Origin: Tridacna crocea
Taxonomy: Eukaryota > Mollusca > Bivalvia > Cardiida > Cardiidae
DNA: 64,000 bases
Reading direction: 5' to 3'
Assembly (NCBI GenBank): GCA_943736015.1
Contig: OX031061.1
Coordinates: forward strand, 64,920,192-64,984,191
Below, piece after piece: positions 1-64,000 of the stretch. Under the pieces are notes generated by a model. It was given only the letters and a program-made list of their open reading frames with translations, did no database searches and was not told the origin of the DNA. Position 1 is the first letter of the stretch, and every line of letters begins with the position of its first letter. The translations under genes and the position numbers were made by a program.

Positions 1-150
1 TGAATTTCAGACATAAGAACACATAATTACAAATATTGACGTGCCTACCTGTTTTGGGATTGTTTTTCAGCCGACGTCTTCAGAAACGGAAGACCAACAC
101 AACATTTTCTCGTCGGAGCCATTGGCTCTGAATATGAAGTTTCCTACCCG
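1..150. other. left flank, no gene seen
   Basis: AT-rich non-coding DNA with no convincing reading frame. It may be a decayed part of the TTAA-type MITE whose right end follows, but the similarity is too weak for me to call. Confidence 0.4.
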
Positions 151-208
151 TGTAAATGCTTTCAATTTGGACAAGTCCAAAATTTTGTCATTTGGTAAAG
201 GGTTTTAA
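151..208. mobile_element. right-end fragment of the TTAA MITE family
   Basis: The stretch ends in AATTTTGTCATTTGGTAAAGG followed by GTTTTAA. This is the same right end as the full copies at 44645-44865 and 46691-46920. It shares its terminal TTAA (205-208) with the next copy, so one MITE appears to have inserted at the edge of another. Confidence 0.55.
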
Positions 209-421
209 CCCTTTACTGCACAATAACTTTTAACGGCCATTAGAAGCCTTTTGAAAACATTGTGAGATAAGGAGAAAATGTTAGTACCCAGCAATTTTCC
301 TTTTCCCACCGTGTTTTGTGCTTTAATTAAGAAAATATGTTTCATCTTTGCCACTTTTGTCATCTGCAGTTGCTTTCAATTTTGATGGGAACAAAATTTT
401 GTCGTTTGATAACAGGTTTAA
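205..421 (+). mobile_element. degenerate TTAA-flanked MITE
   Basis: It starts TTAACCCTTTACTGCACAAT and ends near ATAACAGGTTTAA, with TTAA at both edges. The centre holds the family palindrome in decayed form (AAACATTGTGAGATAAGGAGAAAATG ... TTTTCCTTTTCCCACCGTG, given here only in part). The copy is older than those inside the peptide-gene array because its palindrome arms no longer match well. Confidence 0.65.
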
Positions 422-904
422 ATATCTTCTCTGAAACTGCTCATCCAGTTTGACTGTACCCTCACAGAAACAATCCTGCCATGGGCCTCTGCAGAGTTTC
501 CTTTTTAGAATTGTTCAAAGAATTTGATTACTGCAAAAACTGGTTGCCATGACAACAAAACTGAAAAATGTTGAAAATCTTGGAAAGTTTTATTGTCTGC
601 AACCATTCTTTGCAAGAGGCCTTATTAAATAGAAGTCCATATGAAACTTGAGACCCTCGAGGCAGGGCCAGTTTTGCCTCTAAGCTAAAATGTGAAAAAT
701 CTGGTAAAATCCCTCACATTTTAGCTTGGAACCAGTATTGCCTCAAAGCTAAATTGTGAAGAATCTGGTAAGATGATGTTAGATGTTAGTCCCGCTATAT
801 TACTGAAATAATATTGAAAACGGCTTTAACACCAATCAACCAAGAATAAATGAAAATTGGAGGCCATTTAGCATTTCTTGTCACATATTGCTAAGATTCA
901 TTTT
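422..904. other. non-coding flank with a small duplicated hairpin
   Basis: No gene is visible. At about 666-770 a segment of roughly 45 bp containing GTTTTGCCTCTAAGCTAAAA is repeated once (the second copy begins ACCAGTATTGCCTC). Between the copies AAGCTAAAATGTGA pairs with TCACATTTTAGCTT as a hairpin. No function can be assigned. Confidence 0.4.
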
Positions 905-1449
905 CAGCTCTACTGGCTGAAAGCCAGCAGAGCTTATGTCATGGCGGGGTTTCCGTTGTTCGTCCGTCTGTCCGTCCGTCCGTCAGTCTTTTTCTTGTTT
1001 ACGCAATAAAGTCTTCATTTGTTGTCAGATTTTGTGAAACTTGCACAGTTTGTTTATCTCATCAATAGCTTCAACCCTATTGATTTTGAGAAAAATCCAA
1101 CAAACAATATGGGAAAAGTAGCCATTTCAAGTTGAAAATTTCCAATTCTTGTTTACGCGATAAAGTCTTCATTTGTTATCAGATTTTTGTGAAACTTGCA
1201 CAGTTTGTTTATCAATACCTTTAACCCTATCGATTTTGAAAAAAATCCGACAACCAGTATGGGAAAAGTGGCCATTTCAAGTTAAAATTAACATTTCTTG
1301 TTTACGTAATAAAGTTTTCATCTTGGTCATATTTCCATGAAATTTGCAGAGTTTGTTTATCTTATCAATAGCTTCAACCCTATTGATTTTGAAAAAATTC
1401 CAGCAAAGAGTATGGGAAAAGTGGCCATTTCAAGTTGAAAACTTTCATT
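905..1449 (+). mobile_element. 5' part of a Helentron/pearl-like element, broken
   Basis: A 5' stem-loop (AGCTCTACTGGCT, then AGCCAGCAGAGCT) is followed by a GTCCGTCTGTCCGTCC-rich stretch. About three direct repeats of roughly 155 bp follow, starting near 990, 1147 and 1301 with TCTTGTTTACGCAATAAAGT. The layout matches the 5' half of the complete element at 47702-49546 (hairpin, GTCCGTCTGTC, then TTGTTTACACTCTAGC repeats), but the sequence family differs. The third repeat runs straight into the capsid gene at about 1445-1450 and no 3' half is seen here. Confidence 0.6.
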
Positions 1450-2503
1450 TCATCTCATCCATGTTAAAGAACTTAGACCTAAATAACGCAGTATCGCCAT
1501 AAGCTCTACTAAATTTATACATTGGAAATGAAAGATTATAGTCAACAGCTGGGTATCTTATAGAATTCAACGTGACATAAATATTTTTAACGCTTACGTT
1601 GTCGAATATGGCTGGGTTTTGCTCTTGGTCTCCATTTTTACCAGTTTGAAAGCCAGCAATGATAAAACGAGGCACCTCGGGAGATGATTTAACGGCGAGT
1701 CTCCAAGTAAATGATGTTGACTGAGGAACCGAGATAGAGTCGCACTGTATCATTCTATATCCAACGGGAAATTTTTCTTTTTTCTCGATAAGTTTATAAA
1801 GTTCCATTTTCTCCTTATCCGCGGGCATCACATGTGGCATGTACCACGATATCTTACTCAACGTAACTTTGCCAATCCCAACCCCGGCATCTCTGAAAAT
1901 TGCATCATCATCTCTATTTCTTGTCAAGGTGAGTGTTTGCTTCATTCCATACAGAATTTTGTTATAGTCCTCGCAAAAACCAAATATATGTTTTAACGGA
2001 ACTCTGAAGCTAAATGTACCTTTTGGGTCTGGACCATTAATGATGTACTGTTTTCTTATCTTCCAACCTACGTTATTATCTTCTGCAGCGGCTGTTGTAT
2101 CCTTGTACCACAATTGGTTTAGTCCTTGCGATTTGGAAAAGTCGTCCGGATATTTTAACAGCCCAAGCATCGTAGTAGCTTGACCTGGATGCAGTACGGA
2201 TTCAATCTCTTGGCCGGAAAGTTGGTACCGGATATTTTTAAAAAGATACACGAGACCGTTGTTTGTTAGAGAAATAAGGTCGTCATCTTGGTAAGCTGGT
2301 CCACCAGTATTTGTTAATTGGCCTTCTATAAGCAAATAACTTTCGCTCGGATGCGTAAAAATATCTTGGGTTTCGATGTTAATCCTAATCTCTCCCCCTG
2401 GGCCGTTGAGATTTGTTCCTGTGATTGGTTCATACTCAAAGTGCTCATACTCATCAATACTATCGTATTTTACAATTGGTTCGGTGATATTTAAAATGTC
2501 CAT
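1445..2503 (-). CDS. major capsid (double jelly-roll type) protein, C-terminus lost
   Basis: The 352-residue frame starts MDILNITEPIVKYDSI. I recognise the overall sequence as the abundant capsid-like protein of invertebrate Polinton/adintovirus-like elements; the double jelly-roll fold is inferred from that placement, not seen. The start is the first ATG, after a TATAAAAA run. The last codons and the stop (GATGAGATGAAATGA on the minus strand) coincide with the beginning of a host repeat unit, which reads TTTCATTTC in the same place in its array. The natural end of the protein has therefore been replaced. As I recall, relatives extend several tens of residues further. It is a likely non-functional capsid gene, though its remaining frame is open. 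Confidence 0.75.
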   Translation of the reverse strand: MDILNITEPIVKYDSIDEYEHFEYEPITGTNLNGPGGEIRINIETQDIFTHPSESYLLIEGQLTNTGGPAYQDDDLISLTNNGLVYLFKNIRYQLSGQEIESVLHPGQATTMLGLLKYPDDFSKSQGLNQLWYKDTTAAAEDNNVGWKIRKQYIINGPDPKGTFSFRVPLKHIFGFCEDYNKILYGMKQTLTLTRNRDDDAIFRDAGVGIGKVTLSKISWYMPHVMPADKEKMELYKLIEKKEKFPVGYRMIQCDSISVPQSTSFTWRLAVKSSPEVPRFIIAGFQTGKNGDQEQNPAIFDNVSVKNIYVTLNSIRYPAVDYNLSFPMYKFSRAYGDTALFRSKFFNMDEMK

Positions 2504-2553
2504 TTTTTATAATACAATTATAATTTTTTAAGCAAAAATTATAATTGCGTCTA

Positions 2554-2919
2554 TCACACAAACCAAAGCTGGGGAGAAGCCCTTTTCATGTTGTCAACCC
2601 ACACACTTTTAAGTTTAATGTATTGTGGGCTATGGTCATAATTTTTCTTTTTAGGGTAAACCTTGTTTCCGTACACAATTTTTATTGGAGAAATGTCTAT
2701 GTCTATACGCTCTAAATAATCGTTTACCTGTTTCTCAATCTCCCTCATTATAGCTATTTTTTCGGGAGGTAACATCACGCACGTTTTTTGATAACCATGC
2801 GTCGTATCATTAATTTCGAGTAACTCGTAACCCTCCACTCGTAGAGACGCGTTAGTTACTACAATAGATGAAGTTCTATACCTTCGATGACATTTACGAT
2901 AGAAACCCAACTCCGCCAT
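2554..2919 (-). CDS. hypothetical virion-cluster protein, 121 aa
   Basis: This is a compact basic protein starting MAELGFYRKCHRRYRTSS and ending SPQLWFV, with no membrane segment or signal peptide. I recognise no family. It lies 50 bp upstream of the capsid gene on the same strand, and its ATG is preceded by an AT-rich leader (ATTAATAAA) like those of its neighbours. It is probably part of the same late morphogenesis unit. The function is unknown. Confidence 0.7.
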   Translation of the reverse strand: MAELGFYRKCHRRYRTSSIVVTNASLRVEGYELLEINDTTHGYQKTCVMLPPEKIAIMREIEKQVNDYLERIDIDISPIKIVYGNKVYPKKKNYDHSPQYIKLKSVWVDNMKRASPQLWFV

Positions 2920-2969
2920 TTTATTAATATGTACTATTTTTTCTTAACTTAAATCATTTTTTTTTTTCT

Positions 2970-3350
2970 TCATGTTACTTTAATACCAGACCCACCGTTT
3001 AATTTTTTAACTAAGTCCTGAATAGCAATAGCACTCCCGTCCATTAAGGTGCTAATGTTTTGCGTTGCAGGTGTTGCGGTATGTTTTTCTAGAATTTTTT
3101 GCGATTTTGGTGTTAAAGCTTTCGTGACTAGTTTCTTCCCAGCTTCTACAGCGACGTTCTTTCCAGCCTCTAAAGCTTTCTTTCCCGCTTCCTTAGCAAC
3201 GCTCTTACCAACATCTAAGGCGGAAGATGCGAGTTGCTTAGCCGCGCTACTGGTAAAAAGGCTCATGAGAGAGCTCCAAATGTTGTCAAAGAACCCGCTA
3301 CCACCATATGCATACCTTCTATTAAATCCTCTTTTTCTAGGCGTGATCAT
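2970..3350 (-). CDS. pX/pVI-like basic amphipathic virion peptide, 126 aa
   Basis: The N-terminus is Arg-rich (MITPRKRGFNRRYAYGGSG). It is followed by a hydrophobic stretch around residues 20-45 and then an Ala/Lys/Gly helix of about 40 residues made of near-repeats of the form VAKEAGKKALEAGKN. The design resembles the small core or membrane-lytic proteins (pX, pVI) of adenovirus-like elements, but there is no sequence proof. The leader reads GCTATAAAAAATG, a clean example of the promoter motif in this element. The stop of the 284-aa gene upstream lies only 3 bp away, so the two are tightly coupled. Confidence 0.65.
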   Translation of the reverse strand: MITPRKRGFNRRYAYGGSGFFDNIWSSLMSLFTSSAAKQLASSALDVGKSVAKEAGKKALEAGKNVAVEAGKKLVTKALTPKSQKILEKHTATPATQNISTLMDGSAIAIQDLVKKLNGGSGIKVT

Positions 3351-3353
3351 TTT

Positions 3354-4208
3354 TTATAGCATAGACATTAAATTTTTATAAGCGCCGGAGCCTATAACAC
3401 CCTGTCTTTTTAATTCGTCGCATATGCCTACTAACTCGTTTCTTACACCCGTGTTACCCGCTTTTTTGCTCGCTAACAACAGGTCAAGTCTTTCTATTAA
3501 TGCGTTAGGGTCACCTGGGATAACAACGATACCCTTTCCTTTATATAAATCTTTATCGTCCCAAATTTGTTTTTGTATATTTCTCCATTTGTTTCCTTTA
3601 TTGGCTTTAGAGCGTTTTTGGCCCGGATCGTTATCACGATGAAGAGCGTTTGTTTGTGTCATCAACTTGCCATAATTTGTATAGTCCTCCTCGTTAAACC
3701 CTTTCGGTTCTTTTTCGACAATTAGGCTCCATAGACCATCGGTACCTTCATATTCTTTACCTTCAACTATAATATTGCTATCATTGATAACAACTGGTTT
3801 GTTACCGATATAAAATTTACCTTCTTTGTCATATAACCCAGTCGTTTTATCAACTTCGCCTTTAGTAGCAAACTTTCTTAGATACTTTTCTGCTATTTCC
3901 CCGAGAAACAGTGGTGCTATAATTTCTTCTTCTTCACTCGGTTTATCATAAGCTGTGATAGATGGAAAGGCTGGAAACTTAATGGTTTTTATACCTTCCT
4001 TAATTGGTTTAAGTTCTTCTACAACTTCCTTAGTTGTAGCTTTTTGCGTTTCTGTAATAGGTTTAAAAAACTTTGAAAGGTCAGTTTGCAATTCTTTCTC
4101 CCCCGTTCTCTCCGCTAGTTGGTTATCCCGGATATTCTTTTTTATTTCGAGGTACTCTTTTACAATTAGGTCCCTTTTTGCGGGATCAGTTATTTTTAGA
4201 AACGACAT
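3354..4208 (-). CDS. 284-aa virion-type protein, DUF8207-like
   Basis: The acidic/basic N-terminal half is probably helical or coiled (residues about 1-80). Residues 150-240 contain the stretch EGTDGLWSLIV and a Lys/Arg-rich loop (DPGQKRSKANKGNKWRN). The C-terminus has hydrophobic repeats ending SGAYKNLMSML. From memory this matches a domain recurrent in invertebrate Polinton-like elements (I believe Pfam DUF8207), which needs a profile search. It sits in the capsid-side gene cluster, three bases before the pX-like gene, and has a long AT-rich leader with a hairpin and a 12-bp repeat array upstream. The function is unknown; a scaffold or core role is a guess. Confidence 0.65.
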   Translation of the reverse strand: MSFLKITDPAKRDLIVKEYLEIKKNIRDNQLAERTGEKELQTDLSKFFKPITETQKATTKEVVEELKPIKEGIKTIKFPAFPSITAYDKPSEEEEIIAPLFLGEIAEKYLRKFATKGEVDKTTGLYDKEGKFYIGNKPVVINDSNIIVEGKEYEGTDGLWSLIVEKEPKGFNEEDYTNYGKLMTQTNALHRDNDPGQKRSKANKGNKWRNIQKQIWDDKDLYKGKGIVVIPGDPNALIERLDLLLASKKAGNTGVRNELVGICDELKRQGVIGSGAYKNLMSML

Positions 4209-4249
4209 TTTTTTTAATTAGCAACATATTTTTTTATAAACGCGAGTAC

Positions 4250-4280
4250 ACACGTTATCTCTATCATAAAGATAACGTGT
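4250..4280. promoter_or_regulatory. perfect 11-bp stem hairpin upstream of the 284-aa gene
   Basis: ACACGTTATCT at 4250-4260 is the exact complement of AGATAACGTGT at 4270-4280, with a 9-base loop. It lies about 40 bp upstream of the 284-aa gene start and downstream of the membrane-protein gene. It could be a terminator of the upstream leftward gene or an operator-like site. Confidence 0.5.
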
Positions 4281-4352
4281 GTTTTCATCGCAGTTTTCAT
4301 CGCAGTTTTCATCGCAGTTTTAATCGCAGTTTTAATCGCAGTTTTCATTATC
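4281..4352. repeat. 12-bp tandem repeat, five and a half units
   Basis: Units GTTTTCATCGCA x3, then GTTTTAATCGCA x2, then a decayed GTTTTCATTATC, directly abutting the hairpin. The array occupies the only sizeable intergenic gap (4209-4386) on the capsid side of the element. Confidence 0.85.
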
Positions 4353-4386
4353 ATTACCTATCTCCACGATACACTTACACTTAAAA

Positions 4387-5010
4387 TTAAAGTTTATCCC
4401 CATGGTTCTTTTCCACCAATCTCCGAAAGGACTCACGCGCTTCTTGCCTCCCTTTCTCAATTAATGTTTCTTCGGCTTCTGCCAATATCTTTTTCTTCGT
4501 TTTAGACCTAACTTCTTCCTTCATTACTTTATACTTTTGCAATTCTTCTAAGATAAGTCGAAATTCTTCATCACTAACCTCGTTATCACTCAAAGCTTTC
4601 GATACATGCGAGGATATCGTATCTAACTTGGTATCGGCGATTGTTCTAATTTTCTCGTGCTTTTCGGCTTTTGCGGTGGAGCGCCTTACGCTATACTTTC
4701 CAATTAAGCTTAAAAGACCAGTAAAAGCCGCGGCTCCTTCTAATGCTATCACTGCGGGTATCGCGACTATCGTTGATAGTAGACCTATCCCACCAGCCCC
4801 CGAAATCATGGTAAGCGTAATTAAAACCGTATCTATATTATCTACTATTCTCGCGGCTCTAAAATACTTCTTACTTAAGGCTTCTCTTTTGGTCTTCTCT
4901 TCTTCTAAGAATTTCTGGATTTCATTGATTTTCTGCAGTCTATATCCTTGTCCCTCATCAAGTGGAGGAGCAGTTGGTAATTTAGGGTAAACACTTTCCT
5001 TCATCTCCAT
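4387..5010 (-). CDS. two-helix membrane protein with PTAPP motif, 207 aa
   Basis: The N-terminus contains YPKLPTAPPLDEG; PTAPP is a class of ESCRT-binding (TSG101-type) late motif. A short coiled region follows (residues 25-50). Two hydrophobic segments come next (about 57-80 and 82-105) containing ISGAGGIGLLSTIVAIP, and then a charged helical tail with DNEVSDEEFRLILEELQKY, ending in basic residues. The topology suggests a hairpin membrane protein with both ends on one side. I recall homologues in cnidarian and other invertebrate elements of this type, with unknown function. Membrane budding or internal-membrane assembly is inference from PTAPP and the helices. Confidence 0.7.
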   Translation of the reverse strand: MEMKESVYPKLPTAPPLDEGQGYRLQKINEIQKFLEEEKTKREALSKKYFRAARIVDNIDTVLITLTMISGAGGIGLLSTIVAIPAVIALEGAAAFTGLLSLIGKYSVRRSTAKAEKHEKIRTIADTKLDTISSHVSKALSDNEVSDEEFRLILEELQKYKVMKEEVRSKTKKKILAEAEETLIEKGRQEARESFRRLVEKNHGDKL

Positions 5011-5034
5011 TTTTTTTATTAGAATTATATTTTT

Positions 5035-5406
5035 TTAAAACGAATAGTAAACGAAGCATAGAAGCTCGTTTTCCTCGATTGTTACGCTGTTGCTAGAATC
5101 GTTCGTAATAGTAATTATAATATTCTCAGCATTTTCGAGGTTAACTTCGTTTTGCGAGCTACACCACTTTTTTAAGTAGCACGGCAATGAGGTTAAAACA
5201 ACTCCTTTAGTCATTATAAAGCCGAGCCCTAAGAGTACACGCTTAACTTCTTTAGACGCTAGTGTAAGCTTTTCTTGACAAAAAATTTCCCAGGTCGTCG
5301 TATTTACTTTTCGTGGGGGATATTTTAAGCCTTGTAATGGTAACCAGTGGATTGTTTTTGGTTGAATAGCATTCGCTTTCTTAACACCGAGTTTATGAGT
5401 CTTCAT
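5035..5406 (-). CDS. hypothetical protein, 123 aa
   Basis: Basic N-terminus (MKTHKLGVKKANAIQPK), then a mainly beta-looking second half with VLLGLGFIMTKGVVLTSLP and IIITITNDSSNSVTIEENE. The pattern of alternating hydrophobics, a Gly turn and an 'N-S...I-E-x-N-E-L' strand pair loosely recalls the dUTPase-like jelly fold, but no catalytic motif is visible, so I do not call it a dUTPase. The gene has the element's AT-rich leader and lies between two virion-type genes on the same strand. A minor structural role is plausible. Confidence 0.6.
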   Translation of the reverse strand: MKTHKLGVKKANAIQPKTIHWLPLQGLKYPPRKVNTTTWEIFCQEKLTLASKEVKRVLLGLGFIMTKGVVLTSLPCYLKKWCSSQNEVNLENAENIIITITNDSSNSVTIEENELLCFVYYSF

Positions 5407-5427
5407 ATTTTTAATATAGCTAAAATT

Positions 5428-6021
5428 TTATAATATAGCCCCTAAGATAGGTATATTAGCGAATGGACTATTAGGACCTAAAAGAAGCCCGCTTCCATCA
5501 TAAAACTTTCCTCCTTGTTTTAAATACAGCCCATCACCAAAAGACCCTAATCCGTTACCCCTATAAGGGGCTAAGTAAAGCCCTTCCCCATCAGTTTTTA
5601 CCTGGCAAACACAACCTCCTTTTTTAAGGTAAAGACCCGACCCTAGCGCTTTATTTACTCCGAATGAGCCTAATCCAGACAGAGCCCCGAGACCTAAAGC
5701 TGGTAGCGCTTTTGAAGCCAATCCAGCCACCATCGGTAAAGCTCTAGCAGCCAACCCGGCCAACATTCCGAGAAAACCGCCCTCTATCTTCATGTTATCT
5801 CTAAGCTGTTTGGCGCTCATTTTAATCGTAATGCCTTTACCATTTTCATAGGCTCTAGCCATTTTACTCGCTTGAGAATCGGTTACCGCTATAATATCAT
5901 TGCCTTTTAAATCCTCATGACCTAAGCGAATACTTACTGGGCATCTACCTTTAACAGCGTGTTGAAGCTTTTGCTTTTGCCCTTCCGATATATTAACTTT
6001 TACATTCGTATAACTCGTCAT
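5428..6021 (-). CDS. Gly-rich hydrophobic virion protein (pVI/pX-like), 197 aa
   Basis: Residues 1-75 form a soluble domain (VNISEGQKQKLQ ... SIRLGHEDLKGNDI ... GITIKMSAKQL). Residues about 80-125 are Gly/Ala/Leu-rich and hydrophobic (GFLGMLAGLAARALPMVAGL). The C-terminus carries three spaced GLYL motifs (GSGLYLKKGG, GEGLYLAPYRG, GDGLYLKQGG). I recognise the first two parts as common in Polinton/adintovirus-like elements, where they are considered virion membrane-active proteins. It is a single unspliced frame between the 123-aa and penton-like genes. The assignment of the lytic role is inference. Confidence 0.65.
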   Translation of the reverse strand: MTSYTNVKVNISEGQKQKLQHAVKGRCPVSIRLGHEDLKGNDIIAVTDSQASKMARAYENGKGITIKMSAKQLRDNMKIEGGFLGMLAGLAARALPMVAGLASKALPALGLGALSGLGSFGVNKALGSGLYLKKGGCVCQVKTDGEGLYLAPYRGNGLGSFGDGLYLKQGGKFYDGSGLLLGPNSPFANIPILGAIL

Positions 6022-6046
6022 TTTTATATATCTAATATTTTTTTTT

Positions 6047-6817
6047 TTATACTTCTCTAAGATGAAATCTAATTGTTAAAGTTTCTCCTCTAAGATTCAG
6101 TAAGGCGCCATTTTGGTTAGTTACTTCGACCGTCATGTTGTGTATCTCATACACCGTTATAGGTAGGTATATAAGGTTTCGAGGAGTCTCAATAATTTTA
6201 TACCCGGGAGATACATCCGGGAAGAAAGAGTAAATCGTATTTTGCGTTGAACCGTTAACATAACTTCCTGAGATGATGTCGATGTTTATAAATATGCTGT
6301 TTATATCGAGAATGTTTACAACGTTCTCCGACTCCCAAAATCCTTGAGTGTATACAGAGTGGTTAAATCCTAATACTTTGGCGATTGAGTTTGGATACCT
6401 AAAATCTACTTGATAACCATCTTCTATATCAATAACCGACCTAAGGGTGTTAGTGTTCGCGGAAATATGGATATAATATTTTTCATTGACCGCGTCATAG
6501 TGATCTTTCTTTCGCATTTCCTGTTGCACGGTATCGTTAATGCTCGTGATTTCATAACTCCCTTCTGGTATCTCGATCCTATGCCACGTAACACCTTGAT
6601 CCGGAGAATAAACCAAGATGTTGTTCGTTGCATCGATGTTTGGAAAGGAGTAATAAGTTTCGAGGTTTGCCAGAGCTATTTCGTATTTTCTATCCTTGTC
6701 AAGTTGTAGAGGCGGGTTAAACCTGGTTTTAATGCGCGTTTTGTTGTCGCTTACTATAATTTGGGAGGATAATTTAGGCCCCGTATTTCTCGCAATTTGT
6801 TTCAAGAGATCTTCCAT
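6047..6817 (-). CDS. penton-like minor capsid protein, 256 aa
   Basis: The protein is almost entirely beta-type sequence with no catalytic motif: KTRFNPPLQLDKDRKYEIAL, LETYYSFPNID, IPEGSYEITSIN, NSIAKVLGFN, IDIISGSYVNGS, FFPDVSPGYKIIETP and a final LTIRFHLREV. I recognise this pattern as the second conserved capsid-side protein of invertebrate Polinton-like elements, where it is taken as a single jelly-roll penton. It lies next to the packaging ATPase with a 23-bp gap. The full length appears intact. Vertex function is inference from family context. Confidence 0.7.
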   Translation of the reverse strand: MEDLLKQIARNTGPKLSSQIIVSDNKTRIKTRFNPPLQLDKDRKYEIALANLETYYSFPNIDATNNILVYSPDQGVTWHRIEIPEGSYEITSINDTVQQEMRKKDHYDAVNEKYYIHISANTNTLRSVIDIEDGYQVDFRYPNSIAKVLGFNHSVYTQGFWESENVVNILDINSIFINIDIISGSYVNGSTQNTIYSFFPDVSPGYKIIETPRNLIYLPITVYEIHNMTVEVTNQNGALLNLRGETLTIRFHLREV

Positions 6818-6840
6818 TTTATCTAGTCGAAATATATTTT

Positions 6841-7617
6841 TTAACTCGGCACGTAGAAGTTATCAAAGCCGCACCTGTACTTCCCATCGTGTTTTTTACT
6901 CGTTAAATCGATAATAACGAAACCATGCGGCCTTTCCCAACACTTATGACAAAATTCTCTAAACTCCTCCTTAGGCATATCTTCGCTTACATGGTCGTTA
7001 TAAATATGATTAATGTTTTTCTGGTCTTGCTTGAAAAGACATATAAAATTCGCGTTCTCTCTAATAGTTTGCCTCGGCAGCCTAAAATAGTTTTGCGAAA
7101 GGTAGAAGCAGTCAACATTACTATGCCTTCCACGAATGTAGTAGCACTCACACTTGTTCTGCTTTTCTAAAAGTAGATCGTCAAATATCATTAGATTCTT
7201 GTTTCCCGCGTTTAACTCGCGCGGATCAGGCACATCGCCCGCTGTTTCAAAAAAACTACACTTTATATCTGAGAGATTCTTAAACGTTTTTATCCATTCC
7301 CCGATCAAAGCTGTCGGCGAAACGTTCGAATCCTGTATTTCATCTCTCATATTAAATAGCTTTAAGATACCTTCTTTCGGTAGTCTTTCCTCAAAAGCTT
7401 TTTTAAGTATGCGGTATTCGGGCTGAAAAAGACTCTTACCGAAAACGCATAAATCATTGTAGTCCAACCAACCCGGTCTGAGCAAAAGGTTAAGTAAAAG
7501 GGTGGTTTTACCACATCCTGATTTGCCTACGATTAACCCTCTAATACTCTTTGGTAATAGAGGGTTATTGGCTCTTCTTGATACTACGTCGTTCCATGAT
7601 AGATCAATTACGTCCAT
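6841..7617 (-). CDS. A32/FtsK-type genome-packaging ATPase, 258 aa
   Basis: A P-loop ATPase of the HerA/FtsK viral packaging group, which drives viral DNA into preformed capsids. The Walker A motif GKSGCGKTT is at residues 31-39 and Walker B (LMIFDDLL) has its acidic pair at 146-147. The stretch GRHSNVDCFYLSQNYFRLP with its Ser-Gln supplies the sensor region. A C-terminal CHKCW (about residue 225) and IIDLTSKKHDGKYR close the protein. The length is typical of the family in Polintons. It heads the leftward gene set and shares a 37-bp divergent promoter with the PLA2 gene. Confidence 0.85.
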   Translation of the reverse strand: MDVIDLSWNDVVSRRANNPLLPKSIRGLIVGKSGCGKTTLLLNLLLRPGWLDYNDLCVFGKSLFQPEYRILKKAFEERLPKEGILKLFNMRDEIQDSNVSPTALIGEWIKTFKNLSDIKCSFFETAGDVPDPRELNAGNKNLMIFDDLLLEKQNKCECYYIRGRHSNVDCFYLSQNYFRLPRQTIRENANFICLFKQDQKNINHIYNDHVSEDMPKEEFREFCHKCWERPHGFVIIDLTSKKHDGKYRCGFDNFYVPS

Positions 7618-7654
7618 ATTTTTTTATATATAACTTTCTTTTTATATAAAAAAA
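7618..7654. promoter_or_regulatory. bidirectional promoter between ATPase and PLA2 genes
   Basis: The 37 bp separating the two divergent start codons contain TTTTTTTATATATAAC and TTTTTATATAAAAAAA, giving one TATA-like box facing each gene. The space is too small for anything else. It marks the strand switch of the element. Confidence 0.7.
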
Positions 7655-8146
7655 ATGTATTGCGTTAGATGTAAAAAAGTTACTGATACGAATAACGTGG
7701 AATATACCGTTAGTAAAAATGGTAGGAATATGAAACGAGGAAAATGCTCGGTTTGCGGTATAACTAAAACCCAATTTATTAAAGCGCGGGAGGGCGGTTC
7801 AGTTTTAAACAGAATGATTAACAATATGCCTTTTGAGATGCACCTACCCGGCCACAATTTCACGGGGCCCGGCACTAACCTTAAAAGAAGGTTAAACCCG
7901 GATTTAACTCCGAAAAAATGGAGCGAGCCTATCAATAGAGTAGATAAAGCCGCTTATCATCATGACGTATGTTATCTCCAAAACGATGATACGGCTACCA
8001 GAAATGCTGTATGCGATAAAAATATGTTAACGGAGCTGAAAGGCATTTATGATCCCACCTTAAGAGAAAAAATGGAAAGGGGGATCGTTTCTAGCTTAAT
8101 CGGAACAAAGAAACGATTCGGAATGGGGATTAAAAAAAAAATTTAG
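7655..8146 (+). CDS. zinc-ribbon plus phospholipase A2 protein, 163 aa
   Basis: Cys 3, 6, 31 and 34 (CVRC, CSVC) form an N-terminal zinc ribbon. Residues 64-107 resemble a viral-type PLA2 core: LPGHNFTGPGTNL supplies the calcium-loop GPG (71-73), and AAYHHDVCY supplies the catalytic His-Asp pair (103-104). Such domains in parvovirus capsids breach endosomal membranes; a similar entry role here is inference. The stop follows an A10 run (8132-8141) where the integrase frame opens in -1 phase. The start ATG is directly preceded by TATATAAAAAAA. Confidence 0.8.
   Translation: MYCVRCKKVTDTNNVEYTVSKNGRNMKRGKCSVCGITKTQFIKAREGGSVLNRMINNMPFEMHLPGHNFTGPGTNLKRRLNPDLTPKKWSEPINRVDKAAYHHDVCYLQNDDTATRNAVCDKNMLTELKGIYDPTLREKMERGIVSSLIGTKKRFGMGIKKKI
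8132..8141 (+). promoter_or_regulatory. A10 slippery run joining PLA2 and integrase frames
   Basis: Ten consecutive A residues are read AAA AAA AAA at the end of the PLA2 frame. A single -1 slip enters the integrase frame, which has no ATG of its own before the first catalytic residue. A frameshift site and a simple indel mutation are both possible. Confidence 0.5.
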
Positions 8147-9039
8147 CGGAAGAATTACACAAACCCGTAAAGAGAAAATTCGAGAAGAGGAGAGTCGAGG
8201 TAAACGGTATTGATAGGATATGGGCCGCGGATTTAGTAGACATGCGAGCGTTTTCTAAATTCAATCGCGGCGTAAAATATCTTCTCGCCGTTATTGACAT
8301 CTTTTCTAAATACGGTTATCTGGTGCTATTAAAAGACAAAACGGGGAAGTCTGTTGCCGCAGCATTAAAGAGTATTTTTAAGGAGAGGAAACCCGAGAAG
8401 ATGTGGGTAGATAAAGGTAAAGAGTTTTATAACAAAGATGTTAAAGACCTGATTGAATTGTATTCTACCGAGAATGAGGAGAAATCTAGCGTAGTTGAGA
8501 GATGGATTAGAACAATGAAAGAAAAGATGTGGAAGTATTTCTCCGCTAACTCTACGAGCGTTTACATCGACGTGTTACAAGACCTCGTTAAAGAATATAA
8601 TAACACCAGGCATTCTTCTATTAGGATGAAGCCCGTAGACGCGAGTAAAAAAGAAAACGAAACCGAGGTTTGGAGGAATCTTTACCCCGATCGTTTCGAA
8701 ATAAGAGATATAGAACCTAAGTTTTCCGTCGGAGATAATGTAAGGATAACTAAAAAGAAAAAGACTTTCGAGAAAGGATATACTACTAGGTGGACTGAAG
8801 AGGTTTTTACGGTTTCTGAGGTTAAACATACGGTGCCTGTAACGTATAAAATAAAAGACCTTAATGGAGAAGAGATACAAGGGACCTTTTATGAACCTGA
8901 ACTGCAAAAAACTAGTCAGGAGTTGTATAGGATAGAAAGGATTATTAAAAAAGGAAAACATAAATCGTTAGTAAAGTGGAAGGGTTATTCCGACGAGTTC
9001 AACTCGTGGGTTGATAATAATGACATAGTAAATATATAA
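8134..9039 (+). CDS. DDE integrase with C-terminal chromodomain, no upstream ATG
   Basis: An rve-type integrase of the Polinton group. The frame is open from 8134, but its first ATG (8242) lies after the first catalytic Asp (WAADLVD, codon 8230-8232). Translation from that ATG would therefore lack part of the active site. The second Asp is in VDKGKEF (codon 8410-8412) and the Glu in SSVVERW (codon 8497-8499). Only 28 residues separate them instead of the usual 35, suggesting a small in-frame deletion. The C-terminus has an SH3-like stretch (FSVGDNVRI) and a chromodomain (YRIERIIKKG ... LVKWKGYSDEFNSWV). The frame overlaps the end of the PLA2 gene in -1 phase at an A10 run. The usual N-terminal zinc-binding domain is absent. 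Confidence 0.8.
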   Translation, partial: KKNLAEELHKPVKRKFEKRRVEVNGIDRIWAADLVDMRAFSKFNRGVKYLLAVIDIFSKYGYLVLLKDKTGKSVAAALKSIFKERKPEKMWVDKGKEFYNKDVKDLIELYSTENEEKSSVVERWIRTMKEKMWKYFSANSTSVYIDVLQDLVKEYNNTRHSSIRMKPVDASKKENETEVWRNLYPDRFEIRDIEPKFSVGDNVRITKKKKTFEKGYTTRWTEEVFTVSEVKHTVPVTYKIKDLNGEEIQGTFYEPELQKTSQELYRIERIIKKGKHKSLVKWKGYSDEFNSWVDNNDIVNI

Positions 9040-9041
9040 AA

Positions 9042-9458
9042 ATGAGAAACATCGCAGTTGGAAACCTTATACTACCGAATAGACCGTTAAACAATTTCGA
9101 ATTGGAAAGCGCGGCGGGAAAATTAAAGATTCCTTCTTTTAGAGGGGCCCTCGTCCGAGACACTTTACCGAGTAAGTGTAGAAAAAAGGAATGCGGTATA
9201 TTAAACCTCGATGACGCAGGTGGCCCTGGTACTCATTGGGTCGCTTGGTATAAAAACGGTAAAACTAAAAATTACTTTGACAGTTACGGTATACAACCTC
9301 CTATCGAAATTCTAGAGTATCTGAAAAGTCCGATACATTACAACAGCGACCAGTTACAAACGGCTGGAGAGGTGTTTTGCGGGCATCTGTGTCTTTACGT
9401 ACTTAAAGAGTTAGGTAGAGGTAAAGAGTTTCAGGATGTTTTAAATACTTTATTTTAG
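9042..9458 (+). CDS. adenain-type cysteine protease (family C5-like), 138 aa
   Basis: Processes virion precursors in adenovirus-like systems. The catalytic set is complete and in the right order: His65 in GTHWVAW, Asp80 in YFDSYG, Gln106 and Cys113 in QLQTAGEVFCGHLC, with the Q-to-C spacing of seven expected for the family. The length is close to a minimal Polinton protease. The start ATG follows the integrase stop by 2 bp, and the TATATAAAA motif overlaps that stop. It is followed 10 bp later by the fibre gene. Confidence 0.85.
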   Translation: MRNIAVGNLILPNRPLNNFELESAAGKLKIPSFRGALVRDTLPSKCRKKECGILNLDDAGGPGTHWVAWYKNGKTKNYFDSYGIQPPIEILEYLKSPIHYNSDQLQTAGEVFCGHLCLYVLKELGRGKEFQDVLNTLF

Positions 9459-9468
9459 TAATAAAAAA

Positions 9469-11334
9469 ATGCCTGTCGATAAATTTGGAAGAATGGATTT
9501 TGTTGCCGTAACAGGGGATGACGGTGTACCTCTCGCTTACATAAATAATAACTTCTTACGGAAAGATGGAACAACCGTCGTTACCGGATCTATAAATATG
9601 GAAGGAAATACACTTACTAAGGTTAGTGAACCAATTAATCCTCAAGATGTTGCGACAAAGAATTACGTTGATACGAGTAAAGGAAAGGGTTTTTTAAAAA
9701 GGAACCAAGATGGGAACATTGTGGTAAAGAAAGATTTAGATATGGATGGTAATAAACTGTTAAATATTCCCTCTCCCGAAGAAGATGGTGATGCCGCAAA
9801 TAGAATATATGTCGATTCTAAATCTAATCAACTTAAAAACTATTTTGATGGTAATTCGCCTTTTGTTATTGCTCCGGGAGGTGCAAATGGCGCTGGTAAT
9901 AAATTTCAAACACAAAATAATCTTCATATGCAGAATTTCAAAGTTAAAGGATTAGGTGAACCTGAAGAAGATGATGATGCTGCTACTAAAGAATATGTGG
10001 ATAGCGCAAATGCTTTTACTCCGAGAGATGATGATGGGTGGGGCGCTAAGGGTACAATATTTTTAGCTGGTAAAAAGTTAGGCGGTTTAAGAACTCCTAT
10101 AAACGGTCGCGAAGCCGCTAATAAGGAGTATGTGGATGATACTGTAAAAGAATATGTGGATGAATACGTTGGAAAATTTAAAGACGAAAATGGAAATTTT
10201 GTTGTATCTTCGGACGTGAACATGAAAAATAAGAAACTTCTCGGTTTACCTACCCCGGCTGCGCAAGATGAGGCCGCTAATAAGGAGTATGTTGATAGAG
10301 TAGGAAGCGATGCTAAAGAGTATACGGATAGAACGAGCCAAATGTTAGGTAGACGAATTGTCGATTTACCCGATGTCTTTTTAAAAGATAATGGTAGTTA
10401 TGCTGCCACGGCCCCCATCAACATGGCTTTTCAGCCTTTGAATAATCTCAAAGAACCTGAAGAGGATGCTGATGCCGCTACAAAGAAGTATGTAGACAAA
10501 AACAGAGAGGGCGGCGCACTTACTAAAACAAATATTGTAACTGATGATGATGGTAATGAGGTTGCCGTTTTACTGGGTAAGGGGCCCCACTACGTGGCAC
10601 AGGGTGTAATTGGAAGTAACCACCGAATTGCGCTTTTTCAAGACAGCTTTATTGATAGTGACGCTGTAAACAAAAAATATGTGGATACTCTCGTGGCGGA
10701 TAATGTTAGAGATGGAGCTATTCCCGGGGTGGCTGAGGGAACCGTATTCTTTAAGGAGAATGGGAATTATCAGGCTACCGAGAATATCAATATGGGTTTT
10801 AAGCAGTTATTAAACCTTCCTGAGCCTAGTAATCCTAGTGATGCCACTAATAAGAAGTATGTGGATGATGAAGTAGAGCAAAATAAAACATATGTAGATA
10901 GGGTATTACAAGAAAAATATCCCGTAATTTGTGTAACGACCGTATTCCGTGGTGAGAGCTATGAATGGGAGCCAAACATAGGTTATTATTTTTTTGATTT
11001 CGGTTACGGAACTCAGGGTTTTGAAACTCAATTCATAATGCCGGTATCGGGAAGATTATTACGATACGGCGCATATATAAAACATAAAGATCGAGAAATT
11101 AAGCCAACTGAAGGAGTTAGAGTTGTTTTTACAGGCACAGACACTATTTTGGGGGCTGCTATTAATGGTGATCCAAGTAAAAATCGCGGTGTTTTCCCGG
11201 AAGAAAAAGGCGCATTAGTCCCAGGTCAACTTTTAGCGCTTCAAATTGTGGAGTTTTTTACTACCCAACCAAAGCGTGAGTATATAAAAGCGCTTTTCAT
11301 TAATATTACGCTGCTAATAGAGTTATACTTATAA
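9469..11334 (+). CDS. fibre protein with eight shaft repeats, 621 aa
   Basis: The N-terminal tail (MPVDKFGRMDFVAV) could bind the penton. A long shaft (about residues 40-470) has eight copies of a unit of 40-60 residues with the pattern N-M-x-x-x-x-L-x-x-L-x-x-P ... D-A-A-T/N-K-x-Y-V-D. The YVD ends fall at about residue 68 and then repeatedly to about 465. The last 135 residues, from about YPVICVTTVFRG, are repeat-free and predicted to be the globular head. Such repeats are typical of trimeric phage and viral fibres; trimerisation and receptor binding are inference. The ATG is preceded by TAATAAAAAA. Confidence 0.75.
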   Translation: MPVDKFGRMDFVAVTGDDGVPLAYINNNFLRKDGTTVVTGSINMEGNTLTKVSEPINPQDVATKNYVDTSKGKGFLKRNQDGNIVVKKDLDMDGNKLLNIPSPEEDGDAANRIYVDSKSNQLKNYFDGNSPFVIAPGGANGAGNKFQTQNNLHMQNFKVKGLGEPEEDDDAATKEYVDSANAFTPRDDDGWGAKGTIFLAGKKLGGLRTPINGREAANKEYVDDTVKEYVDEYVGKFKDENGNFVVSSDVNMKNKKLLGLPTPAAQDEAANKEYVDRVGSDAKEYTDRTSQMLGRRIVDLPDVFLKDNGSYAATAPINMAFQPLNNLKEPEEDADAATKKYVDKNREGGALTKTNIVTDDDGNEVAVLLGKGPHYVAQGVIGSNHRIALFQDSFIDSDAVNKKYVDTLVADNVRDGAIPGVAEGTVFFKENGNYQATENINMGFKQLLNLPEPSNPSDATNKKYVDDEVEQNKTYVDRVLQEKYPVICVTTVFRGESYEWEPNIGYYFFDFGYGTQGFETQFIMPVSGRLLRYGAYIKHKDREIKPTEGVRVVFTGTDTILGAAINGDPSKNRGVFPEEKGALVPGQLLALQIVEFFTTQPKREYIKALFINITLLIELYL

Positions 11335-11340
11335 CCACAC

Positions 11341-11374
11341 AAATATAACTTTCCGTGCACGGAAAGTTATATTT
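11341..11374. terminator. perfect 34-nt palindrome between convergent genes
   Basis: AAATATAACTTTCCGTG at 11341-11357 is exactly complementary to 11358-11374, with no loop. It lies 6 bp after the fibre stop and 9 bp before the stop of the leftward RING gene. Its position and symmetry suggest a bidirectional 3'-end signal serving both transcripts. Confidence 0.7.
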
Positions 11375-11383
11375 TTCTCTCAG

Positions 11384-12319
11384 TTAACAAAGCTTGCGTT
11401 TGATGGTTGTTGGCTTACGACACATGGGGCACTTGTTCAAGTCATCGCGGTCACACAAATTACATATGCAGATGTGGCCACAATCGCAAAACATGACGTT
11501 GCATTCGTTTTCGTCGCACACAATACACTTAGGTTCTCGGTACGATTCTGTGGTGTTTATAGGTTTACCTGCTTCGTCGCTTTCTTCGTCGCTTTCTTCG
11601 TCGCTTCCAGCACTGTAGCGAATTTCTCCTCTCATTGTTTGCTCTAGACCTATTATTTCTAGTTCATCCACTCTTTGCACGCGGCTTCTCCACACTTCTT
11701 CCGACGTTTCTAGGTAAAACTCACGCATTACCTCATATCTTAAGTGTGACTCTACTTCCGGGAGAAAAACCTCCCCCCAGTGTATTTGCTGGATCCCCCT
11801 AGCTCCTCTATAATCAAAATCATGAACTCTAGCACTGGTAGTCACTCTAAACCCCTGGGGGTCGTGGTGCCGCAAGGCGGTAAAAATAGCATCCTCTCTG
11901 CCAACCTGGTTAACCACATCTGTGAAATTTTCATTATTTCCATTGATATGGAAAAGAAGTGGTTCCCGCTCCCGACCCCTAGGGTCAACCCCATATGGGT
12001 ATATTTTCAGAGAAAACTCTTTAACAGGAGGATTAGATACCGTTAAGCTACATATATAGTACATTAGCCCACGCATCTCCGGAAAAGTTAGACGGCTAGC
12101 ATCGCTTCGAATCTTAATATCAATCTTCTTTGTAACAATAACACTATGATAGCCTGGCCATAAGATGTTGCTAAATATATCCACACGCCATTCATCAACC
12201 TCATCTATTTTCGTCCGGGCCCTAAAGTGTTCTTCAAGAACGCTGGTTACCTCCCTCCTACTAGGGTAGACCGCGGCAACCGTATCATCAACGCTGGAAT
12301 CCTCGAATCGATTGGCCAT
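11384..12319 (-). CDS. IAP-type RING finger protein, 311 aa
   Basis: The last 47 residues are a C3HC4 RING: CIVC (265-268), C-G-H eleven residues later, then C-x3/x2 spacing and CPMC. This matches the inhibitor-of-apoptosis RING class, which acts as an E3 ubiquitin ligase. Just before it is a short acidic Glu-Ser-Asp-Glu repeat encoded by 12-bp DNA repeats. The N-terminal 220 residues show no BIR signature (no CxxC...H...C set) and I recognise no domain. Anti-apoptotic or host-protein-degrading function is plausible but inferred. It is convergent with the fibre gene. Confidence 0.75.
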   Translation of the reverse strand: MANRFEDSSVDDTVAAVYPSRREVTSVLEEHFRARTKIDEVDEWRVDIFSNILWPGYHSVIVTKKIDIKIRSDASRLTFPEMRGLMYYICSLTVSNPPVKEFSLKIYPYGVDPRGREREPLLFHINGNNENFTDVVNQVGREDAIFTALRHHDPQGFRVTTSARVHDFDYRGARGIQQIHWGEVFLPEVESHLRYEVMREFYLETSEEVWRSRVQRVDELEIIGLEQTMRGEIRYSAGSDEESDEESDEAGKPINTTESYREPKCIVCDENECNVMFCDCGHICICNLCDRDDLNKCPMCRKPTTIKRKLC

Positions 12320-12664
12320 TTTTTATTAGGTAAAGAAAATTTCTTAAGACTAATCAAGAAATTTTCGTGGCTGCATACGATATACAGGCGAATGTAGACG
12401 AGACTACGCACGCAGACACGCAGGCAAGCCCACCAATCTCTGTATGCCAACACATGATGCAAATGCGCGTCCTAGTTCTCATAAGCGTCCCAGTTTTCTT
12501 AAGCGTCCTAGTTTTTTCATTAGTGACCTAGTTTCTCAAAAGCGTGGTTGTTTGTGGTCGAGTGGCCCAGACCCAAAGTGGCCCCCCAAAAATGGCCCAG
12601 ATCCCCAAAGTGGCCCCCAAAAATGGCCCAGACCCCAAATGGCCCAGATAGGGCAAATCCTTAT
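12320..12664. repeat. right edge of the viral block with short repeats
   Basis: Upstream of the RING gene is an AT-rich leader (TAATAAAAAATG on the minus strand), then GC-richer DNA. About 12466-12550 holds four degenerate units of roughly 20-24 bp built on AAGCGTCCTAGTTTTC. About 12552-12655 holds four units built on GTGGCCCAGACCCCAAA. One of these may represent the remaining terminus of the viral element, but no matching inverted copy is present at the left end. Confidence 0.5.
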
Positions 12665-14093
12665 CTACTCTCTGACACTAGAAGGTGCAGAGCTTTGATA
12701 TTTGGTATGTAGCATCTCCTAGTGGACCTCTACCAAGATTGTTCATATGATGCCCCTGGTGTCAAAACCGGCCCCGCCCCGCCCCGGGGATCACAAGTTT
12801 GAAACAGGAACAAATAAGGAAAACTCAAAAAATCTTCTTCTCTGACACTAAAAGGTGTAGAGCTTTGATATTTGGTATGTAGCATCTCCTAGTGGACTTC
12901 TACCAAGCTTGTTCATATGATGCCCCTGGGGTCAAAACTGGCCCGCCCTCGGGGTCACAAGTTTGAAACATAGGAACAAAGAAGGAAAACTTCAAATTTC
13001 TTCTTCTCTGAAACTATAAGGTGCAGAGCTTTGATATTTGGTATGTAACATCTCCTAGTGGACCTCTACCAAGTTTGTTCATATGATGCCCCTGGGGTCA
13101 ACATTGGCCCTACCCCGGGGTCACAAGTTTGAAACTTGGGAACAAAGAAGGAAAACTATAAAATTATTCTTCTCTGAAACTAGAAGGTGCAGAACTTTGA
13201 TATTTGGTATGTAGCATCTCCTAGTGGACCTCTACCAAGATTGTTCATATGATGCCCCTGGGGTCAAAACTGGCCCTTCCCTGGGGGCCACAAGTTCGAA
13301 ACAGCGAAAGAAAGAAGGAAAACTTTAAAAATCTTCTTCTCTGAAACTAGAAGGAGCAGAGCTTTGATATTTGGTATGTAGCATCTTCCAGTAGACATCT
13401 ACTAAGATTGCTCATATGATGCCCTGGGATTAAAACTGGCCCCGCCCTGGGGGTCACAAGTTTGTATTACAGGAACAAAAAAGGAAAATTTTAAAAATCT
13501 TCTTTTCCTAAAACTAGAAGGTCCAGAGCTTTCATATTTGGTATGTAACATCTCCTAGTGGACCTCTACCAAGATTGTTCATATGATGCCCCTGGGGTCA
13601 AAACTGGCCCTGCCCCGGGGGTCACAAGTTTGAAACATAGGAACAAAGAAAAAAAACTTTAAAATTTTTCATCTCTAGAACTAGAAGTTGCAGAGCTTTG
13701 ATATTTGGTATGTAGCATCTTTTAGTGGACCTCTACCAAGATTGTTCATATGATGCCCCTGGGGTCAAAACTGGCCCCTCCCCGGGGGTCACAAGTTTGA
13801 AACCAAGGAACACAGAAGGAAAACTATAGAATTCTTCTTCTCTGAAAGTAGAAGGTGCAGAGCTGTGATATTTGGTATGTGGCATCTCCTAGTGGACCAC
13901 TACCAAGACTCTTTATATGATGCCCCTGGGGTCAAAACTGGCCCCTCACAAGTTTGAAACATAGGAACAAAGAAAGAAATCAGAATTATTTGGCCTTGAA
14001 ATTTGATATTTGGTATTTATCTTCATTGTAGACCTTTACTGCTTAGTACTCAGGTGAGCGATATAGGACCATCATGGTCCTCTTGTTGTTAAT
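12665..14093 (+). mobile_element. 3' part of a Helentron/pearl-like repeat element
   Basis: About eight direct repeats of roughly 168 bp, each starting near TCTGACACTAGAAGGTGCAG, begin at about 12669, 12840, 13008, 13169, 13338, 13504, 13672 and 13837. They are followed by a unique tail. The tail ends with ACTCAGGTGAGCGATATA, the hairpin GGACCATCATGGTCC and CTCTTGTT. The same end occurs at 49505-49546. No 5' half is present on the side facing the viral block. Confidence 0.7.
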
Positions 14094-14733
14094 TTCGTTA
14101 TTGATTTTTAATCGATCATCATTTCTCATGTCCCTGCAATAAAATCTTGCAATGTGGGGAAGGTTTTTACCTAGCCTTAGGGTTTAGAGAATTTTTGATT
14201 ACTGCGCATTTGATATGTTGATTGCACAAGGTATTACTAGTAATGCATGTGGGGCGTTAAAAAACGGGAAGAAAAAACTAAGACTAAAATGCATTTGCTT
14301 TGACTGCAACTTTGAGAAATCTAACAAATGAATCTAAGCAGACGGAAAAATAAGAAGAATTTCGTTTAAAAAGAGAAATAGAACCGCTGGAGAAGATCAT
14401 GCGACTCGTCTGCGCATGTCATTTTCTTCGAATATTCGGCCTGTCTGCTATTTGATGCCACACTGATCCCAAATATCTATCTTGCCAGATACAGAAGCAA
14501 CAACCGTTATATTGAATTTCAAAATGAAATAAACGTTTACCCAATAAAACGTTACTTGGTCTGATTCATTCAGCTAATCGAGTTTTTTTATGTAAACCGA
14601 CGAGATTTCAATCAGTGATCGTTCTACAATAATCTTGTAATAAATGTATTTCATTTCTATAAAATAGAAGAAAACAAGAATGTTTTAAAAGTTTTATTTT
14701 AATTTAAAAGTGTGCAAAACTATGAAATTGCAC
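14094..14733. other. upstream flank of peptide gene 1, no gene seen
   Basis: Non-coding AT-rich DNA. The part nearest the promoter resembles the upstream flanks of the other units. No reading frame or RNA gene is apparent. Confidence 0.4.
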
Positions 14734-14980
14734 CAATGACACGTCCAAGGTCATACAGCACTAACTACACAACGCATTATTGATCTGAACTTTCCTTATA
14801 AGCATTTTAAACCAATATCCAACGCCGTTAGGGATAAAAAAAAAGTTCCCAAGCGGAAGATTTCCCTTGCATTTTTACCGATGTCGTCCTCTTTTTACCA
14901 ACAATGACGTATTTCCGGTTCCTTCATATATGAAGCCTGATCAGAATGCGGTTTCACAGCGACGAACGATCTATCTGCAG
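14734..14980 (+). promoter_or_regulatory. promoter and 5' untranslated exon, peptide gene 1
   Basis: Elements in order: nuclear-receptor-like GTCCAAGGTCA; an AAAGTTCCCAAGC box; the palindromic kB-like GGAAGATTTCC (14855-14866); TTTTTACCGA; TGACGT (14905-14910) abutting ATTTCCGGTT (ETS-like); TATATGAA at 14926; and an initiator-like TTTCACAG near 14952-14959. The tiny non-coding exon ends CTATCTGCAG at 14980 and is followed by the donor GTGATG. The other six copies use GTAAT. Transcription-factor names are by eye only. Confidence 0.7.
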
Positions 14981-15950
14981 GTGATGTCAAGTTATTTTAT
15001 TCATTTACTTAATTTTTTAGAAAAATTATCGTTCATTGATGGCGAGGAAAATTGAGACTTTCAAATTTTGTTATCCTAGATCTACTTATTTAGAAATAAG
15101 TAAATGTTAATTATATATGTGTATACAAGTTGCACAGAAAGTAAGGCTGTACAGTTTTATATACGTACATTTTACAACTTTCAATTTCAGGTGAAGAGAT
15201 AAATTTTATATATTACATACTCGTACATATAATATGAATTTGCGTGTGTGCGTGATAATTCAATTTAGTTATTATCATATTTTCACTTTAATAAAGATTT
15301 CAAATCAGATATACCCTTTTTGCAGTAAGCGTCATTTGGTAATTAAGACATTTTTAATGTGACGGCCTTGTATGCTCTTTTCTTGTTTTGTCTGGCTTGG
15401 GGCTGTAGACCTTTGACTTCAAATACATATAACCCTACAAGAAGTTTGAAAAATAAGTTTCCGTGTTTTGAATGAAGTCCAATACATTGTAAAACACGTG
15501 ATTTTAAAAGGATGACGGTACTGGCCACATAATTTAAAGACTTTTTTAACAATGCGTTTGGTGAAAGATTTATAAGGAGACTATAATATCTGGACATAGA
15601 ACAGAAAATTTTGATCTGAGCAGAGGCCCGCCCTCAACTTGTTTGGTCTTTCCTTTTAATTGAATTCAAAGGTCTATCCCAGGCCTGATACCACAGACAA
15701 GTTGTTAAAAAACCTGAAGTATATAATCAAGAGGGTTGCTATTGGAATATGTGTAAAGTAAGTGACGGTTCCATTGTGAGTGTTGGGCAAGGAAAGAGCA
15801 TAGAATGTAGTAAAATTGAAGGACAGAGCATCCTAAAGCTTCCGGCGCAACATGGAAAAGAAATTAAGGTTAGTTGAGAAATAAGGATTTATACTCACAT
15901 AATACTTTCGCACGTATTTAACCGACCACAAAATCCTTTGATGTCTATCT
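14981..15950. other. start of intron 1 of peptide gene 1
   Basis: Non-coding. It begins with the conserved intron start shared with units 2-7 (ATTTACTTA ... GAAAATTGAGA). It then continues into unit-specific sequence with no gene seen. Confidence 0.4.
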
Positions 15951-18900
15951 TGATATTGTTTGTTTATATTTTTATTGGTCAGATTTTGAAATGATTTAAG
16001 AGAAATGATCCTTAGGAGACCCTTTTCAAAAGCTCTTCTTCATTTTTTGATCTGTTGAAAAACATGGCAAGGGGGGGGGGGGGAGGCTCTTTGCGTTCTT
16101 TAAAAAAATCTGCTCTTAAACCACAGTTCAGATTTAAAAACTATTTCACAGTAATTTTCAGTGGGCGACCCTTTCAAAAACTGTCCGTGAAATTTGGATC
16201 CTTTAAAAAATATGGCCGTGGTGTGTGTGGGGGAGGAGGACCTTTGCGTCGTGCGTTGTCATTTATTCTTTAAACGTCTTCTCCTCCTAAACAGCTTTGC
16301 AATTAGAACCAAACTTGGCTGGAATGTTCCGTCACAGGTTTTCTTTAAAAAGTCATTTACAGAAGATGATTCCATCAAAACCTCTGGTTGCCTTTGCAGG
16401 TAAATGAAATTGTCTAAGAAATGCTTTAAAAATCTTCTTCTCTGTAACCGCAGCTCAGATTTTAAAATTATTTCACAGAAATGTTCCTTAGATGACCCTT
16501 TTAAAAACTTTGCGTGAATTTTTTATCCTTCTAAAAATGACCGTTGTGTGTGGGGGCGAGCTACTTACATCGTGCTTTGTCAACAATGTTTTAAAAGTCC
16601 TCTACTTCTAAACGGCTTCGTAATTAGAACCAAACACAGTAGAACCCATACACACCACGGCCATTTTTTAGAGAGATCAAAATTTCACGAACAGTTTTTG
16701 AAAGGGTCATCCAAGAATTATTTCTGTAAAATAATCTTAATGTCTGAGCTGCGGTTTCAGAAGAGAAGATTTTTAAAGCATGTCTTAGAAAATTCCATTT
16801 AGTTGCAAAGGTAACCAGAGTTTTTAGTGGAATCAATTTCTGTAAATGTCTTTTTATAGAAAACTTATCAAGGAACATTCCAGCCAAGTTTGGTTCTGAT
16901 TATCAAGCCGTTTAGGAGGAGATGACGTTTAAAGAATTGTTGACAACGCACGATGTACAGAGTTGCCCCCCCACCCACTCACAAACATCAGGGCCATTTT
17001 TTAGAAGGATCAAAATTTCAGGAACAGATTTTGAAAGGGGCGTGGGCTCTTTGCATCGTGCGTTGTCATTAATTCTTTAAACTTCTCCTAAACGGCTTGG
17101 CTATTAGAACTTGACTGGAATGTCGCTTGATAGGTTTTCTCTAAAAACATATTTACAGGAATTGATTCTGTAAACATATTTTTCAAAAACTCTGGTTGCC
17201 TTTGCAAGTAAATGGAATTTTCTAAGAAATGCCTTAACAATCTTCTCCTCTGAAACCGCTGGTCAGAATTGTTCTTTGGATGACCCTTTTAAAAAACATG
17301 TTCCTAAATTTTGATCCGTTAAAAAACATGGCCATGGTAAGGAGAGGGGGAGGGGGATGGTCTTTGCATTCTTAAAAAAAATCTTCTTCTGTGAAACTGC
17401 TGGTCAGATTTTGAAATTTTACAGCTGGGTGACCCTTTCCAAAAATTGTTCGTGAATTTTTATGGTGGTGGGGGGGGGGAAAGGACCGGGGTGGGGGGGC
17501 TCTTTCCGTTGTGCGATTTGAACAATTCTTTCAACATCTTCTCCTCCTAAACGGCTTGGCTTATTAGAACCAAACGTGGCTGGAATGTGCCTTGGAAGGT
17601 CCTCTTTACAACTTGTTCACAGAATTTAATTCAGTCGAAAACTCTGGTTGCCATAGCAACCAAATGGACTAACCCTAATCCTTCTAGTCAATTTCTAAGA
17701 ATTTCTTTACAAAACGTTCTCCTCTTAAACCGCTGGTCAGATTTTGATCCGTCGAAACACATTGCTGATAGGGGAGGGGCTCTTCGCATTTTTTAAAAAC
17801 CTTGTCTTCTGATACCGCTAGTCTTATTTTGAAATCATTTCACATTTATTTTCCTTTGGTGACCCTTTCCAAAAATAGATCTGAAACTGCTGGTCAGATT
17901 TTGAAATAATTTTACAGAAATTTCCTTGGGTGACCCTTTTCAAAACTTATTTCTGAAATTTTGGTCCGTCAAAAACGTGACCATGGCAAGGAAAGGGAGT
18001 GTCTTTGCATTCTTTAAAAAAATATTCTCTGATTTCACAGTTATATTCCTCGGGTGACTCTTTTCAAAAATTGTACGTGAATTTTTATCCATCTAAATGC
18101 ATGACCGGGGGGACTTCTTTCATCTTGAGGTGTCAACAATTCCTTATACATTTTCTTCTCCTCAACTGCTGGGCATATTTGAACTAAACTTGGCTGGAAT
18201 GTTCCTTGGGTGGTCCTCTTTAACCATTGTTCACCAAAAGCTGTGGTAGCCATGGCAAATGGATTTCTAAGAAATTCATTGAAAATCTCCGATACCTCAA
18301 GTCCGATTTTGAAATAATTCCACAGAAGAGTTCCTTGTGTGACCCTTTTCAAAAATTGTTTGTGAAATATTGATCTGTCAAGAAATGGCCAGGGGCCTCT
18401 TGCCACTTTTTGGACTTAAAAGAAATTCTTCTTCTCTTAAACCACTGGTCAGATTTATAAACAATTTCACAGAAATGCTCCTTCAGTGCCCCTTTTGAAA
18501 AAGTGTGTGCGAAATTTTGATCCGTAAAGAAACATAGCTTTGGTGATGTGGGCTACTTGCAGTATATGGACCGAAGAAATTCTTGAAAATTCTTCTTCTC
18601 TGAAATCACTGGGCAGATTTTGAAACAATTTCACAGACCTTTTGATATTCATCAAAAGACTGTATAGGTGTTTTGACGAAAAGGGCTGTTGCAAACGTCA
18701 ACCTCTACCAGGTGAGAGCAAAGGTGAGAAATGGTGATCAATATGTACACTTTCTCCTTGATGTATTCGATAGCTATGTATTGCAAGAGGTAATATAAAA
18801 ATATATTTTTGGAATACATGCATAATATTTTACAAATTATCCAAATGGCCTCTACCCAGGTGTTAACCGCCTTTTTCTTTACCATTTTTGTACTGTATGA

Positions 18901-19148
18901 TGAATTGACAAATTTTATATGCTGAATTCTGATTCGTTAAAAAGATGACTGTGGTGATGATCATAGGGGTGCTGACAGATTTTGAAATGCTTTTTTACGG
19001 GTGACCTTTTTAAAATTTGCTCGGCAAAATAATGATTTTGTTTCCAAAATTTAAAAAGAAATGCTTTCATCCTCTTGAAATATTTAGGTGAGCGATCCAG
19101 GGCCATCCTGGCCCTTTTGTAATCAGCTACTCCTGATTTGCAATCTAA
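15951..19148 (+). mobile_element. degenerate Helentron-like repeat array in intron 1
   Basis: Many decayed repeats of roughly 180 bp are built around CTTCTCTGAAACCGCTGGTCAGATTTTG, TTCACAGAAATGTTCC, GGTGACCCTTTT and CATGGCCATGG (described in pieces), with G-runs at 16069-16083 and 17468-17500. The array ends with TTAGGTGAGCGATCC, the hairpin CCAGGGCCATCCTGG and CCCTTTTGT, the same type of 3' end as the elements at 14093 and 49546. The 5' hairpin was not found, so it is probably truncated or old. Confidence 0.6.
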
Positions 19149-19236
19149 ATGCTTTCATCCTCTTGAAATATTTAGGTGAGCGATCCAGGGCCATCCTGGC
19201 CCTTTTGTAATCAGCTACTCCTGATTTGCAATCTGC
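19061..19236 (+). repeat. 88-bp tandem duplication of the element's 3' end
   Basis: 19061-19148 is repeated essentially identically at 19149-19236. Each copy contains TTAGGTGAGCGATCC and the CCAGGGCCATCCTGG hairpin. The absence of divergence shows a recent event. Confidence 0.85.
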
Positions 19237-20160
19237 ATAAAAGTGCAAATGTCATGAAAACTGAATGCAATTACCACACAAAAATATTCCACATTTCAGA
19301 TGCATCTGTTTTTTTTTTTTCATCTCTTCATCTGGAATTTAAGTCCCATAATCAGCACATTTCTCTTTGTCCCATTCTAAAAGTCTTGCTTTATCTATCA
19401 TCTGAATTTGAGTGATATTCTGTGAAAAGCATTATATGCATAAAAAAAGATGGACAACACAAGACAGTCTGCGCAGTGTGTGCAGGCCGACGTGTGTCAA
19501 AACTTTTTTTATTTAGATAAATTTGATCCAAGTCCAATGAACATAACCAACCTCATTATGCAGTTGGTTTTTTGACAAACTGGACCTTAAAGATCACTAT
19601 TAGATGACTTGTGTTGTATAACGTATCAAAGAGATGCATTTGGTGAACACGTGGCTCTTGTCTAACATGCTTATCATTTTTTGCATTATCTTGTTTAACA
19701 TGGCTTAATGCTTTTAGTAGGGACCATCTAAAATCGTGTCGTTTTGCAGAGACTTAATCCATATTTGACCTCTTCCAGACGACAAAATTTTTAGACCTGT
19801 CCACCTTGAGAGTATTTCCAGACGATAAATTGTGTGTGGCTTAAATATTTGAACTTGCTTTTATGAGTGGAAAACATTGTGGGAAAAGGAGAAATTGGTT
19901 ACCAACAATGTTTTCTTAAAGCGTCTTCTTCAGTACTGAAGGGTTGTTTTTTTTCTGTAGGGGGGTAAACTTCGATGGTAGGATTTCCAGAAGACCTAGA
20001 CCTGTAATCTCAAGCCATTCCTAAGAAAATTCTTAATCTATTACTCAAAATTTTCCTAATTCTAAAAGCAAAAACAATTCTGATCAGCATAAGCAAATGA
20101 TGTGAAATTAGAATAAGACTGAGAACAACATTAAAAATGGCTTGTAGCCTTGACCACAAT
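19237..20160. other. intron 1 of peptide gene 1, continued
   Basis: No gene is seen. At about 19765-19970 there is a strongly decayed TTAA-MITE relative (GACAAAATTTTTAGACC and GGAAAACATTGTGGGAAAAGG are recognisable). Confidence 0.45.
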
Positions 20161-20169
20161 GGTGTCGAT

Positions 20170-20797
20170 CGTTTTCAATGTCTCTACAAAAATGAATAAG
20201 ACTTTCACTAATGTCTCTTCAAATATGAATACGATTTCACATGTCTCTTCAGATAAAAACTACGATTTTCACTGAAGTTTTACAGATATGAAGACGACTT
20301 TCATTGTATCTCTTCAGATATGAATACGACTTTATTAAGCTTCTCTTAACATATGAATAAGACTTTCATTAATGTCTAATCAGATATGAAAATGACATTT
20401 ACTTATGTCTTTTTAGACATGAAAACGAATTGCACGAATAACTCTTCGGATGTAAATAAGATCTTTAGCAATGTCTACTTCAGATATGAATGACAGACTT
20501 TGGCTGATGCCTTCAAATATGAAAGAGAATAAAAAAAATTGATAAATGTTTACATTAGATATCGGGAATGTCTCCAGATATCTGTTCCTCTTCCAGGAAT
20601 GTCACTGCAGATATGAATTGGAATTTTCAGGAAAGTCAGTGCAGATATGAACAGGACATTCACGACTGTCTTTTCAGATATGAATGGGACTTTCGCAAAC
20701 ATCTCTTTAGAAATGAATAGGATTGACGAATTGTTGTTCAAGACTTAAATGAATGTCTCGTCAGCCATAAATAAGACATATGAATGTCTCTTCAGAT
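20170..20797 (+). repeat. degenerate 33-bp repeats upstream of signal exon 1
   Basis: About 18 decayed units resemble ATGAATAAGACTTTCACGAA followed by TGTCTCTTCAGAT. Each contains a splice-acceptor-like CTTCAG and an ATGAA(T/C)AAG start like the true signal exon at 21054. Similar arrays precede the signal exons of units 2, 3, 4 and 6. Confidence 0.75.
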
Positions 20798-21026
20798 TTA
20801 ACCCTTTCCCAAACAATCCCTGGTTTTTACGGGCCTGGAAAAGTAGCCTTTTGAAAACATTGTGGGAAAAAGAGAAAATGCTGGTAACCAGCATTTTCTC
20901 CTTTTCCCACACTGTTTTATACCCTATCATAGACAGAAATCATCTTTTCAGCAAGAGTTGAATTGTCGTCTGCAAATGCTTTCAATTTGGTCTAGTCCAA
21001 AAGTTTGTCGTTTGGGAAAGGGTTAA
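20798..21026 (+). mobile_element. TTAA-target MITE, 229 bp
   Basis: TTAACCCTTTCCCAAACAAT at the left and TTTGGGAAAGGGTTAA at the right form terminal inverted repeats with TTAA at both ends. The centre is a long palindrome (GAGAAAATGCTGGTAACC and its complement). It interrupts the 33-bp repeat array and ends only 27 bp before the acceptor of the signal exon of gene 1. Confidence 0.85.
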
Positions 21027-21055
21027 CTAAGACTTACCATATTGTCTCTTTAGAT

Positions 21056-21643
21056 ATGAACAAGATTGTCACGCTCGCGATTTGGACACTCTTGGCCTGT
21101 TTTGGCCTTATGATGTCAGCCTATGGCCAGTATGCTTCTAGAGGTTTCGGAGGCATTTTTTCGGCACTCATATTCTGTAAGTAACAAATCAATCTACTAT
21201 TGTTTATCTCTGACTCGACTATAAAAGTTTTGGATTATCCTGGTTGATGGGATCTGTCGTTAAAAGGGTTGAAAATACCGGGATTCTGGGTAAAGGGAGG
21301 GTTGCCTCTATTAAAGACTGATATTCCCACTGCTCAAAACACAGAAAAAATATGTTTTTAAAGCATCACTTCATAAGACAAGATGATGGGAAAAGAGAAA
21401 AAGCTAGTCACCAGTATGTCACCATTTCGTGAATTTCTTTCAGAAAACTGTCTTAGGGTTATTTAAGTACGGGATTGTTAAACAACGAATTAATGAATTT
21501 ATTATTGTATTTCAGTGTTTGTGTTTATCATCATTTTCCGACTGCTGTTCAATAGCAATCTTTTAAACCCGTCACCAACCCCAGCACCAACACCAAAACC
21601 AGGCCCAGGTAAGACATAAGACATAAGACACATGTATCTGAAC

Positions 21644-21681
<38 letters not shown>

Positions 21682-21786
21682 CAACAGATAGATAGATATA
21701 TAGATCGAAAGATAGATAGATAGATGGATGGATAGATAGATCGATCAACAGATAGATAGATCGATAGAAAGAAAGAAAGAAAGATC

Positions 21787-21824
<38 letters not shown>

Positions 21825-22914
21825 AAGAAAGAAAGATCGATTGATTGATAGATAGATAGATAGATAGAAAATTAGTGGGTAGGTAGATAGATGTATTTAA
21901 GGTAGTAGACCCCTAACACTTTTAGTGCAACATGGAATAAATTTCTTGATAGCTGATAAATATGGATTTATACAGATATAATACTTTTGCACATTTTTGA
22001 CAGACCAGAAATTTCTTTGATGTCTGTCTCGAAATTAAATGTTAATACTTTTGTCAGTTTCCAGAAAAAAGAGGTAATTAATATCTCACATTGTAATTAC
22101 AATATAGTGATCTTGGATTTATAAATAATAATTTTAAGAAGGAAAAAAGGAGAAAGTGGTTCGGTTGAAGATGGACAATAATTCTCATTTTTAATCATAA
22201 CAAATATTGAAGAATAATATTATGTATACTGAAACGAACGTCTAAACGGCCACTTTTAACCTGTAATTTCCCATAGACGTTTTCTGGCGTCCTCTGCCTA
22301 TAAAAGAGCAGCTTATTTGGTTTCAATTTTTTGCGGAATAATTCACCGGTTTGAAAACATACCTACGCCAAAATCTGTAGAGAATTCATTCCATTTTTAT
22401 CCGGAAGAAACTTATTGGGCGTTCATTCACTCAACATTGTAAATTGAAATATCAAATTTTAGAAAACTTCATGCTTGTTTTTTCGGATAACATTTTTTTC
22501 ACAGAAAATATTTTTTTTATGATTTTTGTTATTGCTTACAGAAGTCCAGTACTTAACGCTTCTCTTTTTGAAACTGTTTTGGCTGGTAGACACCACGCAT
22601 GCGCAAACAACTAGTTTTCCTTTTTTTGAAAAAGAGAGTCCTTCTGTTGGCAACATTGAGAATCTTTTCATCACACTACCAAGGTTAACGTCCAGATATA
22701 TGCCACATTTTGTTTTTGTTAACGTTCTTTTACTTGCTGCAATTTATAGGAGAGACAAAAGTGGCCGCTAAGCAGTTCGTTTCAGTGTAGTGGAACTACC
22801 TGTTTTCTATTACGGTTCTACTACCTTATACGGACAGTCAAACAGATAGGTGGATGGGTGAGCGGGTGTATGGGTGGTGAAGCGGATTGATCGATAGCAC
22901 GATAGACTTACCGC

Positions 22915-22947
<33 letters not shown>

Positions 22948-23430
22948 GGAAGGACGAATAGAAAAAATGGATGTGAACGTTGGTGGATGTACAAACTATT
23001 AAATTACATTCGTTAACCCTTTCCCAAACGACAAACTTTTGGACTAGACCAAATTGAAAGCATTTGCAGACAATAAATCAACTCTTGCTGAAAAGATGAT
23101 TTCTGTCTATGATAGAGTAGAAAACATTGTGGGAAAAGGAGAAAATGCTGGTAACCAGCATTTTCTCCTTTTCCCACAATGTTTTCAAAAGGCTACTATT
23201 CTAGACCCGTAAAAACCAGGGATTGTTTGGGAAAGGGTTAAACAGGCGGATGGTATATATCCATCACTAGACTATATTTTTGTGCGGCATGATGTTGACT
23301 TATGCCAACCTCAACAGTTCTTGCTGTCGACTAACACGCCTAAATACAGTAACGCCGACTTACACTTTAAATCTATCAACTTTATCATAAAAATCTTTGA
23401 CGATTTTTCGTTTCAGGTAAGGTGTACTGA
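21056..23430 (+). CDS. small signal-peptide/membrane-helix peptide gene, unit 1 (75 aa)
   Basis: Exons: signal exon from acceptor 21053 to 21176 (ATG 21056), membrane exon 21516-21608, final exon from 23417 with stop 23428-23430; poly(A) signal AATAAA at 23525. All junctions are GT-AG, and the frame is open across them (phase 1 at both). The N-terminus is a signal peptide (MNKIVTLAIWTLLACFGLMM) with likely cleavage at SAYG/QY. A short Gly-rich linker precedes a helix of about 20 residues (FSALIFLFVFIIIFRLLF). A Pro-rich tail (NPSPTPAPTPKPGP) ends GKVY. I know no named family. The product is either a tiny single-pass membrane protein or a hydrophobic secreted peptide. Intron 1 is 6 kb because of insertions. 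Confidence 0.7.
21609..21890. repeat. GATA/GAAA microsatellite after the membrane exon
   Basis: Long runs of GATA, with GAAA and GATC interruptions, start about 40 bp after the donor of the membrane exon. Short GATA tracts occur at the same position after the membrane exons of units 2 (29335), 3 (43235) and 6 (56905), so the tract predates the duplications. Confidence 0.85.
21891..23012. other. intron 3 of peptide gene 1
   Basis: Non-coding; small frames here lack any support. A second GATA tract lies at about 22913-22945. Confidence 0.4.
23013..23241 (-). mobile_element. TTAA-target MITE, inverted copy, 229 bp
   Basis: It starts TTAACCCTTTCCCAAACGAC and ends TTTGGGAAAGGGTTAA. It is the reverse orientation of the copy at 20798-21026 and nearly identical to it. 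It lies in the last intron of unit 1. Confidence 0.85.
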
Positions 23431-23530
23431 TAAGGTCCATATTCAAAAATCAACATTCGAAAAAGACTGTTAAATTCAGCAGCACGTGAACCCGCTATCA
23501 TCTTCGAGTCTTATGTACCTGCTTAATAAA

Positions 23531-24683
23531 AAAACACACCTAATTTTGAATTCAAAAGGCGTTCTATCAAATCGAGTACATGTAAAGGTCTCGATGTTGC
23601 AGAATATATAAATTTATCACTTATTTCACTTGATTACTTTCTTATCCTCACACATTTGAGATAAGATTTTTTGACGCCATAAAAGCATTACGTGGCGCCA
23701 TTTGTCATTAAAAACATTGTCTTTTTGTCCCTTATTTTCCAAAGGTACGTCAGACTTAAAACCCGATCAATTGAACTTTGAAATGGATGATAAAGACGCT
23801 AAAATGGCTTGTGGCATAAACTTTAAACAGTTTTACTATATTCCTTAAATAAACAGCTCAATAGTACGTACGGTTTGAACACTAACGTTTACAAAAACAT
23901 CATGAGAGGTAAGATGAGAGAGTTGAGAATTTGGTCACAAAGGTCGTTTTATCGTTAAAAAAACTTTAATCTGTGTTCTAACCTTTTTGTAATAAGTGGC
24001 TGTTTGTAATAAAAAATGTCAAACTCAACTTTCTCTGCTTTTTATCCTGATGTTTTCTGTTTATTTTTGGGTTTAAATCATACACAAATATGCACATGTT
24101 TTGAACTTTTTAGGGATATTGAAGGAATGTAGCGAAGTTAAAAATTTTATATCAAGAAGCCTTTTTATTACAAAAGAAAAATAGGTCTAATAGAGGTAGA
24201 CTTTGTATCATTTTCGGACTGAATATCAAGTTGCTTACAAGTTAGCTTTTTTGGAACTGTGTTAATTCCGAACGAGCGCTGATGCCATAGGAAAGGATCG
24301 GTCTAGCACAGAGATAATTATGATTTTCAAGTTATTCTTGAGAAACGGTTATATGATAAAGGTAGTCTCTTATTTATTAGCATGAGAGATAGATTTTTAT
24401 CAAACTTGCTTAGAAGCTCGCTAAAGGCTCCGTGAATGACATTTTTTCTAGATTCGTTTAAAGAAATTCTATTTCAAACCTTATACCTGGCTGAACAATT
24501 CACGTGGCCATACCACGGTATTATTTGCATATACTGAAATTAATTTCGTCCTTTCGTTTTTAGGTTTTTATTTTTTTTAAATGGTACAGAGGCATTAATC
24601 ATCTTACCATGAAATGTATAGTTTCATATGAAAATCTATATTCTAACTAATGAGCTATGGTTCAAACAAGTATTTACTTGCTT
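23531..24683. other. spacer between units 1 and 2
   Basis: No gene is seen. From about 24391 the sequence is the left part of the large segmental duplication (counterpart from 52371). Confidence 0.5.
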
Positions 24684-25235
24684 TTAAAGGTGGCCCTTCA
24701 GATTTTGGAACGAAAATTTACAAAAGTGCAAAAAATCATCCTTATACTCCCAAAGTCTTTTAATCTTCATTCATAAAACCCCAGTAGTCGAAAACCGTCC
24801 GACAACACGAGAAATTAGAAGTTTACTACGGCCCAGGTTGACACCAACGGGAGACACATTCTATTTTTAGATGACCAATTCGCTCATTTACTTACAGGAA
24901 TATACAGAAGAAACTTCAAACATAGCGTCCGAAGAAGACATTATGTAAAAAAATTATTACATGTTTGTTATGATAGGGAATTTAAGCGTTTGGGGGTCAC
25001 GTGCTAGTCACTTTACATTCCCACAATGCTTTATTAATTTTGGCGCGAAATCTAAAAATAGCTTAAGAGGCTACGTAGCCTTTTAAGGGAATACCATAAT
25101 TTCTTTTTCTTTTTGTAATTTTATGAATCTTAATTATTGATGATTTGTATTATTTTTTCATATGAATTTCAGTGATATATATATATTTTTTTTTTAATTT
25201 GGTGAGATGTAAAAATTTTAAATACCTACCTTTAA
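24684..25235 (+). mobile_element. 552-bp TTAA-flanked element
   Basis: TTAAAGGTGGCCCTTCAGAT at the left and AAATACCTACCTTTAAAG at the right, with TTAA at both ends. The duplicated block at 52661-52675 has the uninterrupted site CTTTTAAAGTGT, so insertion and TTAA duplication are shown within this window. A second copy lies at 38555-39102. No coding capacity. Confidence 0.85.
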
Positions 25236-25769
25236 AGTGTATGTATTACTTAATAGCGGCTGCGCCGTTAGCAACAGTAAAGGCATTTTAAAAGTAAAAT
25301 TACAAAAATGTCTGATTTTTTTTGTTGTTGTTGTTTTCTGTGTTTTTTCCGTTTACCTATGAATTTTAGAGATACCTTTGCATCCGAATGAAAATTAACA
25401 GTTTTTGTCAACATTTTCTGGAGAGCTTTTAAAGCATTTTAATCCCGTTTAATGCTCTTTAAAAGGTGTTTTACTCAAAGTTCATGCATATTGCAGTTAA
25501 TTGATAATTCAGCTCTGGTTTTAAATAACACTTTCAAGCGACGAACATCGACAGCAGTCATCAAGATTTTTTAAAACAAATCGACCTTTACCGGGCTAAC
25601 AGGAGTAGATTATATAGCCGTTTTCAAACTTTCAAATAATCAGACAGTAACAGATGTACATCAGCATGTAGTTAATTTATATTGAATTGAAAAAGAAGAA
25701 GAAACCGTTCTTTTTTATTATTCATTCGTTAAATGATTGCAAAATCATGATGTCGCACCAATTATCGGA
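25236..25769. other. upstream flank of peptide gene 2
   Basis: Conserved with the flanks of units 3-7 (ATTTTCTGGAGAGCTTTTAA, CATGCATATTGCAGTTAATTGATAAT and similar), but no gene is seen. The conservation suggests shared ancestry of the units and possibly distal control DNA. Confidence 0.5.
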
Positions 25770-25920
25770 GGGGTAAAAAAGTTCCCAAGCGGAAGATTCC
25801 CCTCACTTTTTTACCGAAACCGTCTGATTTTTCACTAAAAAATGATGTACTTCCGGTTCCGCCATATATGAGACTAGCTGATCAGATTTTCCTTCACAGC
25901 GAAAAAGCATCTCTCTGCAG
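25770..25920 (+). promoter_or_regulatory. promoter and 5' untranslated exon, peptide gene 2
   Basis: Contains AAAGTTCCCAAGC, the kB-like GGAAGATTCC (25791-25800), TTTTTTACCGAAACCG, a degenerate TGATGTAC next to TTCCGGTTCC, CATATATGAG at 25863, and CTTCACAG near 25892. The non-coding exon ends CTCTCTGCAG at 25920; donor GTAATG. The CCAAGGTCA box found in the other units is missing here. Confidence 0.7.
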
Positions 25921-26699
25921 GTAATGTCATATAATATATTATTTAATTACTTTTTATTTTTTATATGGAAAATGGAGATTTAAGATGTTTTTGTTATCAT
26001 TCTTATATGAAATAAGTAAATGTTAATCCCTTTCAATGCGTGTCTGTATATATGTTGTTTGTTATGACGTTGAACTTTAAAAAGTCAAACAAAGAATATT
26101 CTGTTAGGTTCTGTACTGTTCTTATTTCTTTCTCTGTTATACATAGAGTAAAACTCATGACTGAACCTTATGAAAACTATTTTTCGTCATATTTTCACAC
26201 TCGTGAAATTTGACCGGAGTAGTTGTCGTAATGATTTCTTGACGAGTTCAAATATTAGTCCTTAGTTTCTCTCGCTGAGTAATCTAGGCAATTGGTGAAA
26301 AATGGTTACAGTTTCTTTATCAAAGGATTCAAGGTAGGCGCTGAAAAATATTGTTAAAATAAAGAAAAAGCATAAAAATAAATGCTAAGATAGATTACAT
26401 ACTTCAATTGATGTGTATTTAAATTTTTTGTCAGAATGACCCCCACTTGTATTTTCTTTTATCTTGTTCTAAGAAGGTTAAAGATACAAATCTGTTGTCA
26501 CTTAACCCTGAGTAAACATTTTTTTGAAACATAGTGGAAACGAGCGAATAGGCAGATAATCAGCACATTCTCTTTTCCCTATTATCCAAAACTTTCGTCA
26601 ACTCTTTCTCAAACTTGAGTAGGATTTTTGCGAGTGTCTTCAAGTGTAATTCAGAAAGGTGGATAAATACGGACCCTTGCTCCATATGAGTCAACCGTA

Positions 26700-27019
26700 T
26701 TCAATATCTTTTCAGATAAGAATGAGACTTTCACGAATATCTACTCAAATATAAGTAAGGCTTTCGCTGATGAAATTTCAATGATGAATACGAATTTTGC
26801 GAATGTCTCTCAGATTTAAATAAGAGTTTCATAAATGTCTCATCAGATATGAATAAAACTCACGAATTTCTTTTCAAATACGAGTATGTATTAAAGGACA
26901 TTCACGAATGTTTCTTTCAGATATATACAAGCCTTTTAAAAATTTCCCATAAGGTATGAATAAGTCTTTTGTAAAAGTCTCGTCAGACATGAATAGGACT
27001 CTCACTAGTGTCTCTTCAG
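26700..27019 (+). repeat. 33-bp repeats upstream of signal exon 2
   Basis: About nine decayed units with the ATGAATAAGACTTTCACGAA / GTCTCTTCAGAT pattern. The two units nearest the exon (from 26956) are open and in frame with it, encoding 11-residue blocks ending VSSD. Confidence 0.75.
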
Positions 27020-27021
27020 AT

Positions 27022-30000
27022 ATGAACAAGATTTTCACGCTGGCGTTTTGGACATTCCTGGCCTGTGTAGGCCTGATGATGTCAGCCTATGGTCAGTATG
27101 GTTATAAAGGAGGAATTTTTTCCATACTCATATTCTGTAAGTAACAAATACTCTATTATTGTTTATTTCTCACGCGCTATAAAATTTTGACTCACCTGTT
27201 TGATTAGATACATCTTCAAGAGATTCTTGGAAAAATATGAAGTGAATAATACCTCTTTCGAGAGCTGCAAAAAATCTACTTCTCAAAACACAGAAAGATT
27301 TTTACTCATAGAACTTCACTATAGAATTTGTTCCAAGATCAGACTCTAAGTTTTGTTGTTGTTGTTGTTATTTATTTTTTGTCTGAAAATATTGTGGTTT
27401 GTTTTCTTTACGTATCGATAGATCTATAACTAATTTGTGTTCTGCATCAAAGAATTGATTTGTAAAATTAGTTTTTCGCAAACAGTGCTTAATTCTATAT
27501 ACTCAATGTTCTGTTACCTTTTCTTTTAGTTCTTTACACGCATGTTATTCATAAAGGAAAGGATGACTGATTAACTTCACTGAAGTCAGAGAAAGTATTA
27601 TGATTTGAAAAAAAAAATGTTGAAGAATAATGACCTATATGAATCATTATCAATATTGTCAAAAAAATTTACTGTTTTATTTAGATGTACTTTGATGTTT
27701 TCGTCGAATCCATCTTAACGTAGAACCGACGGTATAACACTTTAAAAGCTGTTAGCACCATATGAGAAAACAGGTCTTAATGCGGAAAGGACGGATCAAG
27801 ATCCGACTGCACATGAAGTGTAGTCTGACCAATGATCCATTCCGTCCACTTAATTTAGACAAGCCGAGAGAAAGATTTAAAAAATATAACTCAAGTTGGC
27901 TCTTAAGATAAAAGTTTATTGAACGAGTGTGAGATTCATTTGAACTATGCTCTGTGAAAATGGGGGCTGTATGCATCTTTAAAAAAATATTGACCCAAAT
28001 CAGCTTGCACAGGCTCTGTTGGGTGACTTTGGCCGAAAGTCTCTGCTATTGGTCAATTTTCTGCATGGCAAAAGACCGATCTACCTCTAAATTTGGTCGG
28101 TTGTTAAACAAAACAGATTTCAGAGATTCAGACTTCTGTGATCACTTGCTCGGTATAATGCATCAAACCGACGTTTACAATAACTCATTTTTTGGAAAAG
28201 AATAAATTGTCTATCGCTTCCGCTTTGGGCAATGGCGCTAGGCCAAGTATAATCACCACAACCATTATCTTCCACTCGACAGCATAAAATAAGTACACAT
28301 CTAATTTCGACATTCTGAATACAGAACCAGAGTACAAAACAACAGCCTCTATTTAAGTTTCAAAATAATATTAAATTCACGTGGTGCGATTCATTCAGCT
28401 ATGGACAGCTAGCATGTAACATATGCACCGGTCATTATTAAAACAGGCCTCTAGGCTTTGGTTATAGCCTGTGATATAGACCCTAATATCATATTTCATA
28501 TGTCTATTTTCAGAAATCTTATGGGTAAAGAAAGGTCGTAATTTAAGCTGGGGGAATTATTTCCCCGTCACAGTGAATATTTTCCTCCTGCCGAAAATCT
28601 GGAACTACTTTCTTGTTCTACTAAAAATAATCTTGAAAGTGGCATACATTGACAAAATAATCAGAAGAAATATATAATTTATTTCATCAGCTTGTGGTTA
28701 ATATGGGGAAATATTTGCCTCAAAAAGGAAAGGTCCGTCGCACGAGATATTTTCGTGGACCTTTCCCTTTTGAGGCAAAGTTATCCCCATATTAACCACA
28801 AGCTGGTGAAATAAACTCCATTTCTTCCCATGTATATGGAATGGATATATCAAACAGGTCGGAGTTTCGAAGATTATCACATGCGCAGACAACGCCAGCA
28901 CCACCTACATAACGACAACAACAACTAAACCAACAACAATAACACCTACAACTACTACTGCCACTACTTCAACTGTTAACGTTGAAATGTATCCGGGTTG
29001 CTCCCTCAGATCACATATGGACGACTTCAACAGATATATTTGTATATTTAGCCTACGACCATGTATCGACCGTAGGATAGGAAAAGATGAGGGTAAAAGA
29101 GAAAAAGCTAGCCACCTGCATGTATTTGTTTCCCACGTTGCTTTCAGGGAGGCGTTTTCCTCATGATTATTCGAGTCAGGGTTGTTTTATAAGAAATTAA
29201 CAAATTCATTGTTGTATTTCAGTGTTTGTGTTTATCGTCATTATCAAACTGCTGTTCAATAGCGATCTTTTAAACCCGTCGCCGCCCCCAGCACCTACAC
29301 CAAAACCAGGTAGGCTAAAAAGCACAGATATTTGAAGATAGATAGATAGATGGAAAACCGGTCTGACGGACGGATGAAAAGATGGGTGATTGGGTGTTTG
29401 GACTGACAAATAGACAGTTGTACGTGTGGATACATGTATGTAGGCGGGAAAGTGGATTGATAGACCGATCGATACCCTGACCGATTGAATGGCTAATTGA
29501 CTAACTGATAGATGTACTTGTTTTTTGTTAACGTCTCTGTGCTCTTCTTAGATCTTGTATAGTTCCCAGAATGCAAATCTCCATCTCGTTGAAAACTTAT
29601 TTTGACACGACGAACAGGGTTGAAATTTAAGCTTCGTTGGAATAAGACTACCTTATGAGGTTTGACCTTTGTGATGTTTCCTTATTCGACTTGTTTTATT
29701 TTACTGCAAACGAATTTCTTCGCGATCTGATTTGATACTATGTCCAGAATACCAGCCCACAAGACAAACATACTGAGTGGCCTGTACCTTATTATTTCTA
29801 GTTTCCCTAGATGGTTGTCATTAATACGTAATGGATTATTTTTGAAAAACAAATGAATATAGGTACATGTATTACCATTTGTTGTCGTTCTTAAATAAAC
29901 ACATGGTTAAAAAGAACCACCCCTTTGCCAGGTAAATAATCCGTAAAGTGCCGAAACTCGTACATTGTAATTAGCGATGCTCAATCAAAAAGAGAAGCGT

Positions 30001-32750
30001 CCCTTGAATTGATCTTATGAATATTAATGAGGCACCATTTCTGACCCAACGTTGGGGCAGATTTATTACACTCGAGGGTACAAAAACAAACAAAGAAAAT
30101 ACGTTTTTACGTAATTGTAAACTTTAGTAGATATGATACATAAAAGTTTTCGCGAAAATTCCTTTTTACAAAAATTTACAAGAAAATGAAAAATTCCGAT
30201 CAATTCTTTCTTCATTTCTAAGGCGATTACGCTTGTCAAATTACTTTTGGACGGAGATATAGTACTATTATGATTTTTATGTACAGATATTTTTTCTGAT
30301 ATAATCCACTGGCAAGATATGTAATTATTACCCTTTTAAATCCCGGATACGCGTTTACAAAAAAAAGAGAAAAAAATACAATGGCGGCTAAAACGAAACT
30401 GATAGTTCCAATTTTGATCGATCTTTTGCCAACAAATTTTGCCTCTAAGTTTTCTTTCTTGAACTAAGGAACATGTCTGATATAAGCATTTCTTATTATC
30501 ATACATGATAACTACTACCGAAGTGAAATATCACACTTTAAGTTTCGTACCAGTACAACTTTGTGCTTTTTATTTCTTACAAGTTATATTTCATCCTAAT
30601 TAATTTTACAAAGCTTCAAAATCGGAGATTATTGAATTTCGTGTTTAGCACTGAGGTTATAAAACAAAATTCCCTTATTTAAATAAATGATCCATAGTTT
30701 AAACTGCCTTATTGAATGGTTTAAAAAAAATAATCAAAATTTTGTCCCTCTTAACATACTTGATACTGTTTGGCAAATACATGCACTCAAGTGAAGAAAA
30801 TGTAACTAGTTGCAATTCTCTTGACTAAACTGATTGACATAGAAATTTGAATATCAATATGCTGGCAGATAAAACTGCATCAATATGTTTCTATTATGAT
30901 TGCCTTGAAGAGAATATCATGAGAGAAATAATGTATAACGTCATTTCCCACACTGGCTGAAGAGAAAAAAAAAAAGTTTTCTTTGAGCAACTAATTTAAC
31001 ACCTTATTGTGTTTGAAAACATAGTGCAAAAGGAGTAGTTTTCTGTTATGAACAAACAAGTCATGACCTGACCACCTAAAGTAATTTTATAGGTGTAATA
31101 GAAAAATGTAGAAATAATGGATGGGAATATTTCTGACCTTCTTTCCTGACCTTGACCTTGGACCTGTAACCTTACCTTTTTATGATAAAGATTATTTTCC
31201 CCAACATCCCCAGTTGGTTAGAATTATAATTTCAATTTGTATTAAGACTTGTACATATTTAGGATGTTTTTGCTCACTAATTTTACAAATTCATTCATAT
31301 AGAGGTTTACCTTTATTATAAAGTGATATTGGCCGCCCTAGCAAAGCAAGACAAGCTATGGCACTTCAGTCAGACAAAAAAAAGGAAGAAAAATAGAAGA
31401 TTCTGGTTGTGTTCATTTTGCTTATCGATATTAAACTGTAAGACGTTGAACTGATCTTCAAACTTGTTTTTCTAGCAAGACAAAGATATTTCATACAATC
31501 ACAATTTTCGGCGGATTTCAAATGAGTAAAGGGTTAAAATCTTAGTCAGTTATACTATTGAAGAATATTGTCTATGATTTAGGTTGATATTATGGTATGT
31601 GTGTCACTAAATGAGAACATTAATTTCTTTTGGCATAAAGTTTAGTAAACAGATATGTATTTGGTGGCTTTGTCTTCTTATTCCAGTAGTTTTTTGCATA
31701 TGTTTAAGCTAATTGTCGATGGTTAAATATATCATAACTTTTTTTTTTATTACTTGAGATATTTAAATGAAATAAGCGGTATTCAAAACAGGAAAGATTT
31801 TATGTTTTTTCTTTTTTAGAATCTTAAGTCATTTTACAGAATACTTTAATGTAGATATTTGACATAATGTTGTGTCCCTTTTTTTATATATATATATTTC
31901 ATTTGTAGCTAATTTTTTGTGCTTTTTGGTGTAAAAGGTTAACACTGAATAATTTCTATACTACTTGAGATATTTGAACGAAACAAACGGTTTTATAAAT
32001 AGGAAAGATGTATTATTTTAGATTTGTTAGTGTTTAATAGAACATTTCAAATGAAAAAAAAAATATTGCATTACTATTGTAACGTTTCAAGGATAACCAA
32101 ATTGTCTTTTGAGGCGAATAATGTTCGTTCACTTTCACCAACAAATCATTAAAAAGCATGATTACATACACTGAGGTTGTGTAAATCCATGTTTGAATAA
32201 AAAATACGTCGAGTATCTATCGCAGTGACTTCATCAAGTTTCTGCACCAAACTGTACGTTTTACGAAGGTTTTAGTGGCGTCATCTGAGTGACGTCAGTT
32301 TTTATTGAATTTGGACATGCAGAGGGGAAATTATGTGTAAATCAGCGTAGTCTATATTAGTACTGGGAAATTTCGCATAGTACAGCTTAGAATGATAAAA
32401 CTTTGCACTATAATAATTTGTCGTAGTCAGATGGCAGGGGACTAGGAAACTTGTTTACGGCTGTTGCGAATTATGTCCCCACCTCACCTTCTGCTCGAGG
32501 CGACATGATTCACCACAGCCATGAACAAGTTCAATTCGGGGCGACATCATTCGCCACAGCCATGAACAAGTTTCCCAGTTCCTTGCCTCCTGACCGTACA
32601 ATTAATAATGCCATGCTCAACAGCTCCTGCTGTCTACTACTGACGCTTAAAGTTAGTAACTTTAGCCGACATACATCTAAGATTTAGCACCCTTATCTTA
32701 CATTTTTTTACTTTGTTTTCGTTTCAGGTAAGGTCTATAAAGGTGGATAA
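27022..32750 (+). CDS. small signal-peptide/membrane-helix peptide gene, unit 2 (74 aa)
   Basis: Exons: signal 27020-27136 (ATG 27022), membrane 29223-29309, final 32728 with stop 32748-32750; AATAAA at 32836. GT-AG junctions and phase-1 joins are identical to unit 1. The signal peptide is MNKIFTLAFWTFLACVGLMM with SAYG/QYGYKGG after it, the helix region is FSILIFLFVFIVIIKLLF, and the Pro tail ends GKVYKGG. An alternative last exon at 33715-33740 would end GKVYGSGG (75 aa). Unit 6 differs from it at only a few codons. The role is unknown. Confidence 0.7.
27137..28677. other. intron 2 of peptide gene 2, first part
   Basis: Collinear with 54692-56256. No coding frame is conserved between the two copies, so I see no nested gene. 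Confidence 0.5.
28678..28814. mobile_element. 137-bp foldback palindrome
   Basis: Arms TTTATTTCATCAGCTTGTGG and CCACAAGCTGGTGAAATAAA continue inwards through ATGGGGAAATATTTGCCTC and GGAAAGGTCC to a short loop. The same structure, with separate arm changes, lies at 56257-56375. Probably a foldback MITE older than the segmental duplication. Confidence 0.75.
29310..32727. other. intron 3 of peptide gene 2
   Basis: Non-coding, with a GATA tract at the start and the CCTTGACCTTGGACCT dispersed-repeat motif near 31145. A 66-codon frame at 31121 is open in both duplicate copies, but it lies in that repeat and has no other support. Confidence 0.5.
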
Positions 32751-33790
32751 GAAATAAAAGAAAAAGACAGTTAAACCCAGCAGGATGTGAACCCACCGTC
32801 ACCTTCGTGTTTTATTTATTGTACTGTAACTGCTGAATAAAGAACTTACTTTGAATTAAAAAGGCGTTCAGTCAAACTGAGTGCGTGTGAAGATCCTGGT
32901 GTATTAAGCTTACATAATTATGTTCATAGAATATCTTCGTCTGCATTTAAAGTGTCACGTATCCATTACTAGTTTTCTTATCTTTACATATTTGAGATAG
33001 GATTTGTGACGTCATAGAAGCATATTGTGGCGTCATTTGCTATTAAAAACATTGTCTTCTAGCCAGTTATTTCCAAAAGCGGCGTTTCACTTATATCTGA
33101 TCAATTGAATTTCGAAATTCATGATGATGAAGATAAAAAAGGCTTGCTGTAATTTACTTTTCAATTTCACTGGTATTTTCCTTCAATATTCAGCCCAATG
33201 ATTCGAAATTGTCTGGTTTCAAGCCAAGAGTTTACAGAAATATTATGAAAGGTGGAAATGAAGATGTATAAGCTTCAAAATCGGGGATTATTGAATTCTG
33301 TCTTTAGCACTGAGGTTATAAAACAATTCCCTTATTTAAATAAATGATCCATAATTGAAACCACCCTATTGAATGGTTAAAAAAATGATCAAAATTTTGT
33401 CACTCTTAACATACTTGATACCGCTTGGCAAATACATGCACTCAAGTGGAGAAAACCATGTCCCCCAACTCGCCTTCTGCTCGGGGCGACATGATTCGCC
33501 ACAGCCATGAACAACTTCGATTCGGGGCGACATGATTGGCCACAGCCATGAACAAGTTTCCAAGTCCCCTGCCTCCTGACCGTACAATTGATAATGCCAT
33601 GCTCAACAGCTCCTGCTGTCTACTATTGACGCCGAAAATTAGTAACTTTAGCTGACATACATCTAAGATTTAGCACCCTTATCTTACTTTTTTTTTACTT
33701 TGTTTTCGTTTCAGGTAAGGTCTATGGTAGTGGTGGATAAGAAATAAAAGAAAAAGACAGTTAAATCTTATTCTCACTTCTCAATTTCAC
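32420..33790 (+). repeat. local duplication of the last exon of unit 2
   Basis: The segment containing CACCTTCTGCTCGAGGCGACA... and the last exon at 32728 is repeated about 990 bp downstream, with the second last exon at 33715. Both acceptors read TTTCGTTTCAG and both exons start GTAAGGTCTAT. The first copy has a poly(A) signal; I did not find an equally clear one just after the second. Unit 6 has only one. Confidence 0.75.
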
Positions 33791-35274
33791 TGGTATTTTC
33801 CTTCAATATTCAGTCCAATAGTTCGAAATTGTCTGGTTTCAACCCAAGAGTTTACAGAAACATTACGAAAGGTGGAAATGAAGATGTATAATGAGGTTTA
33901 GAATTTTAACATAAAAGGCTTTTTTTTTTTTGTTTTTTTCTCAGTACTGATCTATATTTCACCCACTTTTTAATTAACAGCCTTTTGTAATAACATATTC
34001 AAACACAATTTTCTCCACTTTTCATGATGTTTTCTGTTTACCTTTTGGTCAAAATCATGTAGACATATATATCTGTTAAGAACGATATGGGTTGATATAG
34101 AAGGAATATAGCAGTTGAAATTTTATTTTGAAAAGGCGTTTTCTTACAAAAGTGGTTCTAACAGAGCTAGGCTCTGTGCAGTTTTTAGACTTGGGATCAA
34201 GTTTATTTCATATCAGATTCTTTGGAAATACATTCATTCCGAACTTACAGGTATGCCCTAGGAAAGGATCGGTCTCTCATAAAGATATATATGATTTTTC
34301 AAGTAATTCTTTAGATACGGTAATAAGATAAAAATTATCTATTATTCGTTGGCGTCTGAGATATTTTTATCAAACTTGTCAATAATGATGTTAATAGGCT
34401 CGCCAAATGCTCGCTGAATGCCATTTCTCTCCACTCGTTTCATAAAATTCTATCTCAAACAACATAATCTTATCCAACACAACACACGGCCATACCTCGG
34501 TATTTTTTGTATAAACTGAACATAAAAGAAGTTTGTCCATTCATACGGCATGTTTTTTATTGAATGAATAGTGCATGGGCATGAAATAAATCGGAAAAAA
34601 TCGAGCGGTTTAACTATAGGGATTAAAACTCGTCAGGCAGACACTTGTTTATTCATCCCACTAAGAAATGGACATATTCATGTGGAAATCTGAAACTCTA
34701 ACTACTTAGCTATGCGTCAATCTGTGATTTACATGTGTTAAAAGTATATGTATCTGTTATTATGCAATGACTGCTGTACCGTTACCAACTATTTAGGAAT
34801 TTATAGAGTTAAAATTACAAAAAAATGTCAGAATTTTAAGTGGATTTTCTGTGTTTTCTTTCTGCCTTTGAATTTCAGAGATATCTTTGCATCCGACTGA
34901 GAAATAACCGTCTTTGTTAAAATTTTCTGGAAAACTTTTAAAACAAAATTAGGTATAATCATATTTCAAGGGTGTTTTACTCAAGGTGCATGCATATTGC
35001 AGTTAATTGATAATGTAGTACTTTTTATGGGACTGGCAAGCGACCAACTTCGATGGCAGTCATCAAGCCTTTATAAAAACAAAATGGCCTTTACTTGGCT
35101 TATAAAACTAGATTTGAAACCGTTTTCATACATCCTACTTTAAAGATATCAGTCATCAATAAATCTACATCAACCTGTAATTAATGCTGATTATGTATAA
35201 AAAGAAGAAGAAAACATTCTGATTTATTTATTTCATTGATTGCTAAATCACGATATCGCACGAATTATCGGACG
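33791..35274. other. spacer between units 2 and 3
   Basis: No gene is seen. From 34217 it matches 62554-63600 in the other duplication copy. Confidence 0.45.
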
Positions 35275-35519
35275 GTACACGGCCAAGGTCATACTGCACA
35301 GAAAAGACAGCACATCATAATATTGATCTGAACTGTCCTAAATAGTATTTAAAACGAATGCCAACGCCCTTAGGGTAAAAAAGTTTCCAAGCGGAAAATT
35401 CCTTTTTTCCTTTTTACCGAAGCCGAGTTTTTACTAACAATGATGTATTTCCGGTTCCGCCATATATGAAGCTTGTTGATCAGACTTTGGTATCACAGCG
35501 ACGAAGAATCTCTCTGCAG
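35275..35519 (+). promoter_or_regulatory. promoter and 5' untranslated exon, peptide gene 3
   Basis: Contains GCCAAGGTCATAC, AAAGTTTCCAAGC, the perfect kB-like palindrome GGAAAATTCC (35393-35402), TTTTTACCGAAGCCG, TGATGTATTTCCGGTTCCGC, CATATATGAAGC at 35461 and TATCACAG near 35491. The exon ends TCTCTGCAG at 35519; donor GTAATG. Confidence 0.7.
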
Positions 35520-35651
35520 GTAATGATTGTCATATAATATAATATTTATTTACTTCACAAATGTCTTAGAAAATTGAGACATTAAGATTGTGTTATCTTT
35601 CTTATATAGAAATAAGTAAGTGTTTATTCCTTCTATTGTATGTTCTTTATT

Positions 35652-37985
35652 AGACCTGTACGAATTATGACGAGCGCGTGAGTGAACATCAGAAGACGAG
35701 CTCTTTGCGAGGGAAAATCTCAAACAGATCGGGAAAAAGTCTCACCGTTTACATAGGCGTAGCAAACCCATGGGAAATTGTACTTTGAAAGCCCTATACG
35801 TTTGTATATAATTTAAGCTAGATTCAGTTAATGTGCGTTAATCTGAAATTAACTTAGTAAACATTTAATAAACACTAATTGAACTCTACAATATTTATCC
35901 TTGACACGACAACAGAAAATCAAGTGATTTTCAAGTACACTGGGCTGTTGTTTTGTGGGAAATGGAGCTACCAGATTCAATTATATACGAGAAGCTTTGT
36001 TAAATTGATAAACACAAATAGATCTGATTAAATAACTATCTGTGCAAATCAATCTTGCAATGTAACTGGTATTGAATTACATTACGGTATTTTCTGGTTA
36101 ACTGGTATGATACAAGCTTGGCTTGCTCGTGCATCAAGTATACATAGGCTAAGCCTATTTTTTTCTTCGTGCCAGGTTAAGGCAAACAATTTTAGTAACA
36201 TTATTTATTCTCAGTAACGAACTCAAAAGTTGAAATAAGTTAGTTAAAGCAATTAAGAATGAGAGATTGCTCATTCTGAGGTCATACATAGCACAACAAA
36301 GAAAATTGGGCTGCATTTTGCAGAACAACAGGAAGAATTTGGACCAACTACTTAAAGGTGCTAGAGACCTTACAAACACGGGTTCAATTTCCTAATGGTA
36401 CCAGAGACCTTACAGATACGGTCCTTTAAAAAGCTTCCCACAGGTATCTTAAAAGCTATGTGAAATGATTGCTGCTCAAGATTAAGATAACGAAGATATG
36501 AAGATTTCAAAGGCAAACAGTGTACATGTAATTACCAGCTCCCCCATTTCTTTGATTTGATGATTCCATTTGACAGAAAGATTTTAGAGCCTGATCAACA
36601 TCATCTTTGCAAGCCAAGGGTGACGATCCAGTATGCTGCTCTACCCTTGGCGGATCGAGCTTGATTTCGACATTCCCGCGATACGCATTTTTATTGGTTG
36701 CAGCGAGCTCTAACTGCACGAATCAAATTACTTGTAGCATTTATTTTTTGATAAAAATAGAACAAGGTCGCGACCTTTCGAATAAAAATAGGTAGTAAAC
36801 TTGGATACCTCCGTGGATATGTGCAGGATCTGTAATGATTTATTACCGAGTAAAAGAAGACGAACAATGTTTAAAGTAAGTTTAAGTGTGACCAATCAAT
36901 TATCAGAGGTTTTAGGCTATATTCCAGCACCTGAGCGGTTTGTAAAATGATATTTGATTGGCTATCAGAAATATGATGAAAATGGGGATAAAAACCAGCA
37001 TCCAATAGGGGGTGTATATCGCGGGAATCTTGAAATCGGGCTCGATCCGCCAAGTTAAGATCCATGTAGTGATTGTAACCTTGGCTCGCGAAGATGGATC
37101 AACATAGCTTGATGATTACATTCTTTTTTTTCAGAACTAGTAATCTGTAAATATTCGCTATTTGACTGCTTTCGGATGCTGCTCTGTAATACTGATGATC
37201 CAGGACTGAGGTGCAGTTTCTCATATTCAATTATTAATCAACCTGATTTGACTTTCCAATTCGAGAATAACCTAACAGCTGTATCGATCAGCCGAACATA
37301 GATTACAAAAGTAACATAAACATGCAAAGGCTTACCAGTCTCACCATAAGCCTTTACAGGGGACTATTTAGTTTTCATGCTACAAACAAACAAATCTTGC
37401 AAAATACAGATAAATACAAGAAGACATATTTTCCTTTACAATCACACACAATCTTGCAGTGCACATTTTTATTCAATGAAGATGTGCATTTCGGGTGTTT
37501 GAATAAGGGGATGATCATTTAGCAGTCAGAACCTCTAATTTTATAACATCAGATAAAATGTCATCATAACGTTATTTGTTTTGCATGGCCTATTTTAGTG
37601 GACCTTGGGCATGTTTAGAAACGATAAATATGTATTAGGAATGTCTATTAAAATCAATTTTACATTATCCACCACTTTCTCCAAGCAAATATCAAATAGA
37701 ATTATGAAAAGTATGCTTTTTCAAGCAAATATCGAATAGAATTATGAAAAAGATGCTTGACTGCATCTTAGCCTTTCAAGTTTATACTTATGTTGGTCCA
37801 CGTTGAAGGAAAACAGGTAGAAATGGGGTAAATAAAATACCAACTCTAGTCGTTTCTTTTTAGTAGATGTAAATCCACAATAACATTTTGCTTGGCCTTT
37901 TTTGCACTTTGCCCAAATAGGTTGAGAACGCCCCCTCATCGAGTTCGCTACTCACTGTCGTCGTCCAAAGTTCTCGTACAGGTCT
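35652..37985. mobile_element. 2.3-kb TIR element in intron 1 of unit 3
   Basis: Termini AGACCTGTACGA (35652) and TCGTACAGGTCT (to 37985) are perfect 12-bp inverted repeats, flanked on both sides by ATT. The empty site is seen in unit 7 (GTTCTTTGTTATGACGATG near 63970). Inside, 36595-36780 is partly inverted at 36880-37110 (both contain CTTGGCGGATCGAGC). No transposase frame is visible, so it is non-autonomous. Confidence 0.75.
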
Positions 37986-38554
37986 ATTATGACGATGTAA
38001 TTTGTACACTTCGAACAACAAATATTCTTTAGGTTCTATTCTCTTCTTATTTCTTTTTCTGACTTGCATATCAGTAAAAAAGGGGTTTTTAAAAATGCAC
38101 CTGCAAAAAGTTTCCACTCATGCCAGCGTACGCCGTCCGTGCAGGGCCAGAACATTCTGCTCCTTGTGCATTTTTGTACGTCTAAGGTCAGACAAATGCA
38201 TTGTATAAATCCATAATTACTAAATAACCTGCTTGATATATTAGATTATCGCCACTGATGATTATTATTTTTTAATTATGGCTAGCACATTAGATGACGC
38301 TCTTAATTCTGGGTTCTCCTAAAATTTCAGAAATAGCCAGTTTGTAATTATGTTCTTTTCTTATATGAGATACAAAAAAATCAATTGAACTTAAACTGGA
38401 AGTTTGAAAACAATAAATTTGGCAAGAAAAAAATATTAGAGCAATTGATATCTAAAAACAACAGCAATACTGGGATTTTGATGATGTTCGTTTGCTTTAT
38501 TGTATCGTGAAAACTGTAGAAGACGGTGTTGGATATATTACCGTAGACCCATTC
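37986..38554. other. intron 1 of unit 3, continued
   Basis: The first 70 bp are the conserved intron shared with units 2, 6 and 7. The rest is unit-specific DNA with no gene seen. Confidence 0.4.
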
Positions 38555-39102
38555 TTAAAGGAGGCCCTTCAGATTTTGGGACGAAAATTTTACAAAAGTG
38601 CAAAAAAATCATCCTAATACTCCAAAAGCCTTTTAATTTTCATTCATAAAACCCGGTAGTCGAAAACCGTCCGACAACACGAGAATTTAGAGATTTACTA
38701 CGGCCAAGGTTGACACAAACGGGAGACACATTCTATTTTTAGATGACCAATTCGCTCATTTACTTACAGGAATACGCAGAAAAAGCTTCAAACATAGCGT
38801 CCGAAGAAGACATTATGGAAAATAATTATTACATGTTTGTTATGATAGGGAATTTAAACGTTATGAGTCACGTGCCAGTCACTTGACATTCCCACAATGC
38901 TTTATTGATTTTTGGCGCGAAATCTAAAAATAGCTTAAGAGGCTACGTAGGCTTTTAAGGGAATACCATCAAAAAAATTTGTTTTTGTAATTTTATGAAT
39001 CTTAATTATTGATGATTTGTATTATTTTTTCATATCGATTTCAGTGATATATATATATTTTTTAATTTGGTGAGATGTAAAATTTCTAAATACCCACCTT
39101 TA
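38555..39102 (+). mobile_element. 548-bp TTAA-flanked element, second copy
   Basis: CTTAAAGGAGGCCCTTCAGA to TACCCACCTTTAAGG, nearly collinear with 24684-25235 at about 95 percent by eye. TTAA is present at both edges. Confidence 0.8.
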
Positions 39103-39484
39103 AGGCCACCTTAATGGATAAAATTCTGAACCTCATACTGAATATTCTTTCTGTATCACACACATAATCTGAGATATCATGAACATTTACCCTTTTCTTT
39201 TTGTTACATTCAGTTTTTCCACCATAACCCCTTCGTCTTTTATGAAGGCAAATATTTACTAACAAAATTATAGAAAAATGGTTATAAAAAAATCTAGTCA
39301 AAACACGTATGCACATAATTCCTTGTTTAACCATAATTTATACCATGCATACCTAGAATAAACAACAAAATGCTTGGAAAAAATCTTACACTAAATAAAC
39401 TAATGTTACAATCATGAGTACCACCTTCTAAAGATTCATTTTGTGCTTCCCCATCACAGCAACTTAAATTTCGAATCGAAATTA

Positions 39485-39542
39485 TTATGCTTTCCAGATG
39501 AGATAGCCCAAAAACATGGGTATCATAATTGTTCCGAAGATC
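39485..39542 (-). pseudogene. possible terminal exon of a minus-strand host gene fragment
   Basis: On the minus strand an acceptor TTTGGTTTACAG is followed by a frame with a strongly hydrophobic end (IFGTIMIPMFLGYLIWKA, then stop). It could be the tail-anchor end of a real protein or chance. I found no connected exon apart from the candidate at 40105-40317, and no donor linking them convincingly. Confidence 0.2.
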
Positions 39543-40104
39543 CTGTAAACCAAAGGTGTGAAATTTAACAACTTTTACCGTTTACATTTTGATAAAAATT
39601 CTGTCAGCTACAAGCATGTATCAGACAGCAGTACAACTCCAAAAGCAAAAGAATATGGCCCGTTTCTATATTGAATAAACAAATGAAAAATGCCATATTG
39701 TTATTCAATGCATAACTTTAAAGGAAAATTGTCCAAGCTCATGAATAGCAACATCAACAGTAGCAATGCCACCAACAAAAAACGAAAATGTTTTGCCATC
39801 GTCACTGGTCACTATTAGTTTTAAATATGTATGTTATTGGGGATTAAATTGGCAGTTTCTCATCCTATTCATATGATATACAAGTACAAACAAACTGAAT
39901 TTTGTATCACCAATAAATGGTATGGAGATACTACTTTCTTTTTGATAAACCATATGGCTAGCAATATTGTCTACATATTTTCCTCCGTACACAATTTTCT
40001 AAATCTTTTGTCACACTTTATATAAATTCAGAAAATCATTTAGGCTAACAGTCTGTTTAAACCATTGTATGAATGACTATGTGTACAATGCTATTTTATC
40101 TTCA

Positions 40105-40317
40105 TTATGGTGTCGTTGACAGGGTGATAGCCCCTTGCTTTGAAAGCATCTCATCTATGATTATGTAACACACAAAATTCAAAGTATAATAATCTTCAAG
40201 CATGTTTAACAATGTCTTTTCTGTTTTCCTTTGATCAAGTTCAAGCTTCACTAGAAGAGTTTTTGCCCTTGTAACATCTTCTCCTGAACTTTTTTTTGCC
40301 TCTACACTGACCATGCT
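40105..40317 (-). pseudogene. possible minus-strand exon, about 70 aa
   Basis: A T-rich tract ending GTAG precedes a frame of about 70 codons with normal protein-like composition (KSSGEDVTRAKTLLVKLELD ... EKTLLNMLEDYYTLNFV), ending in a stop. The composition is unlike the other small frames of the region. It lies in intron 1 of unit 3 in DNA absent from units 2 and 6, so it may have been carried in with an insertion. I do not recognise the protein. Confidence 0.3.
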
Positions 40318-40795
40318 ACTACAAAAAAAAAAAGAATATTAATGTCATCAAAGAGCAACATTATCTCTTGAAAAAAGGTTATGGGAACAAAGAGAAAACT
40401 TCTTTTTGTAAGTAAAGCACCAAAATCTATATTCACAGTCAAAGATGATTTAAAATTTCTAATACAGAAGGAAATGCAATGGGAAAAAGGGAACATTGCT
40501 TGTTAATAATACTTCTCCCACAATCTGTTCAACAGCGTCTATCGGCCGATAAACTTAACCCATCGAAGACACCAACCATCCATCCTATCTTTCCTGTCAC
40601 TCACTGTAACGAAACAAAATAAAAAAACAAACAAACAAACAAAAAATTGATAGAGACTGAACTATTGATAAATTTCCGAACCCGAGCCTGATACAGACTT
40701 TCCCTATCCAAGACATCAACTGTCTTAGATCTGTTTTATTTATCCTTTATGTCAATTATAATGAATCTTTTGCATGAATTGATTTCTTTCTTACA

Positions 40796-41058
40796 AGGCT
40801 TGCAACATGCGAAAAGGGGCATTTGGACGCCTGCGTAAAGTGTCGTCACAGATCAGCCAGGGCTATCTGCGCAGGCTAATCCAAAACGACATTTTCCGTT
40901 CAAATGTGATTTTCTGTTTCGCAAAAATCTACTGTAGCACAAAATGTAATGTAGTCATAAAGTGCCTTCTCGGATCAGCCTGTGCGGACTGCGCAGGCTG
41001 ATCAGAGACGACACTGTACGCAAATGTCCCAATGCCCTTTTTCCCGTGTTGCAAGCCT
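40796..41058. mobile_element. 263-bp palindromic MITE
   Basis: Terminal inverted repeats AGGCTTGCAACA and TGTTGCAAGCCT. Inside, GGGCATTTGGACG and GTAAAGTGTCGTC face GACGACACTGTACGC and AATGCCC, and ATCAGCC...GCGCAGGCT palindromes occur twice. From memory the GTGTCGTC/CGCAGGCT family is very common in bivalve genomes. Confidence 0.75.
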
Positions 41059-41279
41059 CAACAAGATATCTTGGAAAAAGAAGAACCGGGTTAAAGCCCT
41101 TTGAAGCAGCTGCAACAATGACGTCATGAATGATACTTGCTGCATGACATTTTCTGTGTGAAAAGTGATTATTGTTCTTTGTTATAGATCTACAATTATT
41201 TTTGAATTGTCAACTTAAACTGACCTTCTCCATCGTTGATCTGTTTTCATCTAATTGATGTACTGAATACCCAGATGGT

Positions 41280-41565
41280 CCCTTTTTGAGTGATGGGTCA
41301 CATATGTATAAGACTTTCACAAATGTCTTTTCAGGTATGAATCAAAATTTGACGAATGTCTCTTCAGATATTAACAAGACTTTCACAACCTTTTTTCAGA
41401 TAGATGAAACTATGTAGATGTCTCTTCAGATTTGAATTCACTGTGATACGTTCACGAATATCTTTCAAGACATGGGTATTTTTTTTTTTTTTTTTCAAAA
41501 AAATTCTCTTCAACTATGACAAGTCCTGTAAGACACGAATAAGACTTATGCGAATGTCTTTTCAG
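41280..41565 (+). repeat. 33-bp repeats upstream of signal exon 3
   Basis: About seven decayed ATGAATnAnACTTTCACnAA / GTCTTTTCAGAT units run up to the true acceptor at 41565. Confidence 0.7.
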
Positions 41566-41567
41566 AT

Positions 41568-44399
41568 ATGAATAAGATTTTCATGGTTGCGTTTTGGACA
41601 TTCCTGGTCTCTTTAGGCCTTTTGATGCCAGCCTATGGTCAGTACGGCTATAACGGTTCTGGAGGGGGCATTTTTTGGATACTCATATTCTGTAAGTAAC
41701 ATAACACTCTACTTTTGTTTCTCTTTTACTGTGAAATTTTGGACCATCCTCTTTGATTGGATTTATCTTTAAAGGGTTGAAAAAGTACTTGGAAAGAGAG
41801 AAAGTGAAGTGAAGGCTAGAAAATACCCACTTCTCAAAACACAGAAAGGTTTTTACTCACGGGTCTTCACTTTAAAGTAGTATATGTGGTCCCAATATCA
41901 GACTGCAATTTTCTTTCTTTGGCTTAAAACATTTTGGTTGTATATTTATCCGTTTTTCAATAGATCCATAACAAAAAAGTGGTCTGCGTGATTCCAAGGT
42001 CAGACTGCAAATTGTTTGTGCCTGAAAACATTGGGGTTGGATTTCTTTATGTTTCGATATATCAATAACTCATTTGCTTTATGGGTCAAAGAATTTGATT
42101 TGTAAAAGTAGTTTTTGCAAACAGGGCTCAATTCTTACTTTAACGTCCTGTTGTCAAAAGATTCAAATATGTTACACGTATGTTATAAAGGAAATGATGA
42201 CTTATTGACTAGCTGAAGCCAGAATATGTATAATGATTAAAAAATCTCGAAGAAAAGTTATTTCTTTGAATAATTTAAAACAATGTCGAAAATTGTGAAT
42301 TATATAAAACATTATCAATATTGTCAAAATATTTTTTTTTGTTTTATTTACACGAACCTTACACTTTACAAGCCATAAGCAGCATGCGTGAACCCGGACT
42401 AAATACGGAAGGGATGGGACAAGATCAGGCTGCACAGGAACTGCAGTCTGAACGAGGATCCATTCTGTCCATCTGTTTACACAAACCGAAGGAGTTAAAA
42501 GCTGATGTTGGCTTTAGAGATAAAAGTTTATGAAACGAGTCTAAAATTTAGCTGAAGCATGCTCTATGAAAATGAGGGCTTTACGCATCTGCAAGTATCA
42601 ATGACAAAGGTCAGTATCAGTGCAGACCCCAAAGGCTGACGTTGGCCAGTGTAATGCAGAGAAATGACCCTCCCCAACGAAATGGCCCATGGGTCATTTA
42701 ATTACATAGAGGAACTTGACCCGGGATATTCTTCTACGTAGTGAAATGACTTCTGGGCTCATTTCTTTACGTAGAATAATGATCCGGGTGATTCCTCTAC
42801 GTAAGGAAATGACGCATGGGTCATTTTGTAGGGGAGGGTCATTTCTCTGCATTACACCGGTCATCGGTCAATTTGATGTAAAAAACTGTTCGTGTTAAAA
42901 TATGTCCGGGTTGCTCTGTCATATTACACATGGCCATCTTGAATGGATAGATGTTGATCTTAAGCCTTAGGATAGGAAAAGATGAGATGAAAAGAGGAAA
43001 CCTAGTCACCTGCATTTATCCGTTTACCACATTGCTATTGGAAAAGCATCTTCCTCATGATTATTCGAGCTCGGGGTTGCTTAATAAGAAATTAACAAAT
43101 TTATTGTTGTATTTCAGTGTTTGCGTTTATCATCATTATCAAACTGCTGTTCAATAGCAATCTATTAAACCCTTCACCGCCCCCAGCACCAACACCAAAA
43201 ACAGACCCAGGTAAGATATAAGTCACTGGTATCTGAACATAGATAGATAGCTAGATAGATAGATGAGTAGAGTGATAGACTGACAGATGTATAGATAGAT
43301 GGACGAACGAATGCGTGTGCAGGAAAGAGGATTAATAGACCGATCTATAGACTGGCTAACTGACTGACTAAACGACTGATTGATAGATTTATCTGTAGTT
43401 TTTTAACGTCTTTCTGTGCTCTTCTCATTTTTATACGGGCCCCAGGATGCAAACTTTTATCTCGTTGAAAATTGATTTTGACATTACAAACAGGTTACCT
43501 ATATCTGTGATGTTTCATTATTCATGTTCTTTTACTCTAAACAACAAAGAGTACGCTCGTAACGCTTTCTAAACTGCTTCAGCGTGACAAGGCAAAAACA
43601 TGAGATTTCTCACACGGCTTTGATCAACATCGGACTTACGTGCAGCTTGATCTTGGATCTATGCCGCTCACTTGTTCAGTGAAGCATATAAGACAGAAAC
43701 GTTTCTGCGTTTCACTGACTTGTATTTTCAGCTTATTCAGGAGGGGACATCGGCTAGTTCCATTTCACAGGAACTTTTGCAAAGTTTGTAAGGTACTTGT
43801 AAAAGGTAATAGTTATAGAATTTTATTCGCACTTGTGCTAGATTGTCAGAACGTGGGAAAATTTTGATATTACTCTTGACTGACAACCTGGGATTTTTTT
43901 TTTCTATTTTAACTCCAGCGTAAACCAAGTAAAAATATTCAGTCCCAACAATTCAGTTAGTACATATAATGAATTTACCGTTTATGCATTGGTATAATTA
44001 TTATAATATGAGATACATGTATTGATTCAATTCTCGTTTTTCGGAGGTACTTCAGAATGTACATGTAGATCTACCATAATCACTGCAAACGAATTATATG
44101 AGCTTGGTGTCGATATAATTGAAAATGCAGTTACACCGAGTGCGACTAAGCGTAAGTCTATAGATACACTCTTTCACCGTTAAACTCGGCCTCTGTCTTC
44201 TCACTCCACAAGCACCCGGGAAAACTTGTATAAGGAATTACCTTGACTAAACAAGCGGGTGGTATAGTCTTGAAACACCTTACTATTATGACGCCAAAAT
44301 ACGAGTATTAACTGTAGCTGTTTTACCCTTGGAATCTACCACCCTTATGTTACAATTTTTTTGATTTTTTTTTTCGTTTTAGGTAAGGTCTATGGTTAA
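41568..44399 (+). CDS. small signal-peptide/membrane-helix peptide gene, unit 3 (77 aa)
   Basis: Exons: signal 41566-41691 (ATG 41568), membrane 43118-43210, final 44383 with stop 44397-44399; AATAAA at 44508. The joins are phase 1 and open. It is the most diverged intact copy: signal MNKIFMVAFWTFLVSLGLLM, mature start QYGYNGSGGG, helix FWILIFLFAFIIIIKLLF, tail ending PKTDP then GKVYG. Length, exon phase, QYG start, NPSPPPAPTPK and GKVY are all kept despite divergence, which argues for selection on the protein. Confidence 0.7.
42649..42857. mobile_element. 209-bp MITE in intron 2 of unit 3
   Basis: Long terminal inverted repeats: GTGTAATGCAGAGAAATGAC and GTCATTTCTCTGCATTACAC, with further inner inverted copies of AAATGACCCATGGGTCATT type. 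It is absent at the matching places of units 2 and 6 (near 28030 and 55590). Confidence 0.8.
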
Positions 44400-44513
44400 C
44401 CATTTTATGAAACCAAACAAGAAAAAAGACAGCTTAACTCAGCAAGATGTGAACCCATCGTCACCTTCGAATCTCATGTATAACACTTTAACTGTTTAAT
44501 AAAAAAAAAATAC

Positions 44514-44644
44514 CTTGAATTTAAAAGGCGTTCTGTCAAATTGATTACATACACAAAATGTAGTCAACCGGTATAGGTTCATCAGTTAGCTTACTTGATT
44601 TCAAAGGTAATATAGCAATTCCTTATTTTCTTATCTGTACACAT
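44514..44644. other. 3' flank of unit 3
   Basis: Short conserved 3' flank (AAAAGGCGTTCTGTCAAA is shared with units 1, 2 and 6). No gene. Confidence 0.5.
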
Positions 44645-44865
44645 TTAACCCTTTACCACACAATCCAAACTTTTAACGACCGTGAGAAAGAAGCCTTCTT
44701 GTAGGAAGAGGAGAAAATGCTGGTAACTAGCATTTTCTCCTTTTCCCACAATGTTTTCTTCCCTTCTCAAAATAATTTTCAAATTTCTAGTCACTTTTAC
44801 TTTGTTGTCTGCAAATGCTTTCAATTTGAACCAGTCTAAAATTTTGTTGTTTGGTAAAGAGTTAA
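44645..44865 (+). mobile_element. TTAA-target MITE, 221 bp
   Basis: TTAACCCTTTACCACACAAT to TTGTTTGGTAAAGAGTTAA with the GAGAAAATGCTGGTAACTAG palindrome at the centre and TTAA at both edges. Confidence 0.85.
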
Positions 44866-46690
44866 GATAATACCGGTATGTGACATCATAACAGAGTAAC
44901 ATGGCGTCTTTTGCTATTGAAATTTTGTCTACCTGTCATTTATCCAAACACGATGATCAAATTAAACCTGATCAACTGAACTTGAAAGTTGATGACACTG
45001 AAGATAAGAAAAAAAAAAGAAAAAACGGCTTGCTGTAATAAACTTTTCAGTCTCACTGTGCTCTTTCAGTATTCAGCCTGTTAAAAAAAAAACGTCTGGT
45101 TTAAGCCCGAAAGTTTGGAGAAACATCATGACAGATGGAAATGAAAGAATATTTTGAGGTTTAGAATTTTACCACAAAAGACTATTTTTCGTTCTAGTGC
45201 TGATCTATATTTTACTCTTTTTAGCAAACAGCCTTTTGTAATAACATATTCAAACAAAATTTTCTCCATTGTTTGTGATGTTTTCTGTTTACTTTTCGGT
45301 TAAAATCATATACACACAATTTGTTTCGAACTATATGAGTCGATATTGAAAAAATATAGCAAAGTTGAAAATTTTCATTTCAAAAAGGTTTTTTATTACA
45401 AAAATGGCACAAAGCCTTTTCAGATTTATGATTAAGTTAATTGCAAGTCAGCTTCTTTGGCTTTGTGTTTATCCCTACCATGCATAGGAAAGGTTCGATC
45501 TCTCATGGAGATGTGAAAAACAAATTATTATTGAGAAACGGTTATATGATAAATGTCTGATTCGTTGGCGTTTGAAATAACTTTGATCAAACATGCCAGG
45601 AACGATGTTAATAAGCTTGCAAAAGGCTAAAGAAAAGACATCTTTCTCGATTCGTTTCATAAAATGCTATCTATGACCAAATACTACAAGCTATCAAGAC
45701 AACAAGACAGTATTAGTGAAAATGACTTTACTTCATTTCATATGTAACTATTAAATAATCGTTTAGTTTAATTTTTCTCAAATAAAGGCACTAAGTACAA
45801 AACTTTTTCAACACTTTTATGTGTCTGCGCTGTAACATTTTGTGTCATTGCTGTAACACATGTGTCGTTTATTATGTAACAATTATAAAAAACTGCTCAT
45901 AAAAGGAAGCCACGCCATTTAATTTCATAAAGAAAATTCTGGAAACAAAACGGAAAATACAGTTACATCTATATTATAAACAGCTATTTACTAAATCTAT
46001 ATAAATTGTTCAAGGAATTAAATAGTTGCGAAAAACTGATTTTCTCTGACATAACGTGCCAAAATTCTGTTCCAAAATACTGAATTCAAATAAAACAAAT
46101 ATATGTTATACAGATGGTTCGAAGTGAAATATTGCAATCTGACCTAAAATATATTTAATTTTTTAAATTAGAATTGGATTTCTTTTACTTTACAATTTCG
46201 TTACATGAAGGACATGTCGATGTGTTACGATCGGCATTGCATCACCGTAGACAATATTCAAGTGTGGAATATGCATTTTTCCGTGCGCGTGCAGTTCATT
46301 CTGTTTGTACAGATAAGACACCTTATAAAAAAAATCCAACATCATTTTCAAAAATCTTGTCTCCTAAAATCTGCCATAACTATATATTAGCTCATAATGA
46401 GTTGGGTAAAGGATAAGCAAGACCGTAACATAATTACAATGCAGCAATTTAGCACAATAGTAAGCATTTAGTTCTCATCAAACCCTTCCACAAGAAGCTG
46501 AAACCCAAAGGTCTTAAACGCTCATGATTTTCAGTAAATGTATGCAAATTTGGTGGGTGGGGAATCACCAGGGCACCCAATGTATTTTTTCTCCTGTAAC
46601 TTAATTGGTACCAATGAAATTTTTCTACGAGATGGATTGAAAAAAAATCAATCCAGCTTGCCAGGCTTTAGACTAGAGATTTACTTGCGT
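44866..46690. other. spacer between units 3 and 4
   Basis: No gene is seen. The first half is related to the 3' flanks of units 1 and 2; the second half has only unsupported short frames. Confidence 0.4.
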
Positions 46691-46920
46691 TTAACTCTTT
46701 CCCACACAATCCCTACTTTTGACGCCCCTGAGAAAGGAGCCTTTTGAAAAACACTGTGGAAAAAGGAGAAAATGCTGGTAACCAGCATTTTCTCCTTTTC
46801 CCATAGTGTTTTCTACCCTTCCCAGAACAGATTTCAAATTTTTAGTCACCTTCATTTTGTCGTCTGCAAATGCTTTCAATTTGAACCAGTCTAAAATTTT
46901 GTCGTGTGGTAAAGAGTTAA
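46691..46920 (+). mobile_element. TTAA-target MITE, 230 bp
   Basis: TTAACTCTTTCCCACACAAT to GTCGTGTGGTAAAGAGTTAA, with the same central palindrome and TTAA at both edges. Confidence 0.85.
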
Positions 46921-47414
46921 AGTATATATGTATCTTTTGCCATGTAATATCGGCTGTCCCGTTACCAACAGTAAGGAAATTTAAAAGTAAAATACAAAAT
47001 TCTTTGTGTTTACCGTGTTTTTCCACCTACGTTTATTTGAAAATTAAAGATATATTTGCATCCGAATGAAAAATAACCGTCTTCGATAAACTTTTCTGTA
47101 AACTTTGCGAAACAAAATGTCGTTTATTCTCATTTAAAAGGTGTTTTCTTTAAAGAGCATGCACACTACAGTTGACTGATAATCGTGCATTGTTATTTCA
47201 CTGGCACGACTATCAATGACAGTCGTCATGCCTTTATAAAACAAATTGACGTTTTCTTGGCTAATAAGAATAGATTGAAAGCCATTTTCAAACACCCTAC
47301 ACTAAAAATATCAGTCATTCATAAATCTACATCAATATGTAATTAATACTTATTACATATGAAAGCAGTTTTTTTTTAATGTTTGAAAATCATGATATAT
47401 CATGCATTATAGAC

Positions 47415-47664
47415 CGGTACACGTTCAAGGTCATCCAGCACAAAACTGACTGCGCATCCTAGTGATGATCTGATAATGTTCCTACCAATGTTTTAAATCA
47501 ATTCCATTGCCGTAAGGGTTAAAAAAGTTCCCAAGTGGAAGGATCCCTTCAAATAATTAACGAAGCTGTCTGTTTTTACCAACAATGACGTATTTCCGGT
47601 CCCTCCATATATGATGCCAGTTGACAAGAATTGGGTTTCACAGCTACGAACAGTCTCTCTGCAG
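47415..47664 (+). promoter_or_regulatory. promoter and 5' untranslated exon, unit 4
   Basis: Contains GTTCAAGGTCATCC, AAAGTTCCCAAGT, the kB-like GGAAGGATCC (47537-47546), AATGACGTATTTCCGGTCCC, CATATATGATG at about 47606 and TTTCACAG near 47637. The exon ends CTCTGCAG at 47664; donor GTAATA. Confidence 0.7.
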
Positions 47665-47701
47665 GTAATATCATATTACATCATCAAATTACTTAACTTT
47701 T

Positions 47702-49546
47702 TAGCTCACCTGAGCACAAAGTGCTCAGGGTGAGCTATTGTGATCACTCACCGTGTGTCGGCGTCCGTCTGTCTGTTCACATTTTCTTGTTTACACTCTA
47801 GCATCTACAAATATTAACCAATCAGCACCAAACTTGGTCAAAATATATATGACCATAAGATCTCAGATGAGTTCGATTATGGGTCAAATCGGACTAGAAC
47901 ATCCGGAGTTATTTGCCCTTGAATTGGAAAAATTGCTATTTTTCACTTTGTTTACACTCTAGCATCTACAAATATCAACCAATCAGCACCAATTTTGGTC
48001 CAGATATATATGACCATAAGATCTCGGATGAGTTTGCTTAATGGTCTTATCAGACTAGAACATCTAGAGTTATTTGCCCTTGAATTTGAAAAAAATGCTA
48101 TATTTCACTTTGTTTACACTCTAGCATCTACAATTATCACCCAATCAGCACCAAATGTGGTCAAAATACATATGACAATAAGAACTCGGATAAGTTTGAT
48201 TATGGGTCAAATCGGACCAGAACATCTGGAATTATTTGCCTTGAATGAGAAAAAATGCTATATTTCACTCTGTTTAAACTCTTGCATCTACAAATATCAA
48301 CCAATCAGCACCAAACTTGGTCAACATATATATGACTATAATATCTCAGATGAGTGCGATTATGGGTCTAATCGGACCAAAACGATTGGAGTTATTTGCT
48401 CTTGAATTTGAAAAATTGCTATATTTGACATTCTTTACACTCTAGCATCTACAATTTTTAACCAATCAGCACTAAACTTGCCCAAAATATATATAACTGT
48501 AAGATCTTGTATAAGTTTGATAATGGGTCAAATCGGATTAGAACGACTGGAGTTAATTGCCCTTGAATTAGAAAAATTGCTAAATATTTGACTTTGTTTA
48601 CACTCTAGCATCTACAGTTATTAACTAATCAGCACAAAACATGGTAAGAATATACATGACCATAACATCTCAGATAAGTTTGATTATGGATGTAATCGGA
48701 CCAGAACAACTGGAGTTATTTTACCCTTGAATTCAAAAAATTGCTATATTTCGCTTTGTTTACACTCTAGCATCTACAAATATCAACCAATTAGTTCCAA
48801 ACTTGGTCAAAATATACATGACCATTAGATCTTGGATGAGTTCGATTATGGGTCTAATCGGATTAGAACAACTGGAGTTATTTGCCCTTGAATTAGAAAG
48901 TTCTTTAAAATAGTTCTTAGTCCGGAGCATAACTTTGTCATCTCCAGTCTGATTGACTTGAAACTTGGTATTTGTGTTTGTTGCAGTAATACAGAGTGCA
49001 GTGTGGAAGAACCATAACTCTACCTCATACTGTCAATGAGTCATTTCCTTTGATTATCATTTTTACAGCATTTTTGTCATCTTAAGTAGGAATGACTTGA
49101 AATTTGGTATGCTTATTTGTTGCAATATTTAGAAGTTCAGTGCCTAAGAATTGTAACTCTACCTCGTGCTGTCTTTGAGTTATTTCCCTTTGAATATCAT
49201 CTTTATAGCATTAAGTGCCTGTCCAAAATAAATTGTCATCTCAAGTCGGAATGACTTAAAACTTGCTATGCATGTTTGTTGCAATATTACGGAGTACAGT
49301 GTGCAAGAACAATAACTCTGCCTAGCGTGAATTTTGAGTAATTCCACTTTAGTCTTCATTTTTACAGTATTTCTTGCTTGTCGGGAACGGAACTTCAAAG
49401 TCCCAAGTTAAATTGCGACAATTTGCTGCTCTTGTTTCATTATCATTTGGCCTTGAACCATGATATGTGGTATTTATCTTTATTTTAGACCTTTGCTGCA
49501 TGGTACTCAGGTGAGCGATATAGGACCATCATGTTCCTCTTGTTAG
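47702..49546 (+). mobile_element. complete Helentron/pearl-like element, 1.84 kb
   Basis: The 5' hairpin AGCTCACCTGAGC / GTGCTCAGGGTGAGCT is followed by a GTCCGTCTGTCTG stretch. Seven repeats of about 163 bp (TTTGTTTACACTCTAGCATC ..., from about 47780 to 48900) follow, then three repeats of about 160 bp of a second type to about 49390. The 3' end is ACTCAGGTGAGCGATATA, a GGACCATCATGTTCC hairpin and CTCTTGTTAG. The 5' motif and its inverted subterminal copy near the 3' end fit Helentron-type elements. Unit 5 has the empty site (ACTTTTTAGATAATTATCC, 51210). Confidence 0.75.
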
Positions 49547-49889
49547 ATTATTATCCTTTACAGATGTCGTAGAAAATTGAGATATTCGAATTCTTTTGTT
49601 ATCGTTCTTAATTTTTTCTGTAGCTAAAATATCAGTCATGCTCTGTGCAAAGAGGGTTTAATCTATCTACGAACAATTTCAACCCAGTGATATGGGTCTA
49701 AACTGTTGCTTTTTTTAAATTTTCTGCACTTCAGAAGACTGTTCTACATAATGATTCAGTCCATTATTCTACGAAAGGATTTTTATTATTATGAATCCAT
49801 GGTTATGTGATGACTTGCTTAAAATGAATCATGGAGGCCCATTGAATGCCTTTTCCATGACCATCTGATATTTATTCTACATTACTTTG

Positions 49890-50052
49890 CATACAAGTCA
49901 ACCATATCCAATGTCTTTTCAGATATTGATAAGATTTTAACGAAAGGCGTATCAAATATAAATTAGACTTTCGTAAATGTCTTGTCACACTTGACTAAGA
50001 CTCACAAATGTCTTTTCAAATGGGAATAAGCCTTTCACGAATGTATCTTCAG
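49890..50052 (+). repeat. 33-bp repeats upstream of broken signal exon 4
   Basis: About four decayed units ending at the acceptor TATCTTCAG (50052). Confidence 0.65.
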
Positions 50053-50105
50053 ATATGAACAAGATTTTTATGCTCGCGTTTTTGACATTCCTAGTACATG
50101 AGCAG
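50053..50105 (+). pseudogene. unit 4 signal exon, truncated
   Basis: The exon starts normally (acceptor CTTCAG, ATG 50055, MNKIFMLAFLTFLV), but after about 14 codons it runs into unrelated sequence with a poly(A) run at 50119-50134. From about 50195 the DNA is the upstream flank of a unit (matching 46950-47400). No membrane or final exon follows before the next promoter. The break is best explained by unequal exchange between units. Confidence 0.8.
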
Positions 50106-50714
50106 GAAAGAAATTGGGGAAAAAAAAAAAAAAAACAAAGATAGGTGTACATACAGAGACCAAAACTCTGCAGTCGGACAATTGTTTATGCTTTATCTGT
50201 TGCTTAGTAATAGAAACAGTAAAGGAATTTAAAACTGAAATACAAAATTCTTGGAAATTCTTCGTGTTTTCCGTGTTTTGCATTCTACATTTGTTTGAAA
50301 TTTAAAGATATATTTGCATCCAAATGAAAAATAGCCGTCTATGTTAAAATGTTCTTTAACTTTGCGAATTAAAATATCATTTATTGCCATTTAGAAGGTA
50401 TTTTCTTTAAAGAGCATGCACACACTACAATTAACTGATAATTATGCATTGTTATGTCACTGGCAAGCGCATGAATATCAATGGCAGTCGTCATGCCTTT
50501 GTAAAACAAATGATATTTTCTTGGCTAATGAGACTAGATTTAAAGCCGTTTTCAAACACCCTACACTGAAGATATCAGTCATTAATAAATCTGCATCAAC
50601 ATGTAAATAATAATTATTACATATAAAATCAGGGTTGTATTTTTTTTTTAAATATATTTACATGTATATATTTATTTAAATGTTTAAAATCATGATATCT
50701 CACATGTTGTAGAC

Positions 50715-51182
50715 CAGTACACGTCCAAGGTCATCCTGCACAAATCTGACTGTACATTCTCATGTTGATCTGATATGTTCCTACCAGCGTTTTAACCCAT
50801 TACCACACAATCCCTACTTTTGACGACTCTGAGAAAGAAGCCTTTAGAAAACATTGTGGGAAAAGGAGAAAATGCTGGTAACCAGCATTTTCTCCTTTTT
50901 CCCACAAAGTTTTCTACCATGTCAAAGTAAACTTGCACCATATGAGCCACTTTGAAAATGTTGTCTGCAATTTGGACAGGTCGATTTTTTTTTCTGTGTG
51001 GTAATGGGTTAAATCAATACCATCGCCGTAAGGGTTAAAAAAAGTTCCCAAGCGGAAGGATCCCTTCAAATAATTAACGAAGCCGTCTGTTTTTATCAAC
51101 AATGACGTATTTCCGGTCCCTCCATATAATGATGCCAGCTGATCAGAATTCGGTTTCACAGCTACGAACAGTCTCTCTGCAG
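50715..51182 (+). promoter_or_regulatory. promoter and 5' untranslated exon, orphan unit 5
   Basis: TCCAAGGTCA (50724-50733) is separated from the core by a TTAA MITE (50792-51012). The core has AAAGTTCCCAAGC, the kB-like GGAAGGATCC (51054-51063), AATGACGTATTTCCGGTCCC, CATATAATGATG at 51123 (an altered TATA box) and TTTCACAG near 51154. The exon ends CTCTGCAG at 51182; donor GTAATA. No signal exon follows before unit 6. Confidence 0.7.
50792..51012 (+). mobile_element. TTAA-target MITE inside the promoter of unit 5, 221 bp
   Basis: TTAACCCATTACCACACAAT to TGTGTGGTAATGGGTTAA. The uninterrupted site GTTTTAAATCAAT is present in unit 4 (about 47490-47502), giving a direct before/after comparison and a TTAA target duplication. 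Confidence 0.9.
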
Positions 51183-51929
51183 GTAATATCATATTACATT
51201 ATCAAATTACTTAACTTTTTAGATAATTATCCTTGACAGATGTCGAGGAAAATTGATACATTCAGATTTCGTTATCTTTCTGATTATTTTTTCTGTGGCT
51301 AACATATCAGTCACGGTCTGTTAAAAGGGGGTTTCATACATCTACTAACAGTTTCGACCCATGCTAGCCTGAACAGTCTGCGCAGGCTGATATGGGACGA
51401 AACTATTTGCATTTTGTAAATTTTCTGCACTTCTGAGGACCATTCTACATCATGATTAAGCCCATTATTAGACAATGAATTTTATGAAAGCATTGTTATG
51501 TGATTACTTGCTTAAAGTGAATCATGGAGGCCAATTGAATTCTTTTTCCATCTGATATCTAGAAATAGCAAGAAGAATATAATGATCTCAATTCCGTGTG
51601 GATGATTAATCGTAAACTGTAACAGAGGGTGTTGTACATACGCAAAATTTAGATTGATCTAATTTAGAGCATACAGAGACGAAAAATAGAACGTAAGTAT
51701 CTCTCCTTAATGGCGTAGAAAAAAACCACTGGAGGTAAAGGAGAAAATTCTGGTTATCAGCGTTTTCTCTTTTGCCAATGGCGTTTTGAAAACTCTCTTC
51801 TTCAACGTTGTTAAAACAGAGGATTGTTTAATGGAGGGTGCATATGATAAATCATTTAGGCTAAGTAAATGTAATATATATAATTATGAAATGAATAAGT
51901 AAATACATGTAAAGGAATAAATAAATAAT
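51183..51929. other. orphan intron of unit 5
   Basis: The conserved intron start is followed by non-coding DNA with a decayed MITE near 51720-51840. No signal exon or 33-bp repeat array is present. Confidence 0.5.
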
Positions 51930-52091
51930 ATTTTCGGTGAAAGATCGAAATTTATTTCATCGAGTGGACACCATCGGTACTATTTTCACGAGTGGTGCAG
52001 CCACGAGTGAAAATATTACCGATGGTGTTCACGAGATGAAATAAATTTCGATCTTTCAACGAAAAAAACAAATATTCTATTTATTTCATGC
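51905..52091. mobile_element. foldback palindrome near the unit 5/6 junction
   Basis: GAAAGATCGAAATTTATTTC faces GAAATAAATTTCGATCTTTC, extending inwards through ACCATCGGTA and TACCGATGGT to a loop, and outwards imperfectly. A second GCATGAAATAA motif lies at about 52360, close to where the duplicated block B starts. Confidence 0.7.
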
Positions 52092-53204
52092 ATTTTACCC
52101 CTTCTGGGAGGAGCTTTATCAAAATCCGGTACAGTTCTTTTCCCTTATTCCCCGTGGCGTACCCCTTCCTCATATTTACGTTACGTCAAGCGCGAGAAAG
52201 GTAAGGTACATGTATATGACGTCATATTTCCCATCTGGTTGTTAGGCATGCGCAGTTTACCTAGACAACAAGAACGCGAAAATCGGTATTTTCACTGGTG
52301 GTACTAGTGTAAGATCAAAACTATTTTCACTGCTATTTCTCGATGTCCTACCAGAAAGCATGAAATAAAATTTTTTATCAAACTTGCTTATAAGCTCTCT
52401 AAAGGTTCACTGAATGACATTTTTTCAAGATTCGTTTAAAAATTTTTCATCTCAAACCTTATACCTGGCTGAACAATGCACGTGGCCATACCTTGGTATT
52501 ATTTGCATATACTGAAACTGAAATAAATGTAGCACATCCGTTTTTATGTTTTTATTTTTTTTAAACGGTACGGGGGCATTATCATCTTACCATGAGATGG
52601 GTAGTTTCATATGAAAATCTATATTCTAACTAATGAGCTATGGTTCAAACAAGTATTTACTTGCTTTTAAAGTGTATGTATTACTTAATAGCGGCTGCGC
52701 CGTTACCAATAGTAAAGGAATTTTAAAAGTAAAATTACCAAAATGTGTGATTTGTTTTTTGTTTTCTGTGTTTTTCCATTTACCTTTGAATTATAGAGAT
52801 TCCTTTGTATCCGAATGAAAATTAAGAGTTTTTGTCAGCATTTTCTGGAGAGCTTTTGAAGCATTTTAATGTCGTTTAATGCTCTTTAAAAGGTGTTTTG
52901 CTCAAAGTTCATGCATATTGCAGTTAATTGATAATTCAGCTCTGGTTTTGAGTATCAATTTCAAGCGATGAACATCGATAGCAGCCATCAAGATTTTTTA
53001 AAACAAATCGACCTTTACCGGGCTAACAAGAGTAGATTTATAGCCGTTTTCAAACACCATACTTTAAAATAATCAGACAGTAATAGATCTACATCAACAT
53101 GTAGTTAATTTATATTGAATTGAAAAAGAAGAAGAAACTATTCTTTTTTTAATTATCTATCCGTTAAAATGCTTGCAAAATCATGATGTCGCACCAATTA
53201 TCGG

Positions 53205-53461
53205 ACGGTACACCTCCAAGGTCATACTGCACAGCAAAGACAGCACATCTTGATATTAATCCTGAACTCTCCCTATTAGCATTTAATCGAATACCAACGC
53301 TGTAACGGTAAAAAAGTTCCCAAGCGGAAGTTCCCCACACTTGTTTACCGAAACCGTCTGAATTTTTACTAAAAAAATGACGTACATGTACTTCCGGTTC
53401 GGTCATATATAAGGCTAGCTGATCAGATTTTCCTTCACAGCGACGAAGCATCTCTCTGCAG
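53205..53461 (+). promoter_or_regulatory. promoter and 5' untranslated exon, peptide gene 6
   Basis: Contains CTCCAAGGTCATAC, AAAGTTCCCAAGC, the kB-like GGAAGTTCCCC (53326-53336), AATGACGTACATGTACTTCCGG, CATATATAAGG at 53404 (the best TATA box of the set) and CTTCACAG near 53433. The exon ends CTCTGCAG at 53461; donor GTAATA. Confidence 0.7.
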
Positions 53462-54234
53462 GTAATATCAAATAATATATATTATTTAATTACTATTTAT
53501 TTCTTTTAAGGAAAATGGACATTTTAGATGTTTTTTGTTATCATTATTGTATAAAATAAGTAAATCTTAATCCCTTTTAATGCGTGTCTGTATATATGTT
53601 GTTTGTTATGACGATGAACTTTAACAAGTCAAACATAGAATATTCTGTTAGGTTCTGTACTGTTCTTATTTCTTTCTGTGTTATACATAGAGTAAAACTC
53701 ATGACTGAACCTTATGAAAACTATTTTGCGTCATATTTTCACACTCGTGAAATTTGACCGGAGTAGCTGTCGTAATGATTTCTTGACGAGTTCGAAAATT
53801 GGTCCTTAGTTTCTCTCGCTGAATAATCTAGGCAACTGCTGAAAAATGGTCACAGTTCCTTTATCAAAGGATTCAAGATAAGCGCTGAAAAATACTGTTA
53901 AAACAAAGAAAAAACATAAGAATAAATGCTAAGATAGATTACATACTTCAATTGCTGTATATTTCATTTTTTTGTCAGAATGACCCCCACTTGTATTTTC
54001 TGTTATCTTGTTCTAACAACGTTAAAGATATAAATCTGTTGTTACTTAACCCTGAGTAAACATTTTTTTTAAATAAAGTGGAAATGAGCAAATAGGCAGA
54101 TAACCAGCACATTCTCTTTTCCCTATTATCGAGACTCTCGTGAACTCTTTCTCAAACTTGAGTAGGATTTTTGCGAGTGTCTTCAAATGTAATTCAGAAA
54201 GGTGGATGAATACGGACCCTTGCTCCATATGAGT

Positions 54235-54565
54235 CAACCGTATTCAACATCTTTTCAGATAATAATGAGACTTTCACGAATATCTATTCAAATATAAATA
54301 AGGCTTTCGCTGATGAAATTTCAATGATGAATACGAAGTTTGCGAATGTCTCTCAGATATAAATAAGAGTTTTGTAAATGTCTCATCAGACATGAATAAC
54401 ACTCACGAATTTCTCTTCAAATACGAATATATATAAAACGACATTCACGAATGTTTCTTTCAGATGTATACAAGCCTTTTAAAAATTTCCCATTATAAGG
54501 TATGAATAAGTCTTTTGTAAAAGTCTCGTCAGACATGAATAGGACTCTCACTAGTGTCTCTTCAG
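54235..54565 (+). repeat. 33-bp repeats upstream of signal exon 6
   Basis: About nine units collinear with 26700-27019. The last two (from 54502) are open and in frame with the signal exon, as in unit 2. Confidence 0.75.
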
Positions 54566-54567
54566 AT

Positions 54568-57500
54568 ATGAACAAGATTTTCACGCTGGCGTTTTGGACA
54601 TTCCTGGCCTGTGTGGGCCTGATGATGTCAGCCTATGGTCAGTATGGTTATAAAGGTGCTGGAGGGGGAATCTTTTCGATACTCATATTCTGTAAGTAAC
54701 AAATACTCTACTATTGTTTATCTGTTACCCGTCTATAAAATCTTGACTCACATGTTTTATTAGAAACATCTTCAAGAGATTCTTGGAAAAATATGAAGTG
54801 AATGTTACCTCTTTCTAGAGCTGATAAAAATCTACTTCTCAAAACACAGAAATATTTTTACTCCTAGAACTTCACTAAAAAAGTTGTTCCAAGATCAGAC
54901 TCTAAGGTTTTTTTTGGTTCTTTTGGTCGTTGTTGTTGTTTATTTTTTGTCTGAAAATATTGTGGTTTGCTTTCTTTCTGTATCGATAGATCTACAACTA
55001 ATTTGTATTCTGCATCAATGAATTAGTTTTTCGCAAACAGTGCTGAATTTTATATATTCAATGTTCTGTTATCTTTTTTTAGTTGTTTACACGCATGTTA
55101 ATTCATAAAGGAAAAGATGACTGATTGACTTCACTGAAGTCAGAGAAAGTATTATGATTTTGAAGAAAAAAACGTTGAAGAATGGTGACCTATATTAATC
55201 ATTATCAATATTGTCAAAAGAGTTTACAGTTTTATTTAGATGTACTTTGGTGTTTTCGTCGAATCCATCTTAAAGTAGAACCGACGTTATAACACTTTAA
55301 AAGCTGTTACCACCATGTGAGAAAACAGGTCTTAATGCGGAAAGGACGGATCAAGATCCGACTGCACATGAAGTGCAGTCTGACCCATGATCCATTCCGT
55401 CCAATTAATTTAGACAAGCCGAGAAAGATTTAAAAAATCTAACTCAAGTTGACTCTTAAGATAAAAGTTTATTGAACGAGTGTGAGATTCATTTGAACTG
55501 TGCTCTGTGAAAATGCGGGTTGTATGCATCTTAGAAAAATGATCGACCCAAATCAGCTTGCACAGGGCATTGCTGGGTGACGTGGGCCGAAAGTCCTTGC
55601 TATTGGTCAATTTTCTGCATGACAAAAGACCGATCTACCTCTAAATTTGGTCGGTTGTTAAACAAAATAGACTTCAGAGATTCAGACTTCTGTAATCACT
55701 TGCTCTGTCGGTATAATGCATCAAACTGAATTTTACAAGAACTCATTTAGAAAAAATCAGTTGTCTATCTCTGCCGCTTTGGGCAATGGCGCAAGACCAA
55801 GTATAACCACTACAACCTTTATCTTCCACTCGATAGCATAAAACAAGTACACATCTATCTAATTTCGACATTCTGGATACAGAACCAGAGTACAAAACAA
55901 CAGCCTCTATTTAAGTTTCAAAATAATATCAAATGCACTCTATATAACGCCACGTGGTGCGATTCATTCAGCTATGATCAGCTAGCATGTAAGATATGCA
56001 CTGGTCATTATTAAAACAAGCCCCTAGGCTTTGGTTATAGCCTGTGGTATAGACCCTAATATTATATTTCATGTGTCTATTTTCAGAAATGTTATGGGTA
56101 AAGAAAGGTCGTAATTTAAGCTGGGGAAAATTATTTCCCCGTCACAGTGAATATTTTCCTCCTGCAAAAAATCTGGAACTACTTTTTTGTTCTAGATCGC
56201 TAAAAATAGTCTTAAAACTGGCATTCATTGACAAAATAATCAGAAGAAATATATAATTTATTTCATCAGCTTGTTAATATGGGGAAACATTTGCCTCAAA
56301 AGGGAAAGGTCTGTCGCGGACCTTTCCCTCTTGAGGCAAATCTTTCCCCATATTAACCACAAGCTGGTAAAATAAACTCCATTTTTTCCCATGTATATGG
56401 AATGGATGATGCATCATATCAAACAGGTCTGAGTTTCGAAGATTATCACATGCGCAGACAACGCCACCACCACCTAGACAACGACAACAACGACTAAACC
56501 AACAACAATAACAGCTACAACTACTACTGCAACTATACTTCAACTGTTAACGTTGAAATGTATCCGGGTTGCTCGCTCAGATCCTATATGGACGACTTCA
56601 ACAGATATATTTGTATATCTAGCCTTCGGCCATGTGACGACCGTAGAATAGGAAAAGATGAATGTAAAAGAGAAAAAGCTAGCCACCTGCATTTATTTGT
56701 TTCCCACGTTGCTTTCAGGGAGGCGTCTTCTCCAGGATTATTTGAGCACGGGGTTGTTTAGTATCAAATTAACAAATTTATTGTTGTATTTCAGTGTTTG
56801 TGTTTATCGTCATTATCAGACTGCTGTTCAATAGCAATCTTTTAAACCCGTCGCCGCCCCCAGCTCCTACACCAAAACCAGGTAGGCTAAAAAGCACAGA
56901 TATTTGAAGATAGATAGATAGATAGATAGATAGATGGAAAACCGATCTGACGGACGGATGAAAAGATGGGTGATTGGGTGTTTGGACAGACACATAGACA
57001 GTTGTACGTGTGGATATGTAGGCGGGAAAGTGGATTGATAGACCGATCGATACCCTGACCGATTGAATGGCTAATTGACTGACTGATAGATTTACTTGTT
57101 GTTTGTTAACGTCTCTGTGCTCTTCTCAGATCTTGTATAGTTCCCAGAATGCAAATCTCCATCTCGTTGAAAACTTATTTTGACACGACGAACAGGGTTG
57201 AAATTTAAGCTTCGTTTATGAGGTTTGACCTTTGTGATGTTTTCTTATTCGACTTGTTTTATTTTACTGCAAACGAAATTCCTCGCGATTTGATTGGATA
57301 CTATGTCCAGAATACCAGCCCACAAGACAAATATACAGAGTGGCCTGTACCTTATTATTTCTAGTTTCCCTAGATGGTTGTCATTAATACGTAATGGATT
57401 ATTTTTGAAAAACAGATGAATATAGTTACATGTATTATCATTTGTTGTCGTTCTAAAACAAACACATGGTTAAAAAGAACCACCCCTTTGCCAGGTAAAT

Positions 57501-60500
57501 AATCCGTAAAGTGCCGAAACTCGTACATTGTAATTAGCGATGCTCAATCAAAAAGAGAAGCGTCCCTTGAATTGATCTTATGAATATTGATGAGGCACCA
57601 TTTCTGACCCAACGTTGGGGCAGATTTATTACGCTCGAGGGTACAAAAGCAAAAAAATACGTTTTTACTTAATTGTAAACTTCAGTAGATATATTGAAGT
57701 TTTCGCGAAAATTCCTTTTTACAAAAAAATTACAAGAAAATGAAAAATTCCAATCAATTCTTTCTTCATTTCTTAGGCGATTACGCTCGTCAAATTACTC
57801 TTGGACGGAGATATATTACTATTATGATTGTTGCAGATGTTTTTTCTGATATAATCCACTGGCAAAATATGTCATTATTACCCTTTTGAATCCCGGATAC
57901 ACGTTTACAAAAAATATATAATGGCGACTAAAACGAAAATGATAGTTCCAATTTTGATCGATCATTTACCAATAAATTTTGCCTCTGAGTTTTCATTCTT
58001 GGACTAAGGAACATGTCTGATATATAGAGAATACGTACCTAGTGTTGTAGAATATCAAAAATATCTTACGAGGTTTGGAGAATTGATAATTGTCGAGCCT
58101 TGGCGAGACAATTATCAATTCTCACAACCGAGTTAGATTTTTTTGATATTCTACAACACTAGGTATGTATTCTATTTATCTTTCAACGTCTGATTGGTCG
58201 GTTTTTGTTATTCCTGTTTATTATTCAACAAGAAAAAACACGAATTTATCACTATATGCAAATTATCTAATGACACAGCACGCGCTTTTAATCTAATACA
58301 CAAATAAATTACTCATAGACGTATAAAGCCTGCACAAAGAAAGAATTTCACGATGTTTATTCGTTTTTGTACTCAATTTAACGTTTTCAAAAAAAAAAAA
58401 AAACCGACAGAAATTGAATTTTTGTCAATATTGTAACAGAAATCAAGTGTGCATTTGACCAGAAATACGTTGGATAAGCAGTCGCCTAAAAAAATATATC
58501 ACGGGTAACCAGCAAACTGTTTGTGTACTTTTAAACGGTCGTGTAGTGCAAATCATTGAAATTTAAACGTAGGAGAAAAGTACATGGATTTTTTGACATT
58601 TCTATTGATCAGATAGATTCTGATATGGATAAACTTTTAATCTGCCTACGTTTAATATGGTTCCGTAGAACATTGGAGTTGTCACACTACTATTCCTAGT
58701 GGAGTTATTCAAGTTTGGAATATGCAGCTGTTCAGGTATGGCGGGTGGAGTTACTTGGGCTTCACACACTGGATTTTCATGGGCTCTAGCTTCATTTGCA
58801 AATGCGAATTGATTTGAAAGCTGGGATTGGGCTGTGGAGATTTGAGACACGCTATTACTGCGTGGGGGACAGTGATTTTCAAGACCTGAAAGCCAGTGAA
58901 AGGTACGTGTCACCGCTGCTTGTGTTTACCAAAATATCTGACCATATTTTATCCCGTTTCAAAACTAATTTCAAGATGCGAGTTGAATTCGTCATCTGCA
59001 AATGATTTCAATTTGGACTGTTGTATAATTTTTGTAAAGAGTTACATTACGTTTTTTTTTCTCCGATATATTGAAAACAATGTGGGAAATGGATAAAATG
59101 TGCATAACAAAATTTTTTCATCTTCCTCCTTCTACTGTTTAAGAACCTTTCTTCCCTATGATGGATAATTTGGAATTGTGTGCTAAAGGGATAAATTGTT
59201 TTGAAGTATGTATTAGAAAGAAAATCAAATACGCCAACATCTATCCAGGAAACTCTCCCCTCGAGTAGATTTGCCACTCTCATAGTCACTGTGCCATTCT
59301 GTAAATTTTCATTCAGAAAATCAAGAAAATGTGCTCATAACTAGACAATTTTCCATTACTGCAATGTTTTCTACTGTAAAAGTCTGCTTACTCTGAAAAA
59401 GACATAATTATGATGTAAAGGGTTACTCTGCTGATTTTCTTTCTCATAATTAGGCATTCAATTTATAATTTCTTCTTTCTAATTTCAGTGCAAGACAACT
59501 CAAAATTATAACTGAAATAAGGCATGGAGTTATGGAAGAAGTTTAAGTAAAGATTTTGAAGACAGTCAGCATTTTACCTGCCTACAGAACCACACCAGAC
59601 CTGCAGTGTGACATATTCTGTATTTGTTTAATTTAAATAAAGACAGCAAAAGTTCTGTTTTTGTTCTATAGATTTTTTTTCTAGCAACTGTTGTCTTGCT
59701 TGGATTTGTGTATTGACAAAATGTCAACAATGTTGTCAAGTTTTAGGTCGAAAGTAGTTCTGGCATGTGCTGTTCTATAAATATCCGTGGTATATCATTG
59801 TTCTAAAAATAACTGTGGTATATAACAAAAAATATATCATGGGTGATATTGCATGGATATTTGCGTAGTTGACAGATAAAAGCTTTTCTTATTATCATAC
59901 ATGATAACCACTACCGAAGTGAAATATCACACTTTAAGTTTCGTACCAGTACAACTTTGTTCTTTTTATTTCTTACAAGTTATATTTCATCGTAACTAAT
60001 TTCACCAAGCTTCAAAATCGGGGATTATTGAATTCTGTCTTTAGCACTGAGGTTATAAAACAATTCCCTTATTTAAATAAAGGATCCAAAGTTGAAACTG
60101 TCTTATTGAATGGTTTAAAAAAAATGATCAAAATTTTGTCACTCTTAACATACTTGATACCGCTTGGCAAATACATGCACTCAAGTGAAGAAAATGTAAC
60201 TAGTTGCAATTCTCTTGACTAAACTGATTAACATAGAAATTTGAATATCAATATACTGGCAGATAAAACTACATCAATATTTTTCTATCATGATTGTCTT
60301 GGAGAGAATATCATGAGAGATTAATGTATAGCGTCATTTCCCACACTGGCTGAAGAGAAAACCCATGTTTTCTTTGAGCAACTAATTTCACACCCTTTTG
60401 TCTTTGAAAACACAGTGCAAAAGGAGCATTTTTCTGTTATGAACAAACAAGTCATGACCAGACCACCCATCTTGATTTTATAGGTGTAATAGAAAATGTA

Positions 60501-61455
60501 AAAATAATGGATGGGACTATTTCTGACCTTCTTTCCTGACCTTGACCTTGGACCTATAACCTTACCTTTTTACGATAAAGATTATTTTCCCCAACATCCC
60601 CAGTTGGTTAGAATTATAATCTCAATTTGTATTAAGACTTGTACATATTTAGGATATTTTTGCTCACTAATTTTACAAATTCATTCACATAGAGGTTTAC
60701 CTTTATTATAAATGGATATTGGCCGCCCTAGCATAGCAAGACAGGCTATGGCACTTCGGTCAAATAAAGAAGAAAGAAAAAAAAAAAATAGAAGATTCTG
60801 GTTGTGTTCACTTTACTTATTGATATTAAACTGTAAGACGTTGAACTGATCTTGAAACTTGTTTTTCTAGCAAGACAAAGATCTTTCATACAATCACAAT
60901 TTTCGGCGGATTTCAAAGGAGTAAAGGGATAAAATCTTAGTCAATTGTACTATTGAAGAATATTGTCTATGATTTACGTTGATATATTTATGGTATTTGT
61001 GTCACTAAATGAGAACATTAATTTCTTTTGGCATAAAGTTTAGTATACAGATATGTATTTGGTGGCTTTGTCTTCTTATTCCAGTAGTTTTTTGCATATG
61101 TTTGAGCTAATTGTCAAGGGTTAAATATATCATAACTTTTTTTTATTGCTTGAGATATTTAAATGAAATAAGCGGTGTTCAAAACTGGAAGCATTCTATG
61201 TTTTTTTTTTTTTTTTTTATTAAATCTCAAGTCATTTCACAGAATACTTTAATGTAGATATTGATATAATGTTGTGTCCCTTTTTTCCCCATATTTCATT
61301 TGTAGCTAAATTTTTGTGTTTGTTGGTGTAAAAGGTTAACACTCAATAACTTCTATTCTACTTGAGATACTTGAACGAAACAAACAGTTTTATAAATAGG
61401 AAAAATGTATCTTTTTAGATTTGTTAGTGTTTAATAGAACATTTCACTTGAAAAA

Positions 61456-61516
<61 letters not shown>

Positions 61517-62286
61517 TGTTGCATTACTATTGTAACGTTTCAAGGATAACCAAATGGTCTTTTGAGGCAACTATTGGTCGTTCTCTTTCGCCAACAAATC
61601 ATTAAAATGCATGATTACATACACTGAGGTTGTATAAATCCATGTTTAAATAAAAATACGTCGAGTGTCTATCGCAGTGCTTTCATCTAGTTTCTGCACC
61701 AAATTGTACATTTTACGAAGATTTTAGTGGCGTCATCTGAGTGACGTCAGTTTTTTTTTTTAATTTTGGACATGCAGAGGGGACATTATGTGTAAATCAG
61801 CGTACTCTGTACTAGTACTAGTAAATTTCGCATAGTACAGCTTAGAATGATAAAACTTTGCACTATAATAATTTGTCGTAGTCAGATGGCAGGGGACTAG
61901 GAAATTAGGCCTACTGGGAAATTTCGCATAATACAGCTTGGAATGGTAAACCTTTGCAGTATAATAAATTCGTCGTAGTCAGATGGCAAGGTACTAGCAA
62001 ACTTGTTTACGGCTGTGGTCAATCATGTCCCCATCTCGCCTTCTGCTCCGGGCGACAAGATTCGCCAAAGCCATGAACAAGTTCGATTCGGGGCGACATG
62101 ATTGGCCACAGCCTTGAACAAGTTTCTAAGTCCCCTGCCTCCTGACCGTACAATTAATAATGCCATGCTCAACAGCTCCTGCAGTCTACTATTGACGCTT
62201 AAAGTTACTAACATCTAAGATTTAGCACCCTTATCTTACATTTGTTTTACTTTGTTTTCGTTTCAGGTAAGGTCTATGGAGGTTGA
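54568..62286 (+). CDS. small signal-peptide/membrane-helix peptide gene, unit 6 (76 aa)
   Basis: Exons: signal 54566-54691 (ATG 54568), membrane 56795-56881, final 62267 with stop 62284-62286; AATAAA at 62375. Signal MNKIFTLAFWTFLACVGLMM, mature start QYGYKGAGGG, helix FSILIFLFVFIVIIRLLF, Pro-rich tail ending GKVYGG. It is the duplicate of unit 2, with AGG inserted in the linker and Lys-to-Arg in the helix end. All splice sites are intact. The last intron carries a 1.85-kb insertion absent from unit 2. Confidence 0.7.
56257..56375. mobile_element. foldback palindrome, duplicate of 28678-28814
   Basis: Arms TTTATTTCATCAGCTTG and CAAGCTGGTAAAATAAA with inner GGAAAGGTC / GACCTTTCC. The left arm is shortened compared with copy A. 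Confidence 0.7.
58021..59877. mobile_element. 1.85-kb insertion in the last intron of unit 6
   Basis: Copy A reads straight through (TGTCTGATATAAGCATTTCTT at 30475), while here about 1857 bp intervene. The left part is a long palindrome (CTAGTGTTGTAGAATATCAA and complement, about 58030-58180). The interior holds a possible minus-strand exon (58602-58900). A plus-strand acceptor TTTCTAATTTCAG near 59487 is followed by AATAAA at about 59635. The insertion could be a foldback element that captured host exons. Confidence 0.6.
58602..58900 (-). pseudogene. possible captured exon on the minus strand, about 95 aa
   Basis: A good acceptor (CACTGGCTTTCAG) precedes a frame of about 95 codons of ordinary composition (ENHCPPRSNSVSQIST ... 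SVTTPMFYGTILNVGRL), ending in a stop. No other exon was found. I do not recognise the protein. Confidence 0.25.
61449..61514. repeat. A-rich homopolymer tract
   Basis: About 66 bases of nearly pure A, present here but only nine A's long in copy A (near 32053). It is likely a slippage expansion or assembly-sensitive site. Confidence 0.85.
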
Positions 62287-62380
62287 TAAGAAATAAAAGA
62301 AAAAGACAGTTAAACCCAGCAGGATGTGAATCCACCGTCACCTTCGTGTTTTAATTATAGTACTGCAACTGCTAAATAAA

Positions 62381-63599
62381 GAACTTACTTCGAATTAAAA
62401 AGGCGTTCTGTCAAACTGAGTACGTGTGAAGATCCTGGTGTATCAAGCTTATATAATTATGTTTATAGAATATCTTCGTTTGCATTTAAAGTGTCACATA
62501 TCCATTACTAGTTTTCTTATCTTTACATATTACATTGTGACGTCATAGAAGCATTCATTCCGAACTTGCAGGTATGCCCTAGGAAAGGATCGATCTCTCA
62601 TAAAGATATATATGATTTTTCAAGTAATTCTTAAGATACGGTAATATGATAAAAGTTATCTATTATTCGTTGGCGTCTGAGATATTTCTTTTATCAAACT
62701 TGTCAATAATGATGTTAATAGGCTCGCCAAATGCTCGCTGAATACTATTTCTCTCCACTTCGTGTAATAAAATTATATCTCATACAACATAATCTTATCC
62801 AACACAACACACGGCCATACCTCGGTATTTTTTGTATAAACTGAACATAAAAGAAGTTTGTCCATTCATACGGCATGTTTTTTATTGAATGAATAGTGCA
62901 TGGGCATGAAATAAATCGGAAAAAATCGAGAAAGATATAACTATAGGGATTAAAACTCGTCAGGTAGACACTTGTTTATTCATCCCACTATGAAATTGAC
63001 ACGATCATATGGAAATCTGAAACTCTTAACTCCTGAGCTATGCTTCAATCTGAGATTTACACGTGTTAAAAGTATATGTATCTGTTATCATGCAATGGCT
63101 GCTGAACCGTTACCAACTGTTTAGGAATTTATAGAGTTAAAATTACAAAAATGTCAGAATTTTAAGTGGATTTTCTGTGTTTTCTTTCTGTCTTTGAATT
63201 TCAGATATATCTTTGCATCCGACTGAGAATTAACCGTCTTTTTTAAAATTTTCTGGAAAACTTTTAAAACAAAATTTGGTACAATTCTATTTCAAGGGTG
63301 TTTTACTCAAGGAACATGCATATTGCAGTTAACTGGTAATGTAGTACTTTTTATGTGACTGGCAAGCCACCAACTTCGATGACGGTCATCAAGCCTTTAT
63401 AACAACAAAATGGCCTTTACTTGGCTTATTAAACTAGATTTGAAACCGTTTTCATACATTCTACACTTTAAAGATATTAGTCATCAATAAATCTACATCA
63501 AGCTGTAATTAATGCTTATTATGTATAAACAGAAGAAGAAAACATTCTGATTTATTTATTTCACTGATTGCTAAATCACGATATCGCACAAATTATCGG
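62381..63599. other. spacer between units 6 and 7
   Basis: Non-coding. At 62553 it jumps from the counterpart of 33030 to that of 34217. Confidence 0.5.
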
Positions 63600-63846
63600 A
63601 CGGTACACGGCCAAGATCATACTGCACAGAAAAGACAGCACATCATAACATTGATCTGAACTCTCCTAAATAGTATTTAAAACGAATGCCAACGCCCTTA
63701 GGGTAAAAAAGTTTCCAAGCGGAAGATTCCTTTTTCCTTTTTACCGAAGCCGAGGTTTTACTTACAATGATGTATTTCCGGTTCCGCCATATATGAAGCT
63801 TGTTGATCAGACTTTGGTATCACAGCGACGAAGGATCTCTCTGCAG
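63600..63846 (+). promoter_or_regulatory. promoter and 5' untranslated exon, unit 7 (gene runs off window)
   Basis: Contains GCCAAGATCATAC, AAAGTTTCCAAGC, the kB-like GGAAGATTCC (63721-63730), TTTTTACCGAAGCCG, TGATGTATTTCCGGTTCCGC, CATATATGAAGC at 63787 and TATCACAG near 63818. The exon ends CTCTGCAG at 63846; donor GTAATG. The coding exons would lie beyond 64000. Confidence 0.7.
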
Positions 63847-64000
63847 GTAATGATTGTCATATAATATGATATTCATTTACTTCACAAATGTCTTAGAAAA
63901 TTGAGACATTAAGATTGTGTTATCTTTCTTATATAGAAATAAGTAAGTGTTTATTCCTTCTATTGTATGTTCTTTGTTATGACGATGTAATTTGTACACT

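Follow-up and report, generated by a model that had tools for sequence, protein, structure and literature searches.

We identified, in a 64,000-nucleotide stretch of Tridacna crocea DNA (the window), a tandem array of genes for small proteins that form a selected, unnamed family; our searches matched it to none of the named families, and it has relatives in the zebra mussel. The reading that we favour, by a modest measure of confidence, is that of a birth-and-death array of real genes, whose product would be a small single-pass membrane protein of type I, found to date in this animal and Dreissena alone. Annotation seems to miss the family, the exons being tiny, lying kilobases apart and having no family model, and the six relatives, all in one species, are unnamed or loosely named.

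Units 1, 2, 3 and 6 of the array each have three coding exons in which every donor is GT and every acceptor AG, the two coding introns being in phase 1 and the spliced frames running to 75, 74, 77 and 76 amino acids respectively (Table 1), in agreement with an earlier note on this DNA that had described four units with the same phases, GT-AG sites and open frames of 74-77 amino acids. An AATAAA motif lies 95, 86, 99 and 89 nt 3′ of the respective stop codons. A promoter-like block ending in a CTGCAG/GT donor (cut between CTGCAG and GT) occurs seven times in the window and is presumed to be a non-coding exon 1; the splicing of the array genes is likewise predicted from the DNA. The common protein plan that had been proposed holds for the signal peptide, present in all four, but the QYG start reads QYA in unit 1, and the GKVY end is that of unit 1 only, the other units carrying one to three further residues.

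Table 1 Features of the array (window numbering, as for all positions in the text; all on the + strand)
Feature	Positions	Strand	Detail
Unit 1 conserved promoter block and presumed non-coding exon 1	14806..14980	+	donor at 14981
Unit 1 33-bp repeat array, intron 1	20177..21073	+	
Unit 1 exon 2, coding	21056..21176	+	signal peptide, stub, first half of helix
Unit 1 exon 3, coding	21516..21608	+	second half of helix, proline tail
Unit 1 exon 4, coding part incl. stop	23417..23430	+	AATAAA at 23525
Unit 2 promoter block and presumed exon 1	25772..25920	+	
Unit 2 exon 2, coding	27022..27136	+	
Unit 2 exon 3, coding	29223..29309	+	
Unit 2 exon 4, coding part incl. stop	32728..32750	+	AATAAA at 32836
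Unit 2 second exon-4 copy	33715..33738	+	possible alternative end GKVYGSGG
Unit 3 promoter block and presumed exon 1	35349..35519	+	
Unit 3 exon 2, coding	41568..41691	+	
Unit 3 exon 3, coding	43118..43210	+	
Unit 3 exon 4, coding part incl. stop	44383..44399	+	AATAAA at 44498
Unit 4 relic, promoter block	47493..47664	+	
Unit 4 relic, exon-2 fragment	50043..50092	+	
Unit 5 relic, promoter block	51009..51182	+	without exon 2 before unit 6
Unit 6 promoter block and presumed exon 1	53281..53461	+	
Unit 6 exon 2, coding	54568..54691	+	
Unit 6 exon 3, coding	56795..56881	+	
Unit 6 exon 4, coding part incl. stop	62267..62286	+	AATAAA at 62375
Unit 7 promoter block	63677..63846	+	coding exons beyond the window: 67031, 68606, 71173

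In the 1.05-Gb genome exon-3 DNA is matched 11 times, always inside 124 kb on one contig, which at the level of exon-3 DNA argues against copies elsewhere. The array extends approximately 83 kb beyond the window end and has grown via duplication of 26-37-kb blocks. Thirteen full-length exon-2 copies are present in the stitched region, eight in complete genes and five in broken ones; three 24-bp reverse exon-1 matches and the 29-bp exon-2 matches at 41358, 66812 and 138076 were left out of the copy counts, being too short or copies of the repeat. The four window units and four units beyond the window have intact splice sites, phases and frames; units 4 and 5 are relics.

The six pairs among units 1, 2, 3 and 6 gave dN/dS values of 0.23-0.51, with Fisher p < 0.05 in five of them (the pairs share sequences), and we therefore consider the array protein to be under purifying selection. 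Pooling 28 pairs from eight genes gave 0.32, and regional ratios within the array were 0.21 for the tail, 0.20 for the stub and 0.38 for the helix, these pooled and regional values carrying a small error from the use of unit 1 exon 3 six bases short (73 aa). Tail and stub thus look more constrained within the array than the helix, an observation that sits against the membrane-helix reading. Identity among the older copies is 90-91 % in exon 3 vs 54-84 % in the 150 bp on each side, and 79-86 % in exon 2 vs 48-76 % in its own flanks, while the few coding bases of exon 4 (55-70 %) are no better conserved than their surroundings (55-77 %). The earlier note had called this tandem protein-coding family likely selected, naming dN/dS near 1 with homologues absent as one outcome that would speak against it; the ratios above and the relatives found in Dreissena polymorpha uphold the claim.

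Protein searches, with the results of three pooled, identified six relatives, every one from the bivalve D. polymorpha: P0001 (DPMN_177050), P0002 (DPMN_144839), P0003 (DPMN_177113), P0004 (named acanthoscurrin-2-like), P0005 (DPMN_177069) and P0006 (DPMN_074543). The Dreissena matches scored modestly in the first pass (E 3.1e-3 and 9.1e-3). By alignment and hydropathy the array proteins and all six relatives have in common a signal peptide and a 19-residue hydrophobic helix of the IF-x-x-LI-x-LF-x-F-I type, of which 10 positions are invariant in alignments containing both species. Because the relatives keep these two elements and not the proline tail, we regard the helix as the family core; QYG, proline tail and GKVY, once listed with them in the common plan, are not a signature of the family. 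The outside part is short or Gly/Tyr-rich. Where the window proteins have a proline tail, P0001-P0003 have short, basic tails and P0004 and P0005 tails rich in Gly, Tyr and Asn. Four of the six Dreissena genes lie on a contig or contigs of identical size and three locus tags are at most 63 numbers apart, suggesting a gene cluster. An own-genome search with P0004 returned no match, a result of little weight, since an intron (after LIF, phase 1) interrupts the helix-coding part of the gene.

That no named family has this plan, as had been claimed, is supported by Pfam and NCBIfam, which gave nothing above cut-off, the Pfam search covering the four window proteins, P0001, P0004, P0005 and P0006. 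The best Pfam match of P0005 was YxzE (E 0.0014, 20.1 bits vs a cut-off of 40), and NCBIfam MIGRI, matched by three of six members (best E 0.0065), was rejected at 16.6 bits vs a cut-off of 28. The oxaloacetate decarboxylase gamma chain (PF04277) likewise has a helix followed by a proline-bearing tail; it matched all four window proteins weakly (best E 0.014) and was the best of seven weak helix matches among solved structures (E 0.15), but at 13.9 bits for the first protein vs a cut-off of 27 we attribute this to a likeness of composition. It is a bacterial enzyme subunit and is not known to have a signal peptide. Shematrins and shematrin-like mantle proteins possess a signal peptide and Gly/Tyr-rich stretches like those of the longer Dreissena relatives; the window proteins, however, have neither long Gly-rich repeats nor the basic RKKKY-type motif of the shematrin C-terminus, and their membrane-type helix is absent from the shematrin descriptions consulted. 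A mature chain of ~50 residues with one helix, short tails and presumed intramembrane action recalls the small single-pass membrane regulators FXYD, KCNE and phospholamban/sarcolamban, although no FXYD, KCNE or phospholamban-like profile matched the four window proteins in a Pfam scan up to E = 1. Rfam and ARAGORN gave nothing in the window, phage records queried with one exon-3 stretch gave no match, and none of 600 stretches fitting a pattern in an IMG/VR scan was confirmed. Within a limited literature collection of main texts without supplements, nothing could be linked to the family and the helix and tail strings were unmatched.

For a membrane protein, a signal peptide of ~24 residues, with likely cleavage at AYG/QY, would direct the protein to the secretory pathway, the 7-10 mostly glycine-type residues of the stub would remain outside the cell, the helix (IFSILIFLFVFIVIIRLLF in unit 6) would halt transfer and span the membrane, and the proline-rich tail would end up inside the cell. 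The parts outside the membrane would vary between species and the helix would be the part common with Dreissena. We infer expression, cleavage, topology, helix packing and function of the array proteins along these lines. Hydropathy and helix prediction are both consistent with one membrane span: the four window proteins have helix Kyte-Doolittle means of 2.91-3.15 and carry K or R close to the inner end of the helix, and AlphaFold2 predicts a helix at residues 33-50 of P0001 with pLDDT near 80 in a model that is weak as a whole (pTM 0.34, mean pLDDT 65). P0004-P0006 have N instead of K/R at the helix end, and the P0006 helix is weaker, with a Kyte-Doolittle value of 2.33 and, on an insertion scale, +0.25 vs -3.9 to -4.9 for six others. 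Variation among ten helices, which are related to one another, has helical periodicity when the best angle in 90-110 degrees is taken (p = 0.004) and is not significant at exactly 100 degrees (p = 0.21). One face of the helix appears fixed and it therefore probably packs against itself or a partner membrane protein.

The main rival to the membrane reading is that the protein is secreted as a structural component of the mantle, shell or byssus; the hydrophobic block would then assemble in the matrix, and tyrosines near both mature ends would be oxidised and cross-linked. P0004-P0006 are Gly/Tyr-rich around the helix, and Gly/Tyr-rich parts are described for dreissenid mantle and byssal proteins in PMC9210306 and PMC6474901. 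Tyrosines do lie near both mature ends of the window proteins, and P0001-P0004 and P0006 have Tyr close to their C-terminus. However, the window proteins are not Gly-rich apart from their short stub, the period of variation is helical and not that of a strand, and a 19-residue segment so hydrophobic should stay in the membrane via the translocon, which retains strongly hydrophobic segments of this length. We consider a matrix role rather unlikely.

A small secreted-type gene in a birth-and-death array of complete and broken copies could also encode an immune-peptide precursor, antimicrobial or otherwise, the array then being a fast-changing one, and presence/absence variation is known in bivalve peptide families (PMC10138031). 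Yet selection is purifying and not diversifying, the helix is uniformly hydrophobic and not amphipathic, positive charge is low, Pfam matches no peptide family, and there is no cysteine pattern, the four window proteins having no cysteine after the signal peptide, unlike cysteine-rich bivalve antimicrobial peptides. We judge this very unlikely; of the roles floated by the earlier note the small membrane protein fits best, and nothing here points to an immune peptide. It would be more surprising still if the open frames were non-functional remnants of a decaying segmental duplication: the five broken genes among 13 exon-2 copies and an exon-4 coding part conserved no better than its flanks are what decay would leave, but in eight genes every splice site and frame is retained, dN/dS stays well under 1 and Dreissena has relatives.

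The helix is kept across species while the tails change freely, and the array provides a concrete gene set for asking what the helix does in bivalve mantle, foot, gill and blood cells. An extension of the membrane reading, which we offer as speculation and think improbable as a whole, is a bivalve-restricted family that keeps a near-invariant membrane helix while the parts outside the membrane, be they a proline tail, a short basic tail or Gly/Tyr-rich domains, are swapped wholesale. The helix would then be a common module by which proteins that extend from the cell surface in the direction of a shell- or byssus-type matrix dock or assemble, with the coding-exon start in this animal also seeding 33-bp acceptor-plus-ATG copies, some in frame, as possible alternative N-termini. 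An unexpected feature of unit 1 is that the exon-2 splice acceptor, the start codon and the first codons make up the last copy (21041-21073) of an old 33-bp repeat array.

We reconstructed units 1, 2, 3 and 6, the complete genes of the array in the window, anew from the window sequence, and the gene family is real, as is selection on its protein. Consistent with the tandem coding family put forward in an earlier note, every donor is GT and every acceptor AG, each of the two coding introns lies in phase 1 and the reading frames stay open, with the start codon two bases 3′ of the AG acceptor in all four units. Coding exons 2 and 3 measure 115-124 and 87-93 nt and the last coding piece, stop included, 14-23 nt, giving proteins of 75, 74, 77 and 76 amino acids (units 1, 2, 3 and 6) that share 50 invariant columns. 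The QYG start described in that note holds for units 2, 3 and 6 but reads QYA in unit 1, whereas the GKVY end is exact in unit 1 and continues to GKVYKGG, GKVYG and GKVYGG in units 2, 3 and 6. The distance from the stop to AATAAA is 95, 86, 99 and 89 nt in units 1, 2, 3 and 6, respectively. Seven blocks in the window combine a TTCCGG core and a TATA-like stretch with an invariant CTGCAG/GT donor, and from them we infer a promoter and non-coding exon 1. Units 2 and 10 carry a second exon-4 copy 3′ of the first, possibly an alternative last exon.

Comparison of the older copies with one another gives 90-91% identity for exon 3, whose 150-bp flanks on each side reach 54-84%, and 79-86% for exon 2 (flanks 48-76%); exon 4, in its coding part, showed no excess conservation over its flanks (55-70% vs 55-77%). 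The dN/dS comparison called for in the earlier note bore out selection on the protein, the six pairs of the four window genes giving 0.34, 0.51, 0.24, 0.34, 0.23 and 0.24 (Fisher p, in the same order, 0.013, 0.057, 0.0003, 0.012, 0.037 and 0.001, from non-independent pairs with sequences in common). Recent copies of one another, units 2 and 6 differ by 290 substitutions and 34 gaps in 4627 aligned bases; nine of the 34 gaps are multiples of three, and coding length differences are whole codons only. Pooled over the eight complete genes of the wider array (28 pairs) dN/dS is 0.32, with 0.52 for the signal peptide, 0.20 for the stub, 0.38 for the helix and 0.21 for the tail. Within the Tridacna array the tail is thus constrained at least as much as the helix, which speaks against the tail being a free spacer.

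In the 1.05 Gb genome (31 contigs; window at C6:64920192-64984191), exon 3 with its flank matched 11 places, all on one strand of C6 at 64.94-65.07 Mb, the contig ending at 65.75 Mb. Joining the 98 kb following the window gave a 161.7 kb region containing 14 exon-1 blocks, one of them partial, 13 full-length copies of exon 2 and one longer fragment, 11 copies of exon 3 and 14 of exon 4. Complete genes number eight: units 1, 2, 3 and 6, and outside the window units 7, 10, 13 and 15, the last with a shorter tail ending in GKTYFG. Five of the 13 full-length exon-2 copies belong to broken genes. Four blocks of 26-37 kb, starting with units 2, 6, 10 and 13, share 88-91% identity across 48-88% of the block used as query, values to which dispersed repeats may add; this identity indicates that the array grew through block duplication. 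In the exon-2 tree copies cluster by position within the block.

A 33-bp repeat runs up to exon 2, its final copy comprising the splice acceptor, the start codon and the first codons of the exon, and another copy lies exactly one unit upstream at 14 of 15 places (all 13 full-length copies of exon 2 plus two fragments). Unit 1 is the exception, although 12 additional copies lie within 1.1 kb. Allowing up to 11 mismatches, we counted 36 copies in the window, with none on its other strand and none in three mononucleotide shuffles. As one repeat unit equals 11 codons, a preceding copy that has both AG and ATG, read by eye in units 2 and 6, would extend the protein by 11 residues in frame. The repeat array probably grew out of the exon-2 start, because the protein start resembles that of the relatives in Dreissena.

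Features of the window and the joined region (window numbering, continued past 64000)
Feature	Position	Remark
Cluster of long ORFs	1445-12322	dense
Satellite-like tandem array	12669-13945	167-bp units
33-bp repeat array	20177-21073	last copy = exon-2 start (unit 1)
Inverted copy, 234 nt	20797-21030	flanks unit 1 exons 2 and 3
GATA-type microsatellite	21644-21868	shortly 3′ of unit 1 exon-3 donor
Inverted copy, 234 nt	23009-23242	flanks unit 1 exons 2 and 3
33-bp repeat array	26703-27039	last copy = exon-2 start
Second exon-4 copy	33695-33765	unit 2
33-bp repeat array	41289-41585	last copy = exon-2 start
Copy related to inverted pair	46743-46928	
Satellite-like tandem array	47787-48899	161-bp units
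33-bp repeat array	49910-50072	last copy = exon-2 start
Longer exon-2 fragment	50043	
33-bp repeat array	54246-54585	last copy = exon-2 start
Broken copies	75387, 120522	stop in exon 2
Broken copies	83531, 111245	without usable exon 3
Second exon-4 copy	97182-97313	unit 10
Broken copy	102546	frameshift and lost acceptor

Three protein searches of 5.8 billion proteins, the third scoring the 7985 candidates with most shared words, supplied the homologues that the earlier note had proposed to look for: six proteins, every one from Dreissena polymorpha, a bivalve of the order Myida. These are P0001-P0003 (63-76 amino acids), P0004 (123, named acanthoscurrin-2-like), P0005 (215, its end resembling a run-on gene model) and P0006 (92). 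First-search E-values were modest (3.1e-3 and 9.1e-3); later scores benefit once a relative is in the profile, and while still outside it P0003, nearly P0001, reached 2.0e-17, P0004 2.6e-2, P0005 1.5e-10 and P0006 5.4e-3. Four of the six lie on contigs of equal size and three have tags no more than 63 numbers apart, suggesting that these genes too are clustered. P0001 and unit 6 agree at 21 of 44 positions, with helices IFSILIFLFVFIIVIRVLF and IFSILIFLFVFIVIIRLLF, while stub and tail do not align. The core of this unnamed family, so far known from the Tridacna species and Dreissena, is therefore the helix and not the proline tail that the earlier note had stressed.

The helices of the four window proteins have a Kyte-Doolittle mean of 2.91-3.15 and an uncharged core, with K or R close to the inner end, where P0004-P0006 have N; that of P0006 is weaker (2.33). 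AlphaFold2 placed a helix at residues 33-50 of P0001 (pLDDT near 80) in a model of low overall confidence (pTM 0.34). Across ten helices positions 1, 2, 5, 6, 8, 9, 11 and 18 are invariant, and the power of variation at 90-110 degrees exceeded permutations (p = 0.004, related rows), that at exactly 100 degrees not doing so in the same ten related helices (p = 0.21). We read the segment as a membrane helix having one working face.

These are probably small proteins held in the membrane, whose topology, partners and tissue we infer. The protein would enter the secretory pathway, where the helix would halt transfer and leave a chain of about 50 residues in the membrane with a tiny stub outside and the tail on the inner side, and the fixed helix face may pack onto itself or onto a partner. 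A structural matrix protein is the strongest rival, because three of the Dreissena relatives are Gly/Tyr-rich, resembling the Gly/Tyr-rich mantle and byssal proteins described in dreissenids (PMC9210306, PMC6474901); the passages on those proteins describe none with such a helix. In the pearl oyster, a shell gene rich in Gly is reported to have three predicted membrane helices (PMC3893171), so membrane helices and Gly-rich sequence do co-occur in shell genes.

The two inverted copies that flank unit 1 exons 2 and 3 are 95% complementary and look like a small mobile element. GATA runs shorter than that of unit 1 start after exon 3 in other units. Separate Pfam scans of ten ORFs from the cluster at the window's start identified double-jelly-roll capsid, A32-like ATPase and integrase core with chromo domain, together with phospholipase A2-like and RING finger domains, and the cluster looks like a Polinton/adintovirus-like element.
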